Positions 1-64,000 of a stretch of DNA of 64,000 nucleotides are shown here, in pieces. The first letter of the stretch is position 1; every line of letters starts with the position of its first letter. The notes under the pieces were generated by a model. The model worked only from the letters and a program-made list of their open reading frames with translations, was not told the origin of the DNA and made no database searches. This stretch comes from a virus. The stretch is from the IMG/VR virus record IMGVR_UViG_3300034072_002211, positions 124,001-188,000 of that record; one strand, 5' to 3'. Made by a program: the position numbers and the translations under genes.

Positions 1-2130
1 TTCGTGATAGATTTCAATAGCGTATCCATCACTCAATCCGTCCATGACAGCCGTCTTGTCAGTTGGGAATGAGAAATCTGGAATACCATCATGGACAATA
101 CCAAAGTCCAGATCCACTGGCAAATCATCGACCTCAGTGGTTCCCTTAACGATATAGTTGGTTCCTGGACCCAAGAGAATGGTGTCACGCTCATCAAGCC
201 ACCAGTTGGACATCTTGGTGTGAGTGATCTCAACCGTGTCGTCAGTGTTGAGGGTGGTAGGGAAGGTCAAAAGTTGACCATCCTTCCTCACAGATCCATG
301 AGTATAGTTGGGGAAATCGTAGATACCGGTCTCTTTGACAACTACCGTGCTCTTGGTTGTGAGGCTACCATAGGGCTGGAACCTCTGAGTATCAGAGAGG
401 AACGTGGTCGCCGTGTTGACAACCAGAGCATATTGTGAATCAGCAATACTCAGAACACTATAGAAGTGTGGAGCATTCGCTGGAGGCCTCAGAGTAATAT
501 CGAGGATATCTCCCTCCGAAACAACCGACTGTCCATTGTAGGGAGCACCGTTGCGCTGAATGTTGCCATGGCTCAAAGCAATGTAGGAGAAAGGAGTCTT
601 GGGAGGAACAATAACCCTGAAGGTCACGCTTGGTTCCATGAACTTGGGTAGGATCTCCACATAGGTAGCCTTGGCATCGGAAGGAATGCCCTGAACCACG
701 AAGTCAAAGGCATAATGCCCCAACTGGATTGCGGTGGATCGCTTACCCTGGCTGGAACGCATGATTGCTGTCACGAAGTCGTTGTTCTTGACCGTGGTGA
801 TTGCTGAGCTGTTGATGAGCAACTTGGCATTTGGTGCCACACTAGCAGTCGAAGATTCAGCAAGACTGGTGATCTGAATATCACCGGATCCGGCATCTAC
901 ATCAATAGGCGTATAGCGTAGATTTGGAGCAAACCCAGAAACTAGAGGATTGGCCGGAACCAGCACGTCATAGGCATCTAGGGCCACGTCGCCATAGTAG
1001 ATGTTAGGACTCTGAACACACGCCCAGGTGATGTTCCTCATGAACGTTACCTTGGTAGGTGCGGTTGCGAGATCAGTGAAGACAAAAATGTCACGAGATT
1101 CGTGGCAGGACACGGTGAAGTTGTTTCTGCCTGCAATACCTGCGAAGGGCATGTAGTCGCCCATGTCAATCTCAGAATGGAAGCTGAGATCCATATTAAG
1201 GATGCGAAGTTTGTATTCCAGAGGAACTGGAATTACAAACTTGTTTTTGAATACCGCAGGTACACCAAGCATTTCAGCACTGAATACCTCAGTGAGTGTG
1301 CCGTTGTTGAGCTTCAACAGCTTACCAGATTTGGTAGCCACAATAGCCGTAGGACCAAGTCCACAACCACCTATGATAGTTTCGGTTGTTGGATAGTTGA
1401 CTCCGATTGTATTGAGATCACTCAAGCTGTAGAGGATCTGATCACCGCCTACAAAAAGTGTTGTGCCGTCTGAAAAAATCGTTCTAGCACCTGGATAATA
1501 ACGAGAACTAGAAGCTTGTGAACGATCCCAATAAACCTTTCCAATCTGATTATTATTGAACAGAAAACACATCTCTCGACGATTCTGAGATGAATTCCAA
1601 AGCCATGTATAGCTCACAGCATTTAGACGATTAGAACCTTCAGTGAAGATACTATAATCGTACTGCCCGTTGGTGCCTAGATAGCTCACATAGTTGTTTC
1701 CTCGGGAAAGGCTAACAACTAGATCTCTGTTATAAGTTCCATTAGTCCAGGTATTAGTTCCTTCAGAATATTCTTGACTTCCTGATTTATAGAAAACCGA
1801 GCGGTTGATATTGCCGTAATCGTACCACTGGAGGTTCTTATACTGAGAACGCATCTGTGGGCGAGTGGTGCCCTGATTGCTTACAACGGCAAAGTAGCAC
1901 TCATTGCCATTGTAGAACCACTTGATATATTTGGTCTGATTGGCCGCCGGAGCAACGACACTGACTTCAATTGAGTCATTGAAGGCTAGGGCAACTGGAC
2001 GAGTGGCTTCGACCTGTCCGTTCTTACGAACAGTTAGAGTCTCACCAAAGTCAACAGTGCAGGCCTCGGAAGCTGTGAACGAGGAAGTCACAGTTGAATT
2101 GGGGATTGCGACTGAAATACTACGGAACAT
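1..2130 (-). CDS. Large virion/fibre-like protein, C-terminus beyond window
   Basis: An uninterrupted frame of 710 codons starts at ATG 2130 and runs off the left edge, so only the N-terminal part is visible. The protein is rich in Ser, Thr, Asn, Gly and beta-branched residues and has many short Trp/Tyr-containing strands, as in phage fibre or adhesin proteins. The middle (roughly residues 200-320) shows repeats of the kind TIFSDGTTLFVGG and GPTAIVATKSGKLLKL, suggestive of propeller blades. It lies directly downstream of the structural gene 2180-3283, separated by a strong hairpin. No clear Shine-Dalgarno was found. The virion role is inferred from composition and neighbours; no named family was recognised. 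Confidence 0.8.
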   Translation of the reverse strand, partial: MFRSISVAIPNSTVTSSFTASEACTVDFGETLTVRKNGQVEATRPVALAFNDSIEVSVVAPAANQTKYIKWFYNGNECYFAVVSNQGTTRPQMRSQYKNLQWYDYGNINRSVFYKSGSQEYSEGTNTWTNGTYNRDLVVSLSRGNNYVSYLGTNGQYDYSIFTEGSNRLNAVSYTWLWNSSQNRREMCFLFNNNQIGKVYWDRSQASSSRYYPGARTIFSDGTTLFVGGDQILYSLSDLNTIGVNYPTTETIIGGCGLGPTAIVATKSGKLLKLNNGTLTEVFSAEMLGVPAVFKNKFVIPVPLEYKLRILNMDLSFHSEIDMGDYMPFAGIAGRNNFTVSCHESRDIFVFTDLATAPTKVTFMRNITWACVQSPNIYYGDVALDAYDVLVPANPLVSGFAPNLRYTPIDVDAGSGDIQITSLAESSTASVAPNAKLLINSSAITTVKNNDFVTAIMRSSQGKRSTAIQLGHYAFDFVVQGIPSDAKATYVEILPKFMEPSVTFRVIVPPKTPFSYIALSHGNIQRNGAPYNGQSVVSEGDILDITLRPPANAPHFYSVLSIADSQYALVVNTATTFLSDTQRFQPYGSLTTKSTVVVKETGIYDFPNYTHGSVRKDGQLLTFPTTLNTDDTVEITHTKMSNWWLDERDTILLGPGTNYIVKGTTEVDDLPVDLDFGIVHDGIPDFSFPTDKTAVMDGLSDGYAIEIYHE

Positions 2131-2150
2131 TCACGAATCCCACAAGAGAG

Positions 2151-2173
2151 TGGGGGAGGGAAACCCTCCCCCA
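2151..2173 (-). terminator. Hairpin terminator after 2180-3283 gene
   Basis: A 10-bp perfect G/C stem (TGGGGGAGGG / CCCTCCCCCA) closes on a 3-base AAA loop, between the stop of the 2180-3283 gene and the start of the 2130 gene. No long T run follows. Confidence 0.7.
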
Positions 2174-2179
2174 TAAGGC

Positions 2180-3283
2180 TTACGAAATACCGCCGCCCTG
2201 CTGGAGGACGAGGATACGCATACCGGTGTTGTTGACACCATTTGCGTGGAGTGCCTTGTAGGAACGAGGAGTGCCCTCGCCATAAACGGTCAGAGGAACA
2301 TCCGAGTACTGGGACACAACGTCTGCCGACGTGATACCAATCATGTCCAGCTCATGTGGATAGCGGTAACGCGAGGTGTTCAAACGCGATGGGAAAGTCA
2401 CAATGTACTTGCCATCCTCAGAGAGCGACACCTGATCCTCAATGTTCAGAATTGCTTCCGAGTCCTCAGTGTTTTCGCTTGCGCTACGACGCTTACCTGG
2501 ACGTAGAATATCCGACTCACGAACGGTGAACTGCCAATACTGGCCACCAACGCCGCTAACGCAGAACACTGGAGCCTTACCCGTGGTCAGCACGGCACCG
2601 GTGGTGCGATCCACAGGACGCTGGACCAGCATCCAGTTGAACGAGGACGAGGATTCTGCCGTCAGAGCAGCTTCCCAACAACCCAGCCAGAAACCACGAT
2701 TGGTAATTGCTAGACGGTAGCTTAGTGGGTAGGAAGCACCGAAGCCAGCAACGCGGACCTTACGCATGATGAGACCCTTAGTGGTCTCGTCACCTGGAAC
2801 ACCACCCGAAGCGGTAGGAGCCTGATACAAACCGGAGGTTGGGTCGATAATACCTGGGCGAGAGCTACCAGAGGTGGAATAGATCGCACCAACCTGAGCA
2901 CCAATGGAACCCAGATAGTCGATCGACTGGAGCATGGACGTTGAGCCAGATTCGTTGTAATACTTTTCAGTTGCCACAATGCCTTCGTTGGTCAGCTGAA
3001 GAGGAGTTGCGACGTGAACAAACGCGCGCTGGGCGTCCTGCACGTCAAAGCAAACGCGCCATGGCTGCTTAGAAACCACGTTGTCTGCGTTCAGAGGGTC
3101 AACATCGCCACCTGCTTCCAGGATGACCCTGTAGACGTCACCGGCTGTTGCCTTGTTGAAAGTAGTACCACCACCGGTGGTCCAGATGAAATTGAAACCA
3201 TTTGCAATCATGTCAGTGACAACGTCGCCGACCATAGCCGCTGCCGTCGTGTAGCCATGACGTTCGATAACGTAACCAGGCAT
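2180..3283 (-). CDS. Putative virion structural protein
   Basis: 367 residues beginning MPGYVIERHGYTTAAAM, with SD AAAGGAGAAAATC before ATG 3283. The protein has no signal peptide or membrane segment and is rich in aromatic and beta-forming residues. It sits between fibre genes and has a late-type TAAATA motif 29 bp upstream of its start. A polar segment near residues 265-285 (RRSASENTEDSEA) looks like an exposed loop. The virion assignment is from context; a tail or head decoration protein is equally possible. Confidence 0.75.
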   Translation of the reverse strand: MPGYVIERHGYTTAAAMVGDVVTDMIANGFNFIWTTGGGTTFNKATAGDVYRVILEAGGDVDPLNADNVVSKQPWRVCFDVQDAQRAFVHVATPLQLTNEGIVATEKYYNESGSTSMLQSIDYLGSIGAQVGAIYSTSGSSRPGIIDPTSGLYQAPTASGGVPGDETTKGLIMRKVRVAGFGASYPLSYRLAITNRGFWLGCWEAALTAESSSSFNWMLVQRPVDRTTGAVLTTGKAPVFCVSGVGGQYWQFTVRESDILRPGKRRSASENTEDSEAILNIEDQVSLSEDGKYIVTFPSRLNTSRYRYPHELDMIGITSADVVSQYSDVPLTVYGEGTPRSYKALHANGVNNTGMRILVLQQGGGIS

Positions 3284-3311
3284 GATTTTCTCCTTTAAAG
3301 AGCGTTTGCCC

Positions 3312-3318
3312 TATTTAT
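3312..3318 (-). promoter_or_regulatory. T4-like late promoter motif
   Basis: Minus strand reads TAATAAATAGGG, 29 bp before ATG 3283. It contains the ATAAATA core of T4-type late promoters. Confidence 0.5.
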
Positions 3319-4076
3319 TAGGGGTTGGTTGGTAGAGTCTCGAGAGGAAGATAGGTGATCGTTAGAATCACTGGACCCTCAGCTTCTTCGGCATTCTCTA
3401 CCGTGAAGTAGATCTTGTCCGACGGAGTTGCTTCCATGTTGGCAAAAATAGAGAAGTTCCTGGTCCTGAAAATGGTGCCATCGCTGAGCAGCATCGAACC
3501 ATCATCAGTCAGATGATCAGGAGTTGCGAGGAACTGATAAGGATTTGGTTCATCCTTCGCCGGAGTGCTGTAGGCGGAAACCTTGACGGGACGATTCACC
3601 GAAAGCTTGAGAACCAGAGAGCTCACCGCGAGCTGCATCTCGAACTCTGTGGAGACACCAATAGGCAGAGGATCAGTGGTGTGGATAGCAACAATGCGCT
3701 TGCCAGGTTCAAATCCACCCCCTGAACCGACACTGACTTCAACCCACTCGCCATCCTTGCGGCCATAGGTCTTGCCATCCTCTGGTGCTTCCTCAATGCC
3801 ACCAGTGCCACCGCCCATAGGAAGTTCTTCCCAAGTGACCTTCTCCTCGGCATCTGGATTCTCTCGGCTTGGAACGACCAGCTCAGTGACCTGCCAGATC
3901 TTGTTTTGATCCAAGCAGAGAACTAGAGCGCCTAGCTTCAAGTTGGAGATCGCAATAGCATCGCGCTCGGCCACGGTCTTGCGAATCTGAAGACCTCCCT
4001 TGAGATAGATGTCCTCAAGGAGGTAGAATGTGCCACCGCCTGCTGGTGCTAGATCAGAAGCAATTTGTAGAGGCAT
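3318..4076 (-). CDS. Tail fibre/appendage protein with DGKxYGRxxGEW motif
   Basis: 252 residues, ATG 4076 after SD AAGGAGAGTAAGC. Residues about 94-115 read EEAPEDGKTYGRKDGEWVEV-like, a short motif common in fibre proteins of tailed phages. A glycine-rich linker (MGGGTGG, VGSGGG) flanks it on both sides, and the C-terminal half is beta-rich. The N-terminus carries a KTVAERDAI segment also seen in phage appendage proteins. It follows the collagen-like fibre gene by 12 bp, so the two are probably co-transcribed. A fibre or baseplate appendage role is inferred. Confidence 0.75.
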   Translation of the reverse strand: MPLQIASDLAPAGGGTFYLLEDIYLKGGLQIRKTVAERDAIAISNLKLGALVLCLDQNKIWQVTELVVPSRENPDAEEKVTWEELPMGGGTGGIEEAPEDGKTYGRKDGEWVEVSVGSGGGFEPGKRIVAIHTTDPLPIGVSTEFEMQLAVSSLVLKLSVNRPVKVSAYSTPAKDEPNPYQFLATPDHLTDDGSMLLSDGTIFRTRNFSIFANMEATPSDKIYFTVENAEEAEGPVILTITYLPLETLPTNP

Positions 4077-4088
4077 TGCTTACTCTCC

Positions 4089-5522
4089 TTAGTTCGAGAC
4101 AACCCAAGTTTCAGTGAACTGGGTGGTTGCTGGCATATTGTCAGTGCGGTAGAGGTAGAACTGAACATTAGCACCGTTGACCTGCACCGTGACTTCAAGA
4201 GGTCCACTGACCCCCCAGAAGCTACCGGTGCGCGTGTTAGGTGCCTGGGCAGAGTCCCAACCACCTGGGCCGGGCTGACCGTTACCCTTGATCTTTGCCT
4301 GGTCCATGAGACCAAAGCTCTTGGGATAAGCATACCAACCGTATTGACCAACACCTTGGCTGATCGTGAAAGTGTTGACCTTGCTGGCGTTAGTGGCACG
4401 ACCAGAGAGCGAAGTCACGAATGTGCCCCAATTTTGGTAGGTTGCCGGGTCAGCCGAACCACTTGCTACTGGGTGAGCAGCCGCACCATAGAATGGCATA
4501 ATCTGAGGGGCAACGATTGTTACGTTTATCGTGCCAGCTACCGTGATGCCCTTCTCCACGTAAGATGCTCGAATGGTGCCAGTGGTGTTTGCAGTGACCG
4601 CACTAGCAGTCAGAACGTTGGACGAGAGCGTACCGATGTTTCCGCTCTGGATGCTCCAAGTCAGAGCAGCATCTCCGGTAACAACCCTGCTGGTTCCGTC
4701 AGTGTAGATTACCGTTGCGCTGTAGAGACCAGTGCCGCCTGAGTTAATCGAAGATGGACCAGTGACCGTCAGGCTCTGAGGCTTGAGAGCCTTGATTAGC
4801 ACATTAGTCTGAACCGTATAGTTCTTGCCACGTTCATCTGTATAATTGGCAGTGATCGTCAGAGGAGTATCAACCGTGATATCCGCAGCGGTGAACCAGC
4901 CATCTGCTGCAATGGTGCCAAGATCGTTTCGACCAAGCTGATAGGTAGGAACAACAGTGACCCTCGTGTTGGTCAGAGGATCAACCAGTTCAGTTGGGAA
5001 ACGAGCAGTCTTGGTGCCAAAAATCTGAGTAGGAACAGGCTCAATATACTTGAGCTGCTTCATGTTCAGCATGTCGTCCAGGATCTCTTTGATGATGTCT
5101 CGGAGGAGATCATAATCCACAACACCATCGTCGCCCTTTGGTCCAGCTGGTCCGCGCGGTCCGGCCGGACCGGGATCACCCTTGTCGCCCTTGTCACCCT
5201 TTGGACCACGGGCCAGGGTTGCTGTATCAGTGAACTCTTGAATCTTTTGAATGGTGGCATCTACTATAGGAGTAGTCGCGCCGGTATAAAGGCGACCGTC
5301 TGAACCAACGGTGAAATCGTTGGAGGTAGCGGCCCCTTCAACTGGAACATTATTTTGGCTTTTGATCTGAAGATCATTCTTCTGATCGTTAGAAAGTTCA
5401 ACCTGACCTGGAATTGGCTGATAGGTTACTGCTTTGCCGTCATTCTTGGGAACGATGCCCTTAGGAGTCGCGGCAGTTGCCTCTTGGGTTTTGGAGAGGT
5501 CTGTTACGATCTTCTTGGCCAT
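4089..5522 (-). CDS. Collagen-like tail fibre with Ig-like domain
   Basis: 477 residues, ATG 5522. Residues 106-133 are about nine Gly-X-Y triplets (GPKGDKGDKGDPGPAG...), expected to form a trimeric collagen-like stalk. An Ig-like domain of the bacterial Big_2 type follows (about 250-345: SLTVTGPSSINSGGTG ... LTWSIQSGNIGTLS). The C-terminal about 130 residues form a separate beta-rich end (WGVSGPLEVTVQVNGANVQF), a possible tip. The N-terminus is a presumed attachment region. Together these suggest a host-contact fibre. A TAAATATC late motif lies 26 bp upstream. Confidence 0.85.
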   Translation of the reverse strand: MAKKIVTDLSKTQEATAATPKGIVPKNDGKAVTYQPIPGQVELSNDQKNDLQIKSQNNVPVEGAATSNDFTVGSDGRLYTGATTPIVDATIQKIQEFTDTATLARGPKGDKGDKGDPGPAGPRGPAGPKGDDGVVDYDLLRDIIKEILDDMLNMKQLKYIEPVPTQIFGTKTARFPTELVDPLTNTRVTVVPTYQLGRNDLGTIAADGWFTAADITVDTPLTITANYTDERGKNYTVQTNVLIKALKPQSLTVTGPSSINSGGTGLYSATVIYTDGTSRVVTGDAALTWSIQSGNIGTLSSNVLTASAVTANTTGTIRASYVEKGITVAGTINVTIVAPQIMPFYGAAAHPVASGSADPATYQNWGTFVTSLSGRATNASKVNTFTISQGVGQYGWYAYPKSFGLMDQAKIKGNGQPGPGGWDSAQAPNTRTGSFWGVSGPLEVTVQVNGANVQFYLYRTDNMPATTQFTETWVVSN

Positions 5523-5547
5523 CAGATACTCCCATGGAAGTTTCTGA

Positions 5548-5553
5548 TATTTA
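5548..5553 (-). promoter_or_regulatory. T4-like late promoter motif
   Basis: Minus strand reads GCTAAATATC, 26 bp before ATG 5522 of the collagen-like fibre gene. Confidence 0.45.
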
Positions 5554-5560
5554 GCGGTTC

Positions 5561-5824
5561 CTACTTCTTAGGAACTGGGCTAGTGAAAGCTGGATTAGTC
5601 ACTCTATGGAGTGCCCCACAGCTTGCACAGTAGAAGTCTACCGAACGGAAGATCATGTTTTCAGAGGTAAAAGTCGTCTTTGCCTGACACTTCTGGCAAG
5701 TAAAGTGCCAAGGCCCCAGGTGGATCTGGTTGTTGACATCTTTGACGGTTGTGACCGCAGGACGCATGGCTAGGTCGCCACGTGAAGCCTGAACAGCATT
5801 AGGAAAATGGATAATCTCGCCCAT
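5561..5824 (-). CDS. Small zinc-ribbon protein
   Basis: 87 residues. Cys43-x2-Cys46 and Cys66-x2-Cys69 (CQKC ... CASC) form a classic four-cysteine zinc ribbon with 19 residues between the pairs. The N-terminus MGEIIHFPNA is short and probably unstructured. It is the first gene of the leftward group, with a late-type motif 41 bp upstream. A nucleic-acid or protein-binding role is possible; the function is unknown. Confidence 0.75.
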   Translation of the reverse strand: MGEIIHFPNAVQASRGDLAMRPAVTTVKDVNNQIHLGPWHFTCQKCQAKTTFTSENMIFRSVDFYCASCGALHRVTNPAFTSPVPKK

Positions 5825-5864
5825 AGCCTAACTCACTTTATACTCCTGTTCGGCTGCTCAATGA

Positions 5865-5870
5865 TATTTA
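5865..5870 (-). promoter_or_regulatory. T4-like late promoter motif
   Basis: Minus strand reads AGGTAAATATCATT, 41 bp before ATG 5824. Confidence 0.4.
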
Positions 5871-6313
5871 CCTGTTGGTTTTGAATACTTTTCCGCGCAC
5901 TTTGCTCGCAGTTTCCTGTGATAACTTGACACCTTGGTAAACCTCCCATACGATAGAGAGCCCGTGCCGGTGGACTGACCTTCTGACGGTTTCGCCTAAC
6001 GAGCCTTGTGGACGTGGCTTGAGATCTTGGTTTCGCTGACCATGATCAAAAGGGTCACCTGCTTGAGGAGGATGGTGCGGTTTAAGTATGTGTCGAACGA
6101 GGTCGGAGGACATCAGACACACCCTTTGGGGAAGCAAGGTCGCATAGAGAGCTAGGACTTATTCCGCTCTTATAAGTCGACCCCATGAACCCTCTGGGCT
6201 TGGGATTGTAAGGTCACAGAAGGGCCCGAACTTTCTGACTCCGACCCGCCCGCAAGAATATTGCGGTTTAGTGAACACCTCATCTAGAGTGTTGGTAAGA
6301 GAGGATCTTACTA
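5871..6313. other. Divergent intergenic region with hairpins
   Basis: About 440 bp separate divergent genes at 5824 (minus) and 6314 (plus). No convincing gene was seen; an 89-codon minus frame at 5868-6137 lacks a ribosome site and has no recognisable features. Two hairpins are visible: 6156-6178 (GACTTAT / ATAAGTC, 9-base loop) and 6250-6266 (CCGCAA-GAATA-TTGCGG). The block may hold promoters for both directions or a structured RNA. Confidence 0.5.
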
Positions 6314-6559
6314 ATGCTCATTTTGACCAAATTGTTCTACCTGATCTTCGGCGGGCTTGCGGTCGCGGCGAGCGCCCTCTTTGCCTTGTTCGTGGTCCTT
6401 GCTTTTGCGATGTTCATTCACGCCCTCTTGGACAAGATTCTGAACTTGAAGGAAAAGGCGCTCCTCAGCGTTCTCTTCCTCGTCTGCGTTCTCTGGGGCG
6501 GCTTCCTGACCAACGTCTCGTTCCATTACGGAACGGAGTGGTTGCTCCAGCTTCGCTAA
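6314..6559 (+). CDS. Small two-helix membrane protein
   Basis: 81 residues after SD AGAGAGGA. Two hydrophobic segments (about residues 5-38 and 48-66) flank a short charged loop (DKILNLKEK), giving a predicted two-pass inner-membrane protein. It is the first gene of the rightward region. The size and topology would suit a holin-like or superinfection-exclusion protein, but nothing specific identifies either. Confidence 0.75.
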   Translation: MLILTKLFYLIFGGLAVAASALFALFVVLAFAMFIHALLDKILNLKEKALLSVLFLVCVLWGGFLTNVSFHYGTEWLLQLR

Positions 6560-6566
6560 GTCCTAG

Positions 6567-6594
6567 TTGACACGACTCCTTTCTAGTGTAAGGT
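6567..6594 (+). promoter_or_regulatory. Promoter, TTGACA-N16-TAAGGT
   Basis: -35 TTGACA 6567-6572 and -10 TAAGGT 6589-6594 with a 16-bp spacer, the spacing seen throughout this window. It would drive the 6622 gene and the array behind it. Confidence 0.6.
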
Positions 6595-6621
6595 ATGACC
6601 CTACATTAGATCGGAGCATTC

Positions 6622-7854
6622 GTGGACCTCTTGAACCTTGTTTGGCGTGATCTCCATAACCCGCGTATCTGGGCGCGGGCACCCAAGCTCGCTCAGGACA
6701 TCTACAAGGACCACTACGCACGCTACCGGCAAATCTTCCACAGGACGCGCCGCTTCAAGATCGACGACAAGGCCCTCCGCGTAGCCGTTGAGCTCAGCCT
6801 TGAGGGACCAGAGAAGATGGCGCAGCGCCTCTTCATGGCGCGCTTGCCCTTCCCCGAGGTCTGGATTGAATTCGACCTCCACGAAAAGCTTCGCATCGGC
6901 AAAGAGCTTGGCATCAGTCCAGGCGTCGACGAATCGACCCCAGAACGTATCGGCTATCTCTTGCGTGAGGACCCAGGTGATCCTCTGCGCTGGTCGTGTA
7001 TCACGTGGGTAAGCGTTGATGGCATCAAGGAGCCCGCTCACGCCCCTCACAGGGGCGAAATGCTCTCCAGTATGGCCATGAACGCATGGCTCGTTGACAC
7101 CGCTATGCGGGCCCCTCCGGAGCGAATTGGAGATGTCAACGGGGTGCCTTATGCGGATCTGAGGCAGAACCTCGCGGTAACTCTGATGAATGGCGATGAA
7201 GCCACAACCGAAGATGCTATCCGGGCGTTCGCGCATTTGGGCTGGGGTTATGGCTCAGCCCTCTCGGACAAGGATGATCCGCGCTACCAGGGCGTAGATC
7301 CCATGCGGATGCTGGGAGAAGCCAAGCCACTCAGCAACAGCATCAATGTGGGCTGGGAACCAATGAGTTTTCAGATCCGTCCCATCGCATCTGAGAATAT
7401 GGAAAAGACCCTGATCCAGAGCTGTATTGAGAGCAGGGGTGACGTCCGGCTCATTGCGTCTCTGTTGAGCTTGGTCAATGAAGTGCCCATCGTGGAAACG
7501 CCTGCTGAGCAGAAGGGTGCTTTCACTGGTGCTGGCGGTGTGATCAAGAAATACCTGACCAACAAGATCGTGACGATCAACATTCCGGCCAAGCGACCGA
7601 TTGGTCAGGTCAGGAAGATCCTCGCCCGCAAGGTCAAGAGTCATAAGGCCCGACATGAGGTTCGTGGCCACTGGCGCACTATCGTTCACAAGGAAGATCA
7701 CTGGCGCAAGACGACTATGCCCGATGGAACCATCGAGCGAGTTTTCATTGCGAAAGGACAGCTGGAGCGTGTATGGGTCAAGAACCATGAGCGCGGAGAC
7801 GCGGCCTATGGTTATGTGAAGCACGACTACCAGGTAGAGAAAAGTGGACGCTGA
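6622..7854 (+). CDS. Unknown 410-residue protein with RHEVRGHW-type C-terminus
   Basis: GTG start 6622 after CGGAG. The protein is soluble and has no membrane segment. The C-terminal 75 residues are basic and aromatic with a distinctive pattern: HKARHEVRGHWR, then ERVFIAKGQLERVWVKNHERGD, then YGYVKHDYQV. This looks like a compact nucleic-acid-binding or nuclease-like module, as found at the end of several phage and prophage proteins. The N-terminal 300 residues match nothing I recognise. It heads the FKLTWGG array and overlaps the next gene by 11 bp. Confidence 0.75.
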   Translation: MDLLNLVWRDLHNPRIWARAPKLAQDIYKDHYARYRQIFHRTRRFKIDDKALRVAVELSLEGPEKMAQRLFMARLPFPEVWIEFDLHEKLRIGKELGISPGVDESTPERIGYLLREDPGDPLRWSCITWVSVDGIKEPAHAPHRGEMLSSMAMNAWLVDTAMRAPPERIGDVNGVPYADLRQNLAVTLMNGDEATTEDAIRAFAHLGWGYGSALSDKDDPRYQGVDPMRMLGEAKPLSNSINVGWEPMSFQIRPIASENMEKTLIQSCIESRGDVRLIASLLSLVNEVPIVETPAEQKGAFTGAGGVIKKYLTNKIVTINIPAKRPIGQVRKILARKVKSHKARHEVRGHWRTIVHKEDHWRKTTMPDGTIERVFIAKGQLERVWVKNHERGDAAYGYVKHDYQVEKSGR

Positions 7855-8080
7855 CAAAGAGCCTCATATCTTCCGACTCACTATCGGTTACCTTCCTGGC
7901 GGTGGTGCGAAGATCACGGTCGTCAGCTATGACGCCAGCATTGTCTACGTCATGGACGCGGACGAATATTGGATTAATCAGTTCAAGGTGGGCGAGAATC
8001 GCATCCACGTGAATGGATACTTTGACCTCCAGGACAAGAACATCTACCTGGGAGAACGGGTGGAGGGTCTGACGTGGTAA
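7844..8080 (+). CDS. Small unknown protein
   Basis: 78 residues, GTG start 7844 inside the end of the previous gene. It ends VEGLTW, a weak echo of the family terminus, but it lacks the helix and the FKL block, so membership is doubtful. The sequence is mostly beta (HIFRLTIGYLPGGGAKITVVSY). GGAGGG near its end is well placed as the ribosome site for the next gene. Confidence 0.65.
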   Translation: MDADKEPHIFRLTIGYLPGGGAKITVVSYDASIVYVMDADEYWINQFKVGENRIHVNGYFDLQDKNIYLGERVEGLTW

Positions 8081-8283
8081 AGCTGAAGACGTTCAGCCAG
8101 GAATGGCCACACGTCGTTGAAATGCGAGGCGAAGTCCTCTTCGACGATGTCATGGAGTGGGCGTATCAGCGCGCTGAAGCTCTGAACTGCGACACCCGTG
8201 ACATCTACACAAGCTTCAGCCTTGGAACCTATGGATTCAAGGACAAAGCTTTGGCAATGGAATTCAAACTCCGGTTCGGCTAA
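8074..8283 (+). CDS. FKLTWGG-family protein (FKLRFG end)
   Basis: 69 residues, GTG start 8074 after GGAGGG, overlapping the previous stop. It has the family pattern of an N-terminal strand, a helix around VMEWAYQRAEAL, and the C-terminal block YGFKDKALAMEFKLRFG. Function unknown. Confidence 0.75.
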   Translation: MVKLKTFSQEWPHVVEMRGEVLFDDVMEWAYQRAEALNCDTRDIYTSFSLGTYGFKDKALAMEFKLRFG

Positions 8284-8305
8284 ATACCTCATAGGAGGTG
8301 TAGCC

Positions 8306-8572
8306 ACGGAACGGCACATTAGACATCTCGAACCCTATTACTGCCAGAAGCAGACCTTGCTCCTGACATATCCCCACGTTCTGACTCTAGAAGAAGTCAG
8401 AAACATCACAGAAATTTCAGATTGGATCCAAGACATCCACGTGGATTGTCGCTGGCATACCTTCCTCATCAAAAAGCCTGAACTCAAGTTTGATCTGGCT
8501 TATGACTTCTTTTTCAAGCTAGGCAGTGATGCTGTCCTATTCAAGTTGACTTGGGGTGGTTCTGTGCTATGA
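8306..8572 (+). CDS. FKLTWGG-family protein with probable ACG start
   Basis: The frame ending at 8572 encodes a typical member (helix ISDWIQDIHV, end DAVLFKLTWGGSVL), but no ATG, GTG or TTG lies at the expected place. A strong SD AGGAGGT (8293-8299) is followed six bases later by an in-frame ACG at 8306, giving 88 residues. TAAATAC lies 25 bp upstream. An internal TTG at the QTLLL segment is the alternative start. Confidence 0.6.
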   Translation, partial: TERHIRHLEPYYCQKQTLLLTYPHVLTLEEVRNITEISDWIQDIHVDCRWHTFLIKKPELKFDLAYDFFFKLGSDAVLFKLTWGGSVL

Positions 8573-8588
8573 CCTAATTGGAGGTTGT

Positions 8589-8813
8589 ATGCGCGAAGTT
8601 GAGTCCAGCTACCGGCAGTTTCCCACAGCCATTGAGCTGCCCGCGACCTTGCCTGCTCACTCCATGAAGGACTGGTTGGCCAACCAGGGTCTCCGCTTCA
8701 ACTATGATTACATCTGCATTCAGGCACTGATCGGTCGTGAAAGTGTTGGAGCCTATGCGTTCCGCAATCGCGCCCACGCACTGATGTTCAAGATGGCGTT
8801 CGCAGGCACATGA
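8589..8813 (+). CDS. FKLTWGG-family protein (FKMAFAGT end)
   Basis: 74 residues, ATG 8589 after TTGGAGGTTGT. The helix is SMKDWLANQGLRFNYDY and the C-terminus is AYAFRNRAHALMFKMAFAGT, a degenerate form in which Trp is replaced by Phe. Its stop overlaps the next ATG (ATGA). Confidence 0.8.
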   Translation: MREVESSYRQFPTAIELPATLPAHSMKDWLANQGLRFNYDYICIQALIGRESVGAYAFRNRAHALMFKMAFAGT

Positions 8814-9331
8814 ACGTCCATATGCAGATCCGCACCGTTGCGTTCTATCGCGACCAAGGCTTCAACCTCAAGCCCGAGGTATCGCGCTGGCTTACTCAGA
8901 ACGGCTGCTATGAGGGACCTGACCGCGGCTTCGTGGACACTGACGAGGATGCCCGTCCCTTTGAGACTTGGCACAACGTCAATGACGAGTGGGCGATCTT
9001 CTACTTCAACCATGAGGACATGAGCCGTCGCTTCCTCGCAGAATTCGCAGATTGGAAGCCTGAGTTCAACATCGAGGTCAAGCATCGCGTCCGCACGGAC
9101 GAGCGCATAAGCCTCGACGACATCTATGGTGCTCTGGCTGAAGAGTTCATGTGGCTGGCATTGAATGGCTACATGGACGGGGTGGACTACCGCTGGACTA
9201 TTACCCAGCTGAGTCAGGAAAACTTCGACACGGATATCAGGGATACGAGCCTGATCTTCACGTTCAAGGATCCCCAGATCGCAATGGTCTTCAAGCTGAC
9301 CTTTGGAGGCACCAAGTGTTTGATGCCCTAA
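8810..9331 (+). CDS. FKLTWGG-family protein, double-length
   Basis: 173 residues, twice the usual size, ATGA-coupled to the gene before it. The first half has a helix EVSRWLTQNG and a degenerate block FYFNHEDMSRRFLAEF. The second half has EEFMWLALNGYMDGVDYRW and a full block FTFKDPQIAMVFKLTFGG. It looks like a fusion or internal duplication of two family units. The codons for FGG (TTT GGA GGC) provide the GGAGG site for the next gene. Confidence 0.8.
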   Translation: MNVHMQIRTVAFYRDQGFNLKPEVSRWLTQNGCYEGPDRGFVDTDEDARPFETWHNVNDEWAIFYFNHEDMSRRFLAEFADWKPEFNIEVKHRVRTDERISLDDIYGALAEEFMWLALNGYMDGVDYRWTITQLSQENFDTDIRDTSLIFTFKDPQIAMVFKLTFGGTKCLMP

Positions 9332-9627
9332 AGGGAGAATCCCTCGACATTGCGCTCGACAAGGGTGCTGATGTCTACATTGGTCTTGAGACTATGTTGC
9401 GGATTTCTGAGCAGGAAAGCCTGCCTCAGCACAATGACCTACAACACCTCTTCTGGCTGGTTCGCAACCATCTTGAGGAGTGGTGTCGCGCGAACATCAA
9501 AGGTCGCTTCCGTGCTCAACGGGATCTGATCTATCCTCGAAATTCCTCAACCGAGGAAGTCATTTTGTTTAGGTTCACGATGAAAAGTGAAGCCGTTCGC
9601 TTCAAGCTTACCTGGGGTGGCAAATAG
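9316..9627 (+). CDS. FKLTWGG-family protein
   Basis: GTG start 9316, six bases after GGAGG that lies inside the Gly-Gly codons of the previous gene; the two genes overlap by 16 bp. 103 residues with helix FWLVRNHLEEWCRANIKG and end FTMKSEAVRFKLTWGGK. The longer frame starting upstream at 9151 would lie wholly inside the previous gene and is not needed. Confidence 0.75.
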   Translation: MFDALKGESLDIALDKGADVYIGLETMLRISEQESLPQHNDLQHLFWLVRNHLEEWCRANIKGRFRAQRDLIYPRNSSTEEVILFRFTMKSEAVRFKLTWGGK

Positions 9628-9878
9628 TGGAACATGATGTCAAGGTCCATCCCAGCTTGGCCTTCCGTAGCTTTGATGGAACCTATTATCCACAACGCGA
9701 CGTAGAGCTTTGGCTCAAAACCAATCTAGGCAAGCGAGGTGTCTACTCATCTAGGTGGGGGTGGAAAGGCCGTTGGACTGTGAGTCACAGGGCTACCTTC
9801 TCGCTGTTCAGTTTCGCCAATAAGCGCGACGCGGTCCTGTTCAAGTTGACGTGGGGTGGCCGTGAAATTCCCGCATGA
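9627..9878 (+). CDS. FKLTWGG-family protein
   Basis: 83 residues, GTG start 9627 sharing bases with the previous TAG (TAGTG). The helix is DVELWLKTNLGKRGVYSSRW and the end is FSFANKRDAVLFKLTWGGREIPA. A good prototype of the family. Confidence 0.8.
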   Translation: MEHDVKVHPSLAFRSFDGTYYPQRDVELWLKTNLGKRGVYSSRWGWKGRWTVSHRATFSLFSFANKRDAVLFKLTWGGREIPA

Positions 9879-10062
9879 AGTCCGGGTTCCACATGACAAA
9901 GATCCTGAGTTTGGACACCAGACTTTAGAGTGGTTGTCTGCTCGCAAGAAGCGACCTGATCGTGACTTCGAGATTGACATGCACGGTGGACAACTGGGAT
10001 ATACGAGCTTCTTCTTCAAGGACCAGAAGTTCGCCGTCTATGTCAAATTGGTTTGGGGCTAA
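9862..10062 (+). CDS. FKLTWGG-family protein (VKLVWG end)
   Basis: 66 residues from GTG 9862, placed after TGGGGTGGCC of the previous gene; a second in-frame GTG at 9856 is the alternative. The helix is QTLEWLSARKKRPDRDF and the end is FFFKDQKFAVYVKLVWG. Confidence 0.75.
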   Translation: MKFPHEVRVPHDKDPEFGHQTLEWLSARKKRPDRDFEIDMHGGQLGYTSFFFKDQKFAVYVKLVWG

Positions 10063-10069
10063 GTAGGGA

Positions 10070-10249
10070 GTGATCCCGCCGTCTACCTATCACCGTGTGA
10101 CTCGCAGAACTCCACTAAATGAGTTCGGCATGTGGACCTGGCTCCATGGTCGTGCCTACCTCTGGGAACCTGATCCCGATAGGGCTACCGCGCATTTTTG
10201 GTTCAAAGATGCCGATGATGCGGTCATGTTCAAACTCATGTGGGGTTGA
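10070..10249 (+). CDS. Short FKLTWGG-family protein (FKLMWG end)
   Basis: A 59-residue frame from GTG 10070 (or 49 residues from GTG 10097) ends FWFKDADDAVMFKLMWG, a clear family terminus, with helix-like GMWTWLHGRAYLW before it. Neither start has a clean SD; GGGG of the previous gene lies 11 bp before 10070. It fills what would otherwise be a gap in the array. Confidence 0.65.
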   Translation: MIPPSTYHRVTRRTPLNEFGMWTWLHGRAYLWEPDPDRATAHFWFKDADDAVMFKLMWG

Positions 10250-10295
10250 GTCCTAGAATATTGCGGACTGATTCTCTCCTCCGCTAGGGAGAGGA

Positions 10296-10478
10296 ATGGT
10301 CGAGGTAATCTGTAACGGGAATATCCACAACATGACCCTGCTCAAGCGCATGGGTCTGGTTGTCGGCCGTGATTTCACAAGCGAAAAAGGTGCGGTTGCC
10401 AAGGGTCGCCCCAATAGCATCCTCCTGCGGTTTGTGGATAAAGATAAAGCACTTCTCTTCAAGCTGCAGGCAAAATGA
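10296..10478 (+). CDS. FKLTWGG-family protein (LLFKLQAK end)
   Basis: 60 residues, ATG 10296 after GGGAGAGGA. A small stem (CTCTCC / GGAGAG, 10273-10292) includes this ribosome site. The C-terminus LRFVDKDKALLFKLQAK keeps FKL but has lost Trp-Gly. Its stop overlaps the next ATG. Confidence 0.75.
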   Translation: MVEVICNGNIHNMTLLKRMGLVVGRDFTSEKGAVAKGRPNSILLRFVDKDKALLFKLQAK

Positions 10479-10747
10479 AGACCGCTGAAGAATTAGGTCT
10501 TAACCCAGAATTTCCTTATATTGTCTGGGTTGAGATAGATGGCTACATGATGAGCGAAAAGGCTCAGGACCAGCGCGATGCCATGGCCGAATGGTTCCTC
10601 CGTTCTGACTTCGAGGAGGACGACATGGACAGCGTCTATACCAGCAAGGACGCCGCTCGCAATTATTGGAAGTCCACTGCTACGCACATGGTATTTGGTT
10701 TCAAGGATCCACAAAAGGCTGTTCAGTTCAAGCTCGCATGGGGCTAA
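10475..10747 (+). CDS. FKLTWGG-family protein
   Basis: 90 residues, ATGA-coupled. N-terminal strand YIVWVEIDGY, helix AMAEWFLRSDFEEDDMD, and end FGFKDPQKAVQFKLAWG. Confidence 0.8.
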   Translation: MKTAEELGLNPEFPYIVWVEIDGYMMSEKAQDQRDAMAEWFLRSDFEEDDMDSVYTSKDAARNYWKSTATHMVFGFKDPQKAVQFKLAWG

Positions 10748-10755
10748 GTAGAAAC

Positions 10756-10983
10756 ATGGAAACTATTGTTCGCACCCGCAAACTCACCATGGTCAACATC
10801 CAGAACGTCGAGAAATGGCTTGACGAACATCTCACTGGACCAGCAACAATCCGTGGTGCCAATTACAAGGTCTTCATCCAGCAGTATTGCGCGGAGAACG
10901 ACGGTAACAAGAAAATTCACACACTGAAAGTCAGTTTTTTCAGCGAGACCGACGCTCGCCGCTTTCTCATGGAATGGGCTTGA
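10756..10983 (+). CDS. FKLTWGG-family protein (degenerate end)
   Basis: 75 residues from ATG 10756, nine bases after the previous stop. The N-terminal strand METIVRTRKLTM and helix NVEKWLDEHLTG are typical, but the end is VSFFSETDARRFLMEWA, a degenerate block. Its last bases overlap the -35 box of the next promoter. Confidence 0.75.
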   Translation: METIVRTRKLTMVNIQNVEKWLDEHLTGPATIRGANYKVFIQQYCAENDGNKKIHTLKVSFFSETDARRFLMEWA

Positions 10984-11007
10984 CATTTCACCTCTTTCTG
11001 CTAATTC
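10980..11007 (+). promoter_or_regulatory. Promoter, TTGACA-N16-TAATTC
   Basis: -35 TTGACA 10980-10985 and -10 TAATTC 11002-11007, 16-bp spacer, upstream of the 11026 gene. The -35 overlaps the stop codon of the previous gene. Confidence 0.65.
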
Positions 11008-11025
11008 AGGGCAGAAGGAGGACAC

Positions 11026-11280
11026 ATGGCAGACCTACGCGATATTCCTGAGATCTACCCGCATGAGGTGACCCTCAAGCACAAGGGCGAAGTCTACAAG
11101 GTTAGCCTCGCCGTTGTGAAGTGGCTCGAGGCCCAGGAGATCATGAATATCGTGGACTTCCACCTCGACATGAACTTCGAGGAAGATCGGATCGCTGTGC
11201 TGTTCAAGCAGAAGAAGCACGCCAAGACCTTCAAGGCATCCAAGAAAGAGATCCGTGACCGCGCTCTCTCCGAAGCCTAA
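11026..11280 (+). CDS. FKLTWGG-family-like protein with basic tail
   Basis: 84 residues, ATG 11026 after AGAAGGAGGACAC, the strongest SD in the array. Family features are the N-terminal strand YPHEVTLKHKGEVYKV, the helix AVVKWLEAQEIMNIVDF, and AVLFKQKKHAKTFKASKK in place of the usual terminus. The C-terminal 20 residues are charged (KKEIRDRALSEA). Confidence 0.75.
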   Translation: MADLRDIPEIYPHEVTLKHKGEVYKVSLAVVKWLEAQEIMNIVDFHLDMNFEEDRIAVLFKQKKHAKTFKASKKEIRDRALSEA

Positions 11281-11494
11281 GCGGAAGGTCTTCCGTTACA
11301 AGGTAGCCATCCGGATCAAGAACCTGCAGGTTCGCGAGATGATGACCTGGCTTCATGACCAGGGCCATGTGCTCCACGAAACTGTCAAGTTCGGAGCCAA
11401 CAACGAAGTCGATATGCAGACCCGAGACATCATCGTGAAGTTCCGCAAAGCCAGAGCAGCGATGATGTTCAAGCTCGCGTGGGGTGGTCGATGA
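11255..11494 (+). CDS. FKLTWGG-family protein
   Basis: 79 residues, GTG start 11255 giving a 26-bp overlap with the previous gene. Basic N-terminus (PKPKRKVFRYKV), helix EMMTWLHDQGHVLHE, end AAMMFKLAWGGR. The next start is coupled as ATGA. Confidence 0.75.
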   Translation: MTALSPKPKRKVFRYKVAIRIKNLQVREMMTWLHDQGHVLHETVKFGANNEVDMQTRDIIVKFRKARAAMMFKLAWGGR

Positions 11495-11787
11495 CCACCC
11501 ATGTTTGCCTTTCAGCGCGTGATGAAATCTACGACGGCTATGGTATCCGCAAGGATATTCACCAGTGGCTTCGCAATCACGTGGGTCGCGCAGCTCATGA
11601 CCAGACGGATTTTATCTGGTCTAGGGCAGGCTATCGCCTCATGATTACCAACTCCCGGGCCAATCCCCAATATATCACCCCAAGCATGGTCACGGTGCGC
11701 GAGCCCAACGATCCCATATTCCTTCATTTCTTCTTTAAGAGCACGGCAATCGCAACCCTCTTCAAGCTGACGTGGGGTGGACAATGA
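11491..11787 (+). CDS. FKLTWGG-family protein
   Basis: 98 residues from ATG 11491, preceded by GTGGGGTGGTCG of the upstream gene. The helix is DIHQWLRNHVGRAAHDQTDF and the end is FFFKSTAIATLFKLTWGGQ. An upstream frame extension (MGWS) is only the read-through of the previous terminus. Confidence 0.8.
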   Translation: MTTHVCLSARDEIYDGYGIRKDIHQWLRNHVGRAAHDQTDFIWSRAGYRLMITNSRANPQYITPSMVTVREPNDPIFLHFFFKSTAIATLFKLTWGGQ

Positions 11788-12212
11788 TCGTGGATGATGG
11801 CTCCCGTGAGAAAAAGGTCCTGAGTCTGTTGACCCGTGCCGCGCGGGACAAGCTGACCACTGTGGACCTCGCCCTCCCACATCCAGAACTGGTCATCAAG
11901 AAAAAGCAGGTCCGGCGGGGCAATTCCAGCTCATGGGTCTACAAGGCCAATGAGCAGGACGATGACGTCATTGTGCTGCTGATGCCCGACATGGGTCTGT
12001 GGCTGGATGAGCGGGCCAAGCGCGCTCCGGTGTTCCACGACATCTATGGCAAGCCCGACCATCTCTATACCTATGGAATTGAGCTGCGCTGTAAGAATAC
12101 CCGTGCGCCGGGCGAAGTCGGCGGGTGGAGCAAAGAACCCACTCATGCGCGCTTCTACTTCGTGAGCAAGGATCTTGCGCTCCTTTTCAAGCTAACATGG
12201 GGTGGAGCATGA
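11784..12212 (+). CDS. FKLTWGG-family protein, long
   Basis: 142 residues from ATG 11784 after TGGGGTGGACA. The N-terminal half is an extra segment rich in charged residues (DDGSREKKVLSLLTRAARDK). The family helix is GLWLDERAKRAPVFHD, followed by FYFVSKDLALLFKLTWGGA. Confidence 0.8.
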   Translation: MIVDDGSREKKVLSLLTRAARDKLTTVDLALPHPELVIKKKQVRRGNSSSWVYKANEQDDDVIVLLMPDMGLWLDERAKRAPVFHDIYGKPDHLYTYGIELRCKNTRAPGEVGGWSKEPTHARFYFVSKDLALLFKLTWGGA

Positions 12213-12460
12213 TGCACCCTAATCGTCCCGTGATCGCCGAGGTCATCATTCCGGTTGGTGATTTTCCCTGGCATGTCCAAATGGAAAATGGCCGGCCCCG
12301 GCGTTATTATAGCGACCTCAGTGAGCCCATGATTGAGACCAAGGGGATGCCCAAGACCTATGGACTCAACAGGGAAGGAACGCACGTCGTATTCAAGTTT
12401 CACAATATCGAGGACATGCCTCGGATTATTGTGTTCAAGATGAAGTGGGGAAGAAAATGA
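12209..12460 (+). CDS. FKLTWGG-family protein (FKMKWG end)
   Basis: 83 residues; ATG 12209 or the adjacent ATG 12212, after TGGGGTGGAGC. The helix position is not obvious here. The end is FKFHNIEDMPRIIVFKMKWGRK. Confidence 0.75.
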   Translation: MMHPNRPVIAEVIIPVGDFPWHVQMENGRPRRYYSDLSEPMIETKGMPKTYGLNREGTHVVFKFHNIEDMPRIIVFKMKWGRK

Positions 12461-12711
12461 CGCCGCAACAGAAAGCCATGGGCCAGCTTCTTCAGGTCAG
12501 TCTGTTCAAGTGGGCGGATGCGGTTCAGTCCAATATCAACGAGCTCAAGCGGCTAGGGGTTGACTCCAGCCAGCTGGATCAGATCGCCCTCAATGTGGAA
12601 AAGGTCATCGACCAGACCATTGAAGGTACCAAGCCCGAAGATATCACTATGGCTGATCTGGAACGGATCAACGATCAGATTGTTCAGCTCAAAGGGCTGA
12701 TTCGTGACTAG
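12457..12711 (+). CDS. Small helical protein, not family
   Basis: 84 residues, ATG 12457 after GTGGGGAAGAAA. Mostly alpha-helical with heptad-like spacing (DQIALNVEKVIDQTIEG ... DLERINDQIVQLKGLI), probably a coiled coil. It lacks the family terminus but is translationally coupled to members on both sides. Confidence 0.75.
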   Translation: MTPQQKAMGQLLQVSLFKWADAVQSNINELKRLGVDSSQLDQIALNVEKVIDQTIEGTKPEDITMADLERINDQIVQLKGLIRD

Positions 12712-12985
12712 GGTGATGTATCTGGATGTTGAGTGGACTCGTGTCCGTCTTAACAAAAAGAACATGGACATCACATTGCGAACTGATGGCTTCCGTGAAT
12801 GGGAAGACATCAGAGTCCCCGATGAAGTCTGGGTTTGGCTCAATACTTATACTGGAATTGTCCAGAGCAATCTCATCACCGAAAGTAATTGGTGGTGGGA
12901 TCGCAAAGCTGATGACGAAGACCACATCTACTTCTTCTTCAGGGATCCAGACACCGCCCTCCAATTTAAGCTGACCTGGTCATGA
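12704..12985 (+). CDS. FKLTWGG-family protein
   Basis: 93 residues from GTG 12704 with AAGGG eight bases upstream; ATG 12716 is the alternative. Helix EVWVWLNTYTGIVQSN; end YFFFRDPDTALQFKLTWS. ATGA overlap with the next gene. Confidence 0.75.
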   Translation: MTRVMYLDVEWTRVRLNKKNMDITLRTDGFREWEDIRVPDEVWVWLNTYTGIVQSNLITESNWWWDRKADDEDHIYFFFRDPDTALQFKLTWS

Positions 12986-13221
12986 GCGAGATCACAGACG
13001 TCGTTGTTCCATTTCTCAACGTGGCTACGTTTGATGGTCGACGTCGTCCCAATGTTCTCATGAACCCTGAGATTGACACGTGGTGTCTCAACTGCAAGGG
13101 CGAGGTCAATCGGCAATATCTCTTTGGCCGGAGCAAAGACCCCACAACGTTCAAAGTGCTGTTCGGCTTCTCTAACCCAGCCGATGCCGTCATGTTCAAA
13201 TTGACGTTTGGAGGCGCGTGA
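12982..13221 (+). CDS. FKLTWGG-family protein
   Basis: 79 residues, ATGA-coupled. The helix region is replaced by IDTWCLNCKGEVNRQYLFG with a Cys-x2-Cys pair; the end is GFSNPADAVMFKLTFGGA. Confidence 0.75.
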   Translation: MSEITDVVVPFLNVATFDGRRRPNVLMNPEIDTWCLNCKGEVNRQYLFGRSKDPTTFKVLFGFSNPADAVMFKLTFGGA

Positions 13222-13236
13222 CACCATACTGGTGTT

Positions 13237-13674
13237 ATGAGAATTGCCCACACCTATGACGTCACCTTTCATGGCAAGCTAAAAGAGCTCGAGACTCCGG
13301 CTATGAAGTCCTTCTGGATCCAGCCGGATCAGGGTGATCGTTTCGAGGTGTCGGTTCCCAACCATCCCAAGATTCTCGAGCATTTTATCTGGCTGGACGA
13401 GAATGATTGTCTGCGCCACCTCAGACATATTAGTCCCACCTACACGACCAACGTCGATGAAGTGGAATCCATCCAGAACTACAATGCCATGTTGGAAGAA
13501 AATGCCTACGCCATGGGTAGCGTGGTCAAAAACTACAGCATGACCTCAGCCGGCTATAAGACCTACATTCCAGGTCTGAAGCCTGTCCCTGAGCTCACAT
13601 TTACCTGCACTTGGACCTTTTGGTCCCGCGAACATGCTGTTATGTTCAAGCTCGCTCGAGGAGGTGAATTGTGA
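13237..13674 (+). CDS. FKLTWGG-family protein, long
   Basis: 145 residues, ATG 13237 just after an 13-bp element CACCATACTGGTG (short inverted repeat). A long insert separates the N-terminal strand (YDVTFHGKLKEL) from the terminal block WTFWSREHAVMFKLARGGEL. GAGGAGG within the Gly-Gly codons serves the next gene, which overlaps as GTGA. Confidence 0.75.
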   Translation: MRIAHTYDVTFHGKLKELETPAMKSFWIQPDQGDRFEVSVPNHPKILEHFIWLDENDCLRHLRHISPTYTTNVDEVESIQNYNAMLEENAYAMGSVVKNYSMTSAGYKTYIPGLKPVPELTFTCTWTFWSREHAVMFKLARGGEL

Positions 13675-14033
13675 TTCTTGAGGAAAAGAACGGCGTCTTC
13701 ATGATTATCCCAGAAGAGGGAGAAAGCTTCTGGGCCTATGATCCCATTGACATTCACAAGGCTCTAACAAGCCGCCCCAAGATCCGCACGGTGCTCAAGG
13801 ATTGGCTTGACGTAACGGCGCCGGGTCAGTGGACTACCAGCTATCTGGAGAAGTTCCGCAAAGCCATCGTAGTGCGGGACAAGGCCACCTTTCTGCTGTT
13901 CAAGCTCGCATGGACAGGCAAGGATGAGATCCGAAGGGCTCAGGCCCAGCGCGGAGAGGCTGCGATGTTCTATGCGCCCTATGTGCCACAGAATCTCCCC
14001 CAAGTTACATGGGCTTCCAACGACGTCGTATAA
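13671..14033 (+). CDS. FKLTWGG-family protein with C-terminal extension
   Basis: 120 residues, GTG start 13671. The family block (FLLFKLAWTG, about residues 75-85) is followed by about 35 extra residues (IRRAQAQRGEAAMFYAPYVP), one of few members where the block is not terminal. Helix TVLKDWLDVTAPGQW. Confidence 0.75.
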   Translation: MILEEKNGVFMIIPEEGESFWAYDPIDIHKALTSRPKIRTVLKDWLDVTAPGQWTTSYLEKFRKAIVVRDKATFLLFKLAWTGKDEIRRAQAQRGEAAMFYAPYVPQNLPQVTWASNDVV

Positions 14034-14037
14034 CTGG

Positions 14038-14065
14038 TAGACAGGTGTCCTGTTTCCGCTTATAG
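14038..14065 (+). promoter_or_regulatory. Promoter, AACTGG-TAGACA-N16-TTATAG
   Basis: AACTGG directly precedes -35 TAGACA 14038-14043; -10 TTATAG 14060-14065; 16-bp spacer. It lies upstream of the 14073 gene and carries the same AACTGG box as the minus-strand promoters in the right half. Confidence 0.6.
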
Positions 14066-14072
14066 GGGGCCT

Positions 14073-14480
14073 ATGAGCGGATCAACCTATAAGAGCACTC
14101 TGCGTAAGCAAGAGGACCACAAAGACCCTCTACGGGCGTCTGTGGGCCATATGAGGGCATCTAAGTGGGGCAACAAAGAGACCTTCCAGTCCAACATTAT
14201 CTTCCGCAAGCCCGTTATTCGCAACCACGAAATCCAATTGAGCTGGCCTGAAGCCCACAAGCTCTTGGACGCCGCTGGTATCGAGCAACCCAAATATCTT
14301 TCCGACTATCGCGCAACGGTAGATCGTCTGGCCAGGCATCTAGAGTTCTGGTCCTATGGCAATCTGGTGCATGGATTGGACACGAATGTCTGGGGGACAA
14401 CCCTAGAACCCAAACTACAGATCTTCTTCCAGACCAAAGCTGATATGATAAAGTGGAAGCTCTCATGGTGGAACCTGTGA
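14073..14480 (+). CDS. FKLTWGG-family protein (WKLSWW end), long
   Basis: 135 residues, ATG 14073 after TAGGGGGCCT. A basic N-terminal region (MSGSTYKSTLRKQEDHKD) precedes the family core; the helix is DRLARHLEFWSYGN and the end is IFFQTKADMIKWKLSWWNL. Confidence 0.75.
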   Translation: MSGSTYKSTLRKQEDHKDPLRASVGHMRASKWGNKETFQSNIIFRKPVIRNHEIQLSWPEAHKLLDAAGIEQPKYLSDYRATVDRLARHLEFWSYGNLVHGLDTNVWGTTLEPKLQIFFQTKADMIKWKLSWWNL

Positions 14481-14728
14481 GCTACATGGGCAACCGTGAG
14501 GGCGCTAGTGTCTGCGTTGAGGATTTCCAGGAATATCAGAAGGTCGTCGACATGGATGCTGACGAATATGGTAGTCCCAGGATGATCCTACTCTACTCTG
14601 TGAAATTGTGGTTCGATGATCGAGATCTCGACCCAGAGTGGTGGCTGGACGATCTAGGAAACGTGTGGTTTGAATTTGAGAAGCGTGGCGAGGCCCTGCT
14701 TTTCGTTCTGGAGATTCTCCGCAGTTGA
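14465..14728 (+). CDS. FKLTWGG-family-like protein, acidic
   Basis: 87 residues from ATG 14465, overlapping the previous gene by 16 bp. Acidic. The end FEFEKRGEALLFVLEILRS keeps the shape of the block but not KLTW. Probably a diverged member. Confidence 0.65.
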   Translation: MVEPVSYMGNREGASVCVEDFQEYQKVVDMDADEYGSPRMILLYSVKLWFDDRDLDPEWWLDDLGNVWFEFEKRGEALLFVLEILRS

Positions 14729-14752
14729 CAGAATAGGAGACTCCAGTAGACA
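14725..14752 (+). promoter_or_regulatory. Promoter, TTGACA-N16-TAGACA
   Basis: -35 TTGACA 14725-14730, -10 TAGACA 14747-14752, 16-bp spacer, seven bases before ATG 14759. Confidence 0.6.
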
Positions 14753-14758
14753 AGGCAC

Positions 14759-15079
14759 ATGGGAGCCGTCGGAGTCTTATTTGAGCATCACTTGCTCCGT
14801 CCCTCTGGGGTGTGGGAGAGCTGCATTAATGCCAGCCTCCGTGAAGACTTTCGTGACTGGCTATATGAATATGTGGGGCATGGTCCCGACTTTCCCGTAA
14901 GAGGATGGGACGCTAACGCGGCTCATAACCAGTTGGCTGTTCAGTGGTTCTGGTATGACGATCGCTTGAGCAGCATCGACGCGCGCAAGTGGAAGAAGCA
15001 CGGATTCAAGGTCCTGTTCTTCGACCCCAGGAAAGCCGTGCTCGCAAAGCTAACCTGGGGCGGAAGAGAAGTTACTTGA
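14759..15079 (+). CDS. FKLTWGG-family protein
   Basis: 106 residues, ATG 14759 very close to the promoter, so the leader would be short and no SD is visible. Helix DFRDWLYEYVGHGPDF; end VLFFDPRKAVLAKLTWGGREVT. Its 3' end overlaps the 3' end of the convergent peptidase gene by 8 bp. Confidence 0.75.
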   Translation: MGAVGVLFEHHLLRPSGVWESCINASLREDFRDWLYEYVGHGPDFPVRGWDANAAHNQLAVQWFWYDDRLSSIDARKWKKHGFKVLFFDPRKAVLAKLTWGGREVT

Positions 15080-15515
15080 TCAGACCAGCCTGATAACGAC
15101 CGCCCTGAGGTGGCAGAGTCAGGACCTGATTGCGGTTGCTGATGCCGCTCTTGAGACCAAAGCCAATGTGAACCCAACGACGCTTTTCGTGGATTAGCTG
15201 GTCGAACTTGATGCCTGCCTTGATCAGAGCAGCGCAGACCTCGTAAGGGGTGCCAAACTGTGGGCACACGAAGTCAACTGCGAAACCAAAGCTGTGAGCA
15301 GAAGTCGTGACGCCACCAACTGCGCGATTAACCGCATCGCTGCGATATGCGGAGTTGACCTGGATTGGCAGACCACCCAGAGCGGCACGGACCTTTTCCA
15401 TCTGCTGAGCCGTATAGGTCAGGTTAGCGAGTAACTGACCGGTTGGGGTATTTGGCAGGCCAGTCGAGGTCACGGTCATCTCGGCTAGGCTGAAGTGTGG
15501 GGAAAGCTGAGTCAT
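15072..15515 (-). CDS. Peptidase M15-type endolysin (D-Ala-D-Ala/L-Ala-D-Glu family)
   Basis: 147 residues, ATG 15515 after TTAGGAGGTGTCTC. The zinc site of M15_3-type peptidases is intact: SAHSFGFAVDF gives His74 and Asp81, and RRWVHIGFG gives His116 preceded by Trp114. The segment SAYRSDAVNRAVGG (55-68) is also typical. It should cleave peptidoglycan cross-links during lysis. There is no signal peptide, so it would need a holin or other release route. It is the only minus-strand gene inside the rightward array and has its own late-type motif 22 bp upstream, fitting late expression. Confidence 0.88.
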   Translation of the reverse strand: MTQLSPHFSLAEMTVTSTGLPNTPTGQLLANLTYTAQQMEKVRAALGGLPIQVNSAYRSDAVNRAVGGVTTSAHSFGFAVDFVCPQFGTPYEVCAALIKAGIKFDQLIHEKRRWVHIGFGLKSGISNRNQVLTLPPQGGRYQAGLIK

Positions 15516-15536
15516 GAGACACCTCCTAATGTGAGA

Positions 15537-15543
15537 TATTTAT
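15537..15543 (-). promoter_or_regulatory. T4-like late promoter motif
   Basis: Minus strand reads GTCAATAAATATCTC, 22 bp before ATG 15515 of the endolysin gene. Confidence 0.55.
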
Positions 15544-15559
15544 TGACACTAAGTAGGAA

Positions 15560-15796
15560 GTGGACCAGGCACTTTTCCCCGCTGCCAACAACCCTCGCCC
15601 CTATAAGGTGCGATTGCCCAATGTTGTTCTCCCCATCCACCACTACAATGTCCGTCTCTTCCTCATTGAATTGGGCTGGGAAGAATTCACGGATTGGATG
15701 ATCTGCCCCTATACCTATACCGAAGCAGGAGAATATGAAGTGTGGTTTGCGGATATTGGCAAAGCCACATACTTCAAGCTATCGTTCACCCTATGA
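15560..15796 (+). CDS. FKLTWGG-family protein (FKLSFTL end)
   Basis: 78 residues, GTG 15560 after AGTAGGAA. N-terminal strand YNVRLFLIE, helix EEFTDWMICPYTY, end VWFADIGKATYFKLSFTL. ATGA-coupled to the next gene. Confidence 0.75.
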   Translation: MDQALFPAANNPRPYKVRLPNVVLPIHHYNVRLFLIELGWEEFTDWMICPYTYTEAGEYEVWFADIGKATYFKLSFTL

Positions 15797-16062
15797 GCGA
15801 TCTGCCCGAACCAGAAGAGCTAGAAACCCGTCAGGTCCCAGTGTGGCGTTTTAACGCAGACTGGTATCATCACGGTGTTCCTATGCCTCCTGGCGATTGG
15901 AAAGAATCGAGGGACAAGGATCTCCAAGAAGCCAGGGACATGCTGGCACATTTGGAAGAAGGCGAGGACTGGTTCTTTGTGCAGGTCTATGGTAGCGATG
16001 TTGATGTGTTCTTCATTGATCCCAGAGAAGCCATGCTGTTCAAACTAAGGCATGTCATGTGA
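15793..16062 (+). CDS. FKLTWGG-family protein (FKLRHVM end)
   Basis: 89 residues, ATG 15793. Acidic N-terminus (SDLPEPEELE); helix ARDMLAHLEEGEDWFFV; end VFFIDPREAMLFKLRHVM. Confidence 0.75.
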   Translation: MSDLPEPEELETRQVPVWRFNADWYHHGVPMPPGDWKESRDKDLQEARDMLAHLEEGEDWFFVQVYGSDVDVFFIDPREAMLFKLRHVM

Positions 16063-16463
16063 ACCAACCTCTGGAAAAGCTGAAGCAGCTAATGAGTGGG
16101 CAATACCGACCTTATGTGGGTCACCGCGATCCCAAGGATGTTACGTGGACTCCTGACGATGGCTGCTGGGTGGAACACTATTATTTCTACCGTGTGAACT
16201 TTGAAAAGGTGTTCACACCTTTTCGGAGTGCTGACGTATTTGACTTCATCAAACATGACATGCAGCAGGATGAAGCCAAGTGGGGCACCTATCGGCAGGA
16301 TTGGGGTTGCTGGGTCAATAGCTACGATGACAGAACCTCGACCCACAGCTATTATTTCAATGAGCTCGAGAAAGCTCAGGAATTTTTGAGGACCTACCCT
16401 GACAGCTATCCGGTGTTTGAGACGATGAAGTGCTCACCCTGGGTAAGGGGTCCCCAACGATGA
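16059..16463 (+). CDS. Unknown protein, probably diverged family member
   Basis: 134 residues, GTG 16059 (GTGA overlap). Aromatic and His-rich, with a possible degenerate block YYFNELEKAQEFLRTYPDS at residues 103-121 followed by a further 13 residues. Membership of the FKLTWGG family is tentative. Confidence 0.65.
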   Translation: MNQPLEKLKQLMSGQYRPYVGHRDPKDVTWTPDDGCWVEHYYFYRVNFEKVFTPFRSADVFDFIKHDMQQDEAKWGTYRQDWGCWVNSYDDRTSTHSYYFNELEKAQEFLRTYPDSYPVFETMKCSPWVRGPQR

Positions 16464-16491
16464 GATCCTAGACATCAACACTTTTGAAGAG

Positions 16492-16698
16492 ATGACCATG
16501 GAATATCCCTATTGCGTTGAGATTTCTCTGGACCATGATGGCGCAGACATCGAGGACTGGCTTCTCGAGAATGGCATGGGTCATGTGACCGACTGGAAGG
16601 CTATCCGTATGCGGCACAAGCAGGTCTGGGCCATTTACTTCAAGAATGCCAACCAGGCAGTTATGACCAAACTCCGCTGGGGCGGTCGTGAAGCCTGA
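16492..16698 (+). CDS. FKLTWGG-family protein, last of plus array
   Basis: 68 residues, ATG 16492 (or ATG 16498). N-terminal strand YCVEISLDHDG, helix DIEDWLLENGMGHVTDW, end IYFKNANQAVMTKLRWGGREA. It ends 14 bp from the convergent gene. Confidence 0.8.
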   Translation: MTMEYPYCVEISLDHDGADIEDWLLENGMGHVTDWKAIRMRHKQVWAIYFKNANQAVMTKLRWGGREA

Positions 16699-16707
16699 TT
16701 TCACGAC
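16685..16707. terminator. Bidirectional hairpin between convergent arrays
   Basis: GTCGTGAA (16685-16692) pairs perfectly with TTCACGAC (16700-16707) around a 7-base loop, between the stops at 16698 (plus) and 16713 (minus). Confidence 0.55.
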
Positions 16708-16712
16708 AGAGT

Positions 16713-17048
16713 TTATTCTTCAGGGGTGATCCGCCTAGGAAGAACCAAGAGCTCTCCACCAAAGCGTAGGTGGAACAATGCTGCGGTATGATTGTCACGA
16801 AAGAAGAATTGAAAGAACTGGCTAGTGCGCCACCACGCGACCCCGCCATTCTCTTCGTCATGCATGTCAGGCACCGTAGCCTCTAGCCAATCCCAAATGG
16901 CCCAGCAGGGCATGGGACCTCGATACTCGGGATCGATCGCAACTTCCTCTTCGTTGCGGTTCTCCATATAGGGGAGAGTGATCTCAACCCATCCCGGAGT
17001 GTGAAGGCCATTCCTCGGCCCCATGGCCTGTGAGCCAATATGTCTCAC
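16713..17048 (-). CDS. FKLTWGG-family protein with C-terminal extension
   Basis: 111 residues from GTG 17048 (GTGA overlap with the upstream stop). Helix AIWDWLEATVPDMHDEENGG; block FFFRDNHTAALFHLRFGG, then about 14 extra residues (LVLPRRITPEE). Last gene of the leftward array. Confidence 0.75.
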   Translation of the reverse strand: MRHIGSQAMGPRNGLHTPGWVEITLPYMENRNEEEVAIDPEYRGPMPCWAIWDWLEATVPDMHDEENGGVAWWRTSQFFQFFFRDNHTAALFHLRFGGELLVLPRRITPEE

Positions 17049-17347
17049 TGACCGCCCCACAACGTCTTGAAATATACCGCGTGCTTGGCTTCCTTGAAGA
17101 AGAGGCCGATCCATCGCTTACCAGGAATCACACCAGCATCCGGGCCACCCCACTCCACATACCAACCCCAAGTCTCGTTCTTGGGATCCAGCTGATCGCC
17201 TTCGGTCAAAAACCTCTCATCCATGGCCGGGCCCGCAACTTGCTCTAGAAGGGCCAGCGCGGGGCCTGTAAGCTTGATCTGCATGCCCCAGTCAACGACA
17301 TGCTCAGCATCAATGACAATGCGAGTGAAGCCCTCAGGGACTTTCAT
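17045..17347 (-). CDS. FKLTWGG-family protein
   Basis: 100 residues, ATG 17347 (ATGA). End FFKEAKHAVYFKTLWGGQ; the preceding region GWYVEWGGPDAG resembles the strand pair before the block. Confidence 0.78.
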   Translation of the reverse strand: MKVPEGFTRIVIDAEHVVDWGMQIKLTGPALALLEQVAGPAMDERFLTEGDQLDPKNETWGWYVEWGGPDAGVIPGKRWIGLFFKEAKHAVYFKTLWGGQ

Positions 17348-17562
17348 AGGGCACCCCAGGCAAGCTTGAACAATGTGGCCTTCTGAGGGTCCTTGAACCG
17401 ATAGATCATGAAGCCCATCTGGAAGTCCACAGCATAATCCCAAGTGTCGCTGCCAATTCTAGCAGGCTGTATATTCGCCCAGGTCTTCTTGATCCATTCT
17501 TCACAGAAGTGAACTCTGGTGATCCAGTCTTTGCCGTCAGGCACCCGCACGTCATAGGTCAT
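17344..17562 (-). CDS. FKLTWGG-family protein
   Basis: 72 residues, ATG 17562. Helix HFCEEWIKKTWANIQPAR; end YRFKDPQKATLFKLAWGAL. The GGTGCC codons replace GGTGG before the next ATG. Confidence 0.8.
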   Translation of the reverse strand: MTYDVRVPDGKDWITRVHFCEEWIKKTWANIQPARIGSDTWDYAVDFQMGFMIYRFKDPQKATLFKLAWGAL

Positions 17563-17936
17563 AGGGCACCCCAAGCAAGCTTGAAGAGCATTGCTTGATC
17601 TTTGTCCAAAAAGCCCACGTGCCATCCCGGCTCCATGGAGTTGTTGGCATAGCGAAACTCAAACTGGTAAGCGCGCTCTAGACCAGCATTCACAAGCCAC
17701 TCATGAACTTCGTCCTTGAGACGAAAGAAGCCGTCATGGCCCTCGCTGTGACAGGGACGACTCACAATGTCTTGAGGTTGGCCCGGACCGCCCGGACGAG
17801 GACAAACTACGATCCTACACCGATCGGACTCGTAGAACTCCCTGACAGTGTTTGCCCGTTTGTCGTTGATTAGAACCCAATGGAGACTGCGACCCGAACG
17901 GTCGAGAAGTCTAAAGGGGATAACGGGTTCTTCCAT
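17559..17936 (-). CDS. FKLTWGG-family protein, long
   Basis: 125 residues, ATG 17936. The N-terminal 55 residues are additional (RLLDRSGRSLHWVLIND). Helix EVHEWLVNAGLERAYQFEF; end VGFLDKDQAMLFKLAWGAL. It begins about 20 bp after the previous stop rather than overlapping it. Confidence 0.78.
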   Translation of the reverse strand: MEEPVIPFRLLDRSGRSLHWVLINDKRANTVREFYESDRCRIVVCPRPGGPGQPQDIVSRPCHSEGHDGFFRLKDEVHEWLVNAGLERAYQFEFRYANNSMEPGWHVGFLDKDQAMLFKLAWGAL

Positions 17937-17956
17937 GCCACCCGCTTTAGCACCTG

Positions 17957-18220
17957 TTAGCCAAAGGTCAACTTGAACCGCGTGGCCTCATCCGAATCCT
18001 GGAATGTTATGAGAACAGTCTGTCCAAAGCGCGGTCCCATATCAAAGGGTTCATCAACCCAATTGGGGAATACTTCAAAGGCGTCTGTGACGTGGCAAAC
18101 GCTATGACCCTTGAGGACATGGTTGGCAAGCCAATCAAGTCGATCCTTCCACCAGAATGCGAGCTCATCAGCATCGCCTTTTGGGATGGTCTGACTTACC
18201 AAGTAGGGATAGAACTTCAT
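17957..18220 (-). CDS. FKLTWGG-family protein
   Basis: 87 residues, ATG 18220 (ATGA). Helix DRLDWLANHVLKGHSVCHV; end ITFQDSDEATRFKLTFG. Confidence 0.8.
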   Translation of the reverse strand: MKFYPYLVSQTIPKGDADELAFWWKDRLDWLANHVLKGHSVCHVTDAFEVFPNWVDEPFDMGPRFGQTVLITFQDSDEATRFKLTFG

Positions 18221-18447
18221 GTCCACCTCAGTGCGAACAGGATAGCATCCAGTCGCTTCTCAAAATACCAGAGAGTCATATTGTTATGGCCGAGGTAGAG
18301 GTTGCTGAAATGTCCGCGCAGACATTCATCTACCCAGCGCATCTGTTCTTCCTGATCCTCATACCCTTTGGCTTTGACTGTTCGCCAGCCATCGCCCGGA
18401 TCATGATGAAATCTGGTATAATACTTCTCTCTACCTAGCAACCACAT
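18217..18447 (-). CDS. FKLTWGG-family protein (FALRWT end)
   Basis: 76 residues, ATG 18447, overlapping the upstream gene by 13 bp. Helix QMRWVDECLRGHFSNLY; end WYFEKRLDAILFALRWT. Confidence 0.75.
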   Translation of the reverse strand: MWLLGREKYYTRFHHDPGDGWRTVKAKGYEDQEEQMRWVDECLRGHFSNLYLGHNNMTLWYFEKRLDAILFALRWT

Positions 18448-18725
18448 CCATGCACCAGACGGAACATCCTAGCCATCTTCTTGTCAGAAAAGTAGAAGCT
18501 CACTAGGGAATTATCTCGATCTGCCTGCAGGTCATCATTGTGCGTTAGGACGCAATAATCACTGTGCCAGAGCCAATCTACCAGATCCACGATGTCATCG
18601 AAGACGTCTGGGCGCTTGGTGCTCACACGGGCTTGGACTACGTGGGGATGGCCGGAGAGCCAGATATCACGGAGATAGTGACCCTCACTCGCACCCACGT
18701 GATAGCAATACCACTTCAAGCCCAT
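18435..18725 (-). CDS. FKLTWGG-family protein (degenerate end)
   Basis: 96 residues, ATG 18725. Helix DIVDLVDWLWHSDYCVLTH; block FYFSDKKMARMFRLVHGCGC, with Trp lost and two cysteines at the terminus. Confidence 0.72.
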   Translation of the reverse strand: MGLKWYCYHVGASEGHYLRDIWLSGHPHVVQARVSTKRPDVFDDIVDLVDWLWHSDYCVLTHNDDLQADRDNSLVSFYFSDKKMARMFRLVHGCGC

Positions 18726-18964
18726 GTTAGCTTGAATAGCACCGCCTGATCAGGATTCCTAAAATAGAATGTCATTGTGGAAGCAGATAGTGGCAGATCA
18801 TGATGCCAATCACCCGTGGGGCCATTGGTAAAGAAACGAGCCTTCTCACCAATGTTGTCCTCAAGCCACTTACGGATCTCTGCCCTGGGACCTAAGCGGT
18901 TGACCAAGACGTTCATGGCCTTGCCCACAGGTAACTCCACAGGAGTCCAACATTCCCAGCTCAC
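18716..18964 (-). CDS. FKLTWGG-family protein
   Basis: 82 residues from GTG 18964 (GTGA). Helix EIRKWLEDNIGEKARFFTN, among the most typical; end FYFRNPDQAVLFKLTWA. Confidence 0.8.
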   Translation of the reverse strand: MSWECWTPVELPVGKAMNVLVNRLGPRAEIRKWLEDNIGEKARFFTNGPTGDWHHDLPLSASTMTFYFRNPDQAVLFKLTWA

Positions 18965-19248
18965 AGAAACGTCAGCTTGAACATTGCTGCCTCTGCGTTG
19001 TCCTTGATCCTCAACTCCCACATCTGATTCAACTGAGGCACAAGATCATAACCGCTTGGTAGCATCTGGTGAGCCATGTCGGTCAAGAAGTAATGCGGAG
19101 CCATCCTGATACCAGGGCTCTTGGGATCCTGCCATCCAGAGACAACCTGCCGGTCCGTGGGAGGCTGTGACCCATGGGAATACCAGAGCCAGTTATGGCG
19201 AGCTGGACTCATATCCAGCTTGTGAGGAATCTTGAAAACTACACCCAT
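18961..19248 (-). CDS. FKLTWGG-family protein
   Basis: 95 residues, ATG 19248 within the last codons of the upstream gene. The middle is diverged (HYFLTDMAHQMLPSGYDL); end LRIKDNAEAAMFKLTFL. Confidence 0.75.
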   Translation of the reverse strand: MGVVFKIPHKLDMSPARHNWLWYSHGSQPPTDRQVVSGWQDPKSPGIRMAPHYFLTDMAHQMLPSGYDLVPQLNQMWELRIKDNAEAAMFKLTFL

Positions 19249-19532
19249 CTAAGCTTGAATAGCATGGCTTCCTTGGGGTCCGCAAATACGAACTTGAGCC
19301 CAGTAAAGCCAGACACTACCGCGCCGCCTTGCTCGATAGCACTGAAGCTGATGTCGATGACATGAACATCATGACTCACATTGGCCATAAGCCACTGATC
19401 AGCCTCGTCGGTGGTCGTCCAAGGATAGTAATGAGGGAACTGCTCATGACGAGGACGCAAGGCGCCATTGCCCGGCCCCTCGATCTCCACGATCGTTGCT
19501 GGCTTCCCAGATATGGTTGTGATGATTCTCAT
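19239..19532 (-). CDS. FKLTWGG-family protein
   Basis: 97 residues, ATG 19532 (ATGA). N-terminal strand MRIITTISGKP, helix EADQWLMANVSHDVHVIDI, end FVFADPKEAMLFKLRWV. Confidence 0.8.
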   Translation of the reverse strand: MRIITTISGKPATIVEIEGPGNGALRPRHEQFPHYYPWTTTDEADQWLMANVSHDVHVIDISFSAIEQGGAVVSGFTGLKFVFADPKEAMLFKLRWV

Positions 19533-19798
19533 GAGAAGGTCATCTTGAACAAGAGTGCGTCGCCGTGGTTGGTCTCTGGGAAATGGAAGAACGCTTCGTT
19601 ATCCTCAGAGTAGCCAAAGTTAGTTGCGAGGAATCTCTGCCCTAGCCACTCCTTGATCTCCGGTATGGGTTCCCAGACACCTCGACCACTATTAACATTG
19701 TCCGTGTAGGCCATAGAGGTCCAAAAGTTCAGGCAGATGACCGTTCCTGGGCCAAAGCGAATCTTCATCCAATCACTGGCCCGCTCATTGGCTTCCAT
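19529..19798 (-). CDS. FKLTWGG-family protein
   Basis: 89 residues, ATG 19798. Helix EIKEWLGQRFLATNFGY; end FHFPETNHGDALLFKMTFS. Confidence 0.78.
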   Translation of the reverse strand: MEANERASDWMKIRFGPGTVICLNFWTSMAYTDNVNSGRGVWEPIPEIKEWLGQRFLATNFGYSEDNEAFFHFPETNHGDALLFKMTFS

Positions 19799-20033
19799 TG
19801 GACGCCTCTAGCTTGAAACGAATGGCATCTATGCGACGCCTGAACTTGAAGAGAACATAGGAGAATGTCTCACTGATCACCACGACATAATCCTCACGAT
19901 CCATGCCATCGGCATGGAACCAAAAACGGATGAAGTCCTTGATGCGATACTTGGGGAACAGAGGAATGGTCTCTTCCTCCGCGGCATCCCAAAGGGACAT
20001 ATAGACCGAAAAGCGGCAGTCTCCGTAGCTCAA
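19785..20033 (-). CDS. FKLTWGG-family protein, TTG start
   Basis: 82 residues from TTG 20033, which overlaps the upstream stop as TTGA and follows TGGGGTGGTCG. No ATG or GTG occurs at the junction. Helix IKDFIRFWFHADGMDRED; end FKFRRRIDAIRFKLEASNG with the Trp-Gly lost. Confidence 0.7.
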   Translation of the reverse strand: MSYGDCRFSVYMSLWDAAEEETIPLFPKYRIKDFIRFWFHADGMDREDYVVVISETFSYVLFKFRRRIDAIRFKLEASNGSQ

Positions 20034-20326
20034 CGACCACCCCAAGTGAGCTTGAACAGTAGGGCATCGCAGGGCTTTTTGAAACCATAGCAAACCCTGA
20101 GAACCGGGCTGATATAGCTCTTCATATGATCACGCGACTCCAACCACTCACCAACCTCAGAACGAGAATGGCTGGGCTTCCAATCATCCCAGATCATGTG
20201 GTGATAGCCATTGGCATTCATGTCAGCTGTGATCTCATGATAACGGCGCTCCACCATGCGAGCTAGATCGTCCTCATCTTCCTTGATCGTCGCCTGATTA
20301 GGAATCCAAAAGACTTGCTGCTTCAT
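20030..20326 (-). CDS. FKLTWGG-family protein
   Basis: 98 residues, ATG 20326 after TGGGGTGGTCA. Helix EVGEWLESRDHMKSYIS; end YGFKKPCDALLFKLTWGGR. Confidence 0.8.
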   Translation of the reverse strand: MKQQVFWIPNQATIKEDEDDLARMVERRYHEITADMNANGYHHMIWDDWKPSHSRSEVGEWLESRDHMKSYISPVLRVCYGFKKPCDALLFKLTWGGR

Positions 20327-20598
20327 TGACCACCCCAAGTGAGCTTGAAGATCAGAGCATAGACCCTATCGTCTTCATGAAAGCAAACATAACGACCAGG
20401 AAACATGCGCTCCGCCCTACGGCTATAGGACTGAATACACCACTGGCGGCGCTCCAGGGACGACCTCTCAGAACCACCTGGCATGTGAGTTAGCCCAAGT
20501 GCTTCTCCCCAATCCTTCCATGCTGCTAGGGCTGTGACAAAGGCATTGACGGCAGGCCATTCAGGTGGACTTGGTTCTTTGACGTAGACGCGGATCAT
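20323..20598 (-). CDS. FKLTWGG-family protein
   Basis: 91 residues, ATG 20598 after TGGGGTGGGAA. The helix is VTALAAWKDWGEALGL; the end is VCFHEDDRVYALIFKLTWGGQ. Confidence 0.8.
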   Translation of the reverse strand: MIRVYVKEPSPPEWPAVNAFVTALAAWKDWGEALGLTHMPGGSERSSLERRQWCIQSYSRRAERMFPGRYVCFHEDDRVYALIFKLTWGGQ

Positions 20599-20780
20599 TT
20601 CCCACCCCAAGTGAGTTTGAACAGGAGAGCGATCTTGGGATCATGGAAGTAGAAGTTCCTACCCTCCCGCCCATTCACATTGGCGGCCCATGACGTCCAC
20701 TCCTCGCCTATAGCATAACAATCCAACCAGTCATAGACTTCGTTGGGAACATCCAAGTGAGTGGTCCTTACTCTGATCAT
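20595..20780 (-). CDS. FKLTWGG-family protein, minimal
   Basis: 61 residues, one of the shortest: ATG 20780, strand MIRVRTTHLDV, helix EVYDWLDCYAIGEEWTSW, block FYFHDPKIALLFKLTWGGK. It shows the minimal domain clearly. Confidence 0.82.
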   Translation of the reverse strand: MIRVRTTHLDVPNEVYDWLDCYAIGEEWTSWAANVNGREGRNFYFHDPKIALLFKLTWGGK

Positions 20781-21010
20781 CCCCACACCAACTTGAACAA
20801 CACAGCTTCGCCTGGATCCATGAAGATGAACTTCAGGGCAATCTCATCATCTATGCGAATCCGCTCCACCCTATAATACCAAGAGCAGTTCTCATAACAC
20901 CAATACTCTAGGTGGTCATAGAGGTGAGGACCAAGCCACACATTGTTACCAACCTGTTCCTTCTCCCCAATCTCCATGAGACGGCGACGATTGAGGACAA
21001 CCTCTTTCAT
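20777..21010 (-). CDS. FKLTWGG-family protein
   Basis: 77 residues, ATG 21010 after TGGGGTGGGGA. The region LYDHLEYWCYENCSWYYRV takes the helix position; end FIFMDPGEAVLFKLVWG. Confidence 0.8.
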   Translation of the reverse strand: MKEVVLNRRRLMEIGEKEQVGNNVWLGPHLYDHLEYWCYENCSWYYRVERIRIDDEIALKFIFMDPGEAVLFKLVWG

Positions 21011-21234
21011 TCCCCACCCCACGTCAGTTTGAACAGTAGAGCGGTGTCACGATCCTTGTCCTCAAACACGAACGCAATCCCATCGTCCTTGACATCATAG
21101 TCCCAAGCGTCATCACAGCGTTCCTGAATCCACTCAATGACTTCGTAGATAACAACCTCACTGGTCCCCCAGGGAGATTCGTGGTCCTCGACTTCCATGA
21201 AGATCTTGTGGAGGGGAACGGTGACGCAGATCAT
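21007..21234 (-). CDS. FKLTWGG-family protein
   Basis: 75 residues, ATG 21234. N-terminal strand MICVTVPLHKIFM, helix VIEWIQERCDDAWDYDV, end FVFEDKDRDTALLFKLTWGGE. Confidence 0.8.
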   Translation of the reverse strand: MICVTVPLHKIFMEVEDHESPWGTSEVVIYEVIEWIQERCDDAWDYDVKDDGIAFVFEDKDRDTALLFKLTWGGE

Positions 21235-21539
21235 TCCCCACCCCACCTGAGCTTGCAGAGCACCGCACACTTGGCTTCCTTGAACTGGAACACCATTCCC
21301 TCACGAGTTGGAGGGAAACCAAAACGAGCCTGGTTCCTTTGTTCCCAGCAGGAGTTCCAAGAAGGACAGAACTCAAGCAGCCAAGTCGAGAACTTGTCCG
21401 TGGGCACTAGACCATGAACGAATTTACCATCAGCCGTCTTACCCTGAAACGTCTCGATGAGACCATTGGCACTCACAGTCCGGCGAGCACCAAATCGCTC
21501 CGCTGGATCACGGTCAAAGGGAATGAAGACATAGAACAT
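21231..21539 (-). CDS. FKLTWGG-family protein
   Basis: 102 residues, ATG 21539. Helix FSTWLLEFCPSWNSCWEQRN; end FQFKEAKCAVLCKLRWGGE. A 43-bp gap with two CTATAG copies separates it from the upstream gene, so transcription or regulation may restart here. Confidence 0.78.
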   Translation of the reverse strand: MFYVFIPFDRDPAERFGARRTVSANGLIETFQGKTADGKFVHGLVPTDKFSTWLLEFCPSWNSCWEQRNQARFGFPPTREGMVFQFKEAKCAVLCKLRWGGE

Positions 21540-21582
21540 ATGAACTCTATAGAGAGCACCAGTTCAAGATGTCACTATAGAG

Positions 21583-21870
21583 TTAGGTCCAGGTCAGCGC
21601 AAACCGCCGAGCACCCTTGAGACCCCGTAGATGAACTTCAACAGGCGTGATCACACCATCGCTGGAATTCTGCTCAACATAGAAATCACCGGAGAGATTC
21701 TCCTTGAGCCAGTGGAAAGTCTCCGCGAACTCACTCTCAAGCCAGATGTCCTTCTTCACAGGAAAGGGATGACCAGGATCCCAATCTCCCGGAACCAAGA
21801 ACACCCAAGAGTAGTTGAACCCCGGCAAGATCCATGGATAGTCACCTGGGTTGAAACGAGCACTCTTCAT
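21583..21870 (-). CDS. FKLTWGG-family protein (FALTWT end)
   Basis: 95 residues, ATG 21870 (ATGA). Helix TFHWLKENLSGDFYVEQ; end VHLRGLKGARRFALTWT. Confidence 0.78.
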   Translation of the reverse strand: MKSARFNPGDYPWILPGFNYSWVFLVPGDWDPGHPFPVKKDIWLESEFAETFHWLKENLSGDFYVEQNSSDGVITPVEVHLRGLKGARRFALTWT

Positions 21871-22298
21871 CCCCATGTGAGCTTGACAAGCACCAACTGA
21901 TCACCCGGAACCCAAACTGTCATGGGCTCCTTGTTGTCCCGGATGAACTTGATCTCATCCACTATAGGGAAGTCACGAGCCTGACACCAATCCAGAAACT
22001 CCCCAACACGATCTGAGGGAATATCCAACTTGATCTCCTCATATCCCCGCTCAACAAGATCCTCTATAGTGACGATGGTCTCATTGTCAGACTCATCCCA
22101 CTTCAATAGAGTGGCGTTGAAACGAAGCTTGAACTGAAGAGCATACCGCTTATCCCTGAACTCCACATTGTAGATCATGTGACCAGCTTCATCCCGCCGG
22201 TTACAATCCCGGTAGTCCCCATACCCTTCATAGAGCACAAAGGACTCCACCTCCCAAAGATCATTGTGCTCACTCGAGACATCAAAGACGTAAGTCAC
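21867..22298 (-). CDS. FKLTWGG-family protein, two-domain
   Basis: 143 residues from GTG 22298 (GTGA). A first family block YNVEFRDKRYALQFKLRFN lies near residue 55, and a second unit follows with helix VGEFLDWCQARDFPIVDEI and end VPGDQLVLVKLTWG. It is a clear tandem fusion of two units in one protein. Confidence 0.8.
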   Translation of the reverse strand: MTYVFDVSSEHNDLWEVESFVLYEGYGDYRDCNRRDEAGHMIYNVEFRDKRYALQFKLRFNATLLKWDESDNETIVTIEDLVERGYEEIKLDIPSDRVGEFLDWCQARDFPIVDEIKFIRDNKEPMTVWVPGDQLVLVKLTWG

Positions 22299-22546
22299 AA
22301 TCCACCCCACGTGAGCTTGAACAATGTAGCCTTCCGAACATCATCAAACTTGAACGTCACATTGCTGGGTCCCCTGGTAGCACGCAATCCCCAAGCATCC
22401 CATCCATTACCAACTATGTTCAGATTGCTGTCGGTGGCATCCACTATCCCACCCACATGGCTATAGAGCCAAGACACCATGTCCCTGGGCAAGAACCCAT
22501 TCTCCAACTCTACGGAGATCATAACATAAGGCGTGGGCGAACTCAT
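22295..22546 (-). CDS. FKLTWGG-family protein
   Basis: 83 residues, ATG 22546. Strand YVMISVELENG, helix DMVSWLYSHVGGIVD, end FKFDDVRKATLFKLTWGGL. Confidence 0.8.
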   Translation of the reverse strand: MSSPTPYVMISVELENGFLPRDMVSWLYSHVGGIVDATDSNLNIVGNGWDAWGLRATRGPSNVTFKFDDVRKATLFKLTWGGL

Positions 22547-22568
22547 TAGACCCTCTATAGAGAGAAAC

Positions 22569-22967
22569 CTATCCCCACGTCAACTTGAACAGGAGAGCTA
22601 TATCCCGCTCCGATACGTTGAACCAATAATGACCCATGAGCGGTCCATAGGTGTAATCAGGCTCTCTATAGAGATGAGAATCAGGACCCTCACGAACATC
22701 CCCATAACGGTAAGAAATCGCATACGTCCCAGAGATGATCTTGAACGGATCCTTCCCACCATGCCGGTATCCATCATACCCAACAGCATCCTGGATAGCC
22801 ATACCCTGCTCAGATAACCTATAGTGAAGACCCTGAGCTTCTAACCAATCCATAGGCTCCCGGCGATGAGGATACGCACCGTCACGGCGGCGAACCCATA
22901 CCCGCTCATTGGTCAATGCTAGATTGACCCTGAGCATATCCCCTATAGTGGTGAGATCACTAGACAT
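22569..22967 (-). CDS. FKLTWGG-family protein, first of minus array
   Basis: 132 residues from ATG 22967; ATG 22991 is the longer choice. Helix PMDWLEAQGLHYRLSEQ, long insert, end WFNVSERDIALLFKLTWG. It is the promoter-proximal gene of the leftward array. No SD was recognised, and CTATAG copies sit just upstream (22978, 23004; 26 bp apart). Confidence 0.75.
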   Translation of the reverse strand: MSSDLTTIGDMLRVNLALTNERVWVRRRDGAYPHRREPMDWLEAQGLHYRLSEQGMAIQDAVGYDGYRHGGKDPFKIISGTYAISYRYGDVREGPDSHLYREPDYTYGPLMGHYWFNVSERDIALLFKLTWG

Positions 22968-23009
22968 ACAGAACTCACTATAGAGCCACACTCTGACTTG
23001 TCACTATAG

Positions 23010-23770
23010 AGCAGATCTTTCCCCTAACCCAACACTCTAAAGCAAACCCTCTTAACCCTATCTCTTTACCCTCACCAGAACTACGCAAGAACGCATTTTA
23101 CCATAATTCAGGGCATTAACACACCATTTTCTACCATTTTCTGCGTGCTAAGGGCTCCAAAAGTCCAGCTTTTCCAACGGTTTCCGCTAAGTGGCTGGAA
23201 AAGAATGGAGAAAATAATTCTTCCACCACAAGGACAGATTTAGACGGTTCTGGGCCCATTCTGGCTCCTACTTAGTCCTACCCTGTATAGTGGATCTGGG
23301 TGGTTAATCATTCTCTATAGAGGCTATAGTGGTCACTCGAGAGTCTGCTATAGGGGAGACTCTGAGTAACTGGGGAGTAGAGACTATAGGGCTCAGAGTA
23401 GCCACTACTATAGAGTTCACTATACAGAGTCACACTGATATAGATGCTATAGACATTCAGACGAGTCTTTTCAATCTCCCCATGAGTGCTGTTCTCTATA
23501 GAACCTCTATAGTGGTTATCACATGGGTTCATGCTATAGAGACAATTGCCTATTGTGCTCTGAGCATTAGTATCTGAGTGAGGGCGGCCTGGGGACTTCT
23601 CTGTCAGAGTCGTGCTATTGGGATGCTCAGTCCTCGCGAAGCGCGCAAGCGCGCTATCATTTGTGGAGGAGGCGATTGCGTTCCTCGTGGTGTTTTCTAT
23701 GCTTTTGTGGAATGTTGGCGCAGCGGGCGCTTTCAGCGCAACCATGTTGTGGAGGACGGTTGCGGAGGTT
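23010..23770. other. Gene-free block with CTATAG copies
   Basis: No convincing gene. The left part (23010-23300) is pyrimidine/AT-rich with C/T tracts and lacks CTATAG. The middle (23310-23580) holds ten CTATAG copies. The right part has short GCGC-rich inverted sequences (GCGAAGCGCGCAAGCGCGCT at about 23636-23657). Long frames on either strand here consist of repeated Tyr-Ser or Ile-Glu caused by the repeats. The block could hold an origin or a regulatory region for the leftward array. Confidence 0.5.
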
Positions 23771-23772
23771 TC

Positions 23773-23800
23773 TCTATAGAGTTGAAGGCTTGTTGGTCAA
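23773..23800 (-). promoter_or_regulatory. Promoter, TTGACC-N16-TATAGA
   Basis: Minus strand: -35 TTGACC (23800-23795), 16-bp spacer, -10 TATAGA (23778-23773), the -10 being inside CTCTATAGAG. It points toward the leftward FKLTWGG array but lies about 800 bp from its first gene. Confidence 0.45.
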
Positions 23801-23890
23801 TTCTCTATAGAGGCTTCTACTGTAGAGCGCAATGGGAGAGCGCGTGAGCGGAAGTTTTCCTATGCTTTATTTATCACGTTATCTGGGTAG

Positions 23891-24016
23891 TTTTTGGCAC
23901 GTTGGTGAAAAGATTTGCGGCGCGTTTGGAGGCGCGTTGGCTCAACTTTGCGGAGGTTTTTGGCGCGTCTTGGTAACTTTCGCTCAGCTTTAGGCGCGCG
24001 GCGCTTTTGGTGAAAT
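23891..24016. repeat. Iteron-like TTTTTGGCGCGT repeats
   Basis: Five irregularly spaced copies of a T-rich plus GGCRCG element: TTTTTGGCACGTTGG (23891), GGCGCGTTTGG, GGCGCGTTGG, TTTTTGGCGCGTCTTGG (about 23956) and TTTAGGCGCGCGGCGCTTTTGG (about 23990). A TTTATTTATCACG AT-rich stretch lies next to them at 23871. The arrangement recalls iterons beside an AT-rich unwinding element. Confidence 0.4.
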
Positions 24017-24081
24017 CGCGGTTCCGAGAGCTTTAGGCATGACCGAGCCAAGTCCTGGGCAGATTTTCGAGAGTTCTGGGC

Positions 24082-24360
24082 TCAATGGCTGCGGCGCTTG
24101 AGCTCAGCCTCTATAGTGGAAATTGCCTGGTTTCCATATTGCTCAGGGTTAGCGAGCAGCCAGGTCAAAGTGGATTGGAAGGCTTCTGTGCTTGGAGGAC
24201 AAGTATCGTAGAACTTGCGGTGACCGTTCTCCACACCCCAACACCAGCACAATACTGATTGGCGGATCAGCTTTTCCTTCACTATAGCGTCCAGCTCTGC
24301 TGTGGTAAGTTCTGGAGTGCTTTGGTCAAAGTTGAATTCAAGCTGACGTGGGTCCCTCAT
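24082..24360 (-). CDS. Unknown 92-residue protein
   Basis: ATG 24360 after AGGAGATAGCCC. The N-terminus MRDPRQLEFNFDQ contains a QLEFNF segment resembling sliding-clamp-binding peptides (consensus QLxLF-like); this is only a similarity. The remainder is helical (TTAELDAIVKEKLIRQ; STIEAELKRR) with a Cys-Trp-Cys-Trp motif. It lies alone between two terminator-like hairpins and the repeat block. Confidence 0.65.
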   Translation of the reverse strand: MRDPRQLEFNFDQSTPELTTAELDAIVKEKLIRQSVLCWCWGVENGHRKFYDTCPPSTEAFQSTLTWLLANPEQYGNQAISTIEAELKRRSH

Positions 24361-24370
24361 GGGCTATCTC

Positions 24371-24410
24371 CTAAGTAGAGTGGGGAAGGCCCTGAGGCCA
24401 CTCTACTTAG
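24371..24410. terminator. Large perfect hairpin CTAAGTAGAGTGG
   Basis: CTAAGTAGAGTGG (24371-24383) pairs over 13 bp with CCACTCTACTTAG (24398-24410), with an inner GGCC/GGCC. It lies between the fibre gene end and the 24360 start, immediately upstream of that gene's SD, so it may end the fibre transcript or control the small gene. Confidence 0.55.
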
Positions 24411-24420
24411 TCATGGAGAA

Positions 24421-24446
24421 CCCCCAAAGTCCTGAGACCTTGGGGG
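24421..24446 (-). terminator. Terminator after fibre gene
   Basis: CCCCCAAAGTC (24421-24431) pairs with GACCTTGGGGG (24436-24446) with one mismatch, nine bases beyond the stop of the 24455-26038 gene. Confidence 0.65.
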
Positions 24447-24454
24447 CAATCCCT

Positions 24455-26038
24455 TTAGTTGTGGAACACAATACCCACTGGAGCAACCGTGTTCTGCGCC
24501 GTGCTTTCAGCGTTGAAGCTAATGGTCAGAACGTCGCCCATTACCAGATCCAAGTCGCTTGCCTCAGTGATCTGAATCACACCAGTACCAAGACCTGAAG
24601 CGAAAGTAATGGTGCCGATGCCCAGACCGTTCTTGCTGATATCCAGGACCATTTCATCAGTGTTCGCGATGCTGGAACGCGCAACGCTCTTCGAAATGTC
24701 AATCGTGAAAGCATCAGAGGCCACATCCATTACTGGAGTATTACCCGAGACAACAAACTTGACACTGTGTGGAATTACCACCGCATCAATGTTTTCCTGT
24801 AGTGAATCAAGAGCCGTCTGGAGACCAGCCACATCAGAGATCACATGAGTGTGAACGTCGTCTGCTTTGGCATCCAGAGCATCCTGGAGACCAGTTACAT
24901 CCGTGATAGCAATTGGCCCAGAGGAACCACCATTTGGTGCTGCGACCCAAGTAACCACACCACCCACAACACTGAGGAACTGGCCATCGTTTCCTGGTTC
25001 TAGCCTATCAATAGTCAGGTTACCAGTAGTTGAACTGAGAAGAGCACCAGTATTCAGCTTGCCGTCAAGCGAATCCTGAAGTCCAGTAATATCCTCGATG
25101 TCGTGGGTGTGAGTCTTTGCAGCCACAACATCCAAAAGGTCAGTAATGTCAGCAGCCACATGGGTGTGAGTAGCTTCCGCCTTGGTATCAAGTGCCAGTG
25201 CTAGGTCGCTGCTATTGACCTTCTCATTTAGTTCGTCCTGAAGACCAATAACATCTGAGACGCTAATAGCCGCACCCGAGTTCAACTTACCGTCTAGAGC
25301 TTCCTGAAGACCAGTAACATCCGAGATCACGTGAGTGTGAACTTTGGCCGCCTTGTTATCCAGTGCTGCCTGAGTTGCAGTGCTAATTGGCTTATTGGCG
25401 TCACTTGTGTTGTCCACAAGACCAAGACCAATAATAGCCTTGACAACCAGACCAGTCAATTCTTCGGCACCACCGTTTCCGGCGGTATTACGACCCAGAA
25501 TGCGCTGAGTGGACATCTGGATATCAACAGGCACATGGGTATGAGCAGTATTAGCCTTGAGGTCCAGTGCTGCCTGAGTAGCCGTGCTGATTGGTTTGTC
25601 AGCATCTGCGGTGTCGTCTACATTCGAGAGACCAACTGCGTTCTTGTTCAGCGTTGCCCAGGTCTTGTCGCCGCGCCAGAACTTGCCGGTTGGTGAAGTT
25701 TCGGCGGCTTCAATAGTTGGCTCCTTGCCAGCTAGTGCGGTCTGGACTGCGGTGCTGATTGGCTTGTCAGCATCAGCCGTGTTGTTAACCTGATCCAAGA
25801 GCAGTAGAGCCTTGGCCTGGCTGGCGCTCAGTTGAGCAACCGCACCTTCACCTGCGGCGCTACGACCCACAAGACCTGGGGCAGTCATTCGGAGACCACT
25901 GTTCGCTACTGGACCAGCATCTGCCTTTTCCAAGTAGAGCTCGTCGAAGTTGCTCTTGGTTTTGAGGAACGCGCCCCTCAGGTCGTCGCCATCATTTGCG
26001 TTAGGCGCGCTACCAACATTGATATCTTGCTTTGCCAT
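24455..26038 (-). CDS. Tail fibre protein with THV-repeat shaft
   Basis: 527 residues, ATG 26038 after AAGGAGTAACAAC. The N-terminus (DINVGSAPNANDGDDLRGAF, then NFDELYLEK) is the attachment module found on many T4-like phage fibres. Residues about 90-410 are repeats of about 30 residues with the core HTHVxxDVTGLQDALDGK, alternating with DADKPISTATQAALDxK units, typical of a trimeric fibre shaft. The C-terminal 110 residues are a different beta-rich end, a possible receptor tip. It follows two other large fibre genes on the same strand. Confidence 0.88.
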   Translation of the reverse strand: MAKQDINVGSAPNANDGDDLRGAFLKTKSNFDELYLEKADAGPVANSGLRMTAPGLVGRSAAGEGAVAQLSASQAKALLLLDQVNNTADADKPISTAVQTALAGKEPTIEAAETSPTGKFWRGDKTWATLNKNAVGLSNVDDTADADKPISTATQAALDLKANTAHTHVPVDIQMSTQRILGRNTAGNGGAEELTGLVVKAIIGLGLVDNTSDANKPISTATQAALDNKAAKVHTHVISDVTGLQEALDGKLNSGAAISVSDVIGLQDELNEKVNSSDLALALDTKAEATHTHVAADITDLLDVVAAKTHTHDIEDITGLQDSLDGKLNTGALLSSTTGNLTIDRLEPGNDGQFLSVVGGVVTWVAAPNGGSSGPIAITDVTGLQDALDAKADDVHTHVISDVAGLQTALDSLQENIDAVVIPHSVKFVVSGNTPVMDVASDAFTIDISKSVARSSIANTDEMVLDISKNGLGIGTITFASGLGTGVIQITEASDLDLVMGDVLTISFNAESTAQNTVAPVGIVFHN

Positions 26039-26065
26039 GTTGTTACTCCTTGCCTATAATGGCGA

Positions 26066-29000
26066 TTAAATTAGCGTCTTACCAGTGACCAGGACGTTGG
26101 TGCTGCTGATATTGATGTTGCTGTTGTCAATAGTAATGGTCTCTTCCACAACATCATCAACGTCGAGATCGCCGGATAGATCCCAAGCATTGCTTGCAAT
26201 CTTAGTTAGCAGGGCTCGACCAAACTTGCGGCTGATCTTGCGTCCGAATGGTGTATTGATGACCACACCGCCTGCTGGAACAATTTCCGTCTTACCATTA
26301 CCAGTTTGAACAATCTGGATCTGCGTGCCCACAGCAAACTGAACGTTGGTGTTGCTTGGAACGACAACCTGATTGTCCGTCGCAAAGTTCCTACGAATAT
26401 AGGAGCCAGCATCGGCTGCGGCTAGATTGTAGGACGAGCTAGTAATGGGCGTGATCTTGAGGCTGTTTGCGTCAACCTGCTTTTGACCAACCCACGTCCT
26501 GGTGCGCGAGAAGTAGCGGAACAAGTAGAACGTCAGGCCATTTGGCGAGATGTTACCTGCCGTGCTAGAGATCCAAGTAATTGGCTTGTTCTCACTCGTA
26601 GCAAACACCACGTTCCTGCCGCCGATGTTGTCCTGCTTTACTGCCACGAGGACTTCACTGTAGAGTTCACCAGAAGTATTCAGAGGACCAGGTGCGTAGG
26701 CCGTTGCTTCTGGAGTCTTGAGAGTCAGCGTTGCGCCAGCAGTCAAGGTGACATGGAAAGTGTTACCTGACTTGGGATCAATCATACCGTCAGGAACAAC
26801 CGCATTGGTGTCCTCGTAACGGAGGTTGGAACCACTGGCCACATAGTGGGCCATGAAGTTGCCTTCGTCTGGCTGAACGTCATATGCCAGTCGTGGACCA
26901 GTGATGAAGTCCTGGTCGCTGCGACGCTTTACTCGGGTAAAGGACCAAACACAGTCGCCGGACTTGTAGAGCTTGCTGAATGAGCCATTGTTGTAGAAGT
27001 TGACATTGGTCAGTTCCAGCTTGTTCTCAATTCCATTAGAGCTCGCATCAGCCACGCTGTAGAGTCCCACCGTGTAGGTGGTCTCCACATCAGGCTGCTC
27101 AATTTCTGCCTGAATGAAAGTGGTAGTCAGGTTGTCTCCCGGATGCTCGGGATCAGGAATTGGGTTACCTTCCTCGTCCAAGAGCTCAACAGTGATATAG
27201 TTGCCGTCAGCGTCTTGAACCCTGGCTAGCGGATTTTCCGGCGTATCCTCGGTTGCTTCATTACCGTCTTCAGTGATGAATACTGGAACACCATTTTCCC
27301 ACTTTGGCAAGCTGGGCATGGAAACAGAAATCGTGTAGCTCTCTGGCATGATGGAGCCCACATTTTCCATGACCAGGACACCACCATTGTGGCGAATACC
27401 CTTCATCAGTGGGGCACCACTTACCAGCGTGCTAGAACCTGCTTCAACGCGGAGACCAGTCCAACCATTATTTGGCAGACCCAAGTTCTGGAGAACAAGT
27501 CGACCACCTTCATCACCAATAGTGCTGTTTTCAATCATGCCCTGAACTGTGGTGTTGATGAAAGTAACATCACCCACAATTTGCTGGCTGACCACAATAG
27601 CTGGCAAGTCGCTCTTTCCATTTGGACCACGCAGGATCTGACAGTCACGAACTTCGGCAGAACCCACGCCGTTGACCATCATCAGTGTTGCGGTCGGATC
27701 GTTGATGTCCTGATCACTGTTATCCAGTGTGATCTTGCTCATCAGGAAGCGATCAACATTGTATTCCACCTGCAAGCGGCCCTTGATCACCGAGTTGGTA
27801 GCACCAAAGAAGCCTTCCAGCGCAATGTTCTTGATGTTGGTCTTAACAAAAACGTCCTCATTATACTCGCCACCAAGCAGCATAATGGTGTAGGTCACAC
27901 CATCATCATTGAGGGGGACCATGTCCATTGCTTTCGCAATAGTCTTATAAGGGTTGTTGAGCGAGCCATTACCCGTTGTATCATTGCCCTGATTACCAAC
28001 AAAGAAAGTATTCGCAATGGTCTGGTAGAAGGTTTGAAGATTGGTCCAGGCAAGTTGACCACTTGCCGTCAGGGTTAGATACTGACCTGCTACGCCAGTG
28101 GTTGCCGGCCAATTTGTCCCGTTGAGGGTCAATACGGGGCTTTGGATAATAACAGAGCCACCGGGCTGTGCCTGGATAGCCACACCCGCATTATTGACGC
28201 GAACACCCGCAGTAGGAGTGGAAGAGTTAAAGAGGGTCACACCGGTGGTTGTGGAGCCTACGATTGAAAAACCGGCCACATCTAGATTACCACCAAGTAC
28301 AGGAACAGTGTCAGCTGAAACCTTAACAATCTTGGTCCTCAGCTGGCTCATTGTTAGGCGCTTGGCCTTGTTGTCAACTGCCGAGAGGTAAATGAGCTCG
28401 TCAGTATCCACAATACCAGGAGCGGCAGTCAGCTTGTCAAGTGCCAGATCAACGACCGGAGCCTCATCCTCTCCACTTACCTTGATACCCTCGCCGCCAG
28501 TGACGCTAGTAACCGTGCCAGCACCCGCGAGCTGCCAGGACAGAACACCGCCCTCACTCGACAGTACCCACTGGCCCGCAGTAGTTGGCTGAACAAGTTC
28601 ACGGCTAACATTACCGGTGCCACCGATCAGTAGAGAACCATCGGTAAGCTTCTGGTTCATCAGACCATAGTTGATTGTCTTGGTGCCAGTAGCAGTCAGA
28701 CGACCCTGAGCATTGAACGTGAACTGTGGCAAAACAATAGAGCCGGTGCCGCTGCCCATCGAGACATCACCAGTTGCTCCGATTACCTGACCATCGCCAT
28801 GACCAGTAGCCCAAGCGATGGTGTAAGGAACACTAGCATAGGCAGTCAAACGACCCTTGGCGTCAAAGGACAGGGTGTAATCACCAGTGCTGGTGTTGAT
28901 GTTTGCTGGCGAACCAATAGTGTTGCTCAGCGTGAAATTGATCTCAAGAGTTGGATCGGCTGCGCCAACGACTACCGCGTTAGCAAAACGATCACTCTGA

Positions 29001-29182
29001 CCAGTTGCGTCACCAGTAAAGCGCAGACGAGTCTTCTGGAGGAAGTCTAGTTCGTCAGAGGTCTGGAAGAAAGTCTGCTGGACCAGAGCGGTATTGTCCC
29101 TAAACCCCTGCGAGGAATTGTTGACGCCAGGGATTGGGAAGCTGAGATTCAGACTATTTGCTTTTGTGCGAACGTCGCTCAT
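26066..29182 (-). CDS. Large fibre/adhesin with beta-helix domain
   Basis: 1038 residues, ATG 29182 after GAGGGAGATCGC. The N-terminal part (NLSFPIPGVNNSSQGFRDN) is a module shared by virion proteins of T4-like marine phages. Around residues 385-460 the sequence FVGNQGNDTTGNGSLNNPYKT marks the start of a right-handed beta-helix of the DUF1565 type. An acidic insert follows (EDGNEATEDTPENPLA, near 630-700), and the end is beta-rich. A receptor-binding or polysaccharide-binding appendage is likely; no catalytic motif was recognised. Confidence 0.85.
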   Translation of the reverse strand: MSDVRTKANSLNLSFPIPGVNNSSQGFRDNTALVQQTFFQTSDELDFLQKTRLRFTGDATGQSDRFANAVVVGAADPTLEINFTLSNTIGSPANINTSTGDYTLSFDAKGRLTAYASVPYTIAWATGHGDGQVIGATGDVSMGSGTGSIVLPQFTFNAQGRLTATGTKTINYGLMNQKLTDGSLLIGGTGNVSRELVQPTTAGQWVLSSEGGVLSWQLAGAGTVTSVTGGEGIKVSGEDEAPVVDLALDKLTAAPGIVDTDELIYLSAVDNKAKRLTMSQLRTKIVKVSADTVPVLGGNLDVAGFSIVGSTTTGVTLFNSSTPTAGVRVNNAGVAIQAQPGGSVIIQSPVLTLNGTNWPATTGVAGQYLTLTASGQLAWTNLQTFYQTIANTFFVGNQGNDTTGNGSLNNPYKTIAKAMDMVPLNDDGVTYTIMLLGGEYNEDVFVKTNIKNIALEGFFGATNSVIKGRLQVEYNVDRFLMSKITLDNSDQDINDPTATLMMVNGVGSAEVRDCQILRGPNGKSDLPAIVVSQQIVGDVTFINTTVQGMIENSTIGDEGGRLVLQNLGLPNNGWTGLRVEAGSSTLVSGAPLMKGIRHNGGVLVMENVGSIMPESYTISVSMPSLPKWENGVPVFITEDGNEATEDTPENPLARVQDADGNYITVELLDEEGNPIPDPEHPGDNLTTTFIQAEIEQPDVETTYTVGLYSVADASSNGIENKLELTNVNFYNNGSFSKLYKSGDCVWSFTRVKRRSDQDFITGPRLAYDVQPDEGNFMAHYVASGSNLRYEDTNAVVPDGMIDPKSGNTFHVTLTAGATLTLKTPEATAYAPGPLNTSGELYSEVLVAVKQDNIGGRNVVFATSENKPITWISSTAGNISPNGLTFYLFRYFSRTRTWVGQKQVDANSLKITPITSSSYNLAAADAGSYIRRNFATDNQVVVPSNTNVQFAVGTQIQIVQTGNGKTEIVPAGGVVINTPFGRKISRKFGRALLTKIASNAWDLSGDLDVDDVVEETITIDNSNINISSTNVLVTGKTLI

Positions 29183-29194
29183 GCGATCTCCCTC

Positions 29195-31204
29195 TTATTT
29201 GTCACCTGGTGGGAACTTATAGTATTTACTCTCAGACTGGAGGCTAGTGTCAAAAGTCGTGAAAGCGGTTGTTGGTGTTTCTACGTTGTCGGGGCCGTCA
29301 AATGTGGTGATCTCACCAAAGCCAAACTCAGGGCCGTCGAACGTAGTGGACGCGGTACCGTCACTCAAAAGCAAGTAACGATCCACAGTAATGCTGGTGC
29401 CTTGAAGGTCCTCGTTCATACCAGCCTGGATTAGAGACTTGACAATCGCCGGACCACTGCCTGCCTTTACGCAAGCGAGTTCAATCGCACACTGGTAGCC
29501 CAGAACAGTGCTTGGTTTACCAAGTTCCTGTTCACACATCATCCAAAGTGGCAAGCCCTCTTTACCTGAAACACCATAACCACTCTGTCCTGGGAGACGC
29601 TGGGTTCTGTTAATCAGGTCAAGTCGAAGGTTCTTCACACTATTGGGATAGTAGGAACCATTTTCCTTAGTGAGGTTCCACTGTGGAATAGCGGTCTGCC
29701 TCTGGCCAGGACGGTAGCGAGATAGCGCTTCCTCTTGACCCAAAGTATTGAAGCCACCGGCGCCTTCCATTGGATCAATGATACCAAGGTAAATGACGTC
29801 GTAGAGGTGAACACCCTCTGGGCTCCTTGCGCGGGCGCTCATCAGTCCACCAATCCTCAGTTCAGTGGGATGGTGATAGTCCTTGAGGCGATCCATGAAG
29901 TTGCCAGTTGTGTAGTTGAGACCGTTGATCAGGAGGATCTTGTATTCACGCGCCTTACCAAAGTATTGGTCGGCTGCGCGATAGATCTGAGCACGTCCCA
30001 GCACCTGCAGTTCATTGAAGGTCTTGCTTGCTGCGATGTTCTGAGCTTCGTAGGGCCTGTTCTGTTCCCTCAGTTCAGCCAAGTTACCCCAGACCCACTT
30101 GGCAATCTTTTGACGCGCAGGACCAGGGACATTGATGTTTAGGCTTGTAACTGAGTCAGAGGCAAAGATTGACTTGACAGTGATGCTAAAGGTGCGCTCG
30201 CTCGCAATAGTGGACTGACGAATCTCACCAGTGTCATTGTTTACAAAGACCACACGCGCTTCAACGGTGAAGTCATAGGTCTTGCTGACAGTAACATACG
30301 GGCAGCGTCCGGTGATGAGGCCACTAAACGAATCCAGAAGCAAGCCGTTTGGAAGTGGCTTGCTCTGTGGCGTCAAAGTATAGCGGATCATCTGGGTTTC
30401 AGTTGAGTTGCCCTGCGACACTTGATATTGTGGCGATGCCTTGACCGCAAAGTAACTTGGATAGGTCTCATACTGGCTACCAAGTGAACCCGCTGGAGTT
30501 TCCCAACGGACCACGTCAGACAACCTAGCATCCAGAACAATCTCTGGAGCAATGGTGAGACGGTAGATCTTCTCGGAAGTCCTAGGGATACCTTCACCGC
30601 GTGGATTGCGTGCCAAGTCGTCAGGATCTCGAGCATAGACGCGGAAATAGTAGTCACCAGGACTGTTGTTGGTAATGGTGGCTGCGCCAATGATTCGGCC
30701 CTGAGGGTCGATCTCCAGACCAACTGGCAAGCCCTCGAATGCTCCAGCGATACCTGAAGCAAAGCCAACTGCCTTGAACACAATTGGATCATTGTCAGGA
30801 TTGTCGAGGTCCAGTGAAATCGTGACACCAGAGCCACGATTGATAACACCTAGATAACGAGGTTCTTGACCAAACTTCCAAAGCTGTTCTTCATCGCTTG
30901 TGTCCACAATCCAGCGAAAGCTGCGGTCATAGAATCGCGAGCTGCTCTTGAGGTGAACACGGAAAACAGTTGGATAGATTGGTGTATCCTTGGGAAGAGG
31001 AGCAATGGTTCCCTGGATCCTATTGGTGCCACCATTGTAAATGAGGCCAGGAGGAAGCTGACCACCAATCAGTTCAATGTAGTCTAGGTCCGTGATTCCT
31101 TCACCTGCTAGAGTAAAAGCCACAGATACTTGGTCGCCACGTTTCCACGCGCGTCCAGCATTCAGCAAATCTCCAGGGGGTGGTGAGACCCAAACAGAAG
31201 CCAT
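29195..31204 (-). CDS. Virion protein with N-terminal Ig-like repeats
   Basis: 669 residues, ATG 31204 after TTAGGAGGACTTCC. Residues about 25-120 and 130-215 form Ig-like domains of the He_PIG/cadherin-like type (GGQLPPGLIYNGGTNRIQGT; FEGLPVGLEIDPQGRIIGA), and a third lies near 225-350 (LPNGLLLDSFSGLITG). The C-terminal half is different (INGLNYTTGNFMDRLKDYHH ... VHLYDVIYLGIIDPMEGAGG) and resembles baseplate/tail proteins of T4-like phages. It starts opposite the plus-strand cassette that uses the same Ig-like fold. Confidence 0.82.
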   Translation of the reverse strand: MASVWVSPPPGDLLNAGRAWKRGDQVSVAFTLAGEGITDLDYIELIGGQLPPGLIYNGGTNRIQGTIAPLPKDTPIYPTVFRVHLKSSSRFYDRSFRWIVDTSDEEQLWKFGQEPRYLGVINRGSGVTISLDLDNPDNDPIVFKAVGFASGIAGAFEGLPVGLEIDPQGRIIGAATITNNSPGDYYFRVYARDPDDLARNPRGEGIPRTSEKIYRLTIAPEIVLDARLSDVVRWETPAGSLGSQYETYPSYFAVKASPQYQVSQGNSTETQMIRYTLTPQSKPLPNGLLLDSFSGLITGRCPYVTVSKTYDFTVEARVVFVNNDTGEIRQSTIASERTFSITVKSIFASDSVTSLNINVPGPARQKIAKWVWGNLAELREQNRPYEAQNIAASKTFNELQVLGRAQIYRAADQYFGKAREYKILLINGLNYTTGNFMDRLKDYHHPTELRIGGLMSARARSPEGVHLYDVIYLGIIDPMEGAGGFNTLGQEEALSRYRPGQRQTAIPQWNLTKENGSYYPNSVKNLRLDLINRTQRLPGQSGYGVSGKEGLPLWMMCEQELGKPSTVLGYQCAIELACVKAGSGPAIVKSLIQAGMNEDLQGTSITVDRYLLLSDGTASTTFDGPEFGFGEITTFDGPDNVETPTTAFTTFDTSLQSESKYYKFPPGDK

Positions 31205-31225
31205 GGAAGTCCTCCTAACTTCCCA

Positions 31226-31231
31226 TATTTA
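31226..31231 (-). promoter_or_regulatory. T4-like late promoter motif (leftward)
   Basis: Minus strand reads GGTAAATATGGG, 22 bp before ATG 31204. Confidence 0.45.
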
Positions 31232-31246
31232 CCAGTCCTTTAGACC

Positions 31247-31254
31247 TATAAATA
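31247..31254 (+). promoter_or_regulatory. T4-like late promoter TATAAATA (rightward)
   Basis: TATAAATA, the exact T4 late consensus, lies 22 bp before ATG 31277. With the leftward motif at 31226 it makes a divergent late promoter pair. Confidence 0.65.
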
Positions 31255-31276
31255 CGGGCTAGAACAGGAGATCCAC

Positions 31277-31738
31277 ATGGGTATTAGATTTATTGGACGT
31301 TACATCCCCAATGGCCGTCTCCGTTTCCGCAATCCCTACAAACCACCTGCTGATCCCAAGGCTCCACAGTGGGTCATAAATACTGGTCACATTGGTGCCT
31401 ATGGTGAAGGCGACGCGGTAGACTTGGAACTGACTTGTACAGATCCAGACGGTGACGTTCAGACCTATGAAGTCATCTCTGGAGAACTTCCACCAGGCAT
31501 CTCCCTCAACTTGTTCTCTGGTCGTCTGATTGGAACGGTTGGTTCAGTGGAAGAGGATACCAACTATACTTTTACAGTTCTTGTGACTGATAAGACTGGT
31601 TTGACTCTCCAAGGAACTTTCAGTCTTAGTATTCTGAATGTTGCTTCTCAGGTAACATGGATAACACCAGAGGGAAACATTGGTGAACCGGCAGTCGGTG
31701 ACAGTTATCGCAATATGGTGGAGGCAACGAGCAAGTAA
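31277..31738 (+). CDS. Cassette 1 protein A: Ig-like, ends inside a domain
   Basis: 153 residues, ATG 31277 after ACAGGAGATCCAC. After a short N-terminal motif (IRFIGRYIPNGRLRF) there is one full He_PIG-type domain (YEVISGELPPGISLNLFSGR). Then comes only the first half of a second domain (VTWITPEGNIGEPAVGDSYR). The stop overlaps the next start as TAATG. The missing half of the domain is the beginning of the next gene. Its paralogue is 34083-34559. Confidence 0.85.
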   Translation: MGIRFIGRYIPNGRLRFRNPYKPPADPKAPQWVINTGHIGAYGEGDAVDLELTCTDPDGDVQTYEVISGELPPGISLNLFSGRLIGTVGSVEEDTNYTFTVLVTDKTGLTLQGTFSLSILNVASQVTWITPEGNIGEPAVGDSYRNMVEATSK

Positions 31739-32877
31739 TGACTAACCAACTCAAATATAAAATCGTTGGTGGTGCCTTGCCTGTTGGTGTTACAATTGAT
31801 GAGAATACCGGCAAGCTAGAGGGTCCAATCGACTTCAGCAATCTAGGACTAGGCCCTGTGTGGCAAAGTCCTGCTGCTGGCTCTCTGGGCACTTTTGACG
31901 AACTAGATACCATTGAGCTGCCTCCCCTGACTGCTACCTTGAGTAATGGTGATAGGGCAAACATGGGTCTGATGAGCGATGGTTCTTATCTACCTTGGGG
32001 ACTAGTCTTCGATCCTGACACTGGTGTGATCAGCGGGACTATCTCGGAACTATTGGCCGGACAGGAAAACGACGCGGCAACTCGTGATGGTCCAATCTGG
32101 CAAACAGAATTTGGTAAGCTGGCTGACTTTGATGAAGGACAGACCGCAGATATTACCTTGGTAGCCCAGGCACGCAACGAAAAGACTGTAACGGTCTATG
32201 ACGTGGTAAGTGGTGCTTTGCCTTGGGGTCTAGTCCTTGACAGTTCTACTGGTAAGATCTCTGGATCTACTGCGGATCTATTGGCTCCTGGTCTCACGAT
32301 TGAAGTGCCAAAGCTTCCTGCTCCTGTGTGGAATACTCCTCAGGGAACGATCAAGATTGTCAATGAGTTTGAAACCGTGACCGGCCTAATGGTTGCCGCA
32401 ACACCAGCAAGTGGTCGCACGATGATCAAGTATGTGATCAGTAATGGTGCTTTGCCATTTGGACTCAACATGAATTTCACCACTGGTGAGATCACTGGCA
32501 CTGTTGCGGAACTGGTCGGGCAGACTGATCCAGCATTCTACGAGGGTGACAAGGATCCAACAATTTCTGACACGGTTTCCGTTCAAGGATCAGCCCAGGC
32601 AATAACAAATAGTGGTTCACTTGGATCTTATGCCAAAGGTGCGATCATAACAGTCCAATTCTCTGCCACTCCATATCCTGGTCGAACAATTAGGAACTGG
32701 TCTATTGAGAATGGATCATTGCCATTTGGACTGACACTAAATCAGGATACTGGTGTAATCAGTGGCACTATTGAGAACACCTTGAGGACTCAGTCCAGAT
32801 CCTATTCTTTCACCATGCGCTTTGTTGATAATACTCATGCTTATGCGCTTCGTTCTTACACAATTACAGTTCAGTAA
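31738..32877 (+). CDS. Cassette 1 protein B: tandem He_PIG Ig-like domains
   Basis: 379 residues, ATG 31738, with GGAGG inside gene A 13 bp upstream as its likely ribosome site. It begins mid-domain (YKIVGGALPVGVTIDENTGK) and continues with four more Ig-like domains, each with the WGLxxDxxTGxISGT signature. It is in the -1 frame relative to gene A. A rigid multi-domain stalk is the likely role. Paralogue: 34556-35698. Confidence 0.85.
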   Translation: MTNQLKYKIVGGALPVGVTIDENTGKLEGPIDFSNLGLGPVWQSPAAGSLGTFDELDTIELPPLTATLSNGDRANMGLMSDGSYLPWGLVFDPDTGVISGTISELLAGQENDAATRDGPIWQTEFGKLADFDEGQTADITLVAQARNEKTVTVYDVVSGALPWGLVLDSSTGKISGSTADLLAPGLTIEVPKLPAPVWNTPQGTIKIVNEFETVTGLMVAATPASGRTMIKYVISNGALPFGLNMNFTTGEITGTVAELVGQTDPAFYEGDKDPTISDTVSVQGSAQAITNSGSLGSYAKGAIITVQFSATPYPGRTIRNWSIENGSLPFGLTLNQDTGVISGTIENTLRTQSRSYSFTMRFVDNTHAYALRSYTITVQ

Positions 32878-32889
32878 AGGAAGTCAAAC

Positions 32890-34029
32890 ATGGCAGTCTT
32901 TCCATTCACCGTGCGAGCAACTGACAGTGAAGGTTCTTTCGCTGATCGTCAGTTCAGTATCACGGTTCGTAACTCCAAGGTAGAACGCTACCTTGCTATC
33001 AATACATCAAACGCTTACACCAGTTCTGATGGCAATTCCTGGACTCTTCGCCCAGGAATGGGTGGTGTTACCTGTGCCTATGGTAATGGTATTTGGCTAA
33101 TCCTAGGTCTTGATTATATCAGGAAGTCAAATGATGGTGTGAATTGGTCCTATATTGCCAAGGCATCTCTGTCTATTGTGGACAATGATGGGGTTGTGGT
33201 CACAACTGGTGAGTGGCCTCCTATTACGTCTGTTCATCGTCTGGTCTTTTTGAATGGTAAGTTTCGCTTTGTTGGTAATACCAACTCTATCTACTGCTGG
33301 AGCTCTGAAGACGGGGTGACTTGGGTAAGATCAAAGATTCCTCAAATCGCTGGCAGTTTTTCAAATGCTCTTGGAGGCGTGCCTTTTCAGATCTACTCAG
33401 ACGGAAATACTCTTATCGTCAACAATCTGTATTCCGGTGGCACCGGCTCCCTACAGATGGGTTGGTATTCTACTGATGATGGAAAAACTTGGACCCAAGT
33501 AAGGAATATTGCTCTGGCCTCTTCTGCTATACAGTATAGTGGTAACCTGATTCGTATCAATGGTCTTTGGTTGTCTTTCCAGAATCAATCATCAAGTGTC
33601 TTTTATACCTATTCGTATTCTACGGATGGTAACAATTGGACCAATGGTACTATGAATGGCTCTTGGATAAATTCTTCCTACTATGTCAACACCCGTCGAA
33701 TTTTCTATGCCAATGGTACGATCTATGTTCCAGTTACCAAAGGTAGTTCACTCAATGGGCCAATGGAATATCTAACATCCACCAACGGTATCAACTGGAC
33801 ACCTAAGCAGTTTCGTGCCTGGAGCACAAGTTATGGTGACAGTGGTATGACTTACCGCAATGGTGTATTCTTGGCGTATTCGTCATACGGCGGTGGTACA
33901 GCTCTTTCGAATGATCCACTCAATGTCCCAAGTGGTGGTCTGAGGCTTTCGACCAATGGCAACACTTGGACTGAGGTGAACGTCTACAACACCACCGCAA
34001 CTCAGTTCACTGACGTAGCCGCCATGTAA
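32890..34029 (+). CDS. Cassette 1 protein C: Asp-box beta-propeller
   Basis: 379 residues, ATG 32890 after AAAGGAAGTCAAAC, 12 bp from gene B. The first 30 residues (FPFTVRATDSEGSFADRQFS) are the closing strands of a He_PIG domain without its beginning. The rest holds repeated Asp-box-like motifs (SSDGNSWTL, SNDGVNWSY, STDDGKTWTQ, STDGNNWTN, TSTNGINWTP, STNGNTWTE), indicating a six- or seven-bladed propeller of the sialidase/BNR shape. No sialidase catalytic set was identified. A carbohydrate-binding tip is a reasonable inference. Paralogue: 35709-36872. Confidence 0.85.
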   Translation: MAVFPFTVRATDSEGSFADRQFSITVRNSKVERYLAINTSNAYTSSDGNSWTLRPGMGGVTCAYGNGIWLILGLDYIRKSNDGVNWSYIAKASLSIVDNDGVVVTTGEWPPITSVHRLVFLNGKFRFVGNTNSIYCWSSEDGVTWVRSKIPQIAGSFSNALGGVPFQIYSDGNTLIVNNLYSGGTGSLQMGWYSTDDGKTWTQVRNIALASSAIQYSGNLIRINGLWLSFQNQSSSVFYTYSYSTDGNNWTNGTMNGSWINSSYYVNTRRIFYANGTIYVPVTKGSSLNGPMEYLTSTNGINWTPKQFRAWSTSYGDSGMTYRNGVFLAYSSYGGGTALSNDPLNVPSGGLRLSTNGNTWTEVNVYNTTATQFTDVAAM

Positions 34030-34033
34030 AGAC

Positions 34034-34063
34034 AATGGGGTGGATTCTAGAATCCACCCCATT
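34034..34063 (+). terminator. Perfect 15-bp inverted repeat terminator
   Basis: AATGGGGTGGATTCT is followed with no spacer by its exact complement AGAATCCACCCCATT, five bases after the stop of cassette 1 and 20 bp before cassette 2. Confidence 0.7.
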
Positions 34064-34082
34064 TCCATGGAATAAGTAAAGC

Positions 34083-34559
34083 ATGATTAGGTTTACTGGT
34101 AGATATCGTCCTGAGGGAAGAATAATTGTCTCGCGGATCACAGTGATTCCGCAGGAACCAGAACCTGAACCAGTAAACCTTGCTCCTGAGTGGGTAGATA
34201 TTCCAGGATCACTTGGTGTCTATGAAGAAGGCACCACTATTGACATTGTCCTAGAGGCTACTGACCCTGAAGCAGACATTCTTCAGTGGACAATCTACGA
34301 GGGAACTCTTCCAACTGGGTTGGTTCTTAATCCCAATGATGGCAGACTGTCGGGCACATTAGCTCAGCAGAATAATACCAAAGACTTCAACTTCCGCGTT
34401 CGAGTCACTGATACCAAGGGCAATAAGCTAGAGGGTCTCTTCTACATGACTGTCGTGGACACCACAACCACTGTGAGCTGGACAACTGACTCTGGGTCTC
34501 TTGGTTCACCCACTGCTGGTGAACCATTCGAAAAGCAGCTGGAGGCTAAGAGTGTATGA
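34083..34559 (+). CDS. Cassette 2 protein A: Ig-like, ends inside a domain
   Basis: 158 residues, ATG 34083. Same plan as 31277-31738: N-terminal IRFTGRYRPEGRI motif, a Pro/Glu linker (PQEPEPEPV), one complete He_PIG domain (IYEGTLPTGLVLNPNDGRLS), and half of the next (VSWTTDSGSLGSPTAGEPF). ATGA overlap with gene B. No late TATAAATA motif is seen here, so it may be read through from cassette 1. Confidence 0.85.
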   Translation: MIRFTGRYRPEGRIIVSRITVIPQEPEPEPVNLAPEWVDIPGSLGVYEEGTTIDIVLEATDPEADILQWTIYEGTLPTGLVLNPNDGRLSGTLAQQNNTKDFNFRVRVTDTKGNKLEGLFYMTVVDTTTTVSWTTDSGSLGSPTAGEPFEKQLEAKSV

Positions 34560-35698
34560 CCAGGAAAGTCATGTATCAAGTTACCGCAGGTAACTTGCCA
34601 CCTACACTCGAAATGGGCGAAGATGGACGCATACGCGGCACCACCGCGCATAGTGATGGTCCAGTATGGGATTCAGCTCTCCCGGAAAGTCTTGGTGAGT
34701 TTGATGAGTTCGAGAATGTTGGCATAATCCAACTGACTGCGACACCTGACTCTGCAAATCAGAGGACCATAGATTCCTACACCATTACGACTGATTCCTA
34801 TGGTATGCCTTGGGGCCTAAGGATCTCCGATGATGGTAAAATCACCGGTACCGTCGCTGAGCTCAAGTATCCTCAGAAGTTCTACTTTGGTGAAGATGAA
34901 CGCCCCACTTGGACCACTCCCTTTGGTTCTCTGGGGACCTATGATGAAGGTGTGAGTGCCTCGGACATTGACTTCACAGCCGTCCCTATTGCTGGTCGTT
35001 CTATTGCCCACTATACTGTGATTGATGGTGCTTTGCCTTGGGGCATTCGCATGGAGAGCAATGGTAACTTAAGGGGCAACATTTCTGACCTCAAGTGGAC
35101 TGATGGTCCTTGGACTCCGCCATTTCCCCTTCCGGTTTGGACTACTCCAGCGGGTAAGCTTATCACGCTAAATGAGGAAGAGAACATTGCTCTGACTATT
35201 ACGGCAACTTCACCAGCAGGCAGAACCATTTCCCACTATAGGGTGGTGGATGGCAACTTGCCTTGGGGTGTTCGTCTTGATTCCGATGGTGTATTCAGAG
35301 GTTCAGCAGCTGAACTCAAGAAGTATAGCCCACCAGAGCCACAGGATGCCATCACTGCACCTGTATTCAGTGACACCGTTCTGATCAATACTGTACCTAC
35401 CACTGTATTGAATGGTGGTAGTTTGGGATCATTCCAGATTGGTATCAACCAAGTCTTTGTATTCGACTTCACAGTTGCGGAGGGTAGATCACCAATTCAG
35501 ATCATTATTGAACATGAACCAGATTACATGCCACCATTTGGTTTCAGGCCACGCAATACTAATGGTTTGGAACCAAATACTCTCTTGGGCCGTTTCAACG
35601 CTGAAACTACAAAACCAGGTACCTATCCAGTCAAGGTCAGCATTTTGGATTCTGCTTATCAGAAAACCTCAAGGACCTACAGCATTACATTAACTTAA
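34556..35698 (+). CDS. Cassette 2 protein B: tandem He_PIG Ig-like domains
   Basis: 380 residues, ATG 34556, with GGAGG ten bases upstream inside gene A. It begins mid-domain (YQVTAGNLPPTLEMGEDGR) and carries four further Ig-like domains with WGxRxxxxGxxxG signatures. It is one residue longer than its counterpart and divides at the same point. Confidence 0.85.
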   Translation: MTRKVMYQVTAGNLPPTLEMGEDGRIRGTTAHSDGPVWDSALPESLGEFDEFENVGIIQLTATPDSANQRTIDSYTITTDSYGMPWGLRISDDGKITGTVAELKYPQKFYFGEDERPTWTTPFGSLGTYDEGVSASDIDFTAVPIAGRSIAHYTVIDGALPWGIRMESNGNLRGNISDLKWTDGPWTPPFPLPVWTTPAGKLITLNEEENIALTITATSPAGRTISHYRVVDGNLPWGVRLDSDGVFRGSAAELKKYSPPEPQDAITAPVFSDTVLINTVPTTVLNGGSLGSFQIGINQVFVFDFTVAEGRSPIQIIIEHEPDYMPPFGFRPRNTNGLEPNTLLGRFNAETTKPGTYPVKVSILDSAYQKTSRTYSITLT

Positions 35699-35708
35699 GG
35701 AAGACACC

Positions 35709-36872
35709 ATGACAACTTTTCCATTCACAGTCAGGGCAACTGATGACCAGGGTGCCTTCGCGGATCGTAACTTTTCAATTACTGTTAGGAACTCTAAGGT
35801 TGAGCGCGTTGCTGTCCTAGGTAACTCAGCTATTTGGTCTAGCCCAACCGGAACTGGTACGTGGACTAGGCGCGATGCGCTAGGCGGTTCCACGTTTGCC
35901 TATGGTAACAATACTTGGGTAATCATTGGTGCATCTACCAATCAGGTAAAGATTTCCTATGATCTAATCAACGTTCAGATCATTGAACCAAAAGATGCTC
36001 AGGGTAACTCCTACTCGTTCAACAACGTGGACATTAGCAATGTCATCTTTGTAAATGGTAAGTTCTACTTCGTTGCTCTAAACCAGGTCGATGGCAAGTA
36101 TATGATGCTTTCTAGCATTGACGGAATCTCTTGGGACATGGATGAGATCCCAGCCAGCCTCTTGCCTACAAATATCAAGCCCCGCACCTTCCCCACGTGG
36201 AACACTACAAGCCAGCTAGTCAATTTGGCTTGTAGCGGTGGTGTGATGACAATGGCTTTCTGGGCCAGCGGTGGTAACACTGGCGCAGCACCATTTGATG
36301 CGTTTGGTATCCGCTCGCTCGACTATGGTAAGACGTGGACCAAGATGACTGATATCAGCCGCTCATCTGTTCGTAGCTCTGGACTTTTCTACTTCAACGG
36401 CGTCTATATTGCTCTGTGCCCTTATTCTTCTAATAGCAACAATGCTTATCAGCACCTAACTTCAACTGATGGTTTGGTGTGGACCAATGTCATCCACAAT
36501 ACTGCGACTACTGGCGTTCATGCCTTCTATAGGGATAGTGTTGCTTACTTCTATCCTGTCAAGGTCATGTATAACAATGGTACTCTGAACATGCTTTATG
36601 GCAGGACGAACCAGTCTACCACTGGTTTGGAATGGATCAGGAACTATTCCTACGATGCTATTTCGTGGAGCCAGTCCGCGCTAACTTTCGTTACTAATGC
36701 TTATCAGGCCACAACAACTCACTCCAGGCATGTAGGCACGTTTGGTAATGGTAGGACGTTCTTCTTGAACTCTACTATTCCATCGGTAACTTACCAGTCT
36801 GGTGGTTCTTACTTGAGCCAGAGTTTGCCAAATCCCGTTGGTAGCTATTACGAAATCCTCACTATGGGCTAA
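35709..36872 (+). CDS. Cassette 2 protein C: Asp-box beta-propeller
   Basis: 387 residues, ATG 35709 after AAGGAAGACACC. The first 35 residues are nearly identical to those of its paralogue (FPFTVRATDDQGAFADRNFS ... NSKVER). The propeller part is strongly diverged with fewer clear Asp boxes (SSIDGISWDM, SLDYGKTWTK, TSTDGLVWTN). A conserved anchor with a variable binding part is what duplication for altered host range would give. Confidence 0.85.
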   Translation: MTTFPFTVRATDDQGAFADRNFSITVRNSKVERVAVLGNSAIWSSPTGTGTWTRRDALGGSTFAYGNNTWVIIGASTNQVKISYDLINVQIIEPKDAQGNSYSFNNVDISNVIFVNGKFYFVALNQVDGKYMMLSSIDGISWDMDEIPASLLPTNIKPRTFPTWNTTSQLVNLACSGGVMTMAFWASGGNTGAAPFDAFGIRSLDYGKTWTKMTDISRSSVRSSGLFYFNGVYIALCPYSSNSNNAYQHLTSTDGLVWTNVIHNTATTGVHAFYRDSVAYFYPVKVMYNNGTLNMLYGRTNQSTTGLEWIRNYSYDAISWSQSALTFVTNAYQATTTHSRHVGTFGNGRTFFLNSTIPSVTYQSGGSYLSQSLPNPVGSYYEILTMG

Positions 36873-36878
36873 GGTAGG

Positions 36879-36904
36879 TGAGCCGGGCGCCAAGGCCCGG
36901 CTCA
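36879..36904. terminator. Terminator between convergent cassette 2 and minus genes
   Basis: TGAGCCGGGC (36879-36888) pairs with GCCCGGCTCA (36895-36904) around a 6-base loop, followed by TTTG on the plus strand. Confidence 0.7.
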
Positions 36905-36929
36905 TTTGCCCTCAGATGCCCTCTCAGGG

Positions 36930-37082
36930 TCAGATAATCATCGCGGCTCCCAGCACCAAGCCTAGGCAAACGGGCGCTACGAGCAGCGTCTGCCAATCCC
37001 TTAATGCTTCCTTCATGGCTTCTTCCATAGCCTTGCGCTCTTCAGCGGACGCAAAGGCATACCAGACCAACCAGGGGTTCAT
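36930..37082 (-). CDS. Small one-helix membrane protein
   Basis: 50 residues, ATG 37082 after GGAAGAGGC, ATGA-coupled to the upstream gene. The first 30 residues are amphipathic and charged (AEERKAMEEAMKEAL); the last 18 (LLVAPVCLGLVLGAAMII) form a single transmembrane helix at the C-terminus, a tail-anchored layout. Confidence 0.7.
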   Translation of the reverse strand: MNPWLVWYAFASAEERKAMEEAMKEALRDWQTLLVAPVCLGLVLGAAMII

Positions 37083-37735
37083 GCCTCTTCCTTTCGTGCT
37101 TCTTCCATTTCGCTGATCAGGACCACTCGCTCAGTGGCACCAATGTATTCGCCCCACACTAGCTTGAATAGCATGGCATCCTTGGGGTTGGTGAAGTAGA
37201 ACGTGCCATTGGTCCAGCGGTTGACCATGTAGATGTCCTGACTTTCCCAGCGTTTACCCAAGTTGTCAGTTAGCCACTCTTCCATTTCGTCCAAGTGCTT
37301 GGTTGTCGTGCCAGGATAGGTCGTGCTCTTGCGCGCAGGAACTCGGATGGCGATGCGGTATTTGTTGTGGAAGAGGATCTTTCTGGTGATCACCTTTTCC
37401 CGCTCAAGCATCTCAGTATGCTTGTCATCCATGGGTCGTTCGTATTCGTCGAAGCTATCCTGACCCACGATGCCCGCGAGGTAAGTGAAGACCTCGGGAT
37501 CCTTGAAGAACACGGTGTAGAGGTTCTTAGCAGGACGACGCTGCCAAGTATAGGGACCCTCATACGAGGAACTCGTAATACCGCGCCAGTTGTTCTTGCC
37601 GAATTTGATGTTCAGGAGCCACTCCAAGATCTCAGGCGTTGGCTTCTGGGGCTCGCGATTGTTCTTGCGACAGATGATGGCGAGGCGGTGATTGAACTTC
37701 TTGTAATAGATCTTCTTGGTAAACGTCTCTTTCAT
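37079..37735 (-). CDS. FKLTWGG-family protein, two-domain
   Basis: 218 residues, the longest member, ATG 37735 after AGGAGGCGTA. Unit 1: EILEWLLNIKFGKNNWRG then TVFFKDPEVFTYLAGIVG, a degenerate block. Unit 2: KYRIAIRVPARKS, EMEEWLTDNLGKRWESQDI, then FYFTNPKDAMLFKLVWG and a 22-residue acidic/basic tail. A tandem fusion of two units. Confidence 0.82.
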   Translation of the reverse strand: MKETFTKKIYYKKFNHRLAIICRKNNREPQKPTPEILEWLLNIKFGKNNWRGITSSSYEGPYTWQRRPAKNLYTVFFKDPEVFTYLAGIVGQDSFDEYERPMDDKHTEMLEREKVITRKILFHNKYRIAIRVPARKSTTYPGTTTKHLDEMEEWLTDNLGKRWESQDIYMVNRWTNGTFYFTNPKDAMLFKLVWGEYIGATERVVLISEMEEARKEEA

Positions 37736-37743
37736 TACGCCTC

Positions 37744-38004
37744 CTACCAACGCAACAGAAACAAGGCTGCGTCTCGATCTTTCTGCAGGATGACGTGGAA
37801 CTGAGTGGCGGAAGTGGTCGGACTGGTTGCTACAGTCTCAGGCCAGAACTGATAATCATAGGGCTTGAAGGTTTTCATAACCCAAGCAGCAACTTCCTGG
37901 TGATCATCATAGTCTGAGAACCGCAGCCAGAAGTGATGCTCAGGACGCGGTACACCATTGATACACTCGGTGTTGGGTCGAACGTAACGGACAATGTCGC
38001 TCAT
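37744..38004 (-). CDS. FKLTWGG-family protein (LFLLRW end)
   Basis: 86 residues, ATG 38004 (ATGA). Helix EVAAWVMKTFKPYDYQF; end VILQKDRDAALFLLRW. Confidence 0.78.
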   Translation of the reverse strand: MSDIVRYVRPNTECINGVPRPEHHFWLRFSDYDDHQEVAAWVMKTFKPYDYQFWPETVATSPTTSATQFHVILQKDRDAALFLLRW

Positions 38005-38306
38005 ACGTCCCATGCCAATCGCACCAACATCGTGTCGCGCTTCTCTTTGAGAAAGTAGACAATCTTCATGTCGTAGCGGCGTTCAATGGCGAGCGCCGCC
38101 CACGAGACTGCTAGGAGCTCATCATCTGGATAGTGGCGACGGGCACGATCACCTAATGTCTCGTCGAACCATTGGTCCAGAGCTTCCAAGTCATTGGTGA
38201 CCATGGTGACGTAGACGCCAGCTTCACGAGCCAAAGGATCGCCGGGATAAGCCGGAAGCCATTCTTCCAGCTCATCCGCACCAACTAGCTTTGCTTGAAA
38301 CTCCAT
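38001..38306 (-). CDS. FKLTWGG-family protein (VRLAWDV end)
   Basis: 101 residues from ATG 38306; an earlier non-ATG start near the upstream stop (38347) cannot be excluded because ATG 38306 lacks a good SD. Helix LDQWFDETLGDRARRHY; end YFLKEKRDTMLVRLAWDV. Confidence 0.72.
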   Translation of the reverse strand: MEFQAKLVGADELEEWLPAYPGDPLAREAGVYVTMVTNDLEALDQWFDETLGDRARRHYPDDELLAVSWAALAIERRYDMKIVYFLKEKRDTMLVRLAWDV

Positions 38307-38346
38307 AGCACCAGCTAAACGGTGGCACTTTGGTTTGTCATTATTC

Positions 38347-38562
38347 TCAATGCAGAAGCAAGAAGCGCACCGCATCTATCATTCTGGTGAACTTGTAGAT
38401 CATCACTTTGCCGTAGGGTGGTTCATAACCGTCCTGCAGGTCCCAACCACCGTCGCCCATTTCAGTGAAGATCCAATCGGTGAGACTGTAATGATCCTCG
38501 CCCACGATCCAATAGGGATAATCTGGTGAGCCAAATGATGATACGTGATAGAGCCTAGACAC
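38347..38562 (-). CDS. FKLTWGG-family protein (RFLLLH end)
   Basis: 71 residues, GTG 38562. N-terminus with YPYWIVG, helix SLTDWIFTEMGDGGWDL, end IYKFTRMIDAVRFLLLH. Confidence 0.72.
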   Translation of the reverse strand: MSRLYHVSSFGSPDYPYWIVGEDHYSLTDWIFTEMGDGGWDLQDGYEPPYGKVMIYKFTRMIDAVRFLLLH

Positions 38563-38574
38563 CCAGTCAGTTTA

Positions 38575-38832
38575 TTATCTGAGTCTCTTGTCTGTCATTA
38601 AAGGATGGCTGAGGATAAAGCGGATCGAGTCGATCTTGCTGATGAACTTGAACAGCATGTGATTTCCGTTGAAGCTGTCGTGGATGTGGCAGAAGTCATA
38701 TCCACGCTGTGCAAAGTGTTCACACCACTTTTCTTCTGGAGAGCTTGACCTAACAGACGAAGTTCCACCAACGCCTACCCAATAGGGATAGAACTCATCG
38801 TCTACGACCATGCTATAGAATAGTTCAGACAT
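38575..38832 (-). CDS. FKLTWGG-family protein (RFILSH region)
   Basis: 85 residues, ATG 38832 overlapping the upstream stop. YPYWVGVGG near the N-terminus and FKFISKIDSIRFILSH near the end pair it with its neighbour 38347-38562; the two are probably sister copies. Confidence 0.74.
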   Translation of the reverse strand: MSELFYSMVVDDEFYPYWVGVGGTSSVRSSSPEEKWCEHFAQRGYDFCHIHDSFNGNHMLFKFISKIDSIRFILSHPLMTDKRLR

Positions 38833-39064
38833 CGTGCTTCAGCTTACAGAACATCGCGTCTGACTTCTTGGCAAAGTGAAAGCTCTGTGTCCAGTTGCGT
38901 TGGTCCACTTGCTGCATCAGCCCGGCAGTCCACTCATTGTGGCAGAACATCTTACAGTGGAGACTCACATCCATGAGCTCACTCTCCCGCCCTCTGTAGA
39001 CGAGAACATAGGGCAAAGGATAGTCCTCATTGCCCTCGAAGTCATGGAAGTATTTGAGGTTCAT
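38825..39064 (-). CDS. FKLTWGG-family protein (FCKLKHDV end)
   Basis: 79 residues, ATG 39064 (ATGA). YPLPYVLVYRGRE forms the N-terminal strand; end FHFAKKSDAMFCKLKHDV. Confidence 0.76.
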   Translation of the reverse strand: MNLKYFHDFEGNEDYPLPYVLVYRGRESELMDVSLHCKMFCHNEWTAGLMQQVDQRNWTQSFHFAKKSDAMFCKLKHDV

Positions 39065-39318
39065 GCGAACGCCAACTTGACCATTGCGGCCGTGCCTTTG
39101 TCGGAGAAGCTGAACTTCACCTTGCTCCAATGGGTCACAGGATGGACATCAACGGGTTGGCGGAAGGCGTCACCCTTGTTCAGGTTACAGACGAAGTCCC
39201 AGATCGACTGCATGTCCTCAGGCGTGCCCTCGAACTCCAGACAATAGTGGGTGAAGCCGATGATCTTACCGGCCTTCTGAACGCTTCCCGTGCGGGTAAA
39301 GGTGCCGAGTAGGTTCAT
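39061..39318 (-). CDS. FKLTWGG-family protein (VKLAFA end)
   Basis: 85 residues, ATG 39318 (ATGA). Helix DMQSIWDFVCNLNKGDAF; end FSFSDKGTAAMVKLAFA. Confidence 0.78.
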   Translation of the reverse strand: MNLLGTFTRTGSVQKAGKIIGFTHYCLEFEGTPEDMQSIWDFVCNLNKGDAFRQPVDVHPVTHWSKVKFSFSDKGTAAMVKLAFA

Positions 39319-39596
39319 GCCAGGGTCAGCTTACACCTGAGAGCGTCGCTCGCAGCCTTAAAGCCAAAGCGTTGCTCACGTAGCGCATCAGGCTGCTTGG
39401 CCCTCAAACGGGCTATGATGTTGGCCGCTGCGCCCTGGCCGAAGGTGATCTCAGGAATCACCTCTTTGCGCTTTCCAGCGATGACATATTGGGTGCGATG
39501 CTTGCTCGTCCAAGCGATCAGCTTGTCGAGCTCAGCGTCTGTGCCCTGGACGACCAACCAAGTGATGTCGGTCTTGATGGTGTCAATGAACTTCAT
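39315..39596 (-). CDS. FKLTWGG-family protein, first of third array
   Basis: 93 residues, ATG 39596. Helix LDKLIAWTSKHRTQYVI; end FGFKAASDALRCKLTLA. The upstream 70 bp contain a large hairpin and a possible TTGATT-N16-TTAATG promoter. Confidence 0.78.
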   Translation of the reverse strand: MKFIDTIKTDITWLVVQGTDAELDKLIAWTSKHRTQYVIAGKRKEVIPEITFGQGAAANIIARLRAKQPDALREQRFGFKAASDALRCKLTLA

Positions 39597-39610
39597 CTGA
39601 TACCCACGGA

Positions 39611-39640
39611 AATGGTGAGGGAATTTCTCCCCTCACCATT
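39611..39640 (-). terminator. Terminator after TPM-domain gene
   Basis: AATGGTGAGGG (39611-39621) pairs with CCCTCACCATT (39630-39640), 25 bp beyond the stop of the TPM gene. Confidence 0.65.
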
Positions 39641-39664
39641 AACGGAGTCAGGCTGGTAAATCAA

Positions 39665-40792
39665 TTACCAATCAGAGCCACCGCCGCCTCCACCCGACGA
39701 GCCGCCGGAATCATACGAGCTCGAGGACGAGCCGCTGTCGTAGCTGCTGGACGAAGAACCCCAGGACGAGCTGCTGGACGAGGAACCATAAGAGGAACTG
39801 GACGACCAGCTGTCCCGCGAACGGCGGTCTTCTTCCTCACGGTCGCGTCGACGACGCGCTTCACGCTCCTCTTCGTCCCTGCGAGCCCTGCGACGGGCCT
39901 CTTCAGCAGCCACCGCAGCCGCAGCGTTGCTGGTCGAGGAAGTGGTCGTGCGGGCGCTCGTTGGGGTCCGACCCACGGGCGCTGCCGGTTTGGGACGGGA
40001 AGGAACGTAGGTGGAAGCCGGTGGGGTCGGACGAACCGGAGCAGGCTTGGGCTGAGTGGCTGCGCGGATTCGCGCTTCCTCGGCTTCGCGCAAGCGGGCG
40101 GCTTCACGTTCGCGAGCCTGTTCTGCGTAGCGAGCCTGACGGGCTTCTTCCTCACGCTTGGCCTTGCGGAAGTTCAGGAGCAGGATGATACCGCCGACGA
40201 GCAGAATGCCGCCGATGATGAACAGGACCAGCATTCCAGCATCCTTGCTCTGTGCCTTCTCGACCGCGGTGGGCTGAGTGCTGGCCGCAAGTTGCTGGGG
40301 CGTCACCACTTCCTGGCTGATCTCGTTGCCGATGCTCGTAACACCGAGGACGATCGCGTCAGCAGGCTTGCCGGCCTTCATGAGCGGGACCATGCTGTCG
40401 GTGATGACGGTCGAGCGCAGATCGGTCAGGACACCTTCGAGGCCGTAGCCGACCTCGATCTGGAGGCGCCGAGGATTGCTCATCGAGACCAGCAGGAGGA
40501 CGCCGTCATTGCGGGTCTTGTTGCCAATCTTGTAGAAGCGGAAGGCGTTGTTGATGTAGTCCTGGACCGGCGCGCCGTCGAGTGTCGGCATGGTGAGGAC
40601 CACGATGTGGTGATGGGTGCGATTGTAGATCTCGCGGATTTGACCTTCCAGCGCAGCTTCCTGGGCTTCGGTGAGAAGATCGGCTCGGTCAACAATGGAT
40701 TCATTGCTGGCGAGTGGCGGCGGGTTGGGAATTGCGGCGAGGGCAGGAGACCCAAGGGTCAGCGCGGCCAACGCCAAGAGGATCTTCTTCAT
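39665..40792 (-). CDS. Secreted/membrane TPM-domain protein (YgcG-like)
   Basis: 375 residues from ATG 40792, chosen because AGGAGAT precedes it and a signal peptide (MKKILLALAA..., cleavage after ALA about residue 19) starts there. Residues about 32-158 form a TPM domain (SIVDRADLLTEAQEAALEGQ; GVLLLVSMSNPRRLQIEVG), as in the YgcG/Psb32 family. A transmembrane helix follows (186-206), then a highly charged helical region (210-260), a Pro/Thr-rich linker, an Arg/Glu segment and a Ser/Gly tail ending GGGGGGSDW. Such proteins sit in the envelope with unknown function. It is unusual in a phage and may alter the host envelope. Confidence 0.88.
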   Translation of the reverse strand: MKKILLALAALTLGSPALAAIPNPPPLASNESIVDRADLLTEAQEAALEGQIREIYNRTHHHIVVLTMPTLDGAPVQDYINNAFRFYKIGNKTRNDGVLLLVSMSNPRRLQIEVGYGLEGVLTDLRSTVITDSMVPLMKAGKPADAIVLGVTSIGNEISQEVVTPQQLAASTQPTAVEKAQSKDAGMLVLFIIGGILLVGGIILLLNFRKAKREEEARQARYAEQAREREAARLREAEEARIRAATQPKPAPVRPTPPASTYVPSRPKPAAPVGRTPTSARTTTSSTSNAAAAVAAEEARRRARRDEEEREARRRRDREEEDRRSRDSWSSSSSYGSSSSSSSWGSSSSSYDSGSSSSSYDSGGSSGGGGGGSDW

Positions 40793-40818
40793 AGGATCTC
40801 CTGGTTTTAGGTGTCTCA

Positions 40819-40846
40819 CCTATACAATCAGTTAACCAAGTGTCAA
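40819..40846 (-). promoter_or_regulatory. Promoter, TTGACA-N16-TATAGG
   Basis: Minus strand -35 TTGACA (40846-40841), -10 TATAGG (40824-40819). Drives the TPM gene. Confidence 0.7.
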
Positions 40847-41145
40847 CCTTTTTGGTTGTCCTGGCTGAACAGAGCAACAGTGCGCTTCATCACCTCTTCT
40901 TTGTAGGCCTTGCCCATGACGTCACCAAGTGCCGCTTCCATTCGGGCCTGGATAGTCCTGGGGTTGTGACCATCTTTGATGGCGGTCTGGATGTAATCGA
41001 GCCAGTCAACCACGTAGCCCTTGGTTTTGAACTCGTGGAGGACCAGTTCAAGTGGAACGCCCCGCGTAAAGCAAAGCGTTCCAACTCCTGCGAATACTGG
41101 CTTCCCGTCGTCAGTTTTGCCCGACTGACTTAGGATGCGGCTCAC
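40843..41145 (-). CDS. Unknown 100-residue protein
   Basis: GTG 41145 after GGAGGCAAA, overlapping the upstream stop as GTGA. Sequence VSRILSQSGKTDDGKPVFAG then helical (LELVLHEFKTKGYVVDWLDY; RMEAALGDVMGKAYKEEV). Its last bases overlap the -35 of the TPM promoter. No family recognised. Confidence 0.75.
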   Translation of the reverse strand: MSRILSQSGKTDDGKPVFAGVGTLCFTRGVPLELVLHEFKTKGYVVDWLDYIQTAIKDGHNPRTIQARMEAALGDVMGKAYKEEVMKRTVALFSQDNQKG

Positions 41146-42908
41146 TTTGCCTCCTTCCATCCCTGGCTGTCCAGGAACGGCTTGATGTCATCTTCCCACA
41201 TAGTCTGGCTGGAGTAGCTGAAGCCAGTCTCAGGGTTTTCACCCTTGCGCTTGTTGATGAACTGTGTGACGTCATCGACGTTCCAGTCACCGCCCCATTC
41301 CTTGAGGAGGTCCTCGAACACCGCTGCGGGAATATCGATGTTCTCGATGAGCTCACCGTCGCGTCCCAGGTAGCCCATCAGCACCCGGATGCCAGTGAAC
41401 TCCACGCGGTCGAACCTGTAGCCCAGCCCGGTGATCTGTGCGTCACGCGGACGGTAGCGGTCATACCAGTCGATGTCGAGGGGCAGGTTGGCCTTGTTGA
41501 GCTCGTAGGTGTCCCAGACCTCGCGGCAGAAGTCTGCCCACTTGTCGCCACTGTCCGCCCGAATGTGCGCCGCAGCGTTGCCCGGAGGGGGCGGAGGAGG
41601 GGCCACAGCCGCCGGCGCTGCTGGGAGCGGGGCAAAGCTGCCCGCCCGTGCGTTGACGCTCGCTGGGCCCATCATCGGGGCAGGGCGACCCTGCTGTCCA
41701 GGGAAACCCGGCATGGGCGGCGCAGGCTGTGGCTGCGGGACCGGCAGATCATAGGGAGCAGGATATGCCTGGTAATCAGGCACGATCTGGACGTCGTGCT
41801 CGTCATCCATCTGATCCAGGAGACCCCAGGAATCCAGCTCGTCGTAGAGTTCCTCGTCGTCGAGCGCGAAATAATCGTCAAGCACCCGCGAGCCATCGTC
41901 GGCTTCCTCGTAGAGCATCCAGATCGCATTGCTGCGCTCGATGTCGAGGTCGAAGCTCATGTTGCGATGACGGAGCAGAAGCTTCTCGACTTCAGCCTTG
42001 TCCATCCACTGTGGATTGACCTGATCGAGACCCTTGAGACCCTGTGCCCGCTGGCTGATGAACGCCGCCTGGACTGCGGGCTGGAGGTTGACCAACTCCG
42101 GCCACTGCCCGGCCATCAGAGGCATCGCTGCCTGCATTCCGGGAGAGTTGAACATGCCGCTGGGCGGAAGCGGCGGAACAGCGATTGCGCCACCCGGCCC
42201 GTGGAGCGGAGTCATCGTGCCACCCGGACCCACGCCGATCACGTTGGTGTTTGGTCCCAGGGCCGCCCCCAGCGCCGCCATGAGATTGAAGGGATTGCTG
42301 CTGGCTGCTGCCGCGGCTGCGAGTGCGCCAGGGGCAGGCGCCGCGACCTGAGGCGGGTTCCACTGCGGATCCAGCGCCGGCGGAAGGGGAGGATTGACCG
42401 GCGGGGTAGGCGTTCCACCTCCCGGCGAGGGATGGTCGTCGTCGCTCAGGAAGTCCGTGTAGGACTGATCGTGCTTGAAGCCATACTTGGCGAGCAGGAT
42501 ATGGAGTTTGAGCGGGTTGGTGTCGTCGAAGATGAAGGTGTTCTCCATAACCTCGTCGAACTTGTCGCTCGGCAGGCAGTGGAAGAACTCCAGGATCCAC
42601 TGCTGATGCTGATCGAACGAATAGCCAGTGCGGTGCCAGCGATCCTGAGGTTCGAACGCGACTGCGAGGCCGCCCTCCTCATCCTCCCTGTAGCCGTAGA
42701 TCCACTGGTCGCGCTCGTAGACGCCACAGTCTTCATCGTCGCCGATGGTGAAGACGTTGCGGTTCAGCTTGGCGTTGTGGAACTCGCGGACAGTTTCACC
42801 GTTGAGGGTGAACTTCTGAACCCGCTTCCAGTCCTTTTCCGAAGTCGGAACATTGGAACAGGAATAGAAATGAACAATCCGTTCCTTGATATCGTCGCTC
42901 GCGCTCAC
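41142..42908 (-). CDS. Large proline-rich modular protein
   Basis: 588 residues, GTG 42908 after GGAGATCGAGC. An acidic N-terminal domain (1-165, aromatic and Asp/Glu-rich) is followed by a Pro/Ala/Gly linker (about 170-265: PPVNPPLPPALDP; PGALAAAAAASSNP). A helical domain with a very acidic stretch comes next (330-380: EEADDGSRVLDDYFALDDEE). A second Pro-rich linker (385-450) leads to a C-terminal acidic domain (450-588). There is no signal peptide or catalytic motif. It resembles a scaffold or adaptor more than an enzyme. Confidence 0.78.
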   Translation of the reverse strand: MSASDDIKERIVHFYSCSNVPTSEKDWKRVQKFTLNGETVREFHNAKLNRNVFTIGDDEDCGVYERDQWIYGYREDEEGGLAVAFEPQDRWHRTGYSFDQHQQWILEFFHCLPSDKFDEVMENTFIFDDTNPLKLHILLAKYGFKHDQSYTDFLSDDDHPSPGGGTPTPPVNPPLPPALDPQWNPPQVAAPAPGALAAAAAASSNPFNLMAALGAALGPNTNVIGVGPGGTMTPLHGPGGAIAVPPLPPSGMFNSPGMQAAMPLMAGQWPELVNLQPAVQAAFISQRAQGLKGLDQVNPQWMDKAEVEKLLLRHRNMSFDLDIERSNAIWMLYEEADDGSRVLDDYFALDDEELYDELDSWGLLDQMDDEHDVQIVPDYQAYPAPYDLPVPQPQPAPPMPGFPGQQGRPAPMMGPASVNARAGSFAPLPAAPAAVAPPPPPPGNAAAHIRADSGDKWADFCREVWDTYELNKANLPLDIDWYDRYRPRDAQITGLGYRFDRVEFTGIRVLMGYLGRDGELIENIDIPAAVFEDLLKEWGGDWNVDDVTQFINKRKGENPETGFSYSSQTMWEDDIKPFLDSQGWKEAK

Positions 42909-42936
42909 GCTCGATCTCCGTTAGAGTTACGAGCCC

Positions 42937-42964
42937 GCTCTAGCACCTAATCCAAATAGGACAA
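42937..42964 (-). promoter_or_regulatory. Promoter, TTGTCC-N16-TAGAGC
   Basis: Minus strand -35 TTGTCC (42964-42959), -10 TAGAGC (42942-42937), upstream of the 42908 start. It lacks the AACTGGT box. Confidence 0.5.
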
Positions 42965-42969
42965 GTGCT

Positions 42970-43275
42970 TTATGGTAACACGGTGCGCGGAATACCAGTC
43001 TTAGGATTCATGACGATCAGGATCTTTTTCCTGTCCGTGAAGGCGTCCACCTCCACGACCCACGACTCGTCATTTTCTTTGGTCACAATGCGGGCTGTGC
43101 TCGTGGGCCCGTCTAGTTTGATCGCAAGATTTGCCAAGGATGTCAGCACGTCAAGGACGCCGTAATCGGCATCAGGCATGTGTCGTTCGCGCAGCCGTTC
43201 ATAGGCATGGCGATAGGGTTCTCGCTTCTTGGCAAGTTCTTTGCGTTGACGCGGAGAGAGGCGATCTTCTCTCAC
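42970..43275 (-). CDS. Unknown basic protein
   Basis: 101 residues, GTG 43275 (GTGA with the upstream stop). Very basic N-terminus (RLSPRQRKELAKKREPYRHA) followed by an alpha/beta part (WVVEVDAFTDRKKILIVMNP). Third gene of the gltX operon. A nucleic-acid-binding role is possible. Confidence 0.72.
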   Translation of the reverse strand: MREDRLSPRQRKELAKKREPYRHAYERLRERHMPDADYGVLDVLTSLANLAIKLDGPTSTARIVTKENDESWVVEVDAFTDRKKILIVMNPKTGIPRTVLP

Positions 43276-43802
43276 AATCCCTCAATGAGTTCCGAGTATT
43301 TCTCTTCACTGATATCAAGGGCACGAAGCCAGAGATTGAAGTAGAAGTCAAGCTCATCCGAGCGATCGTGGGTGCCTTTGTGATAGCGCAGAAAGTCCTT
43401 GCGGTTCTGAACTTTGTCAGCGACCAGCATCACGTTGACAGGCTGGAGCGGGCTCAACTTGAGAGGCTTCTTGGGATAGCAGCCAACCCGCCCCCAGGAG
43501 TCGGGTCCCTTCTCAATCTGGTTGCTCAGGAAACCATTGGCGATATTGCGATATTCCATCGCATAGAGGACGATCAGCGGGTGGAGATCATCACACTGAA
43601 AGAAGTTGTCTCGCAGGTCAGGGTCGGCCTGGAAGATAGGATGAACCGCGTAGGCTTCCATCACCACTTCGTCGGCGCCATAGCGGTTCAGGATCTCGAT
43701 GCCCTCGTTGATGTGATTGATCAAGAGGACACCGGACCTTTCAGTCCGCTTATCGCCATAGAACTGAACGATTTTCTTGTAGCCTGGAGCCTCTTGGATC
43801 AT
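43272..43802 (-). CDS. HD-domain-like protein of phage type
   Basis: 176 residues, ATGA-coupled to gltX. Residues 50-80 (AYAVHPIFQADPDLRDNF; HPLIVLYAMEYRNIAN) and the later VMLVADKVQNRKDF plus FYFNLWLRALDI resemble RelA/SpoT-like HD folds seen in phage proteins, with a possible His/Asp set but no tight HD doublet. It may be an inactive or diverged hydrolase. Coupling to a tRNA synthetase gene suggests a shared translation or stringent-response theme, which is inference. Confidence 0.65.
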   Translation of the reverse strand: MIQEAPGYKKIVQFYGDKRTERSGVLLINHINEGIEILNRYGADEVVMEAYAVHPIFQADPDLRDNFFQCDDLHPLIVLYAMEYRNIANGFLSNQIEKGPDSWGRVGCYPKKPLKLSPLQPVNVMLVADKVQNRKDFLRYHKGTHDRSDELDFYFNLWLRALDISEEKYSELIEGL

Positions 43803-45049
43803 AGAACGTCTCTGATTCGCTTGAGTGTCTCGTCCTTGCCCAGCAGGAGCATGACGTCATAGATGGGCGGACTCACCGTGCTACCAGTGAGCGCGGCGCG
43901 CAAGGGTGCGACCACGTTGCCCAGCTTGAGCTCCATGTTCTCCGCATAGGCGTGGATGACGTTCTCGAGATTGGCATGGTTCCACTCCCAGAACTCCAAC
44001 CGTCCAAGCAAGTCGGCAAGGATCTGCTTGTCCAGCTTTGCCTGGGCCTTCTCCTCGATCACAAGGGGTCGCTGAGCCCAGAGGAACATCGTCCCCTCAG
44101 CCATTGCGTTGAGGTCCGTGCTGCGCTCTTTGAGGGCCGGAATGGCCCGCTCGAGGAGCGCATCGTCATACTTGACCCCGCGAGCGTCGAGGATACGAAC
44201 CACTTCCGAGGAAAGCTTTCCATCCGCGGTATTGCGGATGTGCTGTCCGTTGAGGTTCATGAGCTTCTTTTTGTCAAGGCGCGCAGGGTTGCGTCCCACG
44301 TCCTTGATGTCGAACCACTCGATTGCCTGAGCCATCGAGAAGAACTCATCGTTGCCGTGGCCCCAACCCAGCTTGGCGAGATAGTTGAGCATTGCCTCGG
44401 GGAGGATGCCCATATCCTGATAGTCGGTGACAGCCGCCGCACCTGTGCGCTTGCTGAGCTTCTTGCCATTCTCGTCCAGGATGAGGGGAATGTGGGCATA
44501 GACAGGAGGCTCCCAGCCCATTGCCCTGTAGATGCTCAGCTGTCGGAAGGCATTGTTGAGGTGATCGTCGCCCCGGATCACGTGGGTGATGCCCATGTCA
44601 TAATCGTCCACGACCACGGCCAACATATAGGTCGGCGTGCCATCCTTGCGGAGGATCACAAAGTCGTCGATATCCTGGGGCCACTTGACCGTACCCTGGA
44701 CGAGGTCCTCGATGACCTGCTCACCCTTGATTCCTCGGATGCGGACCGCGCCGTCATCCAGGTAAGCCATATCGCGCGCCAGAAGCTCTTCGGCGACGGC
44801 GACGTGCCGATCAACCCGCTCACTCTGGAACAAGGGATGCTCGTCAGCCTTGAGGCCAAGCCAATTGAGGCCATCAAAGATAGCCTGGACTGCTTCGGGT
44901 GTGTTGCGCTCCTTATCAGTGTCTTCCACACGAATCAGGAACTCACCGCCCATATGCCTTGCATAGAGCCAGTTGAAGAGGGCCGTGCGGGCTCCACCGA
45001 TATGGAGGTAGCCTGTGGGCGATGGCGCGAAGCGGGTCACAACAGTCAT
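43799..45049 (-). CDS. gltX: Glutamyl-tRNA synthetase, compact phage form
   Basis: 416 residues; bacterial GluRS is usually about 465-490. It should activate glutamate and load tRNA(Glu). The class I signatures are present: PSPTGYLHIGGARTALFNW with HIGG at 16-19, and KLSKR at 197-201. The GluRS-specific segments RVEDTD (40-45) and VVVDDYDMGITHVIRGDDHL are intact. The Cys-containing insertion that normally follows the LLARDMAY region is missing (LDDGAVRIRG joins directly), which accounts for much of the shortening. The anticodon-binding domain is present but short. First gene of a three-gene operon. No clear SD precedes ATG 45049. Confidence 0.93.
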   Translation of the reverse strand: MTVVTRFAPSPTGYLHIGGARTALFNWLYARHMGGEFLIRVEDTDKERNTPEAVQAIFDGLNWLGLKADEHPLFQSERVDRHVAVAEELLARDMAYLDDGAVRIRGIKGEQVIEDLVQGTVKWPQDIDDFVILRKDGTPTYMLAVVVDDYDMGITHVIRGDDHLNNAFRQLSIYRAMGWEPPVYAHIPLILDENGKKLSKRTGAAAVTDYQDMGILPEAMLNYLAKLGWGHGNDEFFSMAQAIEWFDIKDVGRNPARLDKKKLMNLNGQHIRNTADGKLSSEVVRILDARGVKYDDALLERAIPALKERSTDLNAMAEGTMFLWAQRPLVIEEKAQAKLDKQILADLLGRLEFWEWNHANLENVIHAYAENMELKLGNVVAPLRAALTGSTVSPPIYDVMLLLGKDETLKRIRDVL

Positions 45050-45103
45050 GTGACCCGCTCTGCTACCAAAGTGTGCCCGTGTCTAGTGCTTTTAGGCTTT
45101 CGT

Positions 45104-45118
45104 GATCAGTTTCTGATC
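45104..45118. terminator. Short inverted repeat GATCAG/CTGATC
   Basis: GATCAG-TTT-CTGATC lies three bases beyond the stop of the 45121-45462 gene. It may be a weak terminator or part of the gltX control region. Confidence 0.35.
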
Positions 45119-45120
45119 CG

Positions 45121-45462
45121 TCAGAAGAGGGCTAGTGCTTTGTCCACGAAAATCTGAATTTCGTCGTCGCCGAACGTTCCTTCGACCATGTTATCGTTCT
45201 CGTCGAAAAGATCGACCTGGCCGATTGACGTAGTACCGAAGAGGCTTTCCAGCTCTTCTTCTTCTTCAGCAGCAGTTTCGACCACTTCTGCCACATCGTA
45301 GGCGCCGTCGAACTTAAAGGCCAGGATGACGTCCTCTCCAGTATCCATAGCTTCATCGCCCTGTGGAATGCGTAGGAATCCGATAGCTTTGCCCTCGTCA
45401 TTGAGGACCAGTGCCTCAATGCTCCAGCTGTTAAATTCCGTCACCAGATCCAGCTTTGCCAC
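45121..45462 (-). CDS. Small acidic protein
   Basis: 113 residues from GTG 45462, correctly spaced from GAGGAGATTGAAC; an in-frame TTG at 45468 lies too close to the SD. Strongly acidic with a run of Glu (ETAAEEEEELESL, about 64-76) and DLFDENDN. Beta-rich ends. Such acidic phage proteins sometimes mimic DNA; nothing here proves it. Confidence 0.78.
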   Translation of the reverse strand: MAKLDLVTEFNSWSIEALVLNDEGKAIGFLRIPQGDEAMDTGEDVILAFKFDGAYDVAEVVETAAEEEEELESLFGTTSIGQVDLFDENDNMVEGTFGDDEIQIFVDKALALF

Positions 45463-45495
45463 GTTCAATCTCCTCGTTGCGTTTCCGATACACCT

Positions 45496-45523
45496 GTTCT
45501 AACAGAAACTGGTGAGGGGTCAA
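45496..45523 (-). promoter_or_regulatory. Promoter with operator-like repeat
   Basis: Minus strand AACTGG-TTGACC (45523-45518), spacer with CACCAGTT, -10 TAGAAC (45501-45496). AACTGGT and ACCAGTT form an inverted repeat around the -35. Confidence 0.75.
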
Positions 45524-45551
45524 CCAGTTTCTAGTCAACCCCTCGCTTTTC

Positions 45552-45869
45552 TTAGCCCCGGCAGACCCGAATCGCTGCCGCGTCACGCACGTCCGCGTCC
45601 AGGACCATCCAGCCGTGCTTCGCGGGAGCAACGCCCATCGAAGTGCCGAAGGCCAGCACCTCGGCGTAGTCGCCGCGCAGACCGAACTTGACCGTGCTGG
45701 AGTTCTTGCGGCTCAGCTTGACCAGCTTCTCGCCCTTGGGCAGCGCCTTGCCGCAGACCCGATCGGTGGGCTTGATCATCAGGAGGCCGTCTTCGACCTT
45801 CACGCGGACCTTCTGGGCACCCTGCATCATGAGGGTCGCCGATGCGTTGAGGTTCAGGGTTGCGCGCAT
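45552..45869 (-). CDS. Unknown protein, paralogue of 57564-57914
   Basis: 105 residues, ATG 45869. The segment KVRVKVEDGLLMIKPTDRVC followed by GKALPKGEKLVKL is shared almost residue for residue with the protein at 57564-57914, as is the later KHGWM. The sequence is beta-rich and basic at the N-terminus (RATLNLNASATLMM). Small nucleic-acid- or RNA-polymerase-binding folds come to mind but no family is recognised. Confidence 0.78.
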   Translation of the reverse strand: MRATLNLNASATLMMQGAQKVRVKVEDGLLMIKPTDRVCGKALPKGEKLVKLSRKNSSTVKFGLRGDYAEVLAFGTSMGVAPAKHGWMVLDADVRDAAAIRVCRG

Positions 45870-45919
45870 GTTTCGATCTCCTCGTTGCCTGCAGCGCCGA
45901 TCGCTGCGTCCATGTTCTG

Positions 45920-45947
45920 GTTTTAGCAGAACAGGACACAGCGTCAA
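45920..45947 (-). promoter_or_regulatory. Promoter, AACTGG-TTGACG-N16-TAAAAC
   Basis: -35 TTGACG (45947-45942), -10 TAAAAC (45925-45920); AACTGG directly upstream of the -35. Confidence 0.72.
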
Positions 45948-45985
45948 CCAGTTTCTCACCAGAAAATCAAAATAGGTGACAGGGC

Positions 45986-46372
45986 TTATTCTGCGGGGAT
46001 CGCCTTGGGCTTGCCGTCTTCGTCGATGTGGACGAAAATGTAGAGCGCCTCGCAGACCTTGGTCTCGTCGCCCGTGCAGTTGCGGCGAGCATAGGTGCAC
46101 ACCTTTGTCTGCATCGACGATGTACCGGTCTTGATGATATCAGCGTAGATGATGACCTCGTCGCCCACCTTCACGGGAGCGAGGAACTTGAATCCCTCCA
46201 CTGCCACAGTGACAGTTCGACCACCTGCTCGACGGCGAGTGACCGCACCGGCGGCCAAGTCCATCTGGCTCATCAGCCAACCACCAAAGATGTCTCCATC
46301 CGGATTGGTATCGTGAGGCATAGCGGTCAGGATGCGAACAGGCATCCGCGGGCAGTTGTTCTGGTCCATCAT
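45986..46372 (-). CDS. yciA: YciA-type acyl-CoA thioesterase
   Basis: 128 residues, the length of bacterial YciA (about 130). These hot-dog enzymes hydrolyse acyl-CoA to free acid and CoA. The signature NPDGDIFGGWLMSQMD (23-38) matches YciA closely, with the family Asp at 38; VAVEGFKFLAPVKVGDEV (57-74) and the ending GKPKAIPAE are also conserved. ATG 46372 and ATG 46369 are adjacent and no good SD is visible. Found here between small unknown phage genes. A role in host lipid or CoA metabolism during infection is inferred. Confidence 0.92.
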   Translation of the reverse strand: MMDQNNCPRMPVRILTAMPHDTNPDGDIFGGWLMSQMDLAAGAVTRRRAGGRTVTVAVEGFKFLAPVKVGDEVIIYADIIKTGTSSMQTKVCTYARRNCTGDETKVCEALYIFVHIDEDGKPKAIPAE

Positions 46373-46409
46373 AGATCCATGTTAGCAGCGACTAGGTGTT
46401 GACGTCACC

Positions 46410-47228
46410 TTAATCTTCATCGTCGAAGCGATCGGCTCGGCGCTGCTCCTGCGTCTCGAGGACGATGTTGGCGAACTGGACGCTGGCGATGTGCCCGCAA
46501 TGCTGTGGGCCGATACCCTCGCTGGGATAGATCTTCTTGCGAAGTTCACTAGCGGCATAGCTCAGAACGCTGACGCGACGCTTTGCGGTCAGAACTCCCG
46601 CGAAGTCCTGGCCAGCTTTGATGCGTTCCTGGCATATCGTTGAATAGCCGGCCATCATGCGACTGCTAGACCTGTTCAGTCGGGCATCAGCGAGAAGCAA
46701 AGCTAGTTCCATCGTCCGGTCATTGTCACCGTCTGGGTCCGCTTTGATCCTCGCAATGTCCTCTACCAGCTTATTGAGATTGTCGACCTCCTCTTTACCA
46801 ATGAGGTCGAGCGCCTCACTGATCGAGGTGACCTTAACGCTGTCACCGTCTATGAAGACGTAGGGAAACTCTGGCTTCAGTTCACCCAGACGATCAAAGA
46901 TCGAGCCGTGGATCCAGAAGCGGGAGTAATTGTCGCCCAGCTTGCGCGTCTCCAGCTGCTCCAGCATGTCGAGGCTGAAGTCATCACCCTGCTCCAGCGA
47001 GAGACCAGTCTGCTCATTGAAGACCGCGAGAACCTCGGGATCGTCCTCAACGCTCAGATAGCCGTAGTCGTTGTAGGTGCCCTTGAGGAGGGTTGTGTGG
47101 GGCATGAACAGGTCGAACGGCCCGTGGCTATTCTCATAGGTCGGACCCCTGAGCAGCATCACATAGGCGGGTTCCTGCTCTCCGATCTCAAGACCAGAAA
47201 ACCCACAGCTTTCACTCCAGCTACCCAT
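46410..47228 (-). CDS. Unknown phage protein beginning MGSWSESCGFSGL
   Basis: 272 residues, ATG 47228 sharing one base with the upstream stop (TGATG). The N-terminus WSESCGFSGLEIGEQEPAYV is a pattern I associate with conserved phage proteins of unknown function; a mixed alpha/beta domain and a helical C-terminus (SYAASELRKKI) follow. No signal peptide, no catalytic motif recognised. Confidence 0.75.
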   Translation of the reverse strand: MGSWSESCGFSGLEIGEQEPAYVMLLRGPTYENSHGPFDLFMPHTTLLKGTYNDYGYLSVEDDPEVLAVFNEQTGLSLEQGDDFSLDMLEQLETRKLGDNYSRFWIHGSIFDRLGELKPEFPYVFIDGDSVKVTSISEALDLIGKEEVDNLNKLVEDIARIKADPDGDNDRTMELALLLADARLNRSSSRMMAGYSTICQERIKAGQDFAGVLTAKRRVSVLSYAASELRKKIYPSEGIGPQHCGHIASVQFANIVLETQEQRRADRFDDED

Positions 47229-47410
47229 CAGCGTTCCTTCAAAAGATTTCGGATTTCAATCAAGTAGGCAAGGATCAGCATCAGCAGACCCATGATGATT
47301 CGCCCAACCACATGATTAGGAGTCACGTTGGTCGTGGCTACCCAGATGAGCATTACCGCCACGATGACGAAGCCCATGCCCTTGAGGACGGAAACAAACA
47401 TCTGTGACAC
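47228..47410 (-). CDS. Small membrane protein
   Basis: 60 residues from GTG 47410, overlapping the upstream TAG (TAGTG); ATG 47401 is an alternative. Two hydrophobic helices (about 8-25 and 36-52) separated by TTNVTPNHVVGR. Confidence 0.68.
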   Translation of the reverse strand: MSQMFVSVLKGMGFVIVAVMLIWVATTNVTPNHVVGRIIMGLLMLILAYLIEIRNLLKER

Positions 47411-47526
47411 TAGAGTGCTCCAGCTTGAGCAGCCATGATGCGGCTGATAACAATCATGGCCGCACCAATCAGCATGACGATAGGGCCAATGCGTTGACCC
47501 TTACGCCAAAACTTCACAGACATCAT
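47410..47526 (-). CDS. Very small membrane protein
   Basis: 38 residues, ATG 47526 (second Met at 47523). A basic N-terminus (SVKFWRKGQR) precedes one transmembrane helix (IGPIVMLIGAAMIVI). It overlaps the start of the next membrane protein gene. No clear SD. Confidence 0.5.
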   Translation of the reverse strand: MMSVKFWRKGQRIGPIVMLIGAAMIVISRIMAAQAGAL

Positions 47527-47574
47527 TATTATAAAGGCGGCCCAAGCCAGAAAAAGCAAGCTGAACCAGGACAA

Positions 47575-47778
47575 TTAGTGTTTGTCCCTGACTTCTTCGT
47601 CCGTCATGCGAGCCTCTGCCAGGCATTCGAGAGCCCGCTTGAGGTCATTCTCGAGCGTCATGTCTCGCGGGAAGCCACCAAAGCCCGGAGCATTCTGCAT
47701 CCTGCGGATAACCGCGTTGATGTAGCCCTCGGCGCTCTGGAGGCTCACTGCGCTGACGCTGATACGTTCGTCGGCCAT
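47575..47778 (-). CDS. Small helical unknown protein
   Basis: 67 residues, ATG 47778 overlapping the upstream stop by one base. Helical (LQSAEGYINAVIRRMQ; ENDLKRALECLAEARM), mixed charge, no known motif. Confidence 0.75.
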   Translation of the reverse strand: MADERISVSAVSLQSAEGYINAVIRRMQNAPGFGGFPRDMTLENDLKRALECLAEARMTDEEVRDKH

Positions 47779-48170
47779 CAGGCGTCGGCGCCGGCGGCGA
47801 GCCGCCCCATGTTCTTGATGTTGTCGCCCAGTTTCGCCATCATCAGCTGATTCTTGAAGCTCTTGACGAAGTTGGGATAAACCGCCTCGATGGTCGGATA
47901 GCTGCCGTCCGCGAGCCGATTGCAGGGAATGTTCTGATAGCCCTTGGCCTGCTTCTTCTGCGTCAGCGACTGCAGGTCATGCGCGCCCCAGCGGCCGGGG
48001 TTATACTTGAAGGTGAGGTGCTTGCGGGTCTCCGCAGCATCCGACCGGCGACCCCAGAAGTTGTAGAGCTTGCCCTCAACCTCGACCCAGCCCCAGATCT
48101 TGTCGGAGCCCTTTTTACCGGCGTTCGGGTCGTTGAACCAGAGGAACGCCTTGATCGTGAAATCAACCAT
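47778..48170 (-). CDS. WGR-domain-like small protein
   Basis: 130 residues, ATG 48170 after AAAGGAGATCGGT. The order LYNFWGRR, then a basic stretch (HLTFKYNPGRWG), then LTQKKQAKGYQNIP resembles a WGR domain, a nucleic-acid-binding fold marked by Trp-Gly-Arg and a terminal K-GY. The C-terminal helix ends in AAGADA. Confidence 0.68.
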   Translation of the reverse strand: MVDFTIKAFLWFNDPNAGKKGSDKIWGWVEVEGKLYNFWGRRSDAAETRKHLTFKYNPGRWGAHDLQSLTQKKQAKGYQNIPCNRLADGSYPTIEAVYPNFVKSFKNQLMMAKLGDNIKNMGRLAAGADA

Positions 48171-48192
48171 ACCGATCTCCTTTCGTGCCTGT

Positions 48193-48220
48193 GTTCTAGC
48201 ACAAAAGAGGATCCTGTCTA
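48193..48220 (-). promoter_or_regulatory. Promoter, TAGACA-N16-TAGAAC
   Basis: Minus strand -35 TAGACA (48220-48215), -10 TAGAAC (48198-48193); no AACTGGT box. It drives the 48170 gene. Confidence 0.55.
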
Positions 48221-48223
48221 CTC

Positions 48224-48526
48224 CTATTTGGCTCTCAGGATTTCTCGAGCCTTGCGGATCGCGGCGCGGAGATCCAGCCCCTCTTCTTCCCGCAGTTTGC
48301 GAATGAGGGCCGTTTCGGCGCGGACAGCATCGAGGTCCACACGCTGGAAGGGACGGTAGGCAGCGCCCTGCTCGTCAGCCCAACGCTGGGCTACGCGCTC
48401 GGCTACCTGGATGCTGGAGAAGGACTCTCCATAGGACTCTCGGTCCAAGTCGATGCCCACTCCCCAATACAAAGTGGGGAGGAACTCGCCGCTTGCGGTT
48501 TCCTGAACAGTGACCGTCTTCTGCAT
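48224..48526 (-). CDS. Small unknown protein
   Basis: 100 residues, ATG 48526 after AAGGAGGCCAGC. N-terminal beta part (TVTVQETASGEFLPTLYWGV) and a charged helical C-terminus (IRKLREEEGLDLRAAIRKAR). The longer in-frame extension upstream has no SD. Confidence 0.78.
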   Translation of the reverse strand: MQKTVTVQETASGEFLPTLYWGVGIDLDRESYGESFSSIQVAERVAQRWADEQGAAYRPFQRVDLDAVRAETALIRKLREEEGLDLRAAIRKAREILRAK

Positions 48527-48536
48527 GCTGGCCTCC

Positions 48537-48782
48537 TTACTTGCGGAGCGCGATGGCGCGCTGTTCCGCAGGGGTGAACTGAGCAACGATACGCTCGACG
48601 AGGTCGTTGAGTGCGCGGTCGCGAGGGCCGGCTTCCGCCTCGAGCATTGCGTGGAACTGTTGCTCGGTGATCCCCATTTTGCGGGCGCAGAGGCCGGGGA
48701 TGCGGGCTTTGACTTGCTTGAAGGACATGCCGTTCTTGAACCCCTGGACCAGCATGGGCTCGAGATTTTCGATCACCGACAT
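48537..48782 (-). CDS. Small helical protein
   Basis: 81 residues, ATG 48782 after GGAGGACAAA. The segment SFKQVKARIPGLCARKMGIT resembles a helix-turn-helix-like pattern; the remainder is helical. Possibly regulatory. Confidence 0.75.
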   Translation of the reverse strand: MSVIENLEPMLVQGFKNGMSFKQVKARIPGLCARKMGITEQQFHAMLEAEAGPRDRALNDLVERIVAQFTPAEQRAIALRK

Positions 48783-48800
48783 TTTGTCCTCCGTTGCTGC

Positions 48801-49214
48801 CTACCCTTCCTGTTTAGCAGAACTGGTGAGCATGTCAACCAGTTTTGAGACTGGCATCATCACCGCACTGAAATCCAGCTCGTTGTTCTGCCGGTCGCGG
48901 TAGTCCGGAATGCCGCCGACGTATTGGACGCCATCGTGCTCGCTGTAGTTCACGGGCAGCACCTTGACGATGGCGCGCACCTTCTCCACGTATTCGTTCT
49001 TTAGCCGTTCGAAGGCTCCCTCGACGCGCTCCTCGCGCTCAAGGTTGCGGAAGGCATCCATGGGCTCGGGGATCTTCCAGATTTCCTTGAGCTCGGCCTC
49101 GATCTGCTCGATAGCCTTCTCGCCTTCCTCCAGCGTCTCGAACGCGAGGATGACGTCATTGCTGTAGGAGTCGTAGGACCCTGAGGCCATGTAGACGAGG
49201 CAAACTTCCTTCAT
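48801..49214 (-). CDS. Unknown 137-residue protein
   Basis: ATG 49214 after GGAGGCTTGAAC. Strand VCLVYMASGSYD then a long Glu-rich helix (EEGEKAIEQIEAELKEIW), mixed alpha/beta. The 3' end covers the promoter 48811-48838 of the next gene. Confidence 0.75.
   Translation of the reverse strand: MKEVCLVYMASGSYDSYSNDVILAFETLEEGEKAIEQIEAELKEIWKIPEPMDAFRNLEREERVEGAFERLKNEYVEKVRAIVKVLPVNYSEHDGVQYVGGIPDYRDRQNNELDFSAVMMPVSKLVDMLTSSAKQEG
48811..48838 (-). promoter_or_regulatory. Promoter with operator-like repeat
   Basis: AACTGG-TTGACA (48838-48833), spacer with CACCAGTT, -10 TAAACA (48816-48811). It lies inside the 3' end of the upstream gene. Confidence 0.78.
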
Positions 49215-49216
49215 GT

Positions 49217-49513
49217 TCAAGCCTCCTTCTGGGCCAGGTAATCCTCGAGGGAGCACCAGACCATAACGGAACAGTAACGCTCGACCTTGCGGGCGCGCGC
49301 GGCATAGTAGGCCTCGACGAACTTGAAACCCACCTGACGGCAGTCATATTCGTCGAGCCGGCTGACGTTACGCCAGCCCATATCGCGCATTGTGGACTTG
49401 ACATCCTCGAGGCGGTTGGCAAGCCAGGTGTTGCCCTGCCGGTCGGTGTAGCGACATGCGCTCTTCTCGAGAGCGGCTTGAATGCCTGCCTTCAGCTTTG
49501 CGTCAATGTCCAC
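49217..49513 (-). CDS. Small unknown protein
   Basis: 98 residues, GTG 49513 after GAGGAGATCGACA. Contains CRYTDRQGNTWLANR and a basic, aromatic C-terminus (YYAARARKVERY). No family recognised. Confidence 0.75.
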   Translation of the reverse strand: MDIDAKLKAGIQAALEKSACRYTDRQGNTWLANRLEDVKSTMRDMGWRNVSRLDEYDCRQVGFKFVEAYYAARARKVERYCSVMVWCSLEDYLAQKEA

Positions 49514-49539
49514 TGTCGATCTCCTCATCTGTTGTCCTG

Positions 49540-49567
49540 TTTCTAACAGAACAGGTGAGGTTGTCAA
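49540..49567 (-). promoter_or_regulatory. Promoter, CTGG-TTGACA-N16-TAGAAA
   Basis: -35 TTGACA (49567-49562), -10 TAGAAA (49545-49540); spacer contains CTCACCTGTT. Confidence 0.75.
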
Positions 49568-49812
49568 CCAGCTTCTGGATCTTTGCCCCACTTTAGCTGA
49601 ATCAGTGCTGCGAAACCTCGGTCGTCCGCAGGGACGTTGATGGCGAAGTTGCCCAAACAAGCCGAGCAAACAAGCTCAGTCAGCTCGTTGTTGGCATCGT
49701 CTTCCAAGCCGACGACATAGGTGATATCACCATGCGAGATCACAAATTCAACGAACTCGATTATCTCATCAGTTGTGATTCGACGAATGGGTATGGTGAC
49801 GAACTCACTCAC
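49564..49812 (-). CDS. FKLTWGG-family protein (IQLKWG end)
   Basis: 82 residues from GTG 49812, overlapping the upstream stop as GTGA. Helix EIIEFVEFVISHGDITY; end GFAALIQLKWGKDPEAG. An isolated member pair far from the main arrays. Confidence 0.74.
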   Translation of the reverse strand: MSEFVTIPIRRITTDEIIEFVEFVISHGDITYVVGLEDDANNELTELVCSACLGNFAINVPADDRGFAALIQLKWGKDPEAG

Positions 49813-50087
49813 CCCCACTTGACCTTACAATATAGGATTTCTCGGGTCATACGCGCAGGCAAAGTCACCAGGGCCCTGCGGGACTCGAGGAAGTGATCCA
49901 GGGCTCTCTGGGCGTCCTCTGGGGTCCACAGAATGCCAGGCAGAGCCGTGAGCCAAGTGTGGAGAGCGTGACACTCATCTAGCTCAAGGAGCCTGGTCTT
50001 GACCTCGATAGACTCCTCGGGCTCAACGCTGTTTTCGGCGTCGGCCATCATCTCGCGCATCTCCTCCAAGGTGATGGCGCGGCTCAC
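49809..50087 (-). CDS. FKLTWGG-family protein (CKVKWG end)
   Basis: 92 residues, ATG 50087 (ATGA). Helix CHALHTWLTALPGILWTPE; end ARMTREILYCKVKWG. The N-terminal 30 residues are an extra acidic segment. Confidence 0.75.
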   Translation of the reverse strand: MSRAITLEEMREMMADAENSVEPEESIEVKTRLLELDECHALHTWLTALPGILWTPEDAQRALDHFLESRRALVTLPARMTREILYCKVKWG

Positions 50088-50383
50088 TTGTTGAGATCAC
50101 TCTTGCTGAGCTTCTTGCCGACCGCGGGACCGCCGCGCAGGTAGGTGAACTCACCCTTGCCCTTGACATGCTCAGTCTTGGCTTGGTTGTCCCAGGTGAT
50201 GATCAGAGTGCCATTGCTGGTCTCCTTCTCGTCAACTTGGAAGCGGATGTTGGTCCACTGGATACGCTCCAAATGGGCGCGGGCTTCCTCTTCGGTTTGC
50301 CACTTGTAGGAAGCACCGTCGCGGACGCCGCCGACCACAATGTGTTCAGAACCGCTGAGACTCACTGCCAAGGCGCGAATCAC
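50084..50383 (-). CDS. Small unknown protein
   Basis: 99 residues, ATGA-coupled. Beta-rich with a Gly/Lys-rich end (YLRGGPAVGKKLSKSDLNK). Part of a seven-gene operon that runs from 51584 down to 49564. Confidence 0.75.
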   Translation of the reverse strand: MIRALAVSLSGSEHIVVGGVRDGASYKWQTEEEARAHLERIQWTNIRFQVDEKETSNGTLIITWDNQAKTEHVKGKGEFTYLRGGPAVGKKLSKSDLNK

Positions 50384-50721
50384 TTCTGGCCACTCCTGAC
50401 AAGATGATACTCCATCGCCTTTTCAGGCGTGGAAAGACCGCGCATATCGCCCTCACCAACACGATGCTGGTAGCTGGGGAACTGTTCCTGATCATGTGTC
50501 CATGTCTGAACGCGGTAATGGCCAGGGCCGGCACCGATCACTGTCCCGTGACCCATTTCGCCCATACCATAGTGGAACTCAACGAAATCATTGCGCTCAT
50601 AGACGGTTGCTGACTTGTCCTTGATCTCATGGAAGAGACCAATCAACACCTCGTCAGGAATGTCGTCGTATCCGCGAGCCTTGAGGAATGCCTTGGCCGC
50701 GTCCAGTTTTCCAGAGCGCAT
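50380..50721 (-). CDS. Small unknown protein
   Basis: 113 residues, ATG 50721. A helical N-terminus (AKAFLKARGYDDIPDEVL) followed by a beta domain (FVEFHYGMGEMGHGTVIG). No motif recognised. Confidence 0.75.
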   Translation of the reverse strand: MRSGKLDAAKAFLKARGYDDIPDEVLIGLFHEIKDKSATVYERNDFVEFHYGMGEMGHGTVIGAGPGHYRVQTWTHDQEQFPSYQHRVGEGDMRGLSTPEKAMEYHLVRSGQK

Positions 50722-50978
50722 TACTTCACCCGATATTTGTTCTTTGCCAGCTTAGTGGCGAGATCCTCGGCTGTCACCCCCTTTTCATAGTCGAGACCAA
50801 GATCCCTAAGACCATAGGAGTGAATGCGCGACACCGCGTCGTCCTGGCCAGCCTCGGTCTTCTCGGCCAGGCGTTCCATGATAAGGACGCGCCAGCGGGT
50901 GAAGCCCACGTCCTTTTTGCCCTTGTCGTAGCCCGGCGTTTCGTCCCGATGCCAAATGCTCGCTGCGTCAGATGCCAC
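50721..50978 (-). CDS. Small unknown protein
   Basis: 85 residues from GTG 50978, which overlaps the upstream stop; a longer frame upstream would lie wholly inside the neighbouring gene. Contains FTRWRVLIMERLAEKTEAGQ and a basic end (KLAKNKYRVK). Confidence 0.68.
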   Translation of the reverse strand: MASDAASIWHRDETPGYDKGKKDVGFTRWRVLIMERLAEKTEAGQDDAVSRIHSYGLRDLGLDYEKGVTAEDLATKLAKNKYRVK

Positions 50979-51258
50979 GACCGCGTCCCTTTCCGAAAAA
51001 CTTGCCGAAGGCTCCATTGTCGCCGAAGATCTTGTCCATACCTTCGTCCAGATCCTTCCAGGCGCGAGGGTCATTGGACCGCTCTGCGAGGTCATTAGCA
51101 GCTTGGACGCGGGCCTTGAGTTCTGCCAGCTCGCGTTTTGCTTGCTCGCCCTCGGCAAGCAGGCGATAGACTTCTTTAAGCCAGGACCGCTTGACAGTCA
51201 GCTTGCTCTCCGGATCACCGAAGGTCGTGCTTTTGAGAGTTGCCATATCAATGGCCAT
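50968..51258 (-). CDS. Coiled-coil protein with Gly/Arg tail
   Basis: 96 residues, ATG 51258, TAATG-coupled to the MazG-like gene. A long helix (LLAEGEQAKRELAELKARVQ) and the ending FGKFFGKGRGRGI, a basic Gly-Arg tail suited to nucleic-acid contact. Confidence 0.75.
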   Translation of the reverse strand: MAIDMATLKSTTFGDPESKLTVKRSWLKEVYRLLAEGEQAKRELAELKARVQAANDLAERSNDPRAWKDLDEGMDKIFGDNGAFGKFFGKGRGRGI

Positions 51259-51584
51259 TAGTCGATGCTCCGATCACCGTGGACGTTGTGCTGATAACGC
51301 CGCGCCCACTTCTCGCACTTGGCGAGAAGAATTGCGTTGATTTCAGCGTCAGTTATATTTGGACGACTTGTGAAGATCAAGTCCAACATACACGCGATGA
51401 CGTCAATGGCTTCCCCCACGACGCCGTCAGCGCCAGGGTCTTTGCCCTGATCGAGAAGCGTGAGCTCCTCCTCGATCTCAACAATTTCCTTCTTGGCGTG
51501 CTCCACGATGTCCCAGTCGCGGCGACCGTTTTGGATCAAACCAGCGAAGTGGCGCACGATGTCAAGAGGGTTCTGAATATCCAT
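51258..51584 (-). CDS. MazG-like nucleotide pyrophosphohydrolase
   Basis: 108 residues. The two metal-binding helices of the MazG/all-alpha NTP-PPase fold are visible: KKEIVEIEEEL (31-41, acidic residues 33, 36, 39, 40) and GEAIDVIACMLDLI (57-70, Glu58 and Asp61 as ExxD). It would hydrolyse a (d)NTP or alarmone-type nucleotide to the monophosphate; phage MazG proteins are thought to affect host (p)ppGpp or dNTP pools. First gene of the operon, ATG 51584 directly after a perfect inverted repeat. Confidence 0.8.
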   Translation of the reverse strand: MDIQNPLDIVRHFAGLIQNGRRDWDIVEHAKKEIVEIEEELTLLDQGKDPGADGVVGEAIDVIACMLDLIFTSRPNITDAEINAILLAKCEKWARRYQHNVHGDRSID

Positions 51585-51619
51585 AGCCTGTTCCGTAGCA
51601 GGAACAGGCTAGGAGTCAA
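51585..51619 (-). promoter_or_regulatory. Promoter with perfect 10-bp inverted repeat
   Basis: -35 TTGACT (51619-51614), -10 TACGGA (51597-51592), 16-bp spacer. AGCCTGTTCC (51585-51594) and GGAACAGGCT (51601-51610) form a perfect inverted repeat covering the -10 and part of the spacer, ending at the base before ATG 51584. Confidence 0.65.
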
Positions 51620-51928
51620 TCAGAACATGCTGTCGGCTTCCTCCCGGAAAGCGTTCGAGATTGCCCGATAGAGTCCGCGTTCCAGCTCGACCTTGAAGTC
51701 GATGGTGCAGAGGCTGTTCCAGGACGTGGAACGATCACGCTCCTTGAGCTTGCCCTGCCGGTTGTGGGCCTTGCCGCGCCAGCTGAACATCTTGTGCTGA
51801 TCAGAATCCTGGGCCAGCGTGGCGAGGACCTTGCCCTTGCGACGCACTTCGCCGAAGGTCAGCTCACCGTCCTGAAAAACGCGGGTGTCGAACTCGTCCA
51901 CTAGTCCTTTTGCGAACTTCATGCTCAT
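51620..51928 (-). CDS. Unknown 102-residue protein
   Basis: ATGA overlap with the upstream gene at 51925. Basic and polar with MFSWRGKAHNRQGKLKERDR in the middle. No family recognised. Confidence 0.74.
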   Translation of the reverse strand: MSMKFAKGLVDEFDTRVFQDGELTFGEVRRKGKVLATLAQDSDQHKMFSWRGKAHNRQGKLKERDRSTSWNSLCTIDFKVELERGLYRAISNAFREEADSMF

Positions 51929-52116
51929 GCGAGAGCCTCCTTCTTCTTAGCTTCCAGGGCATCAGCATCTGCGTCAGCCTTTGCCGCAACCCGGAGGTCA
52001 GCGGCCTTGCGCCAGTTACCTTCGGGCCAGAGAGCCGCAGTAGCGCGGAACTCTGCTGCGGTGCGACGATAGTTTGCGATCGCCGTATCCCACTGTTCTG
52101 CAGTTGCCTTTGCCAT
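51925..52116 (-). CDS. Small Ala-rich helical protein
   Basis: 63 residues, ATG 52116 after AAGGAGGCGCAC. Ala/Arg/Lys-rich, nearly all helix (AANYRRTAAEFRATAALW pattern; AADLRVAAKADADADALEAK). Possibly DNA-binding by charge, otherwise unknown. Confidence 0.74.
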   Translation of the reverse strand: MAKATAEQWDTAIANYRRTAAEFRATAALWPEGNWRKAADLRVAAKADADADALEAKKKEALA

Positions 52117-52143
52117 GTGCGCCTCCTTGCTGTCCATGTTCTG

Positions 52144-52171
52144 GTGATACACTCTCACCAGGGTTCGTCAA
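52144..52171 (-). promoter_or_regulatory. Promoter, TTGACG-N16-TATCAC
   Basis: -35 TTGACG (52171-52166) preceded by CTGG, -10 TATCAC (52149-52144); the spacer contains CTGGTGA, the inverse of the usual TCACCAG box. Confidence 0.75.
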
Positions 52172-52214
52172 CCAGAATATTGGATAACTGGAGCCAATAC
52201 TGTAAACTAGAGGC

Positions 52215-52547
52215 ATGACGGAAATCTCATCCAACGATCGTGCCTTTATCAAGGTGTCCAAGGAACTCCAGTGTCTACGCAATGACGCGGCTGCGCTTGA
52301 GAAGCTCAGTCACGGGTTTGCTTACATGAATCAGTCAGCTCGTGACACGTTCAAAGCCTTCAGAGGTGACATGGTTCACAGCCCAGAGTGGGCCGGCCTA
52401 TCAAAGGCTATTGAATTGCTAGGCGCTGCGGGAAAGATGCAGGAAGAGATCAAGAAGATGCGCGAAAGGATCACGCATCTTGAGCGTTTAGTCGAAGCCT
52501 ACATCAAGGGTCAGGATATCGTGGCTACCCGGCTTGCTCAGGACTGA
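52215..52547 (+). CDS. Coiled-coil protein on plus strand
   Basis: 110 residues, ATG 52215 after TAGAGGC. The C-terminal half is a long coiled coil (MQEEIKKMRERITHLERLVE). One of two plus-strand genes in this otherwise leftward region; a possible TTGGAT-N17-TAAACT promoter lies upstream (52180-52208). Its end overlaps the convergent gene by 10 bp. Confidence 0.75.
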   Translation: MTEISSNDRAFIKVSKELQCLRNDAAALEKLSHGFAYMNQSARDTFKAFRGDMVHSPEWAGLSKAIELLGAAGKMQEEIKKMRERITHLERLVEAYIKGQDIVATRLAQD

Positions 52548-52837
52548 GAGACTGCTCTGAGAATCCATTTGGGATAGCCCTCAGGGGTCATCACGATGTC
52601 AGGATAGAGCACGGGATCATTGCCTGTCTCGATCCAACCCGCACCGCCACAGTGGTCGCAGATTGCCCGCTTGCTGCGGAGGCTGACCAGATCCAGTTCA
52701 CGATTCCACTGACCGTGACCCTTACAGGTCGGACACTTCTCGTCCAGGTTTCCCTTGCGGACGGCCTCGGGGATAACATCGAACGCATGAGGAGCGTCTG
52801 GTCCCTCGCAGGTAACAATAATGCTGGCGTGTTTCAT
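52538..52837 (-). CDS. DnaJ-like zinc-finger protein
   Basis: 99 residues, ATG 52837 (ATGA). Two CxxCxGxG motifs, CPTCKGHG (Cys35, Cys38) and CDHCGGAG (Cys60, Cys63), make one zinc centre like the DnaJ cysteine-rich domain. No J domain, so it is a stand-alone finger, possibly a protein- or RNA-binding adaptor. Confidence 0.82.
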   Translation of the reverse strand: MKHASIIVTCEGPDAPHAFDVIPEAVRKGNLDEKCPTCKGHGQWNRELDLVSLRSKRAICDHCGGAGWIETGNDPVLYPDIVMTPEGYPKWILRAVSQS

Positions 52838-53103
52838 TGAGGAGCAATTCCCAATTGTGTGAGGAGGTCGCGGAGGTCAATGGGCGTGCCGCGGAAGAAG
52901 CCGCTCTTGCCCGAGCCGTGCTCCCCCCAGACGTTCAGCTTTTCAGTCACGATCTGAACGCTGTAGCCACCGTCCGCGATCATCGCCTTGACGCCACAGA
53001 ACTCCCAGCCACCTTCGGGTCCCTGCTGGATTGCGCGACCGTCTTGTTGGACGCGACGCTTGATTGCGTCCAACAGTTCCGGAATGCTCTCGTTCAGGAT
53101 CAC
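52834..53103 (-). CDS. Small unknown protein
   Basis: 89 residues from GTG 53103 after GAGGAGGCGCAT. Mixed alpha/beta with GEHGSGKSGFFRGT, which resembles a P-loop only by chance: the flanking strand is missing and it sits near the end. Confidence 0.74.
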   Translation of the reverse strand: MILNESIPELLDAIKRRVQQDGRAIQQGPEGGWEFCGVKAMIADGGYSVQIVTEKLNVWGEHGSGKSGFFRGTPIDLRDLLTQLGIAPQ

Positions 53104-53129
53104 ATGCGCCTCCTCGTTGTTACCAGTAA

Positions 53130-53157
53130 TATCTAGTAGAACTGGTGAGGGTGTCAA
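53130..53157 (-). promoter_or_regulatory. Promoter with operator-like repeat
   Basis: AACTGG-TTGACA (53157-53152), spacer with CACCAGTT, -10 TAGATA (53135-53130). The clearest example of the AACTGGT / ACCAGTT inverted repeat. Confidence 0.8.
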
Positions 53158-53162
53158 CCAGT

Positions 53163-53330
53163 TTAGTAGCCGATCTGGCTCTTGTCACCCTTGTGGTCGC
53201 TGAACAGCTTGATACCCAGGGCACCCAATTGGTCGCGCTTCGCGCGAGCTTCAGCCATGTCGTTGGCCGTAGCCAGAGCTACGTTGGCCGAATTGACGAT
53301 CACGTAAAGCGGGGTCTTGTTCCGGTTCAT
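53163..53330 (-). CDS. Small unknown protein
   Basis: 55 residues, ATG 53330 after GAGGAGCAGAGC. Beta strand (PLYVIVNSANVALATA) followed by a basic helix (MAEARAKRDQLGALGIK). Confidence 0.7.
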   Translation of the reverse strand: MNRNKTPLYVIVNSANVALATANDMAEARAKRDQLGALGIKLFSDHKGDKSQIGY

Positions 53331-53359
53331 GCTCTGCTCCTCTTTGCTCCGATAAACCA

Positions 53360-53387
53360 GGTTTAGCAGAAGAGCAGAGCACGTCAA
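53360..53387 (-). promoter_or_regulatory. Promoter, CTGG-TTGACG-N16-TAAACC
   Basis: -35 TTGACG (53387-53382), -10 TAAACC (53365-53360). Confidence 0.72.
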
Positions 53388-53392
53388 CCAGA

Positions 53393-53920
53393 TTATGCGC
53401 GCTCACGCGCCTTGTCGGCGAAGTCCGGGTCCAGCGTGAGCAGGTCGTGCCCGAGGTCGCGAACGAAAGTGTCCCGACGGTTGGTGCTGTTGATGAGGTC
53501 CGCGCAGGTGCCGCAGTAATAAGCCTGGGTGGAATGGTTATACCAGTAGGCACCCGGAGCCTGGCAAGCCGTGCGGTTGCAGTTCTCGCCCTTGACGCCT
53601 TTGCCGGTGCCCACGGGCTTGTCGGTCTGGAGGTTGTCGATATAGGCCTTGCTCATGTGAGCACCTTCGGGCGTCGTATAGCCGCCCTTGCTGTCATAGC
53701 CCGAGCCGGCGGTGCGAACGCGCGTCATCGCCTCGCTGATCTTCTGTGCGGCCTCAGCCGAACGGTCACGATAGCTCAGGTTGGGCTTGTGCTTGCTGCC
53801 GGCCATTGCGGCCCGAAGGTCATCGCGACCACTGAACGAACTGGTGAGGCCGGTGCTGTGGGGCTGATCGGCCTTACGGCGTGCGGCGTTTCGTGCGATC
53901 TTACGGGCTAGGCTCGACAT
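53393..53920 (-). CDS. Basic protein with four-cysteine zinc site
   Basis: 175 residues, ATG 53920 after CAGGAGACCCT. The N-terminus is strongly basic (SSLARKIARNAARRKADQ). Cys114, Cys119, Cys136 and Cys139 (CNRTAC ... CGTC) form a probable zinc site. A nucleic-acid-binding role is likely but not proven. Confidence 0.76.
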   Translation of the reverse strand: MSSLARKIARNAARRKADQPHSTGLTSSFSGRDDLRAAMAGSKHKPNLSYRDRSAEAAQKISEAMTRVRTAGSGYDSKGGYTTPEGAHMSKAYIDNLQTDKPVGTGKGVKGENCNRTACQAPGAYWYNHSTQAYYCGTCADLINSTNRRDTFVRDLGHDLLTLDPDFADKARERA

Positions 53921-53947
53921 AGGGTCTCCTGTTTGCTGTTGTCACCA

Positions 53948-53975
53948 GCTTTAGCGTGAGACAGGTACGCGTCAA
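53948..53975 (-). promoter_or_regulatory. Promoter, TTGACG-N16-TAAAGC
   Basis: -35 TTGACG (53975-53970) preceded by GTGG, -10 TAAAGC (53953-53948). Confidence 0.7.
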
Positions 53976-54008
53976 CCACTTATTGCTGTCGAGGCAAGAG
54001 CCTTGTAT

Positions 54009-54027
54009 GTGCCTCGATAGGAGGCAC
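54009..54027 (+). promoter_or_regulatory. Hairpin hiding the ribosome site of 54031 gene
   Basis: GTGCCTC (54009-54015), loop GATAG, GAGGCAC (54021-54027): a perfect 7-bp stem that contains the SD AGGAGG (54019-54024) of ATG 54031. GAGGCA also occurs upstream (about 53991) and could pair alternatively with the GTGCCTC arm. Confidence 0.6.
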
Positions 54028-54030
54028 ATT

Positions 54031-54243
54031 ATGAACTGGATCTACAAGCTCAACTGGTGGTATGATGATCAGAACGAACCCAAGCGGTTCATCCTTTTCT
54101 TCCTACCGCTCCTCGTTTTCCTAGGGCTGATCTACCAGCCATGGAGCCCTTCGGTGTCAGGCCTCGGGCTCGCCGGCCTGTGCGGATTCGCGCTTCTGCG
54201 CCTTATTCCGTTTGCTGCTCCTCGGAAGAGGCCTCGTCCTTGA
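54031..54243 (+). CDS. Small membrane protein, plus strand
   Basis: 70 residues, ATG 54031 after GATAGGAGGCACATT. Two transmembrane helices (about 21-36 and 43-60) and a basic C-terminus (APRKRPRP). It overlaps the 3' end of the convergent gene by 41 bp. Confidence 0.75.
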   Translation: MNWIYKLNWWYDDQNEPKRFILFFLPLLVFLGLIYQPWSPSVSGLGLAGLCGFALLRLIPFAAPRKRPRP

Positions 54244-54847
54244 CCCCAAGGACGAGGCCTTCGATCTCGAGGATCGTGCGGCCCTGATATTCCAGGGGCC
54301 ACACGGCCTTGATGATCTCACCGCGCGTCATTCCTTTGAGGGTTTCATAGACTTCCTCACTGGTCATCTCGGCGGTGATGCTGGTGATGAAGCAGGTCTT
54401 GTCGGGCAGGACGCCGATGCCCTGGTCGATCAGGTTGCGGTTGATGACCAGGTTACAGGCGGTCTCCCAGCGCCAATGGTCGACATTTTCGATGGCCTTG
54501 CCGCGGGCAATGGAGCCGAAGATCAGTGACAGCGACATGAATCCTGCGGTGTGGCGCAGCTCAGCCTCGGGCTTGCTGGTCCACCACGCGGGGTTGATCC
54601 AGATCGTCGTACCGTCGGTGCAAATCGCCGCCGTACGCTCGCTGATTTCAACGCGCGTCATAGCCAGCGGACGCACCAGCGACGTATGGCCCGACTTGTC
54701 GAGACCCTCGAGCGTCTTCAGCCAGTTGGTGCGCGCGGCGGTCTTGATCTCAGAAGGAAGATTCTGGTCCAGATCCTCCCAGGAAATCTTTTCCTCGAGG
54801 TAGGTCCGCATCTCCTGGCGGATGTTGTCGCGATCTTGTTCGTCCAT
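54203..54847 (-). CDS. VWA-like metallopeptidase relative (DUF2201-like), active site lost
   Basis: 214 residues, ATG 54847 after GGGAGATCGAC. Residues 55-150 follow the N-terminal metallopeptidase domain of DUF2201 proteins: LAMTRVEISERTAAICTDGT, then TIWINPAWW, then the helix that normally carries HExxH, then WRWETACNLVINRNLIDQG. The helix here reads RHTAGFMSLSLIFGS, so the zinc-binding HExxH is absent. It is probably a non-catalytic relative that keeps the fold. No von Willebrand domain follows; the C-terminus is acidic (EASSEEQQTE). Confidence 0.7.
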   Translation of the reverse strand: MDEQDRDNIRQEMRTYLEEKISWEDLDQNLPSEIKTAARTNWLKTLEGLDKSGHTSLVRPLAMTRVEISERTAAICTDGTTIWINPAWWTSKPEAELRHTAGFMSLSLIFGSIARGKAIENVDHWRWETACNLVINRNLIDQGIGVLPDKTCFITSITAEMTSEEVYETLKGMTRGEIIKAVWPLEYQGRTILEIEGLVLGVKDEASSEEQQTE

Positions 54848-54892
54848 GTCGATCTCCCTAGCGTCAGTCAGCCTTTTGAGCAAACTGGATGA

Positions 54893-55255
54893 TTAGTCCT
54901 GTCCCAGCGCCTCGCTGGAGAAGGGGTGGAGCGTCGCCTCGTATTCGTGGCGCTCGCAATACCACTCGATACCGTCTGCGGTGTGGACACCGTTGATTGC
55001 CGCGTTGCCGCAGGTATCACAGACCTTGTGCTTCATGGGCGAGCGTCCGTCGTGGCGGGGATACTTGGCCCGCTGGTTGCCCTTGCCCCAGCCAATACCC
55101 TGTCCGGGACCGGCGGGGCCACCCTTCTGAACCTGTCGGATAGCCTTACAGGACTTGGAGCAGAACCGTGCCCAACCCCTGTTGCGGTCGGCCACGCGAG
55201 CCGTGAAGGGCTGCTGACACCGCTGACAGTTGTAGGTTGCGGTAGCGCCGGCCAT
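54893..55255 (-). CDS. Double zinc-finger protein
   Basis: 120 residues, ATG 55255 (TAATG). Finger 1: Cys10, Cys13, Cys32, Cys36 (CQRC ... CSKSC). A Gly-rich linker (GGPAGPGQGIGWGKGN) follows. Finger 2: Cys79, Cys82, Cys100, His103. Likely nucleic-acid-binding. Confidence 0.78.
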   Translation of the reverse strand: MAGATATYNCQRCQQPFTARVADRNRGWARFCSKSCKAIRQVQKGGPAGPGQGIGWGKGNQRAKYPRHDGRSPMKHKVCDTCGNAAINGVHTADGIEWYCERHEYEATLHPFSSEALGQD

Positions 55256-55647
55256 TACTTGACCTCCAGCATGATCTGTTGGACGCGCGACATGAACTTC
55301 TGGTTCATGATCGTGCCCATCTTGTCCCAGAACGGGATAGTGAACTCATCCTCGGGATGACGCCAGGTCAGCGTGGGAAAGATCAGGATGTTGCGGAAGC
55401 GCAGCTCGTCCATCTGGCCTACGAAGCACACGAATTCGGTGTGGCTCATATTCTCGCAGCCAGTGACGATGGTCGCGCACCGATCGCGCAGCGCCTCGGG
55501 GTCCTGGCCGTTGACGATCCGCCAGTTGATTCCGTTGAGGGCTTCGGCGATCTGGTCCACAGTTGCGTTGGGGATGAAGATCTTCATCGCGTGGCCCGAA
55601 CAGGTCGCTGAGATCTTGCGGAGGATCTCGGGAGTAATGCTGGTCAT
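55255..55647 (-). CDS. Unknown 130-residue protein
   Basis: ATG 55647 after AAGGAGATCGACCGC. Alpha/beta; contains IFIPNATVDQIAEALNGINW and the terminal FMSRVQQIMLEVK. No family recognised. Confidence 0.74.
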   Translation of the reverse strand: MTSITPEILRKISATCSGHAMKIFIPNATVDQIAEALNGINWRIVNGQDPEALRDRCATIVTGCENMSHTEFVCFVGQMDELRFRNILIFPTLTWRHPEDEFTIPFWDKMGTIMNQKFMSRVQQIMLEVK

Positions 55648-55675
55648 GCGGTCGATCTCCTTTGTTGTTATATCC

Positions 55676-55703
55676 TGAATAACACCAGAGTCCTGGGTGT
55701 CAA
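55676..55703 (-). promoter_or_regulatory. Promoter, AACTGG-TTGACA-N16-TATTCA
   Basis: -35 TTGACA (55703-55698), -10 TATTCA (55681-55676); spacer holds CTGGTGT. Confidence 0.74.
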
Positions 55704-55709
55704 CCAGTT

Positions 55710-56060
55710 TTAGGAGAACTCTCCCGAATAGAAGTAGAAGCCCTCGTCGATCCACTCGTTGCCGCTTTTGGGCCGCTGGGTCTTGGGCTCGATCTTGTTG
55801 GGACCCCAGGGCTTGGTCGTGGCGTCCACGGCCGCCCAGAACTCCTCTGGAGTGTAGGGTGTGTCGTATTCATCAACGATTTGCATGTTGGGCGACATCA
55901 TCGAAATGACGTTGCGCCAGATCTGAACCGTCTTGAAATTCTCGCCCTGGAACATGAAAGTCCAGCCGCCTGCCCGCTTGCCGATGTGGGCATCGTCGAA
56001 CACGCGCTCACCCGTCTGGGTGTTCACGGAAGCCTCACGGATATAGAAGTTGGTGCTCAT
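55710..56060 (-). CDS. Conserved phage-type protein (MSTNFYIREAS)
   Basis: 116 residues, ATG 56060 after AGGATCTC. The pattern MSTNFYIREA ... DDAHIGKRAGGWTFMFQGEN recurs in phages and prophages as a protein of unknown function; there the N-terminus often carries Cys/His zinc ligands, which are missing here. Aromatic-rich C-terminus. Confidence 0.78.
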   Translation of the reverse strand: MSTNFYIREASVNTQTGERVFDDAHIGKRAGGWTFMFQGENFKTVQIWRNVISMMSPNMQIVDEYDTPYTPEEFWAAVDATTKPWGPNKIEPKTQRPKSGNEWIDEGFYFYSGEFS

Positions 56061-56090
56061 GAGATCCTCCGTCTGGTTGCCTATGTTCTG

Positions 56091-56118
56091 GTGATAACAC
56101 TAGAATCCTGCTAGTCAA
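56091..56118 (-). promoter_or_regulatory. Promoter, TTGACT-N16-TATCAC
   Basis: -35 TTGACT (56118-56113) preceded by CTGA, -10 TATCAC (56096-56091); the spacer holds CTAGTGT. Confidence 0.7.
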
Positions 56119-56332
56119 TCAGTCCTTGAAACTTCAGGAGTCTTTTCTGCTCGTCGATGCGTTCCTGTAGAGTCCGGGTATCGGGCTCATAATCGTTGAG
56201 GAAGGTGTCAAGCTCATGTAGCTCGAGGAAGCCCGGAGCCACAGGCTCTTGCCATGTTAGCTGATAGACAATCCCAAGCACAATGGCAACGAGCACGAAT
56301 ATGCCAAGAACGAAACCAATTGCTTCAATCAT
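56111..56332 (-). CDS. Small membrane-anchored protein
   Basis: 73 residues, ATG 56332, overlapping the upstream gene by 8 bp. One N-terminal transmembrane helix (IGFVLGIFVLVAIVLGIVY) and an acidic helical tail (DEQKRLLKFQGLID). Co-translated with the 2H phosphoesterase. Confidence 0.75.
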   Translation of the reverse strand: MIEAIGFVLGIFVLVAIVLGIVYQLTWQEPVAPGFLELHELDTFLNDYEPDTRTLQERIDEQKRLLKFQGLID

Positions 56333-56807
56333 CGAGACCCTCCAGATATTCCTTGACTTTGACGTGCTTGATCTCACGGATCTCGGTCTCGTTGAACTCT
56401 TGCGCGACCTCTGGACCAAAGACCAGCTTACCTAGGTAGGGTTCCTTGGGCATCTTACCGCCCCTCATGAGCGTCACGTGAGGGCGCATAATGTCAGGGT
56501 GATCCATAGTGGGGAAGAGCTTTGCGAGCTCTGCGTGACGCTCTTTGACTGCTGGATGACCGAACGCAATGGCTTTGGCTACGAAGCCAAAGATCTGAAC
56601 GACCTTGTGTCCAGCTTCAACCTCAATGGTGTCAGTCATCAGCGTGAGATTGCTCCAGTCCACTGGTTCTCGGCATGTTGCGAGGGTCAGGTGGAGTTCT
56701 TCCGGTGGCATCAGCTTCTTGATACCAGTCTCCTTGGCCCAATCATATACCTCTCTCCAGTTGAGCAGTGGTCTATGGAGCCAGAGTGTCTTCATCGTGT
56801 CGTTCAT
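56325..56807 (-). CDS. 2H phosphoesterase resembling anti-CBASS Acb1
   Basis: 160 residues, ATG 56807 (or 156 from ATG 56795). The two catalytic motifs of the 2H superfamily are intact: LHLTLA with His39/Thr41 and RPHVTLM with His110/Thr112. Their spacing (71 residues) and the protein length are close to T4 Acb1 (gp57B; His44/Thr46 and His113/Thr115, about 150 residues), which cleaves cyclic nucleotide signals of CBASS defence. The alternative is a 2'-5' RNA ligase/cyclic phosphodiesterase acting on RNA. A TATAAT lies directly upstream, partly overlapping the first ATG, and no SD is visible. Confidence 0.8.
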   Translation of the reverse strand: MNDTMKTLWLHRPLLNWREVYDWAKETGIKKLMPPEELHLTLATCREPVDWSNLTLMTDTIEVEAGHKVVQIFGFVAKAIAFGHPAVKERHAELAKLFPTMDHPDIMRPHVTLMRGGKMPKEPYLGKLVFGPEVAQEFNETEIREIKHVKVKEYLEGLDD

Positions 56808-56981
56808 TATAAAAGCTACTTTGGATCGGAACTAAATGGGGAACGCTGATAAGCAGGTCACCAGAACGCTACCCGCCAGCGGGTAGAGCCCTGATAACAT
56901 GATTTTCAGAGATCCTCAATTAAGAACCGACACAAAGGCGCACGATCCCTCCTCAGAGCGGAAGAATCGTACCCTGGAGAG
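56808..56981. other. Intergenic region with hairpin
   Basis: 174 bp between the 2H phosphoesterase and M23-like genes. CTACCCGC-CA-GCGGGTAG (56869-56886) is a perfect inverted repeat that could terminate the upstream transcript. TATAAT (minus strand, 56810-56815) may be the -10 of a promoter for the phosphoesterase. Confidence 0.5.
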
Positions 56982-57524
56982 TTAGACGTGGGCCACACCT
57001 AGCAGATGCTCCGTTGGATCTAGCAGCGATTCCGGCTTCTCATCCAGCCACTCATAGGCGTCCGTGGTCCCGCGAGTGTGAAGCTCAAGGTGAAGCATGG
57101 ACATGGGTCGACCCTTATCCTTGGTTAGCACCTGAACCACATGGCCGATGACCTCACCAGCATGGATGAAATCACCTGGCCAGTAGTCAAGATCAAGCTT
57201 GATCTCACCATAGACCACAACCCCGCTATCACCCTCGACCAGTAGCGCCCAGGTATCATTCCACCAGGGACTAGGAGGAACCGCGTGGGCACCTGTGAAG
57301 AGGATGACTGCCACGACCAATCCGTCTTCAACGGCGGCTACTGGCGTGCCCTCAGGGCAGTAGAGGTCCACTCCCTCATGGGTGTGATTGGCTCTCTTGA
57401 AACCAAAGGAGCCCGGATGATCGGGCCCCACAGGAATGCCGGTGTGACCCGGCGCAAAGTCTTTGAAGTCCTCGCTATCCTGGCTGGGGTGGAGGCTCAT
57501 GGTAGGAAGAGGGTTGTGCCACAT
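56982..57524 (-). CDS. M23-like peptidase-fold protein
   Basis: 180 residues, ATG 57524 (or ATG 57500). M23 zinc residues are present as His49 and Asp53 (HTHEGVDLYCPEGTPV) and His145 (MSMLHLELH); the first His of the usual HxH pair is replaced by Met143. The central glycine/beta pattern (GDFIHAGEVIGHV) is typical of the lasso-like M23 fold. It may cut peptidoglycan peptides or be a reduced-activity form. No signal peptide. It pairs with the M15 endolysin as a second possible cell-wall enzyme. Confidence 0.78.
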   Translation of the reverse strand: MWHNPLPTMSLHPSQDSEDFKDFAPGHTGIPVGPDHPGSFGFKRANHTHEGVDLYCPEGTPVAAVEDGLVVAVILFTGAHAVPPSPWWNDTWALLVEGDSGVVVYGEIKLDLDYWPGDFIHAGEVIGHVVQVLTKDKGRPMSMLHLELHTRGTTDAYEWLDEKPESLLDPTEHLLGVAHV

Positions 57525-57563
57525 CGTTTCCGAGTAGCATCAACCCTCTTATTGTCCTAGCCC

Positions 57564-57914
57564 TTACTTGTCGGTGATGGAACCACCAGCCGGGGCGGGC
57601 TTGCCGGGAACCAGCGGGGCCTTCTCGCAGCCGACCAGCGAGACCCAGCCGTGCTTTCCGAGCGAGAACTCGAAGGAACCGGTCGCCATCGCGGCCATCG
57701 CCAGCTCGCCCGGCAGGGTGAAGCGCAGCGCCGGAACAGCCTGCTTCTTGGAGCGCAGGTCGATCAGGATCTCGCCCTTGGGCAGAGCCTTGCCGCACAC
57801 GCGGTTGGTGGGGAGGATCTGGAGAACACCGTCCTGGACGCGGACGCGGACCTTCTTGTTCTCGCCCATGAGAGCCGAAGCGTTCTTGTTCAGGTTCACC
57901 GTCTTGTTTGCCAT
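57564..57914 (-). CDS. Unknown protein, paralogue of 45552-45869
   Basis: 116 residues, ATG 57914 after AAGGAGATCGGAAC. Shares KVRVRVQDGVLQILPTNRVC, then GKALPKGEILIDL, and KHGW with the protein at 45552-45869. The C-terminal tail (PLVPGKPAPAGGSITDK) is extra. Confidence 0.78.
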   Translation of the reverse strand: MANKTVNLNKNASALMGENKKVRVRVQDGVLQILPTNRVCGKALPKGEILIDLRSKKQAVPALRFTLPGELAMAAMATGSFEFSLGKHGWVSLVGCEKAPLVPGKPAPAGGSITDK

Positions 57915-57949
57915 GTTCCGATCTCCTTGTTTGTGTTTCCGATGTTCTC

Positions 57950-57977
57950 GATCTACACTCTGGTGAGGAACCGTCAA
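57950..57977 (-). promoter_or_regulatory. Promoter, AACTGG-TTGACG-N16-TAGATC
   Basis: -35 TTGACG (57977-57972), -10 TAGATC (57955-57950); spacer with TCACCAGAG. A further AACTGGTGAGAA lies just upstream. Confidence 0.75.
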
Positions 57978-58009
57978 CCAGTTTCTCACCAGTTCTTCAC
58001 CTTTTTTGG

Positions 58010-58324
58010 TTAGGCGGCCAGCTTGTCCATGAGCAGCTTGTTCCGCAGCCGCTTGATGTCAGCGTTGGTCTTGGCATTCTCCGCAAAGCCAGCGTACCAA
58101 CCCTGCATCCACAGGGTGTGGTGACGACGCAACGTCCGGCAGTATTCGATCCAATCGGGGTGGTCACCCTTTTCGATTTTACAGACGTGTGGACCACCAG
58201 GAACGTGGTTCCACTTTGCCGGCCAATCCAGGCCGCTCTGGAAGCCATCCGCATACACCTCTTCGTCGGTCTTCTTATACTGACGGAAGGGAGCGTCCGG
58301 GCGCCAAATCGTTTCCTGGGTCAT
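58010..58324 (-). CDS. Small aromatic-rich unknown protein
   Basis: 104 residues, ATG 58324 after GGAGGCAGCA. Trp/His-rich (LDWPAKWNHVPGGPHVC; LRRHHTLWMQGWYAGF) with a basic helical C-terminus (DIKRLRNKLLMDKLAA). Confidence 0.76.
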   Translation of the reverse strand: MTQETIWRPDAPFRQYKKTDEEVYADGFQSGLDWPAKWNHVPGGPHVCKIEKGDHPDWIEYCRTLRRHHTLWMQGWYAGFAENAKTNADIKRLRNKLLMDKLAA

Positions 58325-58357
58325 TGCTGCCTCCGCTTGTTCGTTTCCGATAAACAG

Positions 58358-58385
58358 GTGATAGCATCTCACCAGATTGAGTCAA
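58358..58385 (-). promoter_or_regulatory. Promoter, AACTGG-TTGACT-N16-TATCAC
   Basis: -35 TTGACT (58385-58380), -10 TATCAC (58363-58358); spacer with CTGGTGA. Confidence 0.75.
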
Positions 58386-58391
58386 CCAGTT

Positions 58392-59525
58392 TCAAACAAA
58401 TCGGTTCAGACTTTCCAGATTGTTCTTGGTCTTGGTCGCATACTCGGTCAGGTGATCACCCATGTAGTCTGTGATCGGACGGCTACAACCACCCTTGATC
58501 CAATCATGCGCCTTGTCGATTGCCCTCGTGGGCATATGGTGTGCGGTCGCTATGAACTGCGTCAGGGAAGTCACTCCGCAGCGACCCGAAGTGAGGAGCG
58601 CCGCATCACGTTCGTTGAGCTTCCGCATCAGTCGGCCCATGTTGTAGGTCACAAAGTAGAAGGCCGCCCGATGGTGATCGTCACCTTTGAGATCCGAAAC
58701 GCTCCCAGGAATTTTAGCTTCCTGGTGAGTAACGAACCGGTTAACAACGCTGGCTCCTTCGGTATTTTCACCGTCCTGAACCGCATAGCTGGTGAACTGG
58801 TAAAACCCGAGGCTCATCAGCTTGTCACCCAATGCCGGGATGCTCTGGATATAGTTCTCGCCGGCATTGCGGAGCAGGGTGTCGAGCATCAGGTAGTTGA
58901 CCTCTCCATCCCACGTGGGCATGACTTCCGTCATACCATAAGCAACCAACTGCTTACCGCGGATGTTGCCAGTCACCTTCCGCAAAGTAGAGCACTGAAC
59001 TGGCTTGAGCCGCATCTTGCCACAGAAGCCCGCGAAGTCGATGCTCTTGTGGGCCAGTTCGGCCTGCGCGTCCACCTCCCGGACAAAGGTCTTGATGCCC
59101 TTATACTCAGGGTCGCTGTTCTCATAACGATCGACTACCATCTGAGCCGACTTGCGAGCAGCCCCGCTGACGCCCTTGATATTGAGCTTCTTGTCCCAGA
59201 GGTTCTCGAGATTGTCGGTGAAGTCGATCTTCATCTTATCGGGAAGGGGGAGGACGTTTCCGGCTTCATCTCGCCGCACCTCGCCAAAATATGCGCCGGC
59301 GAGTCCACCCAGCTTGACATTGTTCATGTAGGAAAGATCAACGACCTTTGCGGTGGGTCGGATCTCAATTACCTTTTCAACGGGAGCATTGCTCAAACCA
59401 TTGAAGTTGGTGGCGGTTGCCGGTGTGTTGGAGAAGCCAATAGTGCAGCCACCGAGCAAAGCCAGCGCGCCAGTCGAAACCATGAACGGGTTACGGATGG
59501 CGTACGCCTTGAACTTGCTGAACAA
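58392..59525 (-). CDS. Predicted lipoprotein, unknown function
   Basis: 377 residues, TTG 59525 after CAGGAGATCGAAA. A basic N-terminus and a hydrophobic stretch end in LALLGGC, a lipobox with Cys27 as the lipidation site. The exported part has Cys-containing segments (FAGFCGKMRLKPVQCSTL) and a helical region (YLMLDTLLRNAGENYIQSI, then LGDKLMSLGFYQF) that loosely recalls lysozyme-like folds, but no catalytic Glu motif was confirmed. A phage lipoprotein could act in superinfection exclusion or envelope remodelling. Confidence 0.78.
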   Translation of the reverse strand: MFSKFKAYAIRNPFMVSTGALALLGGCTIGFSNTPATATNFNGLSNAPVEKVIEIRPTAKVVDLSYMNNVKLGGLAGAYFGEVRRDEAGNVLPLPDKMKIDFTDNLENLWDKKLNIKGVSGAARKSAQMVVDRYENSDPEYKGIKTFVREVDAQAELAHKSIDFAGFCGKMRLKPVQCSTLRKVTGNIRGKQLVAYGMTEVMPTWDGEVNYLMLDTLLRNAGENYIQSIPALGDKLMSLGFYQFTSYAVQDGENTEGASVVNRFVTHQEAKIPGSVSDLKGDDHHRAAFYFVTYNMGRLMRKLNERDAALLTSGRCGVTSLTQFIATAHHMPTRAIDKAHDWIKGGCSRPITDYMGDHLTEYATKTKNNLESLNRFV

Positions 59526-59552
59526 TTTCGATCTCCTGGTTGTTACTCTACC

Positions 59553-59580
59553 TGTCTAGCAGAACAGGTTAAGTCGTCAA
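59553..59580 (-). promoter_or_regulatory. Promoter, AACTGG-TTGACG-N16-TAGACA
   Basis: -35 TTGACG (59580-59575), -10 TAGACA (59558-59553). Confidence 0.75.
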
Positions 59581-59596
59581 CCAGTTTCTCTCCAGA

Positions 59597-59890
59597 TTAG
59601 TCGTATTCACATTCCGGGAGGTCAGCCGGGTCCATGCCTTCTTCGACATCGACCTGGCGGCACCAGCGTTCCCAGCCGGTGAGATTGAACTTGATCGTGT
59701 AGCCGCCGTAGAAGCCTGTCTTGATCGAGACCCAGCCCATGTCTTCGGCGTCATACCAGCCCTTGCCCACGTTGCCAGATTCCACCTTGATCTCATGATC
59801 GGGGGTGTTGCCCAACTTGCGGATGAGGGCTTTGGTGCTCGGCTTCAACAGAGCGAACTCCGGAGCCTCAGGTGCCTTGGCCTTAGTCAT
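59597..59890 (-). CDS. Small unknown protein
   Basis: 97 residues, ATG 59890 overlapping the upstream gene by 8 bp. Lys/Ala/Pro-rich N-terminus, then an aromatic beta region (GKGWYDAEDMGWVSIKTGFY) and an acidic end (DPADLPECEYD). Confidence 0.74.
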   Translation of the reverse strand: MTKAKAPEAPEFALLKPSTKALIRKLGNTPDHEIKVESGNVGKGWYDAEDMGWVSIKTGFYGGYTIKFNLTGWERWCRQVDVEEGMDPADLPECEYD

Positions 59891-60053
59891 CGAGGTCAAC
59901 CCGCTTATTGGCGGCACGACGCTTGCGCTCGCTGTTGCCGCGGTAGCTCTTGTCCTTGCGGTGATCACCACCGTCCATGCCGCCCTTCTTGTTCGAGCGG
60001 TGAAGCTTGGCCAAGATCTCAATGAACCAGCCGGTGCGAATCTGTCCTGCCAT
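59883..60053 (-). CDS. Small very basic protein
   Basis: 56 residues, ATG 60053 after GGGAGGAAACA. After a hydrophobic-helical start (GQIRTGWFIEILAKLH) it is dense in Lys, Arg, Gly and Asp (HRKDKSYRGNSERKRRAANK). Probably nucleic-acid-binding. It is overlapped by the next gene. Confidence 0.68.
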   Translation of the reverse strand: MAGQIRTGWFIEILAKLHRSNKKGGMDGGDHRKDKSYRGNSERKRRAANKRVDLDD

Positions 60054-60064
60054 TGTTTCCTCCC

Positions 60065-60262
60065 TTAGCCCCGAGGCATCCGACGCTCACCCTTGAGGCA
60101 AGCAATGGAATGCTCGTAGCTGCCGATCATGATGAGATCGCCCTTGGCGTAAGCCTCTTCGACCTTCTTGCGAAGTTCGTCGATGCGAGCCTGGATGCGG
60201 ATCCGATCAGCCTCGGGAGCCGGCTTCTGCGTGTAATAGCACTTGAGCTGGATAGCGCGCAT
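60065..60262 (-). CDS. Small helical protein
   Basis: 65 residues, ATG 60262 after GAGGAGATCGGCAA. Begins with a strand (AIQLKCYYTQ) followed by a charged helix (DRIRIQARIDELRKKVEEAY). First gene of a three-gene operon. Confidence 0.74.
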   Translation of the reverse strand: MRAIQLKCYYTQKPAPEADRIRIQARIDELRKKVEEAYAKGDLIMIGSYEHSIACLKGERRMPRG

Positions 60263-60295
60263 TTGCCGATCTCCTCGTTGCCGTCTACATCACCA

Positions 60296-60323
60296 GTTCT
60301 ATACTCTGGTGTGTAGACGTCAA
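60296..60323 (-). promoter_or_regulatory. Promoter, AACTGG-TTGACG-N16-TAGAAC
   Basis: -35 TTGACG (60323-60318), -10 TAGAAC (60301-60296); a second AACTGGTGATG follows the -10. Confidence 0.75.
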
Positions 60324-60340
60324 CCAGTTTTTTTTGGCGC

Positions 60341-61162
60341 TCACTTGCTCAGCTTGAAAAGCATCAGCTTGTCGCCCAAATCCTTGCTGAACTTCAGCAG
60401 CGCAGGGACGGGCTTGCCCTCGCTCACGCACTTGCGGACGGTCTCGGTGATGATGCGCGTGGGACGGTTGCCTACGAAGCTCGCGTAGCTCAGGGCGCCG
60501 GTCTTGCCCACCTTGAGAAGCTTGCCGATGTTGAGCGCGTTGGCCTCACCATAGAAGAAGAGGTCACCGATGGCGATCTCCTCGCCGATCTGGTCGAAGA
60601 CCTTGTGTTGTGCTGGATCCTTTAGCGCGGCGCGCTCCTCGGGAGTCCGCTGGGTCTTCGTGAACACATAGACGGTCGGACCCGAGTAGTCAGGCAGGAA
60701 CTCCATGCTGTATTGTTCATCATGCGTCAGACCAACGGTCTTGCGCCCGTCGAACTCGGCCTTGATCCGATCCTGATAGCTGATGTCGGGCAGGACGACT
60801 TTTGGAATGTGGAAGCTCAGAAGAAACTTGCCAGGTGAATAGTCCTTTGTCAGGCGCGCCACGACTTTGTCCTTGAACAGGATGCTGTTGAGCTCCTGAC
60901 CAAAGTAGATCTTGCCGGGTTCGGCGACCTTATATTGTGAGGAGTCGATTCGCACGATCGAACCCTTGCGACAGCCCTCGTTGATGCGCGCATAGAAGGG
61001 CTCGCCTCCCATGACCAGCGCCATCAGCTTTCGGACGTTGGCTTCCATTTCCTTGAAAGCCGGGAAGTGCTGGTTTGCCAGCTTCTTGGTGAGACGCGAC
61101 TCCGCGGTTTCCACGCGCCCCAGCATACCGCTGTAGAGGTCCGAAATCTTCAGTGCTTGCAA
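60341..61162 (-). CDS. Unknown 273-residue protein
   Basis: TTG 61162 after AGGAGATCGACG. Soluble alpha/beta protein with an N-terminal helical part (ESRLTKKLANQHFPAFKEME) and repeated Lys-rich strands. Segments such as CRKGSIVRIDSSQYKVAEPG resemble small beta-barrels. No catalytic motif recognised. Confidence 0.74.
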   Translation of the reverse strand: MQALKISDLYSGMLGRVETAESRLTKKLANQHFPAFKEMEANVRKLMALVMGGEPFYARINEGCRKGSIVRIDSSQYKVAEPGKIYFGQELNSILFKDKVVARLTKDYSPGKFLLSFHIPKVVLPDISYQDRIKAEFDGRKTVGLTHDEQYSMEFLPDYSGPTVYVFTKTQRTPEERAALKDPAQHKVFDQIGEEIAIGDLFFYGEANALNIGKLLKVGKTGALSYASFVGNRPTRIITETVRKCVSEGKPVPALLKFSKDLGDKLMLFKLSK

Positions 61163-61189
61163 CGTCGATCTCCTGTTTTCTTGTCACCA

Positions 61190-61217
61190 GTTCTAAGCAA
61201 AATTGGTGACAAGTCAA
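61190..61217 (-). promoter_or_regulatory. Promoter, TTGACT-N16-TAGAAC
   Basis: -35 TTGACT (61217-61212) preceded by GTGG, -10 TAGAAC (61195-61190); spacer with TCACCAATT. Confidence 0.74.
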
Positions 61218-61222
61218 CCACT

Positions 61223-61720
61223 TTAATCGAAGAAGCGGCTCCGATCGTAGAAACGCAAGGGGTCCTGGACCCGGATGCTCTCGCGCGTTTCGCCCTCTCC
61301 CAGTCTCTCATAGCATTCACAGGTGAACTGCGCTTTGTCCATGGTACTGGGGCTGATGGGCGTGAGAACCTTTCTCATGCCCGTGTCGAAATAACGAGCA
61401 CTGTGGGTCTGATTGTAACGGTCGCGCCATGTGCCGTCGGGCATCTCAAACATGAGAGCCGCACAAAGAGGCTTGCCACCTTTCTTGCCCACACAGTTGA
61501 AGCAGGAGTCGCAGAGGTTTTGACGCGCTGGTCCTCTGTAAACTTTCTGGAAACTCCTACAGGGCTCGCACCACCGCATTTCGTTACTGGAGGCAGTGGC
61601 CGGTGCAAACTCCGTGTCACACTCCAGGCAACGCGGACGATTCCGCAAGGCTCCCAGAATATCAGATGCGCTGATCTTATCCACTTTCTTCCTCGGAGGC
61701 GGGAGGTTGCTGGTGACCAT
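61223..61720 (-). CDS. Cysteine-rich zinc protein
   Basis: 165 residues, ATG 61720 (TAATG). Cys31-x2-Cys34 and Cys51-x2-Cys54 make one zinc site; Cys70, Cys73 and Cys76 plus later cysteines (CEC near 150) may make a second. The order CLEC ... WCEPC ... LCDSCFNC resembles small zinc-ribbon adaptors. Confidence 0.76.
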   Translation of the reverse strand: MVTSNLPPPRKKVDKISASDILGALRNRPRCLECDTEFAPATASSNEMRWCEPCRSFQKVYRGPARQNLCDSCFNCVGKKGGKPLCAALMFEMPDGTWRDRYNQTHSARYFDTGMRKVLTPISPSTMDKAQFTCECYERLGEGETRESIRVQDPLRFYDRSRFFD

Positions 61721-62028
61721 TAGTTGTCCCAGTTCTTCGAACCCCAGGGCCAACCCAGATAGCAGGCGAACCCTGCGACGCGACGATTGCCGCGCGTTGC
61801 GGTATAGGTTGCAAGGACTGTTGAATCACCCGAGCATTGGATGGGTGCCTTGTTGATCCACGCGGACCTCACATACACCTCGGTGTAGCCCTGACTCTCC
61901 AGATGTTCCTGGATCTTTTGGTAGGGATAGGTGGCATGCCACCATATGAAGCCGAGGACCAGGAACCCCACCAACCCTGCGAACAGGATTGCGAAGAGCA
62001 TTTGTGCGGCGATTTTGATCTTGGTCAT
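61720..62028 (-). CDS. Membrane-anchored small protein
   Basis: 102 residues, ATG 62028 after GAGGACCT. One N-terminal transmembrane helix (MLFAILFAGLVGFLVLGFIW), then about 70 soluble residues with two cysteines (Cys65, Cys88), probably periplasmic. Confidence 0.76.
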   Translation of the reverse strand: MTKIKIAAQMLFAILFAGLVGFLVLGFIWWHATYPYQKIQEHLESQGYTEVYVRSAWINKAPIQCSGDSTVLATYTATRGNRRVAGFACYLGWPWGSKNWDN

Positions 62029-62034
62029 AGGTCC

Positions 62035-62316
62035 TCAGTCGTTGAAGATGATGAGGCGAGGACCATCCGCCGCTCGGCCGAACCCATCGACAGGGCGGAA
62101 CAACCACGCCTGGATGTCGCCGATCTCGTAGCGGGCTTTCTCCCGCTGGACATCATAGAAGCAATACCGCTTGGTCTCGCGATCGCCCACGATTTCGAAG
62201 GTTTCATAGCGCAGGGCTCGATCCATATCGAACACACCACGCAGGTCACTTTCACAGGCGGAAAGATTCTGCGTTTCCTTATTGTAAGTGAAGGTGCGAA
62301 CTGGGACCTGCTGCAT
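62035..62316 (-). CDS. Small unknown protein
   Basis: 93 residues, ATG 62316 after AAGGAGGCATTC. Beta-rich with acidic/aromatic alternation (ETFEIVGDRETKRYCFYDV). No family recognised. Confidence 0.74.
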   Translation of the reverse strand: MQQVPVRTFTYNKETQNLSACESDLRGVFDMDRALRYETFEIVGDRETKRYCFYDVQREKARYEIGDIQAWLFRPVDGFGRAADGPRLIIFND

Positions 62317-62343
62317 GAATGCCTCCTTGCTGCCTATGTCCCA

Positions 62344-62371
62344 GTTCTAACAGAAACTGGTTAGCAGTCAA
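62344..62371 (-). promoter_or_regulatory. Promoter, CTGG-TTGACT-N16-TAGAAC
   Basis: -35 TTGACT (62371-62366), -10 TAGAAC (62349-62344); spacer with AACCAGTT. Confidence 0.76.
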
Positions 62372-62727
62372 CCAGAATTCTTCAACCTGTCGAGGAAGCT
62401 GGCGCCTTTGATGACCTGGATCGGTCGAGCCACCGGTGGCGTCACCTGCAGTCCCTCGATCCAGGCGTCGGTGCCATCGCATTCCAGCGTATCACCATGG
62501 GTCTGCTTGACATTTGCGATGATCTGTTGGTGCCAGTCGTCCAGTTGCTTCTTGTTGAACTTCTTCATATAGCCGTCATCCATCTTGCGATGGCCGAGGC
62601 ATACGACGTCGTCATTCTCGATGCGGATGCGGAACATCACGCCTTCGAGCAACCGCTCCGCAACCCCATATCCGTCATAGAGGGCTTCTTCCACGGGCCC
62701 GTTGTCAGTCATGATCTGTAGGGTCAT
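62368..62727 (-). CDS. Small unknown protein
   Basis: 119 residues, ATG 62727 (ATGA). Alpha/beta with a basic helix (KKFNKKQLDDWHQQIIANV) and a hydrophobic end (QVIKGASFLDRLK). Confidence 0.74.
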   Translation of the reverse strand: MTLQIMTDNGPVEEALYDGYGVAERLLEGVMFRIRIENDDVVCLGHRKMDDGYMKKFNKKQLDDWHQQIIANVKQTHGDTLECDGTDAWIEGLQVTPPVARPIQVIKGASFLDRLKNSG

Positions 62728-62927
62728 CCCACTACTCCAAAGACAAGTTTTCGCTTGCCATCCAGAGCACTGAAACCCTCCACAGTCAAGTGAAAGGATT
62801 CAGCATGTTGGGCCATCCAGCCGCGCTCTACGAGACGACCAACAATCTCGCGCTCAAACGGCGTTTCTGGAGTAAAAGAATTCTTAGAGACTTTGGCAGC
62901 TAGGTCCAAGCCTAGGGTGCGCTCCAA
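62724..62927 (-). CDS. Small winged-helix-like protein
   Basis: 67 residues if translation begins at TTG 62927; no ATG or GTG with an SD is available near the upstream stop. The segment EREIVGRLVERGWMAQHAES, then FHLTVEGFSAL, has the helix-strand-strand order of a winged helix and resembles the neighbour 63216-63452. Confidence 0.58.
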   Translation of the reverse strand: MERTLGLDLAAKVSKNSFTPETPFEREIVGRLVERGWMAQHAESFHLTVEGFSALDGKRKLVFGVVG

Positions 62928-62943
62928 GATGAATTGTTCAGGC

Positions 62944-63219
62944 TTATTGGGCTCCGCTGTCGAGGGTGAAGCCGATTTCCTCGGCTTCGAGAAGCCACAC
63001 GAGCGTGAGCTCTGCGTCTCCACCATGGGCATTGAGATGCTCATACAGCACGTCCTCGATCGGGTAGAAGCTGTCCCGCTCATTGATGAAGCTTCTTACT
63101 TCGCGCGGTAGCTGATCGAACGCTGCCATGTCAATCCGTCGCCCTTCCTCCCAGTGGATTGTGGGCTCGGACTGAGTAGGCTGAGCATCCAGGCTCATAA
63201 AGCGGAGAGGCTGAATCAT
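62944..63219 (-). CDS. Small unknown protein
   Basis: 91 residues, ATG 63219 (ATGA). Acidic, helical, with YPIEDVLYEHLNAHGGDAEL; no motif recognised. Confidence 0.74.
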   Translation of the reverse strand: MIQPLRFMSLDAQPTQSEPTIHWEEGRRIDMAAFDQLPREVRSFINERDSFYPIEDVLYEHLNAHGGDAELTLVWLLEAEEIGFTLDSGAQ

Positions 63220-63452
63220 CGAAACGAAAACTCCCCGATCTGTTGCTTGAGCTGTTGGATGCCCTGGCTGGTCATCTTCCAGCCGTCACCCTGCGTCTCC
63301 ACGTGGCCCTTGTCCTGAAGGCTCAGGATGAGGGGACGGTCCTTGGCCATGCGGCGCTCCCAATAGTTCTTGGTCGCCTTCATCGACGTGCCGCGCAGGC
63401 CGATGATCCGCATGGCGAGTTTGACCTCGTCGTAGGACATGCCAAAGTCCAT
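63216..63452 (-). CDS. Small winged-helix-like protein
   Basis: 78 residues, ATG 63452, four bases after the upstream stop. DEVKLAMRIIGLRGTSMKAT and ILSLQDKGHVETQGDGWKMT fit helix-turn-helix plus wing. A DNA-binding regulator is possible. Confidence 0.68.
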   Translation of the reverse strand: MDFGMSYDEVKLAMRIIGLRGTSMKATKNYWERRMAKDRPLILSLQDKGHVETQGDGWKMTSQGIQQLKQQIGEFSFR

Positions 63453-63455
63453 GGC

Positions 63456-63824
63456 TCAGGCCACCGTCTTCAGCGTGAAGTGCCGGGTGTGCTGGCGGGT
63501 GCCCTTGACATCGACCATATCGCGCGGGAGGTCATAGTAGTGCGCGACCCAGCCGCTCTCGCGAACAACCTCGCGGGTCACCTCGACCTGGCCCTTGTTC
63601 TTGCCGCGCGTGATGATGCGCTTGGTCACCTTGACCTTGCGGTTGTGCTTCTCCAGGCTGTAGAAGCGCACCTTACCCGCGTTGGGGCCACCCGGACGAC
63701 CGATCAGACCGAAACCGTAGTGGGTGGAAAAGCCGGTGCGAAAATCACCCTCGAGCTTGCGGAGGATTTCGCCCTTGGTCTTCGCCGTCATCTTGCTCGG
63801 GCGAATCTTGACCACAATTGCCAT
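63456..63824 (-). CDS. Basic beta-rich protein
   Basis: 122 residues, ATG 63824 after CAGGAGATCGGAA. Strongly basic and beta-rich (KVRFYSLEKHNRKVKVTKRI; TRHFTLKTVA). First gene of a five-gene operon. RNA- or DNA-binding is likely from charge; no family recognised. Confidence 0.74.
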   Translation of the reverse strand: MAIVVKIRPSKMTAKTKGEILRKLEGDFRTGFSTHYGFGLIGRPGGPNAGKVRFYSLEKHNRKVKVTKRIITRGKNKGQVEVTREVVRESGWVAHYYDLPRDMVDVKGTRQHTRHFTLKTVA

Positions 63825-63857
63825 TTCCGATCTCCTGTTTTCGTTTCCGATAAACCA

Positions 63858-63885
63858 GGAATAGCAGAAATAGGTGAGTCGTCAA
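63858..63885 (-). promoter_or_regulatory. Promoter, CTGG-TTGACG-N16-TATTCC
   Basis: -35 TTGACG (63885-63880), -10 TATTCC (63863-63858); spacer with CTCACCTATT. Confidence 0.72.
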
Positions 63886-63903
63886 CCAGAATTTCAGTCA
63901 CAG

Positions 63904-63931
63904 AAATGGGGAGGATTTCTCCTCCCCATTT
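63904..63931 (-). terminator. Terminator of right-edge gene
   Basis: AAATGGGGAGGA (63904-63915) pairs over 12 bp with TCCTCCCCATTT (63920-63931) around a TTTC loop, immediately after the stop of the gene at the window edge. Confidence 0.75.
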
Positions 63932-63935
63932 GGCT

Positions 63936-64000
63936 TTACGAGCTCTTGGTCTCGTCGGTGCCGGTGGAATCCTCTCCGCCGGTATCGGTCTCTGTAGCCG
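63936..64000 (-). CDS. C-terminal end of a gene, acidic Thr/Ser tail
   Basis: The last 20 or so codons of a leftward gene are visible, ending TDTGGEDSTGTDETKSS before TAA 63938-63936. The tail is acidic and Thr/Ser/Gly-rich. Nothing more can be said without the upstream sequence. Confidence 0.6.
   Translation of the reverse strand, partial: ATETDTGGEDSTGTDETKSS

Follow-up and report, generated by a model that had tools for sequence, protein, structure and literature searches.

Lineage-specific expansion of one small domain in a jumbo phage has been described for Bacillus phage G, in which a zinc-ribbon protein reaches about 35 copies (PMC7824862). As in the locus analysed here, dozens of copies of one small domain, of unknown function, are carried by one jumbo phage genome. 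However, the fold is different and the profile of the present family finds zero matches in phage G; moreover, this family counts about 50-100 copies, in packed, coupled and collinear arrays common to several phages.

In topology, the members resemble the ferredoxin-like/RRM/PII/ACT superfamily: beta-alpha-beta-beta-alpha is predicted for short members, and the full beta-alpha-beta-beta-alpha-beta seems to be present in a tandem member. They differ in that a sequence relationship was not found (structure matches are generic, best E 0.4), short members lack the last strand and RNP motifs are absent. The best structural matches are small uncharacterised proteins of uncultured Caudovirales in BFVD, with weaker ones in Atu_ph07, phiM9 and BcepSauron. 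These carry neither name nor function, and copy number is low in Atu_ph07 (4 family matches at E<=0.01) and about one, marginal, in BcepSauron.

Genes translationally coupled through an ATGA overlap and an internal Shine-Dalgarno site are the subject of a review (PMC12548453). As in known cases, starts here overlap stops and the ribosome-binding site lies within the upstream gene. Unlike in these cases, the site recurs as part of a protein-family signature (WGG), and for many members the end of the gene is also where the next one is launched.

Family members, arrays and distribution

The window analysed is a stretch of 64,000 nucleotides from a 277-kb record (G000). From 19 regular-expression matches used as seeds, an iterated 26-residue C-terminal profile was obtained, which matched 36 window ORFs at E<=0.02. 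A full-domain profile of 62 positions, trained with this phage included, found 50 window ORFs at E<=1e-3, 45 at 8.0-23.0 kb and 5 at 36.9-39.7 kb; the latter array holds 8 family ORFs once the threshold is relaxed to E<=1. At E<=1e-3, there were zero window matches to this profile outside the two arrays, and none in a reversed-sequence control (best match E=0.49). The preliminary description had proposed recovery of the other members by a profile as a check on the family. A profile trained only on other phages did recover them, finding 43 window ORFs at E<=1e-3 (40 at 8.0-23.0 kb, 3 at 37.1-39.6 kb) and zero outside the two arrays (reversed control, best E 0.9). What the arrays encode is a single family of small domains, not described before.

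The count of about 50 paralogues first given for this DNA was borne out for the window, the full-domain profile finding 50 ORFs, but the family extends beyond the window, with about 70 members in the whole record. Two of the three arrays first described stand (8.0-23.0 kb and 37.1-39.6 kb); the gene pair at 49.6-50.1 kb, taken as the third, has no match to the full-domain profile even at E<=10. The length range of about 59 to 218 residues was right (members measure 59 to 218 aa), as were the sequence signatures, with W in 109/110, A in 108/110, K in 107/110 and L in 106/110 aligned members.

Family genes occupy about 78% of 7.8-23.0 kb, or about 12 kb. Array 1 is made of two converging runs, on the plus strand to about 16.7 kb and on the minus strand from 23.0 kb, with an M15 endolysin gene inside (15072-15515, -). 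The arrays adjoin lysis and tail genes. Such a neighbourhood is atypical of a region devoted purely to early host takeover and counts against reading the members as host-directed binders. The features are as follows.

8074..16698 (+), array 1a: about 24 family members and a few other genes, mostly with end-to-start overlaps
8074..8283 (+), member, 69 aa; G001 ortholog 52% identical
8366..8572 (+), member, domain region, start codon unassigned; orthologs up to 67% identical
8589..8813 (+), member, 74 aa
8810..9331 (+), member, 173 aa
9316..9627 (+), member, 103 aa
9627..9878 (+), member, 83 aa; GGGGTGG ahead, within the end of the preceding gene
9862..10062 (+), member, 66 aa
10070..10249 (+), member, 59 aa, the shortest
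10296..10478 (+), member, 60 aa
10475..10747 (+), member, 90 aa; ATGA overlap with the preceding gene
10756..10983 (+), divergent member, 75 aa; E=9e-4
11026..11280 (+), member, 84 aa
11255..11494 (+), member, 79 aa
11491..11787 (+), member, 98 aa; ATGA overlap, GGGGTGG 3 nt upstream
11784..12212 (+), member, 142 aa; ATGA overlap, GGGGTGG 3 nt upstream
12716..12985 (+), member, 89 aa
12982..13221 (+), member, 79 aa; ATGA overlap
13237..13674 (+), member, 145 aa; orthologs in three phages, 50-54% identical
13671..14033 (+), member, 120 aa, C-terminal extension
14477..14728 (+), divergent member, 83 aa
14759..15079 (+), member, 106 aa, last before the endolysin; WGG codons TGG GGC GGA, uncoupled
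15560..15796 (+), member, 78 aa; best conserved of all between phages, 58-71%
15793..16062 (+), member, 89 aa; ATGA overlap
16492..16698 (+), member, 68 aa; structure model m519cec19e2e8, pLDDT 88.4
16713..22967 (-), array 1b: about 21 members, converging on array 1a
16713..17048 (-), member, 111 aa
17045..17347 (-), member, 100 aa
17344..17562 (-), member, 72 aa
17559..17936 (-), member, 125 aa; G001 ortholog 81% identical
17957..18220 (-), member, 87 aa
18217..18447 (-), member, 76 aa
18435..18725 (-), member, 96 aa
18716..18916 (-), member, 66 aa
18961..19248 (-), member, 95 aa
19239..19532 (-), member, 97 aa
19529..19798 (-), member, 89 aa
19785..20033 (-), divergent member, 82 aa
20030..20326 (-), member, 98 aa; ATGA overlap, GGGGTGG 3 nt upstream
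20323..20598 (-), member, 91 aa; 3' end TGG GGT GGT CAA TGA
20595..20780 (-), member, 61 aa
20777..21010 (-), member, 77 aa
21007..21234 (-), member, 75 aa
21231..21539 (-), member, 102 aa
21583..21876 (-), probable divergent member, 97 aa; E=0.011
21867..22298 (-), long member, 143 aa, two family-like motif blocks, one terminal; orthologs 60-67% identical
22295..22546 (-), member, 83 aa
22569..22967 (-), member, 132 aa, opening array 1b
37079..39596 (-), array 2: 5 members at E<=1e-3 (8 at E<=1), the tandem two-domain member among them
37079..37735 (-), tandem two-domain member, 218 aa; orthologs in five other phages, 43-50% identical
37744..38004 (-), member, 86 aa
38001..38306 (-), member, 101 aa
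38347..38562 (-), probable divergent member; E=0.042
38575..38832 (-), probable divergent member; E=0.051
38825..39064 (-), divergent member; E=9e-4
39061..39318 (-), member, 85 aa; E=7e-4
39315..39596 (-), probable divergent member; E=0.052

At about 50-100 copies per genome, the family is found in a group of jumbo phages related to Phosso, a cultured relative that infects Sinorhizobium meliloti. Members number 70 in this record, 86 in G001, 103 in G007, 94 in G010, 90 in G014 and 54 in Phosso, with 86-103 in each of the uncultured relatives of 417-465 kb; homologous arrays in related phages, named as support in the preliminary description, are thus present. The family profile gave zero matches in phiKZ, T4, Bacillus phage G, RaK2, phiM9 and XacN1.

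For 110 members, Pfam and PHROGs scans returned chance-level matches only, and a PDB profile search with the family gave nothing above chance. A PADLOC scan of the same members produced single-member matches that did not rise above chance (best E 0.009); its models describe defence and not counter-defence, which makes this weak evidence. No anti-defence or host-takeover annotation was found for members in Pfam, PHROGs or PADLOC. Searching 50,697 phage records by tblastn with single members recovered only Phosso, weakly; 85,000 bacterial and archaeal genomes, scanned for a DNA pattern, yielded 2 stretches, judged to be at chance level. A description of the family was not found in the literature searched. 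That the family has no name holds for the Pfam, PHROGs, PADLOC and PDB sequence searches, which indicate a previously uncatalogued family and scaffold.

Predicted fold and divergence of the members

AlphaFold predicted, confidently (pLDDT 88.4), a beta-alpha-beta-beta-alpha order for the 68-aa member at 16492..16698, with strands at residues 7-12, 35-40 and 45-50 and helices at 17-26 and 53-63. The modelled short-member fold is a ferredoxin-like domain without the last strand (strand 4). The single strand that had been placed between the helices was not borne out, the predicted order being strand-helix-strand-strand-helix with two strands there. For the 218-aa tandem member, beta-alpha-beta-beta-alpha-beta was predicted twice (pLDDT 75; domain 1 less certain than domain 2), and the complete ferredoxin-like fold appears to be present twice. 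The shared fold expected from the preliminary description is thus predicted for the short member and tandem domain 2, less surely for tandem domain 1. A structure search of the PDB gave only generic ferredoxin-like, RRM and PII matches, with E of 0.4 or worse; among small phage proteins (BFVD), the top uncultured-phage proteins matched with probability 1.00 and TM 0.65-0.78.

Over 110 aligned members, entropy was below 1 bit at W23, F50, A56, F59, K60, L61 and W63 and reached 3.5-4.2 bits at positions 8, 36, 38, 39, 47 and 49 of strands 1-3. Placed on the model, this indicates a conserved buried scaffold with variable loops and a variable open sheet face. The terminal WGG is also conserved but lies beyond the end of the predicted fold. 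K60, the one invariant charged residue (lysine in 107/110), could just as well reflect a nucleic-acid or protein contact common to the members, which would argue for one partner over many. Net charge of the members is scattered about zero (mean -1.1), and because of this spread there is no DNA-mimic signature.

Gene order in G000 and G001 is nearly identical over 21 ortholog pairs (Spearman 0.98), and reciprocal best hits of G000 with related records number 12-21. A cross-phage relative at E<1e-8 was found for 230 of 345 members, versus a same-phage paralogue that close for 11/345. Recent tandem duplication was rejected, close same-phage paralogues being rare. The dN/dS of orthologous pairs is about 0.07-0.45; between G006 and G022, family genes are 66% identical and neighbouring genes 81%. 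These comparisons indicate that the members diverged long ago and that purifying selection maintains each one individually, within arrays of collinear order. They support the earlier proposal that each copy is separately selected, through both the dN/dS and the excess of close cross-phage relatives. Current fast diversification is not supported, the divergence being ancient and the order collinear between phages.

The WGG tail and predicted translational coupling

The tail DNA encoding WGG (TGGGGTGGN) can be read as a ribosome-binding site serving the gene that follows, whose start usually lies in an ATGA overlap, as in this example:

20330..20336 (-), embedded ribosome-binding site GGGGTGG, from the TGG GGT GGT codons of gene 20323-20598

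This site precedes the ATG at 20324-20326 of gene 20030-20326. An ATGA-overlapped downstream start accompanies 69/109 WGG tails versus 63/171 other tails (p=1.7e-5). The first Gly of WGG is encoded by GGT in 54/69 coupled versus 4/14 uncoupled tails (p=5.8e-4), and the coupled value also exceeds the 35% background (p=1.6e-12). At the second Gly, this bias is absent (GGT in 17/69 coupled tails). Synonymous codon choice thus supports the WGG codons as Shine-Dalgarno site of the next gene, and TGG GGT GGN probably forms that site in many members. ATGA overlap, an upstream Shine-Dalgarno site and codon choice selected for it, by which a translationally coupled operon is recognised, are all found in the sequence. 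A WGG tail that doubles as ribosome-binding site is new here. We rejected C-terminal conservation as a mere DNA signal: the preceding F-x-F-x-D-P-x-x-A-x-x-F-K-L has free synonymous codons and folds, in the model, as strand and helix. A DNA explanation is needed for the GG tail only.

Possible roles of the repertoire

The best reading is that members would be small binding proteins specialised for host takeover or counter-defence. That an ancient, collinear one-fold family under purifying selection, with coupled expression, has each member binding its own host partner is a proposition to which we give an even chance. The two converging polycistronic runs would ensure joint production of members, through ATGA overlaps and Shine-Dalgarno sites in WGG codons. 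The conserved helix-covered side would act as scaffold, whereas the open sheet face and loops, free to vary between members, would provide the contact surface. Each member may grip a partner of its own, for which an enzyme or a defence component of the host is the most likely candidate, and the array would be a host-takeover and counter-defence binder set released together during infection. We regard as tentative, and somewhat less probable, the fuller proposal of an undescribed scaffold serving as a library of 50-100 binders in each phage, every one directed at a separate host component, and of genes chained by tail codons that give the next ribosome-binding site. The diversified binding repertoire of the preliminary description is partly supported, by the shared predicted fold, the homologous arrays and the separate selection of the copies. 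Inhibitors of host targets or host defences seem plausible; a decoy role is disfavoured because mimics of a single target should remain similar.

Members might instead be nucleic-acid binders built on an RRM-type module, which would bind RNA or DNA and so regulate, for instance, messages of the phage or the host. This agrees with the ferredoxin-like topology, the RRM and KH domains among generic PDB structure matches and the near-invariant lysine (107/110); from strand 3 to helix 2, FxFxDPxxAxxFKL also resembles the same stretch of RRMs. However, the exposed aromatics that define RRM RNP motifs are unconserved (position 49 is aromatic in 43%, position 47 in 8%), Pfam RRM families, RRM_1 included, are unmatched (one member touches RBD_ZCCHC3_1st, E=0.032) and mean net charge is slightly negative, so that such a role is unlikely. 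Packaging usually requires a shared signal, and the sole common sequence of the members is the fold itself plus a tail doubling as ribosome-binding site. It is thus quite unlikely that they are virion or injected internal proteins, structural or ejected, although the arrays lie near tail and lysis genes and jumbo phages are rich in uncharacterised virion proteins, such as those of Atu_ph07 (131 virion proteins, 78% without function; PMC6102473).

Pairing through open sheet edges into a heteromeric, multi-part structure, with coupling keeping the proportions, would suit the translational coupling and collinear order, the existence of a two-domain tandem fusion and the absence of the fold-completing edge strand from short members. 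Such an assembly is nevertheless improbable: member number and identity vary by phage and orthologs are missing at many positions, a looseness that sits poorly with a fixed machine. Finally, the extreme sequence difference outside the core is what fast-evolving decoys, or an arms-race repertoire recently diversified inside each phage, could produce, but orthologs in the same order across phages, dN/dS well below 1 and the rarity of close same-phage paralogues make this highly improbable.

The coupled tail makes a protein-family signature partly a translation signal, a caution for motif-based function guesses. Jumbo phage genes are mostly unnamed, and in each of several genomes about 50-100 of them encode this single domain. 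Phosso, with its 54 members, makes the question testable in a laboratory host, S. meliloti. Once found, the role of the scaffold would explain a sizeable share of several jumbo phage genomes at once.

Membership, spread and age of the family

The window covers positions 124,001-188,000 of the virus record. Regular-expression seeds (ending FKL[T..]W) gave a C-terminal profile that was iterated across the window's 1,436 stop-to-stop ORFs, and a full-domain profile was grown from one short member once relatives' sequences had been added. At E≤1e-3 the full-domain profile recovered 50 ORFs of the window, of which 45 lie in 8.0-23.0 kb and 5 in 36.9-39.7 kb, with no match elsewhere in the window at this threshold and a best E of 0.49 on reversed sequences. 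The window had contributed to this profile; a second one, started from a foreign seed, was therefore trained on other phages only. It recovered 43 window ORFs (40 + 3), none elsewhere (reversed-sequence best, 0.9). Since both profiles recover the family, including the one trained without the window, the family is real and the preliminary estimate of about 50 paralogues is right. Of the three arrays initially proposed, these two were recovered, but the pair at 49.6-50.1 kb was not. The two small overlapping genes at this place (49564-50096, minus strand) end in LKWG and VKWG, have no profile support, and are possibly a case of tail mimicry or very remote members.

Relatives were located in IMG/VR through a degenerate DNA pattern, and the family was present in 30 of 31 tested records. 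At E≤0.01, the profile of alignment A4 gave 70 matches in the whole record (277,444 bases), indicating that more members lie outside the window, in small groups. At the same threshold, records of 417-465 kb have 86, 103, 94 and 90 copies, two that are more distant have 27 and 29, Phosso, a cultured Sinorhizobium phage, has 54, and the Agrobacterium phage Atu_ph07 has 4. The family profile had no match in phiKZ, T4, Bacillus phage G, RaK2, phiM9 or XacN1, and BcepSauron gave a single marginal one. A virion-type protein of the studied phage, ~30% identical to its counterpart in Atu_ph07 and Phosso, is independent evidence of kinship with these two phages, whose hosts suggest that the host of the studied phage is likely an alphaproteobacterium.

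At E<1e-8, a relative in another phage was detected for 230 of the 345 members from ten phages, but one in the same phage for only 11. Between the studied phage and the related record G001, 21 reciprocal best pairs are collinear (Spearman 0.98), including the plus-to-minus strand switch near 16.7 kb; gene-order correlation was -0.97 (inverted) for G006 and 0.90 for G022. Orthologous pairs gave dN/dS of ~0.07-0.45 where dS was measurable (rough values, many dS being near or past saturation). Family genes of G006 and G022 are 66% identical, versus 81% for neighbouring genes: they evolve faster than the backbone yet are constrained. On these grounds each copy is maintained individually, as had been supposed, but the diversification is ancient, not recent, with divergence older than the split of these phages.

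Predicted fold and tail codons

AlphaFold, run on 110 aligned members, predicted a beta-alpha-beta-beta-alpha fold (beta7-12, alpha17-26, beta35-40, beta45-50, alpha53-63; mean pLDDT 88). The 218-residue tandem member (37079-37735) was modelled, less certainly (pLDDT 75, pTM 0.51), as two such domains, each followed by an extra strand (residues 95-99 and 200-203). This order would be full ferredoxin-like, and short array members therefore look like a form that lacks the final strand. Sequence searches of Pfam, PHROGs, PADLOC and PDB gave no match above chance, and a PDB structure search only generic ferredoxin-like, PII, RRM and KH matches (E 0.4 or worse). Many unnamed small phage proteins in a viral structure library matched (probability 1.00, TM 0.65-0.78). 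Conserved positions (W23, W35, F48, F50, A56, F59, K60, L61, W63) belong largely to the hydrophobic scaffold, and alternate strand positions (8, 36, 38, 47, 49) and loops are under almost no constraint. Such alternation suggests a sheet with one face under the two helices and the other open and variable.

Adjacent members often share a four-base ATGA overlap. In many, the last residues are W-G-G and one more (TGG GGT GGN NNA TGA), which places GGGGTGG ~6 bases (core to ATG) before the next gene. With two G-U wobbles, this heptamer comes close to the anti-Shine-Dalgarno complement. An overlapped downstream start followed 69/109 WGG tails versus 63/171 other tails (p=1.7e-5). The first Gly codon was GGT in 54/69 coupled versus 4/14 uncoupled cases (a small group; p=5.8e-4; background 35%), and the second showed no GGT excess (17/69). 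Both glycines lie past the last helix in the model. From these three tests and this position, the GG of the signature is best explained as a putative ribosome-binding site within the gene's coding region rather than a component of the fold.

Array neighbourhood

Across seven phages, family genes make up 73-86% of the length of the array. Other features are:

12457-12711, plus strand: 84-residue helical non-family gene, same array position in relatives examined
15072-15515, minus strand, opposite to the surrounding array: M15-type endolysin (Pfam E 2.6e-17; PHROG endolysin E 3.5e-34)
23.0-24.45 kb: gene-poor stretch between the minus-strand part of the first array and a tail-repeat gene (24455-26038)
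39665-40819, minus strand: TPM-domain protein with Ser/Gly-rich tail (Pfam E 5e-32), directly upstream of the second array
43799-45049, minus strand: phage-encoded glutamyl-tRNA synthetase-like gene (Pfam tRNA-synt_1c, E 3e-80)
Related loci L120 1362-1634, L121 4677-4970, L117 15335-15625, L122 1455-1844: short membrane protein adjacent to the second member of the array
Related loci L120 14.57-15.92 kb, L121 16.9-17.94 kb, L116 13.68-13.85 kb, L118 14.8-17.35 kb: palindrome cluster

The endolysin is kept at the same place in G001, G007, G010 and G014. The short membrane protein of the four relatives may be a holin; none was seen at the corresponding place in the window. An HNH-type protein gene recurs among array neighbours in two phages. 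None of these recurrent genes (endolysin, membrane, helical, HNH-type) names the family's function. No tRNA gene was found in the window, despite the synthetase-like gene.

Palindromes CWCTATAGWG (CTCTATAGAG and variants) are densely clustered at 21.5-24.15 kb, and the ~1.4 kb without a convincing gene is rich in CTATAG palindromes. The 12 exact copies in the 277-kb record all fall inside one 2.6-kb stretch, where the minus-strand array has its upstream end, and the same cluster occupies the corresponding place in four related phages. The cluster is possibly a site for regulation, replication or partition at a single locus.

Possible function

Bacillus phage G carries ~35 zinc-ribbon copies, one small domain expanded in a jumbo phage (PMC7824862). 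Expansion of a single small domain is therefore of an already known kind, and the present family resembles that set in small-domain multiplication within a jumbo phage. No description of its scaffold, scale, collinear conserved arrays or coupling tail turned up in the libraries and literature searched.

Small phage proteins commonly serve as host-takeover or counter-defence inhibitors. The main rival explanations would make the members nucleic-acid binders, parts of a heteromeric assembly or packaged proteins. The members, dozens in number and separately conserved, share a single scaffold with a variable open face, look set up to be made jointly and are restricted to phages, a pattern that argues for small binders that differ in their partners. 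We propose this as the best fit to the pattern, and judge its chances to be about even.

Follow-up and report, generated by a model that had tools for sequence, protein, structure and literature searches.

The window analysed here, a stretch of 64,000 nucleotides, corresponds to positions 124001-188000 of a viral record totalling 277,444 bp. The family-B DNA polymerase of this record shares 58% identity with its counterpart in Sinorhizobium phage Phosso and 52% with the one in Agrobacterium phage Atu_ph07, which, together with the T4-type proteins also encoded in the record, points to a T4-like jumbo phage; its host is probably an alphaproteobacterium. Since the long relatives span 435-490 kb, the 277-kb record may be incomplete. 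The comparison set consisted of five genomes: the record itself and four IMG/VR contigs, retrieved by querying with the proteins that flank the cluster described below, namely L134 (record G001; 435,856 bp), L370 (record G004; 462,455 bp), L140 (119,335 bp) and L142 (182,590 bp). The window presented no tRNA genes, and no Rfam match to a structured RNA was obtained. Elsewhere in the record, 18 tRNA genes are gathered in 9 kb at its end (L013, 268-277 kb), and two tRNA genes with a CUA anticodon (amber-suppressor type) are located at about 28.7 kb (L003:8717-8792, minus strand) and 253.7 kb (L012:5634-5712, minus strand). Among the 343 predicted genes that encode at least 80 aa, only 24 end in the TAG codon; with these tRNAs, suppression or recoding of TAG is possible. 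In addition, one protein of the record matches the anti-CBASS protein Acb1 (PF23474, 5.5e-14).

Two convergent arrays of paralogues are present in the window, one on the plus strand (8537-16700) and the other on the minus strand (16700-22991), with members also in L003 and L004. The array proteins have about 100 aa and end in FKLTW(GG), as part of a C-terminal A-x-LFKLTWGG; those tested belong to no Pfam or PHROG family, and the arrays are found in all four relatives. The leftward array begins with a gene at 22569-22991, followed by a second at 22295-22546 and a third at 21867-22310 (all on the minus strand), the last of which encodes 147 aa and is conserved in all the relatives with about 60-67% identity. 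Directly upstream of the array, positions 22992-24081 form a gene-free block; only two stretches of the record devoid of predicted genes are larger. On its other side there is a gene of 92 aa (24082-24360, minus strand) with syntenic homologues in the relatives (28-36% identity in the three aligned) and without a Pfam or PHROG family. The four relatives share the same gene order, with tail-fibre-type genes, a gene of about 100 aa, the gene-free block and then the FKLTW array, and in each of the five genomes the array is immediately preceded by the block.

The hexamer CTATAG is present 24 times between positions 21547 and 24287, compared with 31 times in the window and 42 times in the whole record. 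The 18 copies in the remaining 275 kb are what chance predicts, and a first-order Markov model gives about 20 for the complete record. At the density found outside, 0.18 copies would be expected in 2.74 kb, which corresponds to a 134-fold excess and, with correction for the placement of the window, to a Poisson P of about 10^-40. Among all 6-mers of the genome CTATAG is the most locally clustered (score 20.3), and the runners-up overlap it. The first-pass annotation had described such a dense cluster, proposed to count the motif over the whole genome and named uniqueness of the cluster as support for its reading; all 24 copies were recovered at that place, and the count revealed a single cluster, which rules out that the genome is generally rich in CTATAG or that the sites are spread genome-wide over short intergenic stretches.

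The left edge of the cluster is formed by two sites between two array genes (21547-21580). The third array gene carries two sites (21962 and 22064), the second one (22461), with another just upstream of it (22555), and the first carries four (22666, 22819, 22943 and 22978). Twelve sites lie in the gene-free block, where the densest sub-cluster groups nine of them within 225 bp (23315-23539), and two more in the 92-aa gene. The pair at 22978 and 23004, 26 bp apart, flanks the start of the first array gene at 22991, as had been pointed out before. Neither the rightward array nor the scattered members of the FKLTW family are accompanied by a CTATAG cluster, which indicates that the motif does not serve this family as a general switch.

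It had also been proposed that the cluster was kept even where it constrains coding, and our analysis agrees. The six genes around the block hold nine copies, whereas 1.2 are expected from synonymous shuffling with their own codons; none of 5000 shuffles reached nine, and the codon usage of the genome predicts 0.6. These excess copies argue for selection acting on the DNA. Regarding the reading frames, five genic copies use frame 1 and the other four frame 2, with none in the frame in which TAG would be a stop. The same DNA word thus encodes differing amino acids, which speaks for a cause at the DNA level.

Variants of CTATAG with one mismatch are hardly enriched, so that the core is strict. 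When both orientations of the flanks were pooled, position -2 was C and position +7 was G in 38 of 48 cases in the cluster, compared with 6 of 18 and 5 of 18, respectively, for the copies outside it. The strict core and these flanks define the true site as the 10-bp palindrome CWCTATAGWG, and the palindromic flanks are confined to the clusters. A profile of 50 sites from three genomes (the window, L134 and L370), taken in the direction in which the array genes are coded, showed C(-2) in 42, W(-1) in 43, W(+6) in 43 and G(+7) in 36. It also showed T at -6 in 32 of the 50 (P about 2e-8 against base composition), while the symmetric A at +11 was present in just 20. Through this bias the sites acquire a common direction, mostly that of array transcription. 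It should be noted that in the window itself helical phasing is weak and the spacing of the sites irregular.

At the syntenic locus, L370 presents 18 CTATAG in 1.35 kb (of 102 in its record) and L134 eight in 2.5 kb (of 97); among the matches listed, these are the densest CTATAG runs of their records. A second small group, four copies in 525 bp beside tail genes, was seen in L134 (6939-7463). In the alignment of the window with L370, just 4 of 15-17 sites occupy the same column, which means that the cluster persists although its single sites are replaced. L140 and L142 have few or no CTATAG at the locus and carry other repeated sites instead, so the type of repeat varies by lineage and the locus is fixed. 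L134 contains five CYATAG sites 11-12 bp apart and L140 four CTATRG sites 11 bp apart, that is, about one helical turn. In both L140 and L142 it is CTAG (CCCTAGA-type) sites that are enriched, some of them 11 bp apart; tandem repeats of this type with a period of about 11 bp are found in L142 (9166-9197) and L140 (8590-8628), just before the conserved AT-rich element described below. In the 42-kb stretches inspected of Atu_ph07 and Phosso there was no FKLTW array or CTATAG cluster. Other viral contigs rich in CTATAG mostly proved to be AT-rich chance cases or to hold different repeats. One of them, L043, an unrelated phage contig with CACTATAGTGACCATG tandem repeats in a gene-free stretch (5478-5664), was discarded as a relative, the gene array being missing.

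Another aspect to mention is the conservation of elements beside the sites. An AT-rich element, CTAAATCTGT-N13-GAATTATTTT, is located at 23211-23243 (minus strand), and its consensus CTARATCTGT-N13-GAATTATTTT occurs exactly once per record in four of the five genomes, with a partial version, GGAGAATTATTTTCTCC, at its place in L370. The closest repeated sites lie some 65-110 bp upstream of it. In a wider search, among the matches listed, only chance matches appeared beyond three relatives, and the element was not found in the whole records of Atu_ph07 or Phosso. A second conserved element, AAAATGGTAGAAAAT (23126-23140, minus strand), is also present exactly in L142, and a stretch of about 40 bp common to the window and L370 (23639-23680, minus strand) ends in a perfect inverted repeat, GCGCGCTTGCGCGC. 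Furthermore, in duplex stability the block ranks with the 3-4 weakest stretches of 200-300 bp in the record, and a local minimum of stability is found there also in L134 and L142.

In summary, here and in two relatives there is one CTATAG cluster per genome, at a conserved location beside conserved elements, in which the sites turn over and the DNA is under selection. The earlier suggestion of a binding array for a regulator, a polymerase or a partitioning or replication protein holds in its general form, for a regulator or a replication/partition array, given that the cluster is single, is conserved in two relatives at largely non-homologous positions and exceeds the synonymous expectation; neither a T7-type polymerase nor ParB, as specific partners, was found. 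The reading that we prefer, tentatively and at somewhat short of even chances, is an operator-like array for one protein controlling the adjacent gene array. A single sequence-specific DNA-binding protein, probably a dimer, would recognise the palindrome CWCTATAGWG, and many bound copies could build an extended nucleoprotein complex covering the gene-free block and the genes on either side, which would silence or time the transcription of the leftward array of accessory genes of about 100 aa. The strict core, the symmetric flanks, the turnover at conserved density and the one-turn spacing in the relatives would fit a dimer that binds cooperatively. The position of the block directly upstream of the array and the predominantly common orientation of the sites make control of array transcription the most likely function. 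Against it count the lack of such sites at the rightward array of the family, the weak helical phasing in the window and the extension of the sites over the 92-aa gene on the upstream side, for which an operator of the array has no need. Pfam scans yielded no obvious DNA-binding candidate common to the relatives, in a record that is possibly incomplete. A LuxR-type protein with a GerE helix-turn-helix is encoded at 265961-266119 of the record (minus strand; L012:17931-18311); it was rejected as a partner, being absent from the relatives searched, a set that included the cluster-bearing G001 and did not include G004 (L370).

The main rival, possible though doubtful in our estimation, is a replication origin, in which the sites would be iterons for an initiator beside an AT-rich unwinding element and an inverted repeat. 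The unique AT-rich element and the low duplex stability agree with an origin about equally well as with an operator array, and the restriction to one locus per genome, the single exact copy of the element in each of four genomes, the duplex minimum shared with L134 and L142, the one-turn spacing of the sites in the relatives and the inverted repeat conserved with L370 all go in the same direction. However, no initiator gene was recognised nearby, the sites span up to 2.7 kb including genes, which is wider than usual iteron sets, and strand skew, followed at fourfold sites, has no clear change point there (z was 2.2 at 148 kb, with a scan maximum of 3.3 over 124-144 kb). Moreover, T4-like replication usually starts in other ways, by R-loops and recombination. 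An improbable alternative is a recognition region for packaging (pac-type), with palindromic hexamers flanking a cut site as in phage P1. The hexameric palindromes do stand on either side of conserved central elements, at one locus per genome adjoining structural genes; nevertheless, no terminase gene was recognised beside the cluster, the sites are more numerous and cover a larger span than in P1, and headful packaging, which requires no strict site, is the rule in T4-like phages. We consider slightly less probable still a centromere or anchoring array for a segregation protein: the palindromic sites 11-12 bp apart in the relatives resemble the layout of centromere iterons, but nothing pointed to a plasmid-like phase, and ParB (PF02195), for which the controls were positive, was not found in the possibly incomplete record. 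A ParB centromere was rejected on this ground.

The first-pass annotation had related some copies to the core of T7-type promoters and one to the -10 of a TTGACC-N16-TATAGA promoter. The latter match exists, on the minus strand near 23800, and there are a few other -35/-10-like pairs, such as GTGACA-N16-TATAGT; the core ACTCACTATAG is indeed present at 22973, but as the sole exact copy in the genome. It appears very unlikely that a T7-type RNA polymerase uses the sites as promoters or that a phage sigma factor recognises them as -10 elements. Single-subunit RNA polymerase (PF00940) was detected neither in the own record nor in five relatives, whereas the phage T7 control was positive, and the upstream promoter half (-17 to -8) is not conserved in the flank profile of the 50 sites, so the proposal of a T7-type polymerase and its promoters did not hold. 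With regard to the sigma factor, five sigma-70-like sites were found in the cluster region against 3.1 +/- 1.7 in shuffles, which is no significant enrichment, and the chance frequency of CTATAG elsewhere shows that it is not a general promoter element. The least probable of the readings, with hardly any chance left to it, places the effect at the protein level: the sites would be Tyr-Ser codons of a repetitive protein encoded by an ORF of 145 aa in the block (23308-23745, minus strand), which holds nine sites. Eight of these nine share one frame, and no more than 18 of 2000 shuffles gave an ORF of this length. However, the ORF scores poorly for codon use and is absent from L370 and L134, and in recognised genes the CTATAG copies are found in both open frames. 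The ORF is probably not a gene, and the comparison with L370 largely refutes this explanation. A coding cause in general, either this ORF or TAG read as Gln, was rejected for not being conserved among the relatives.

A broader view, which we regard as unlikely, is that the locus acts as a self-recognition hub. Repeats rewritten in each lineage, together with their cognate protein, would make origin firing, control of the array or packaging specific for the own genome during co-infection. One core element per genome, with CWCTATAGWG in three genomes and CTATGG and CCCTAGA-type sites in two, would be in keeping with this unlikely proposal. To our knowledge, replication origins and regulatory centres have for the most part not been mapped in T4-like jumbo phages. 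DNA with CWCTATAGWG offers a concrete bait, and this region a concrete place, to search for the protein and the process that organise these genomes.

A literature search for CTATAG returned no phage system, and in a word search of two articles that deal with rhizobial and agrobacterial T4-like jumbo phages such an element was not mentioned (PMC6102473, PMC11242549). With iteron origins, such as those of lambda O or plasmid Rep proteins, the locus shares sites about a helical turn apart (in the relatives), an AT-rich element and its restriction to one locus per genome; it differs in the lack of a recognised initiator, in the irregular spacing in the window and in the entry of the sites into neighbouring genes. 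The pac region of P1 consists of seven TGATCA hexamers within about 160 bp, beside the terminase gene. There too, palindromic hexamers flank a central stretch and lie partly in coding DNA, whereas here up to 24 sites extend over 2.7 kb and no terminase gene was recognised alongside. The plasmid centromere parC of R1 is made of 11-bp repeats bound by ParR, a direct array comparable to the sites spaced by about 11 bp in the relatives, but the present case concerns a T4-like phage in which no partition genes were recognised. The stoperators of cluster A mycobacteriophages (L5, Bxb1) are asymmetric sites of 13-14 bp, bound by a monomer and present in 20-30 copies genome-wide in temperate phages (PMC6550527). 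Since CWCTATAGWG is palindromic and confined to one locus of 1.4-2.7 kb, and the T4-like jumbo phages concerned have no repressor that is known, we do not claim that it belongs to this class. Even so, stoperators offer the nearest layout: many copies of one short site, oriented with transcription and placed in and between genes, whose sequence drifts between relatives (PMC6550527).
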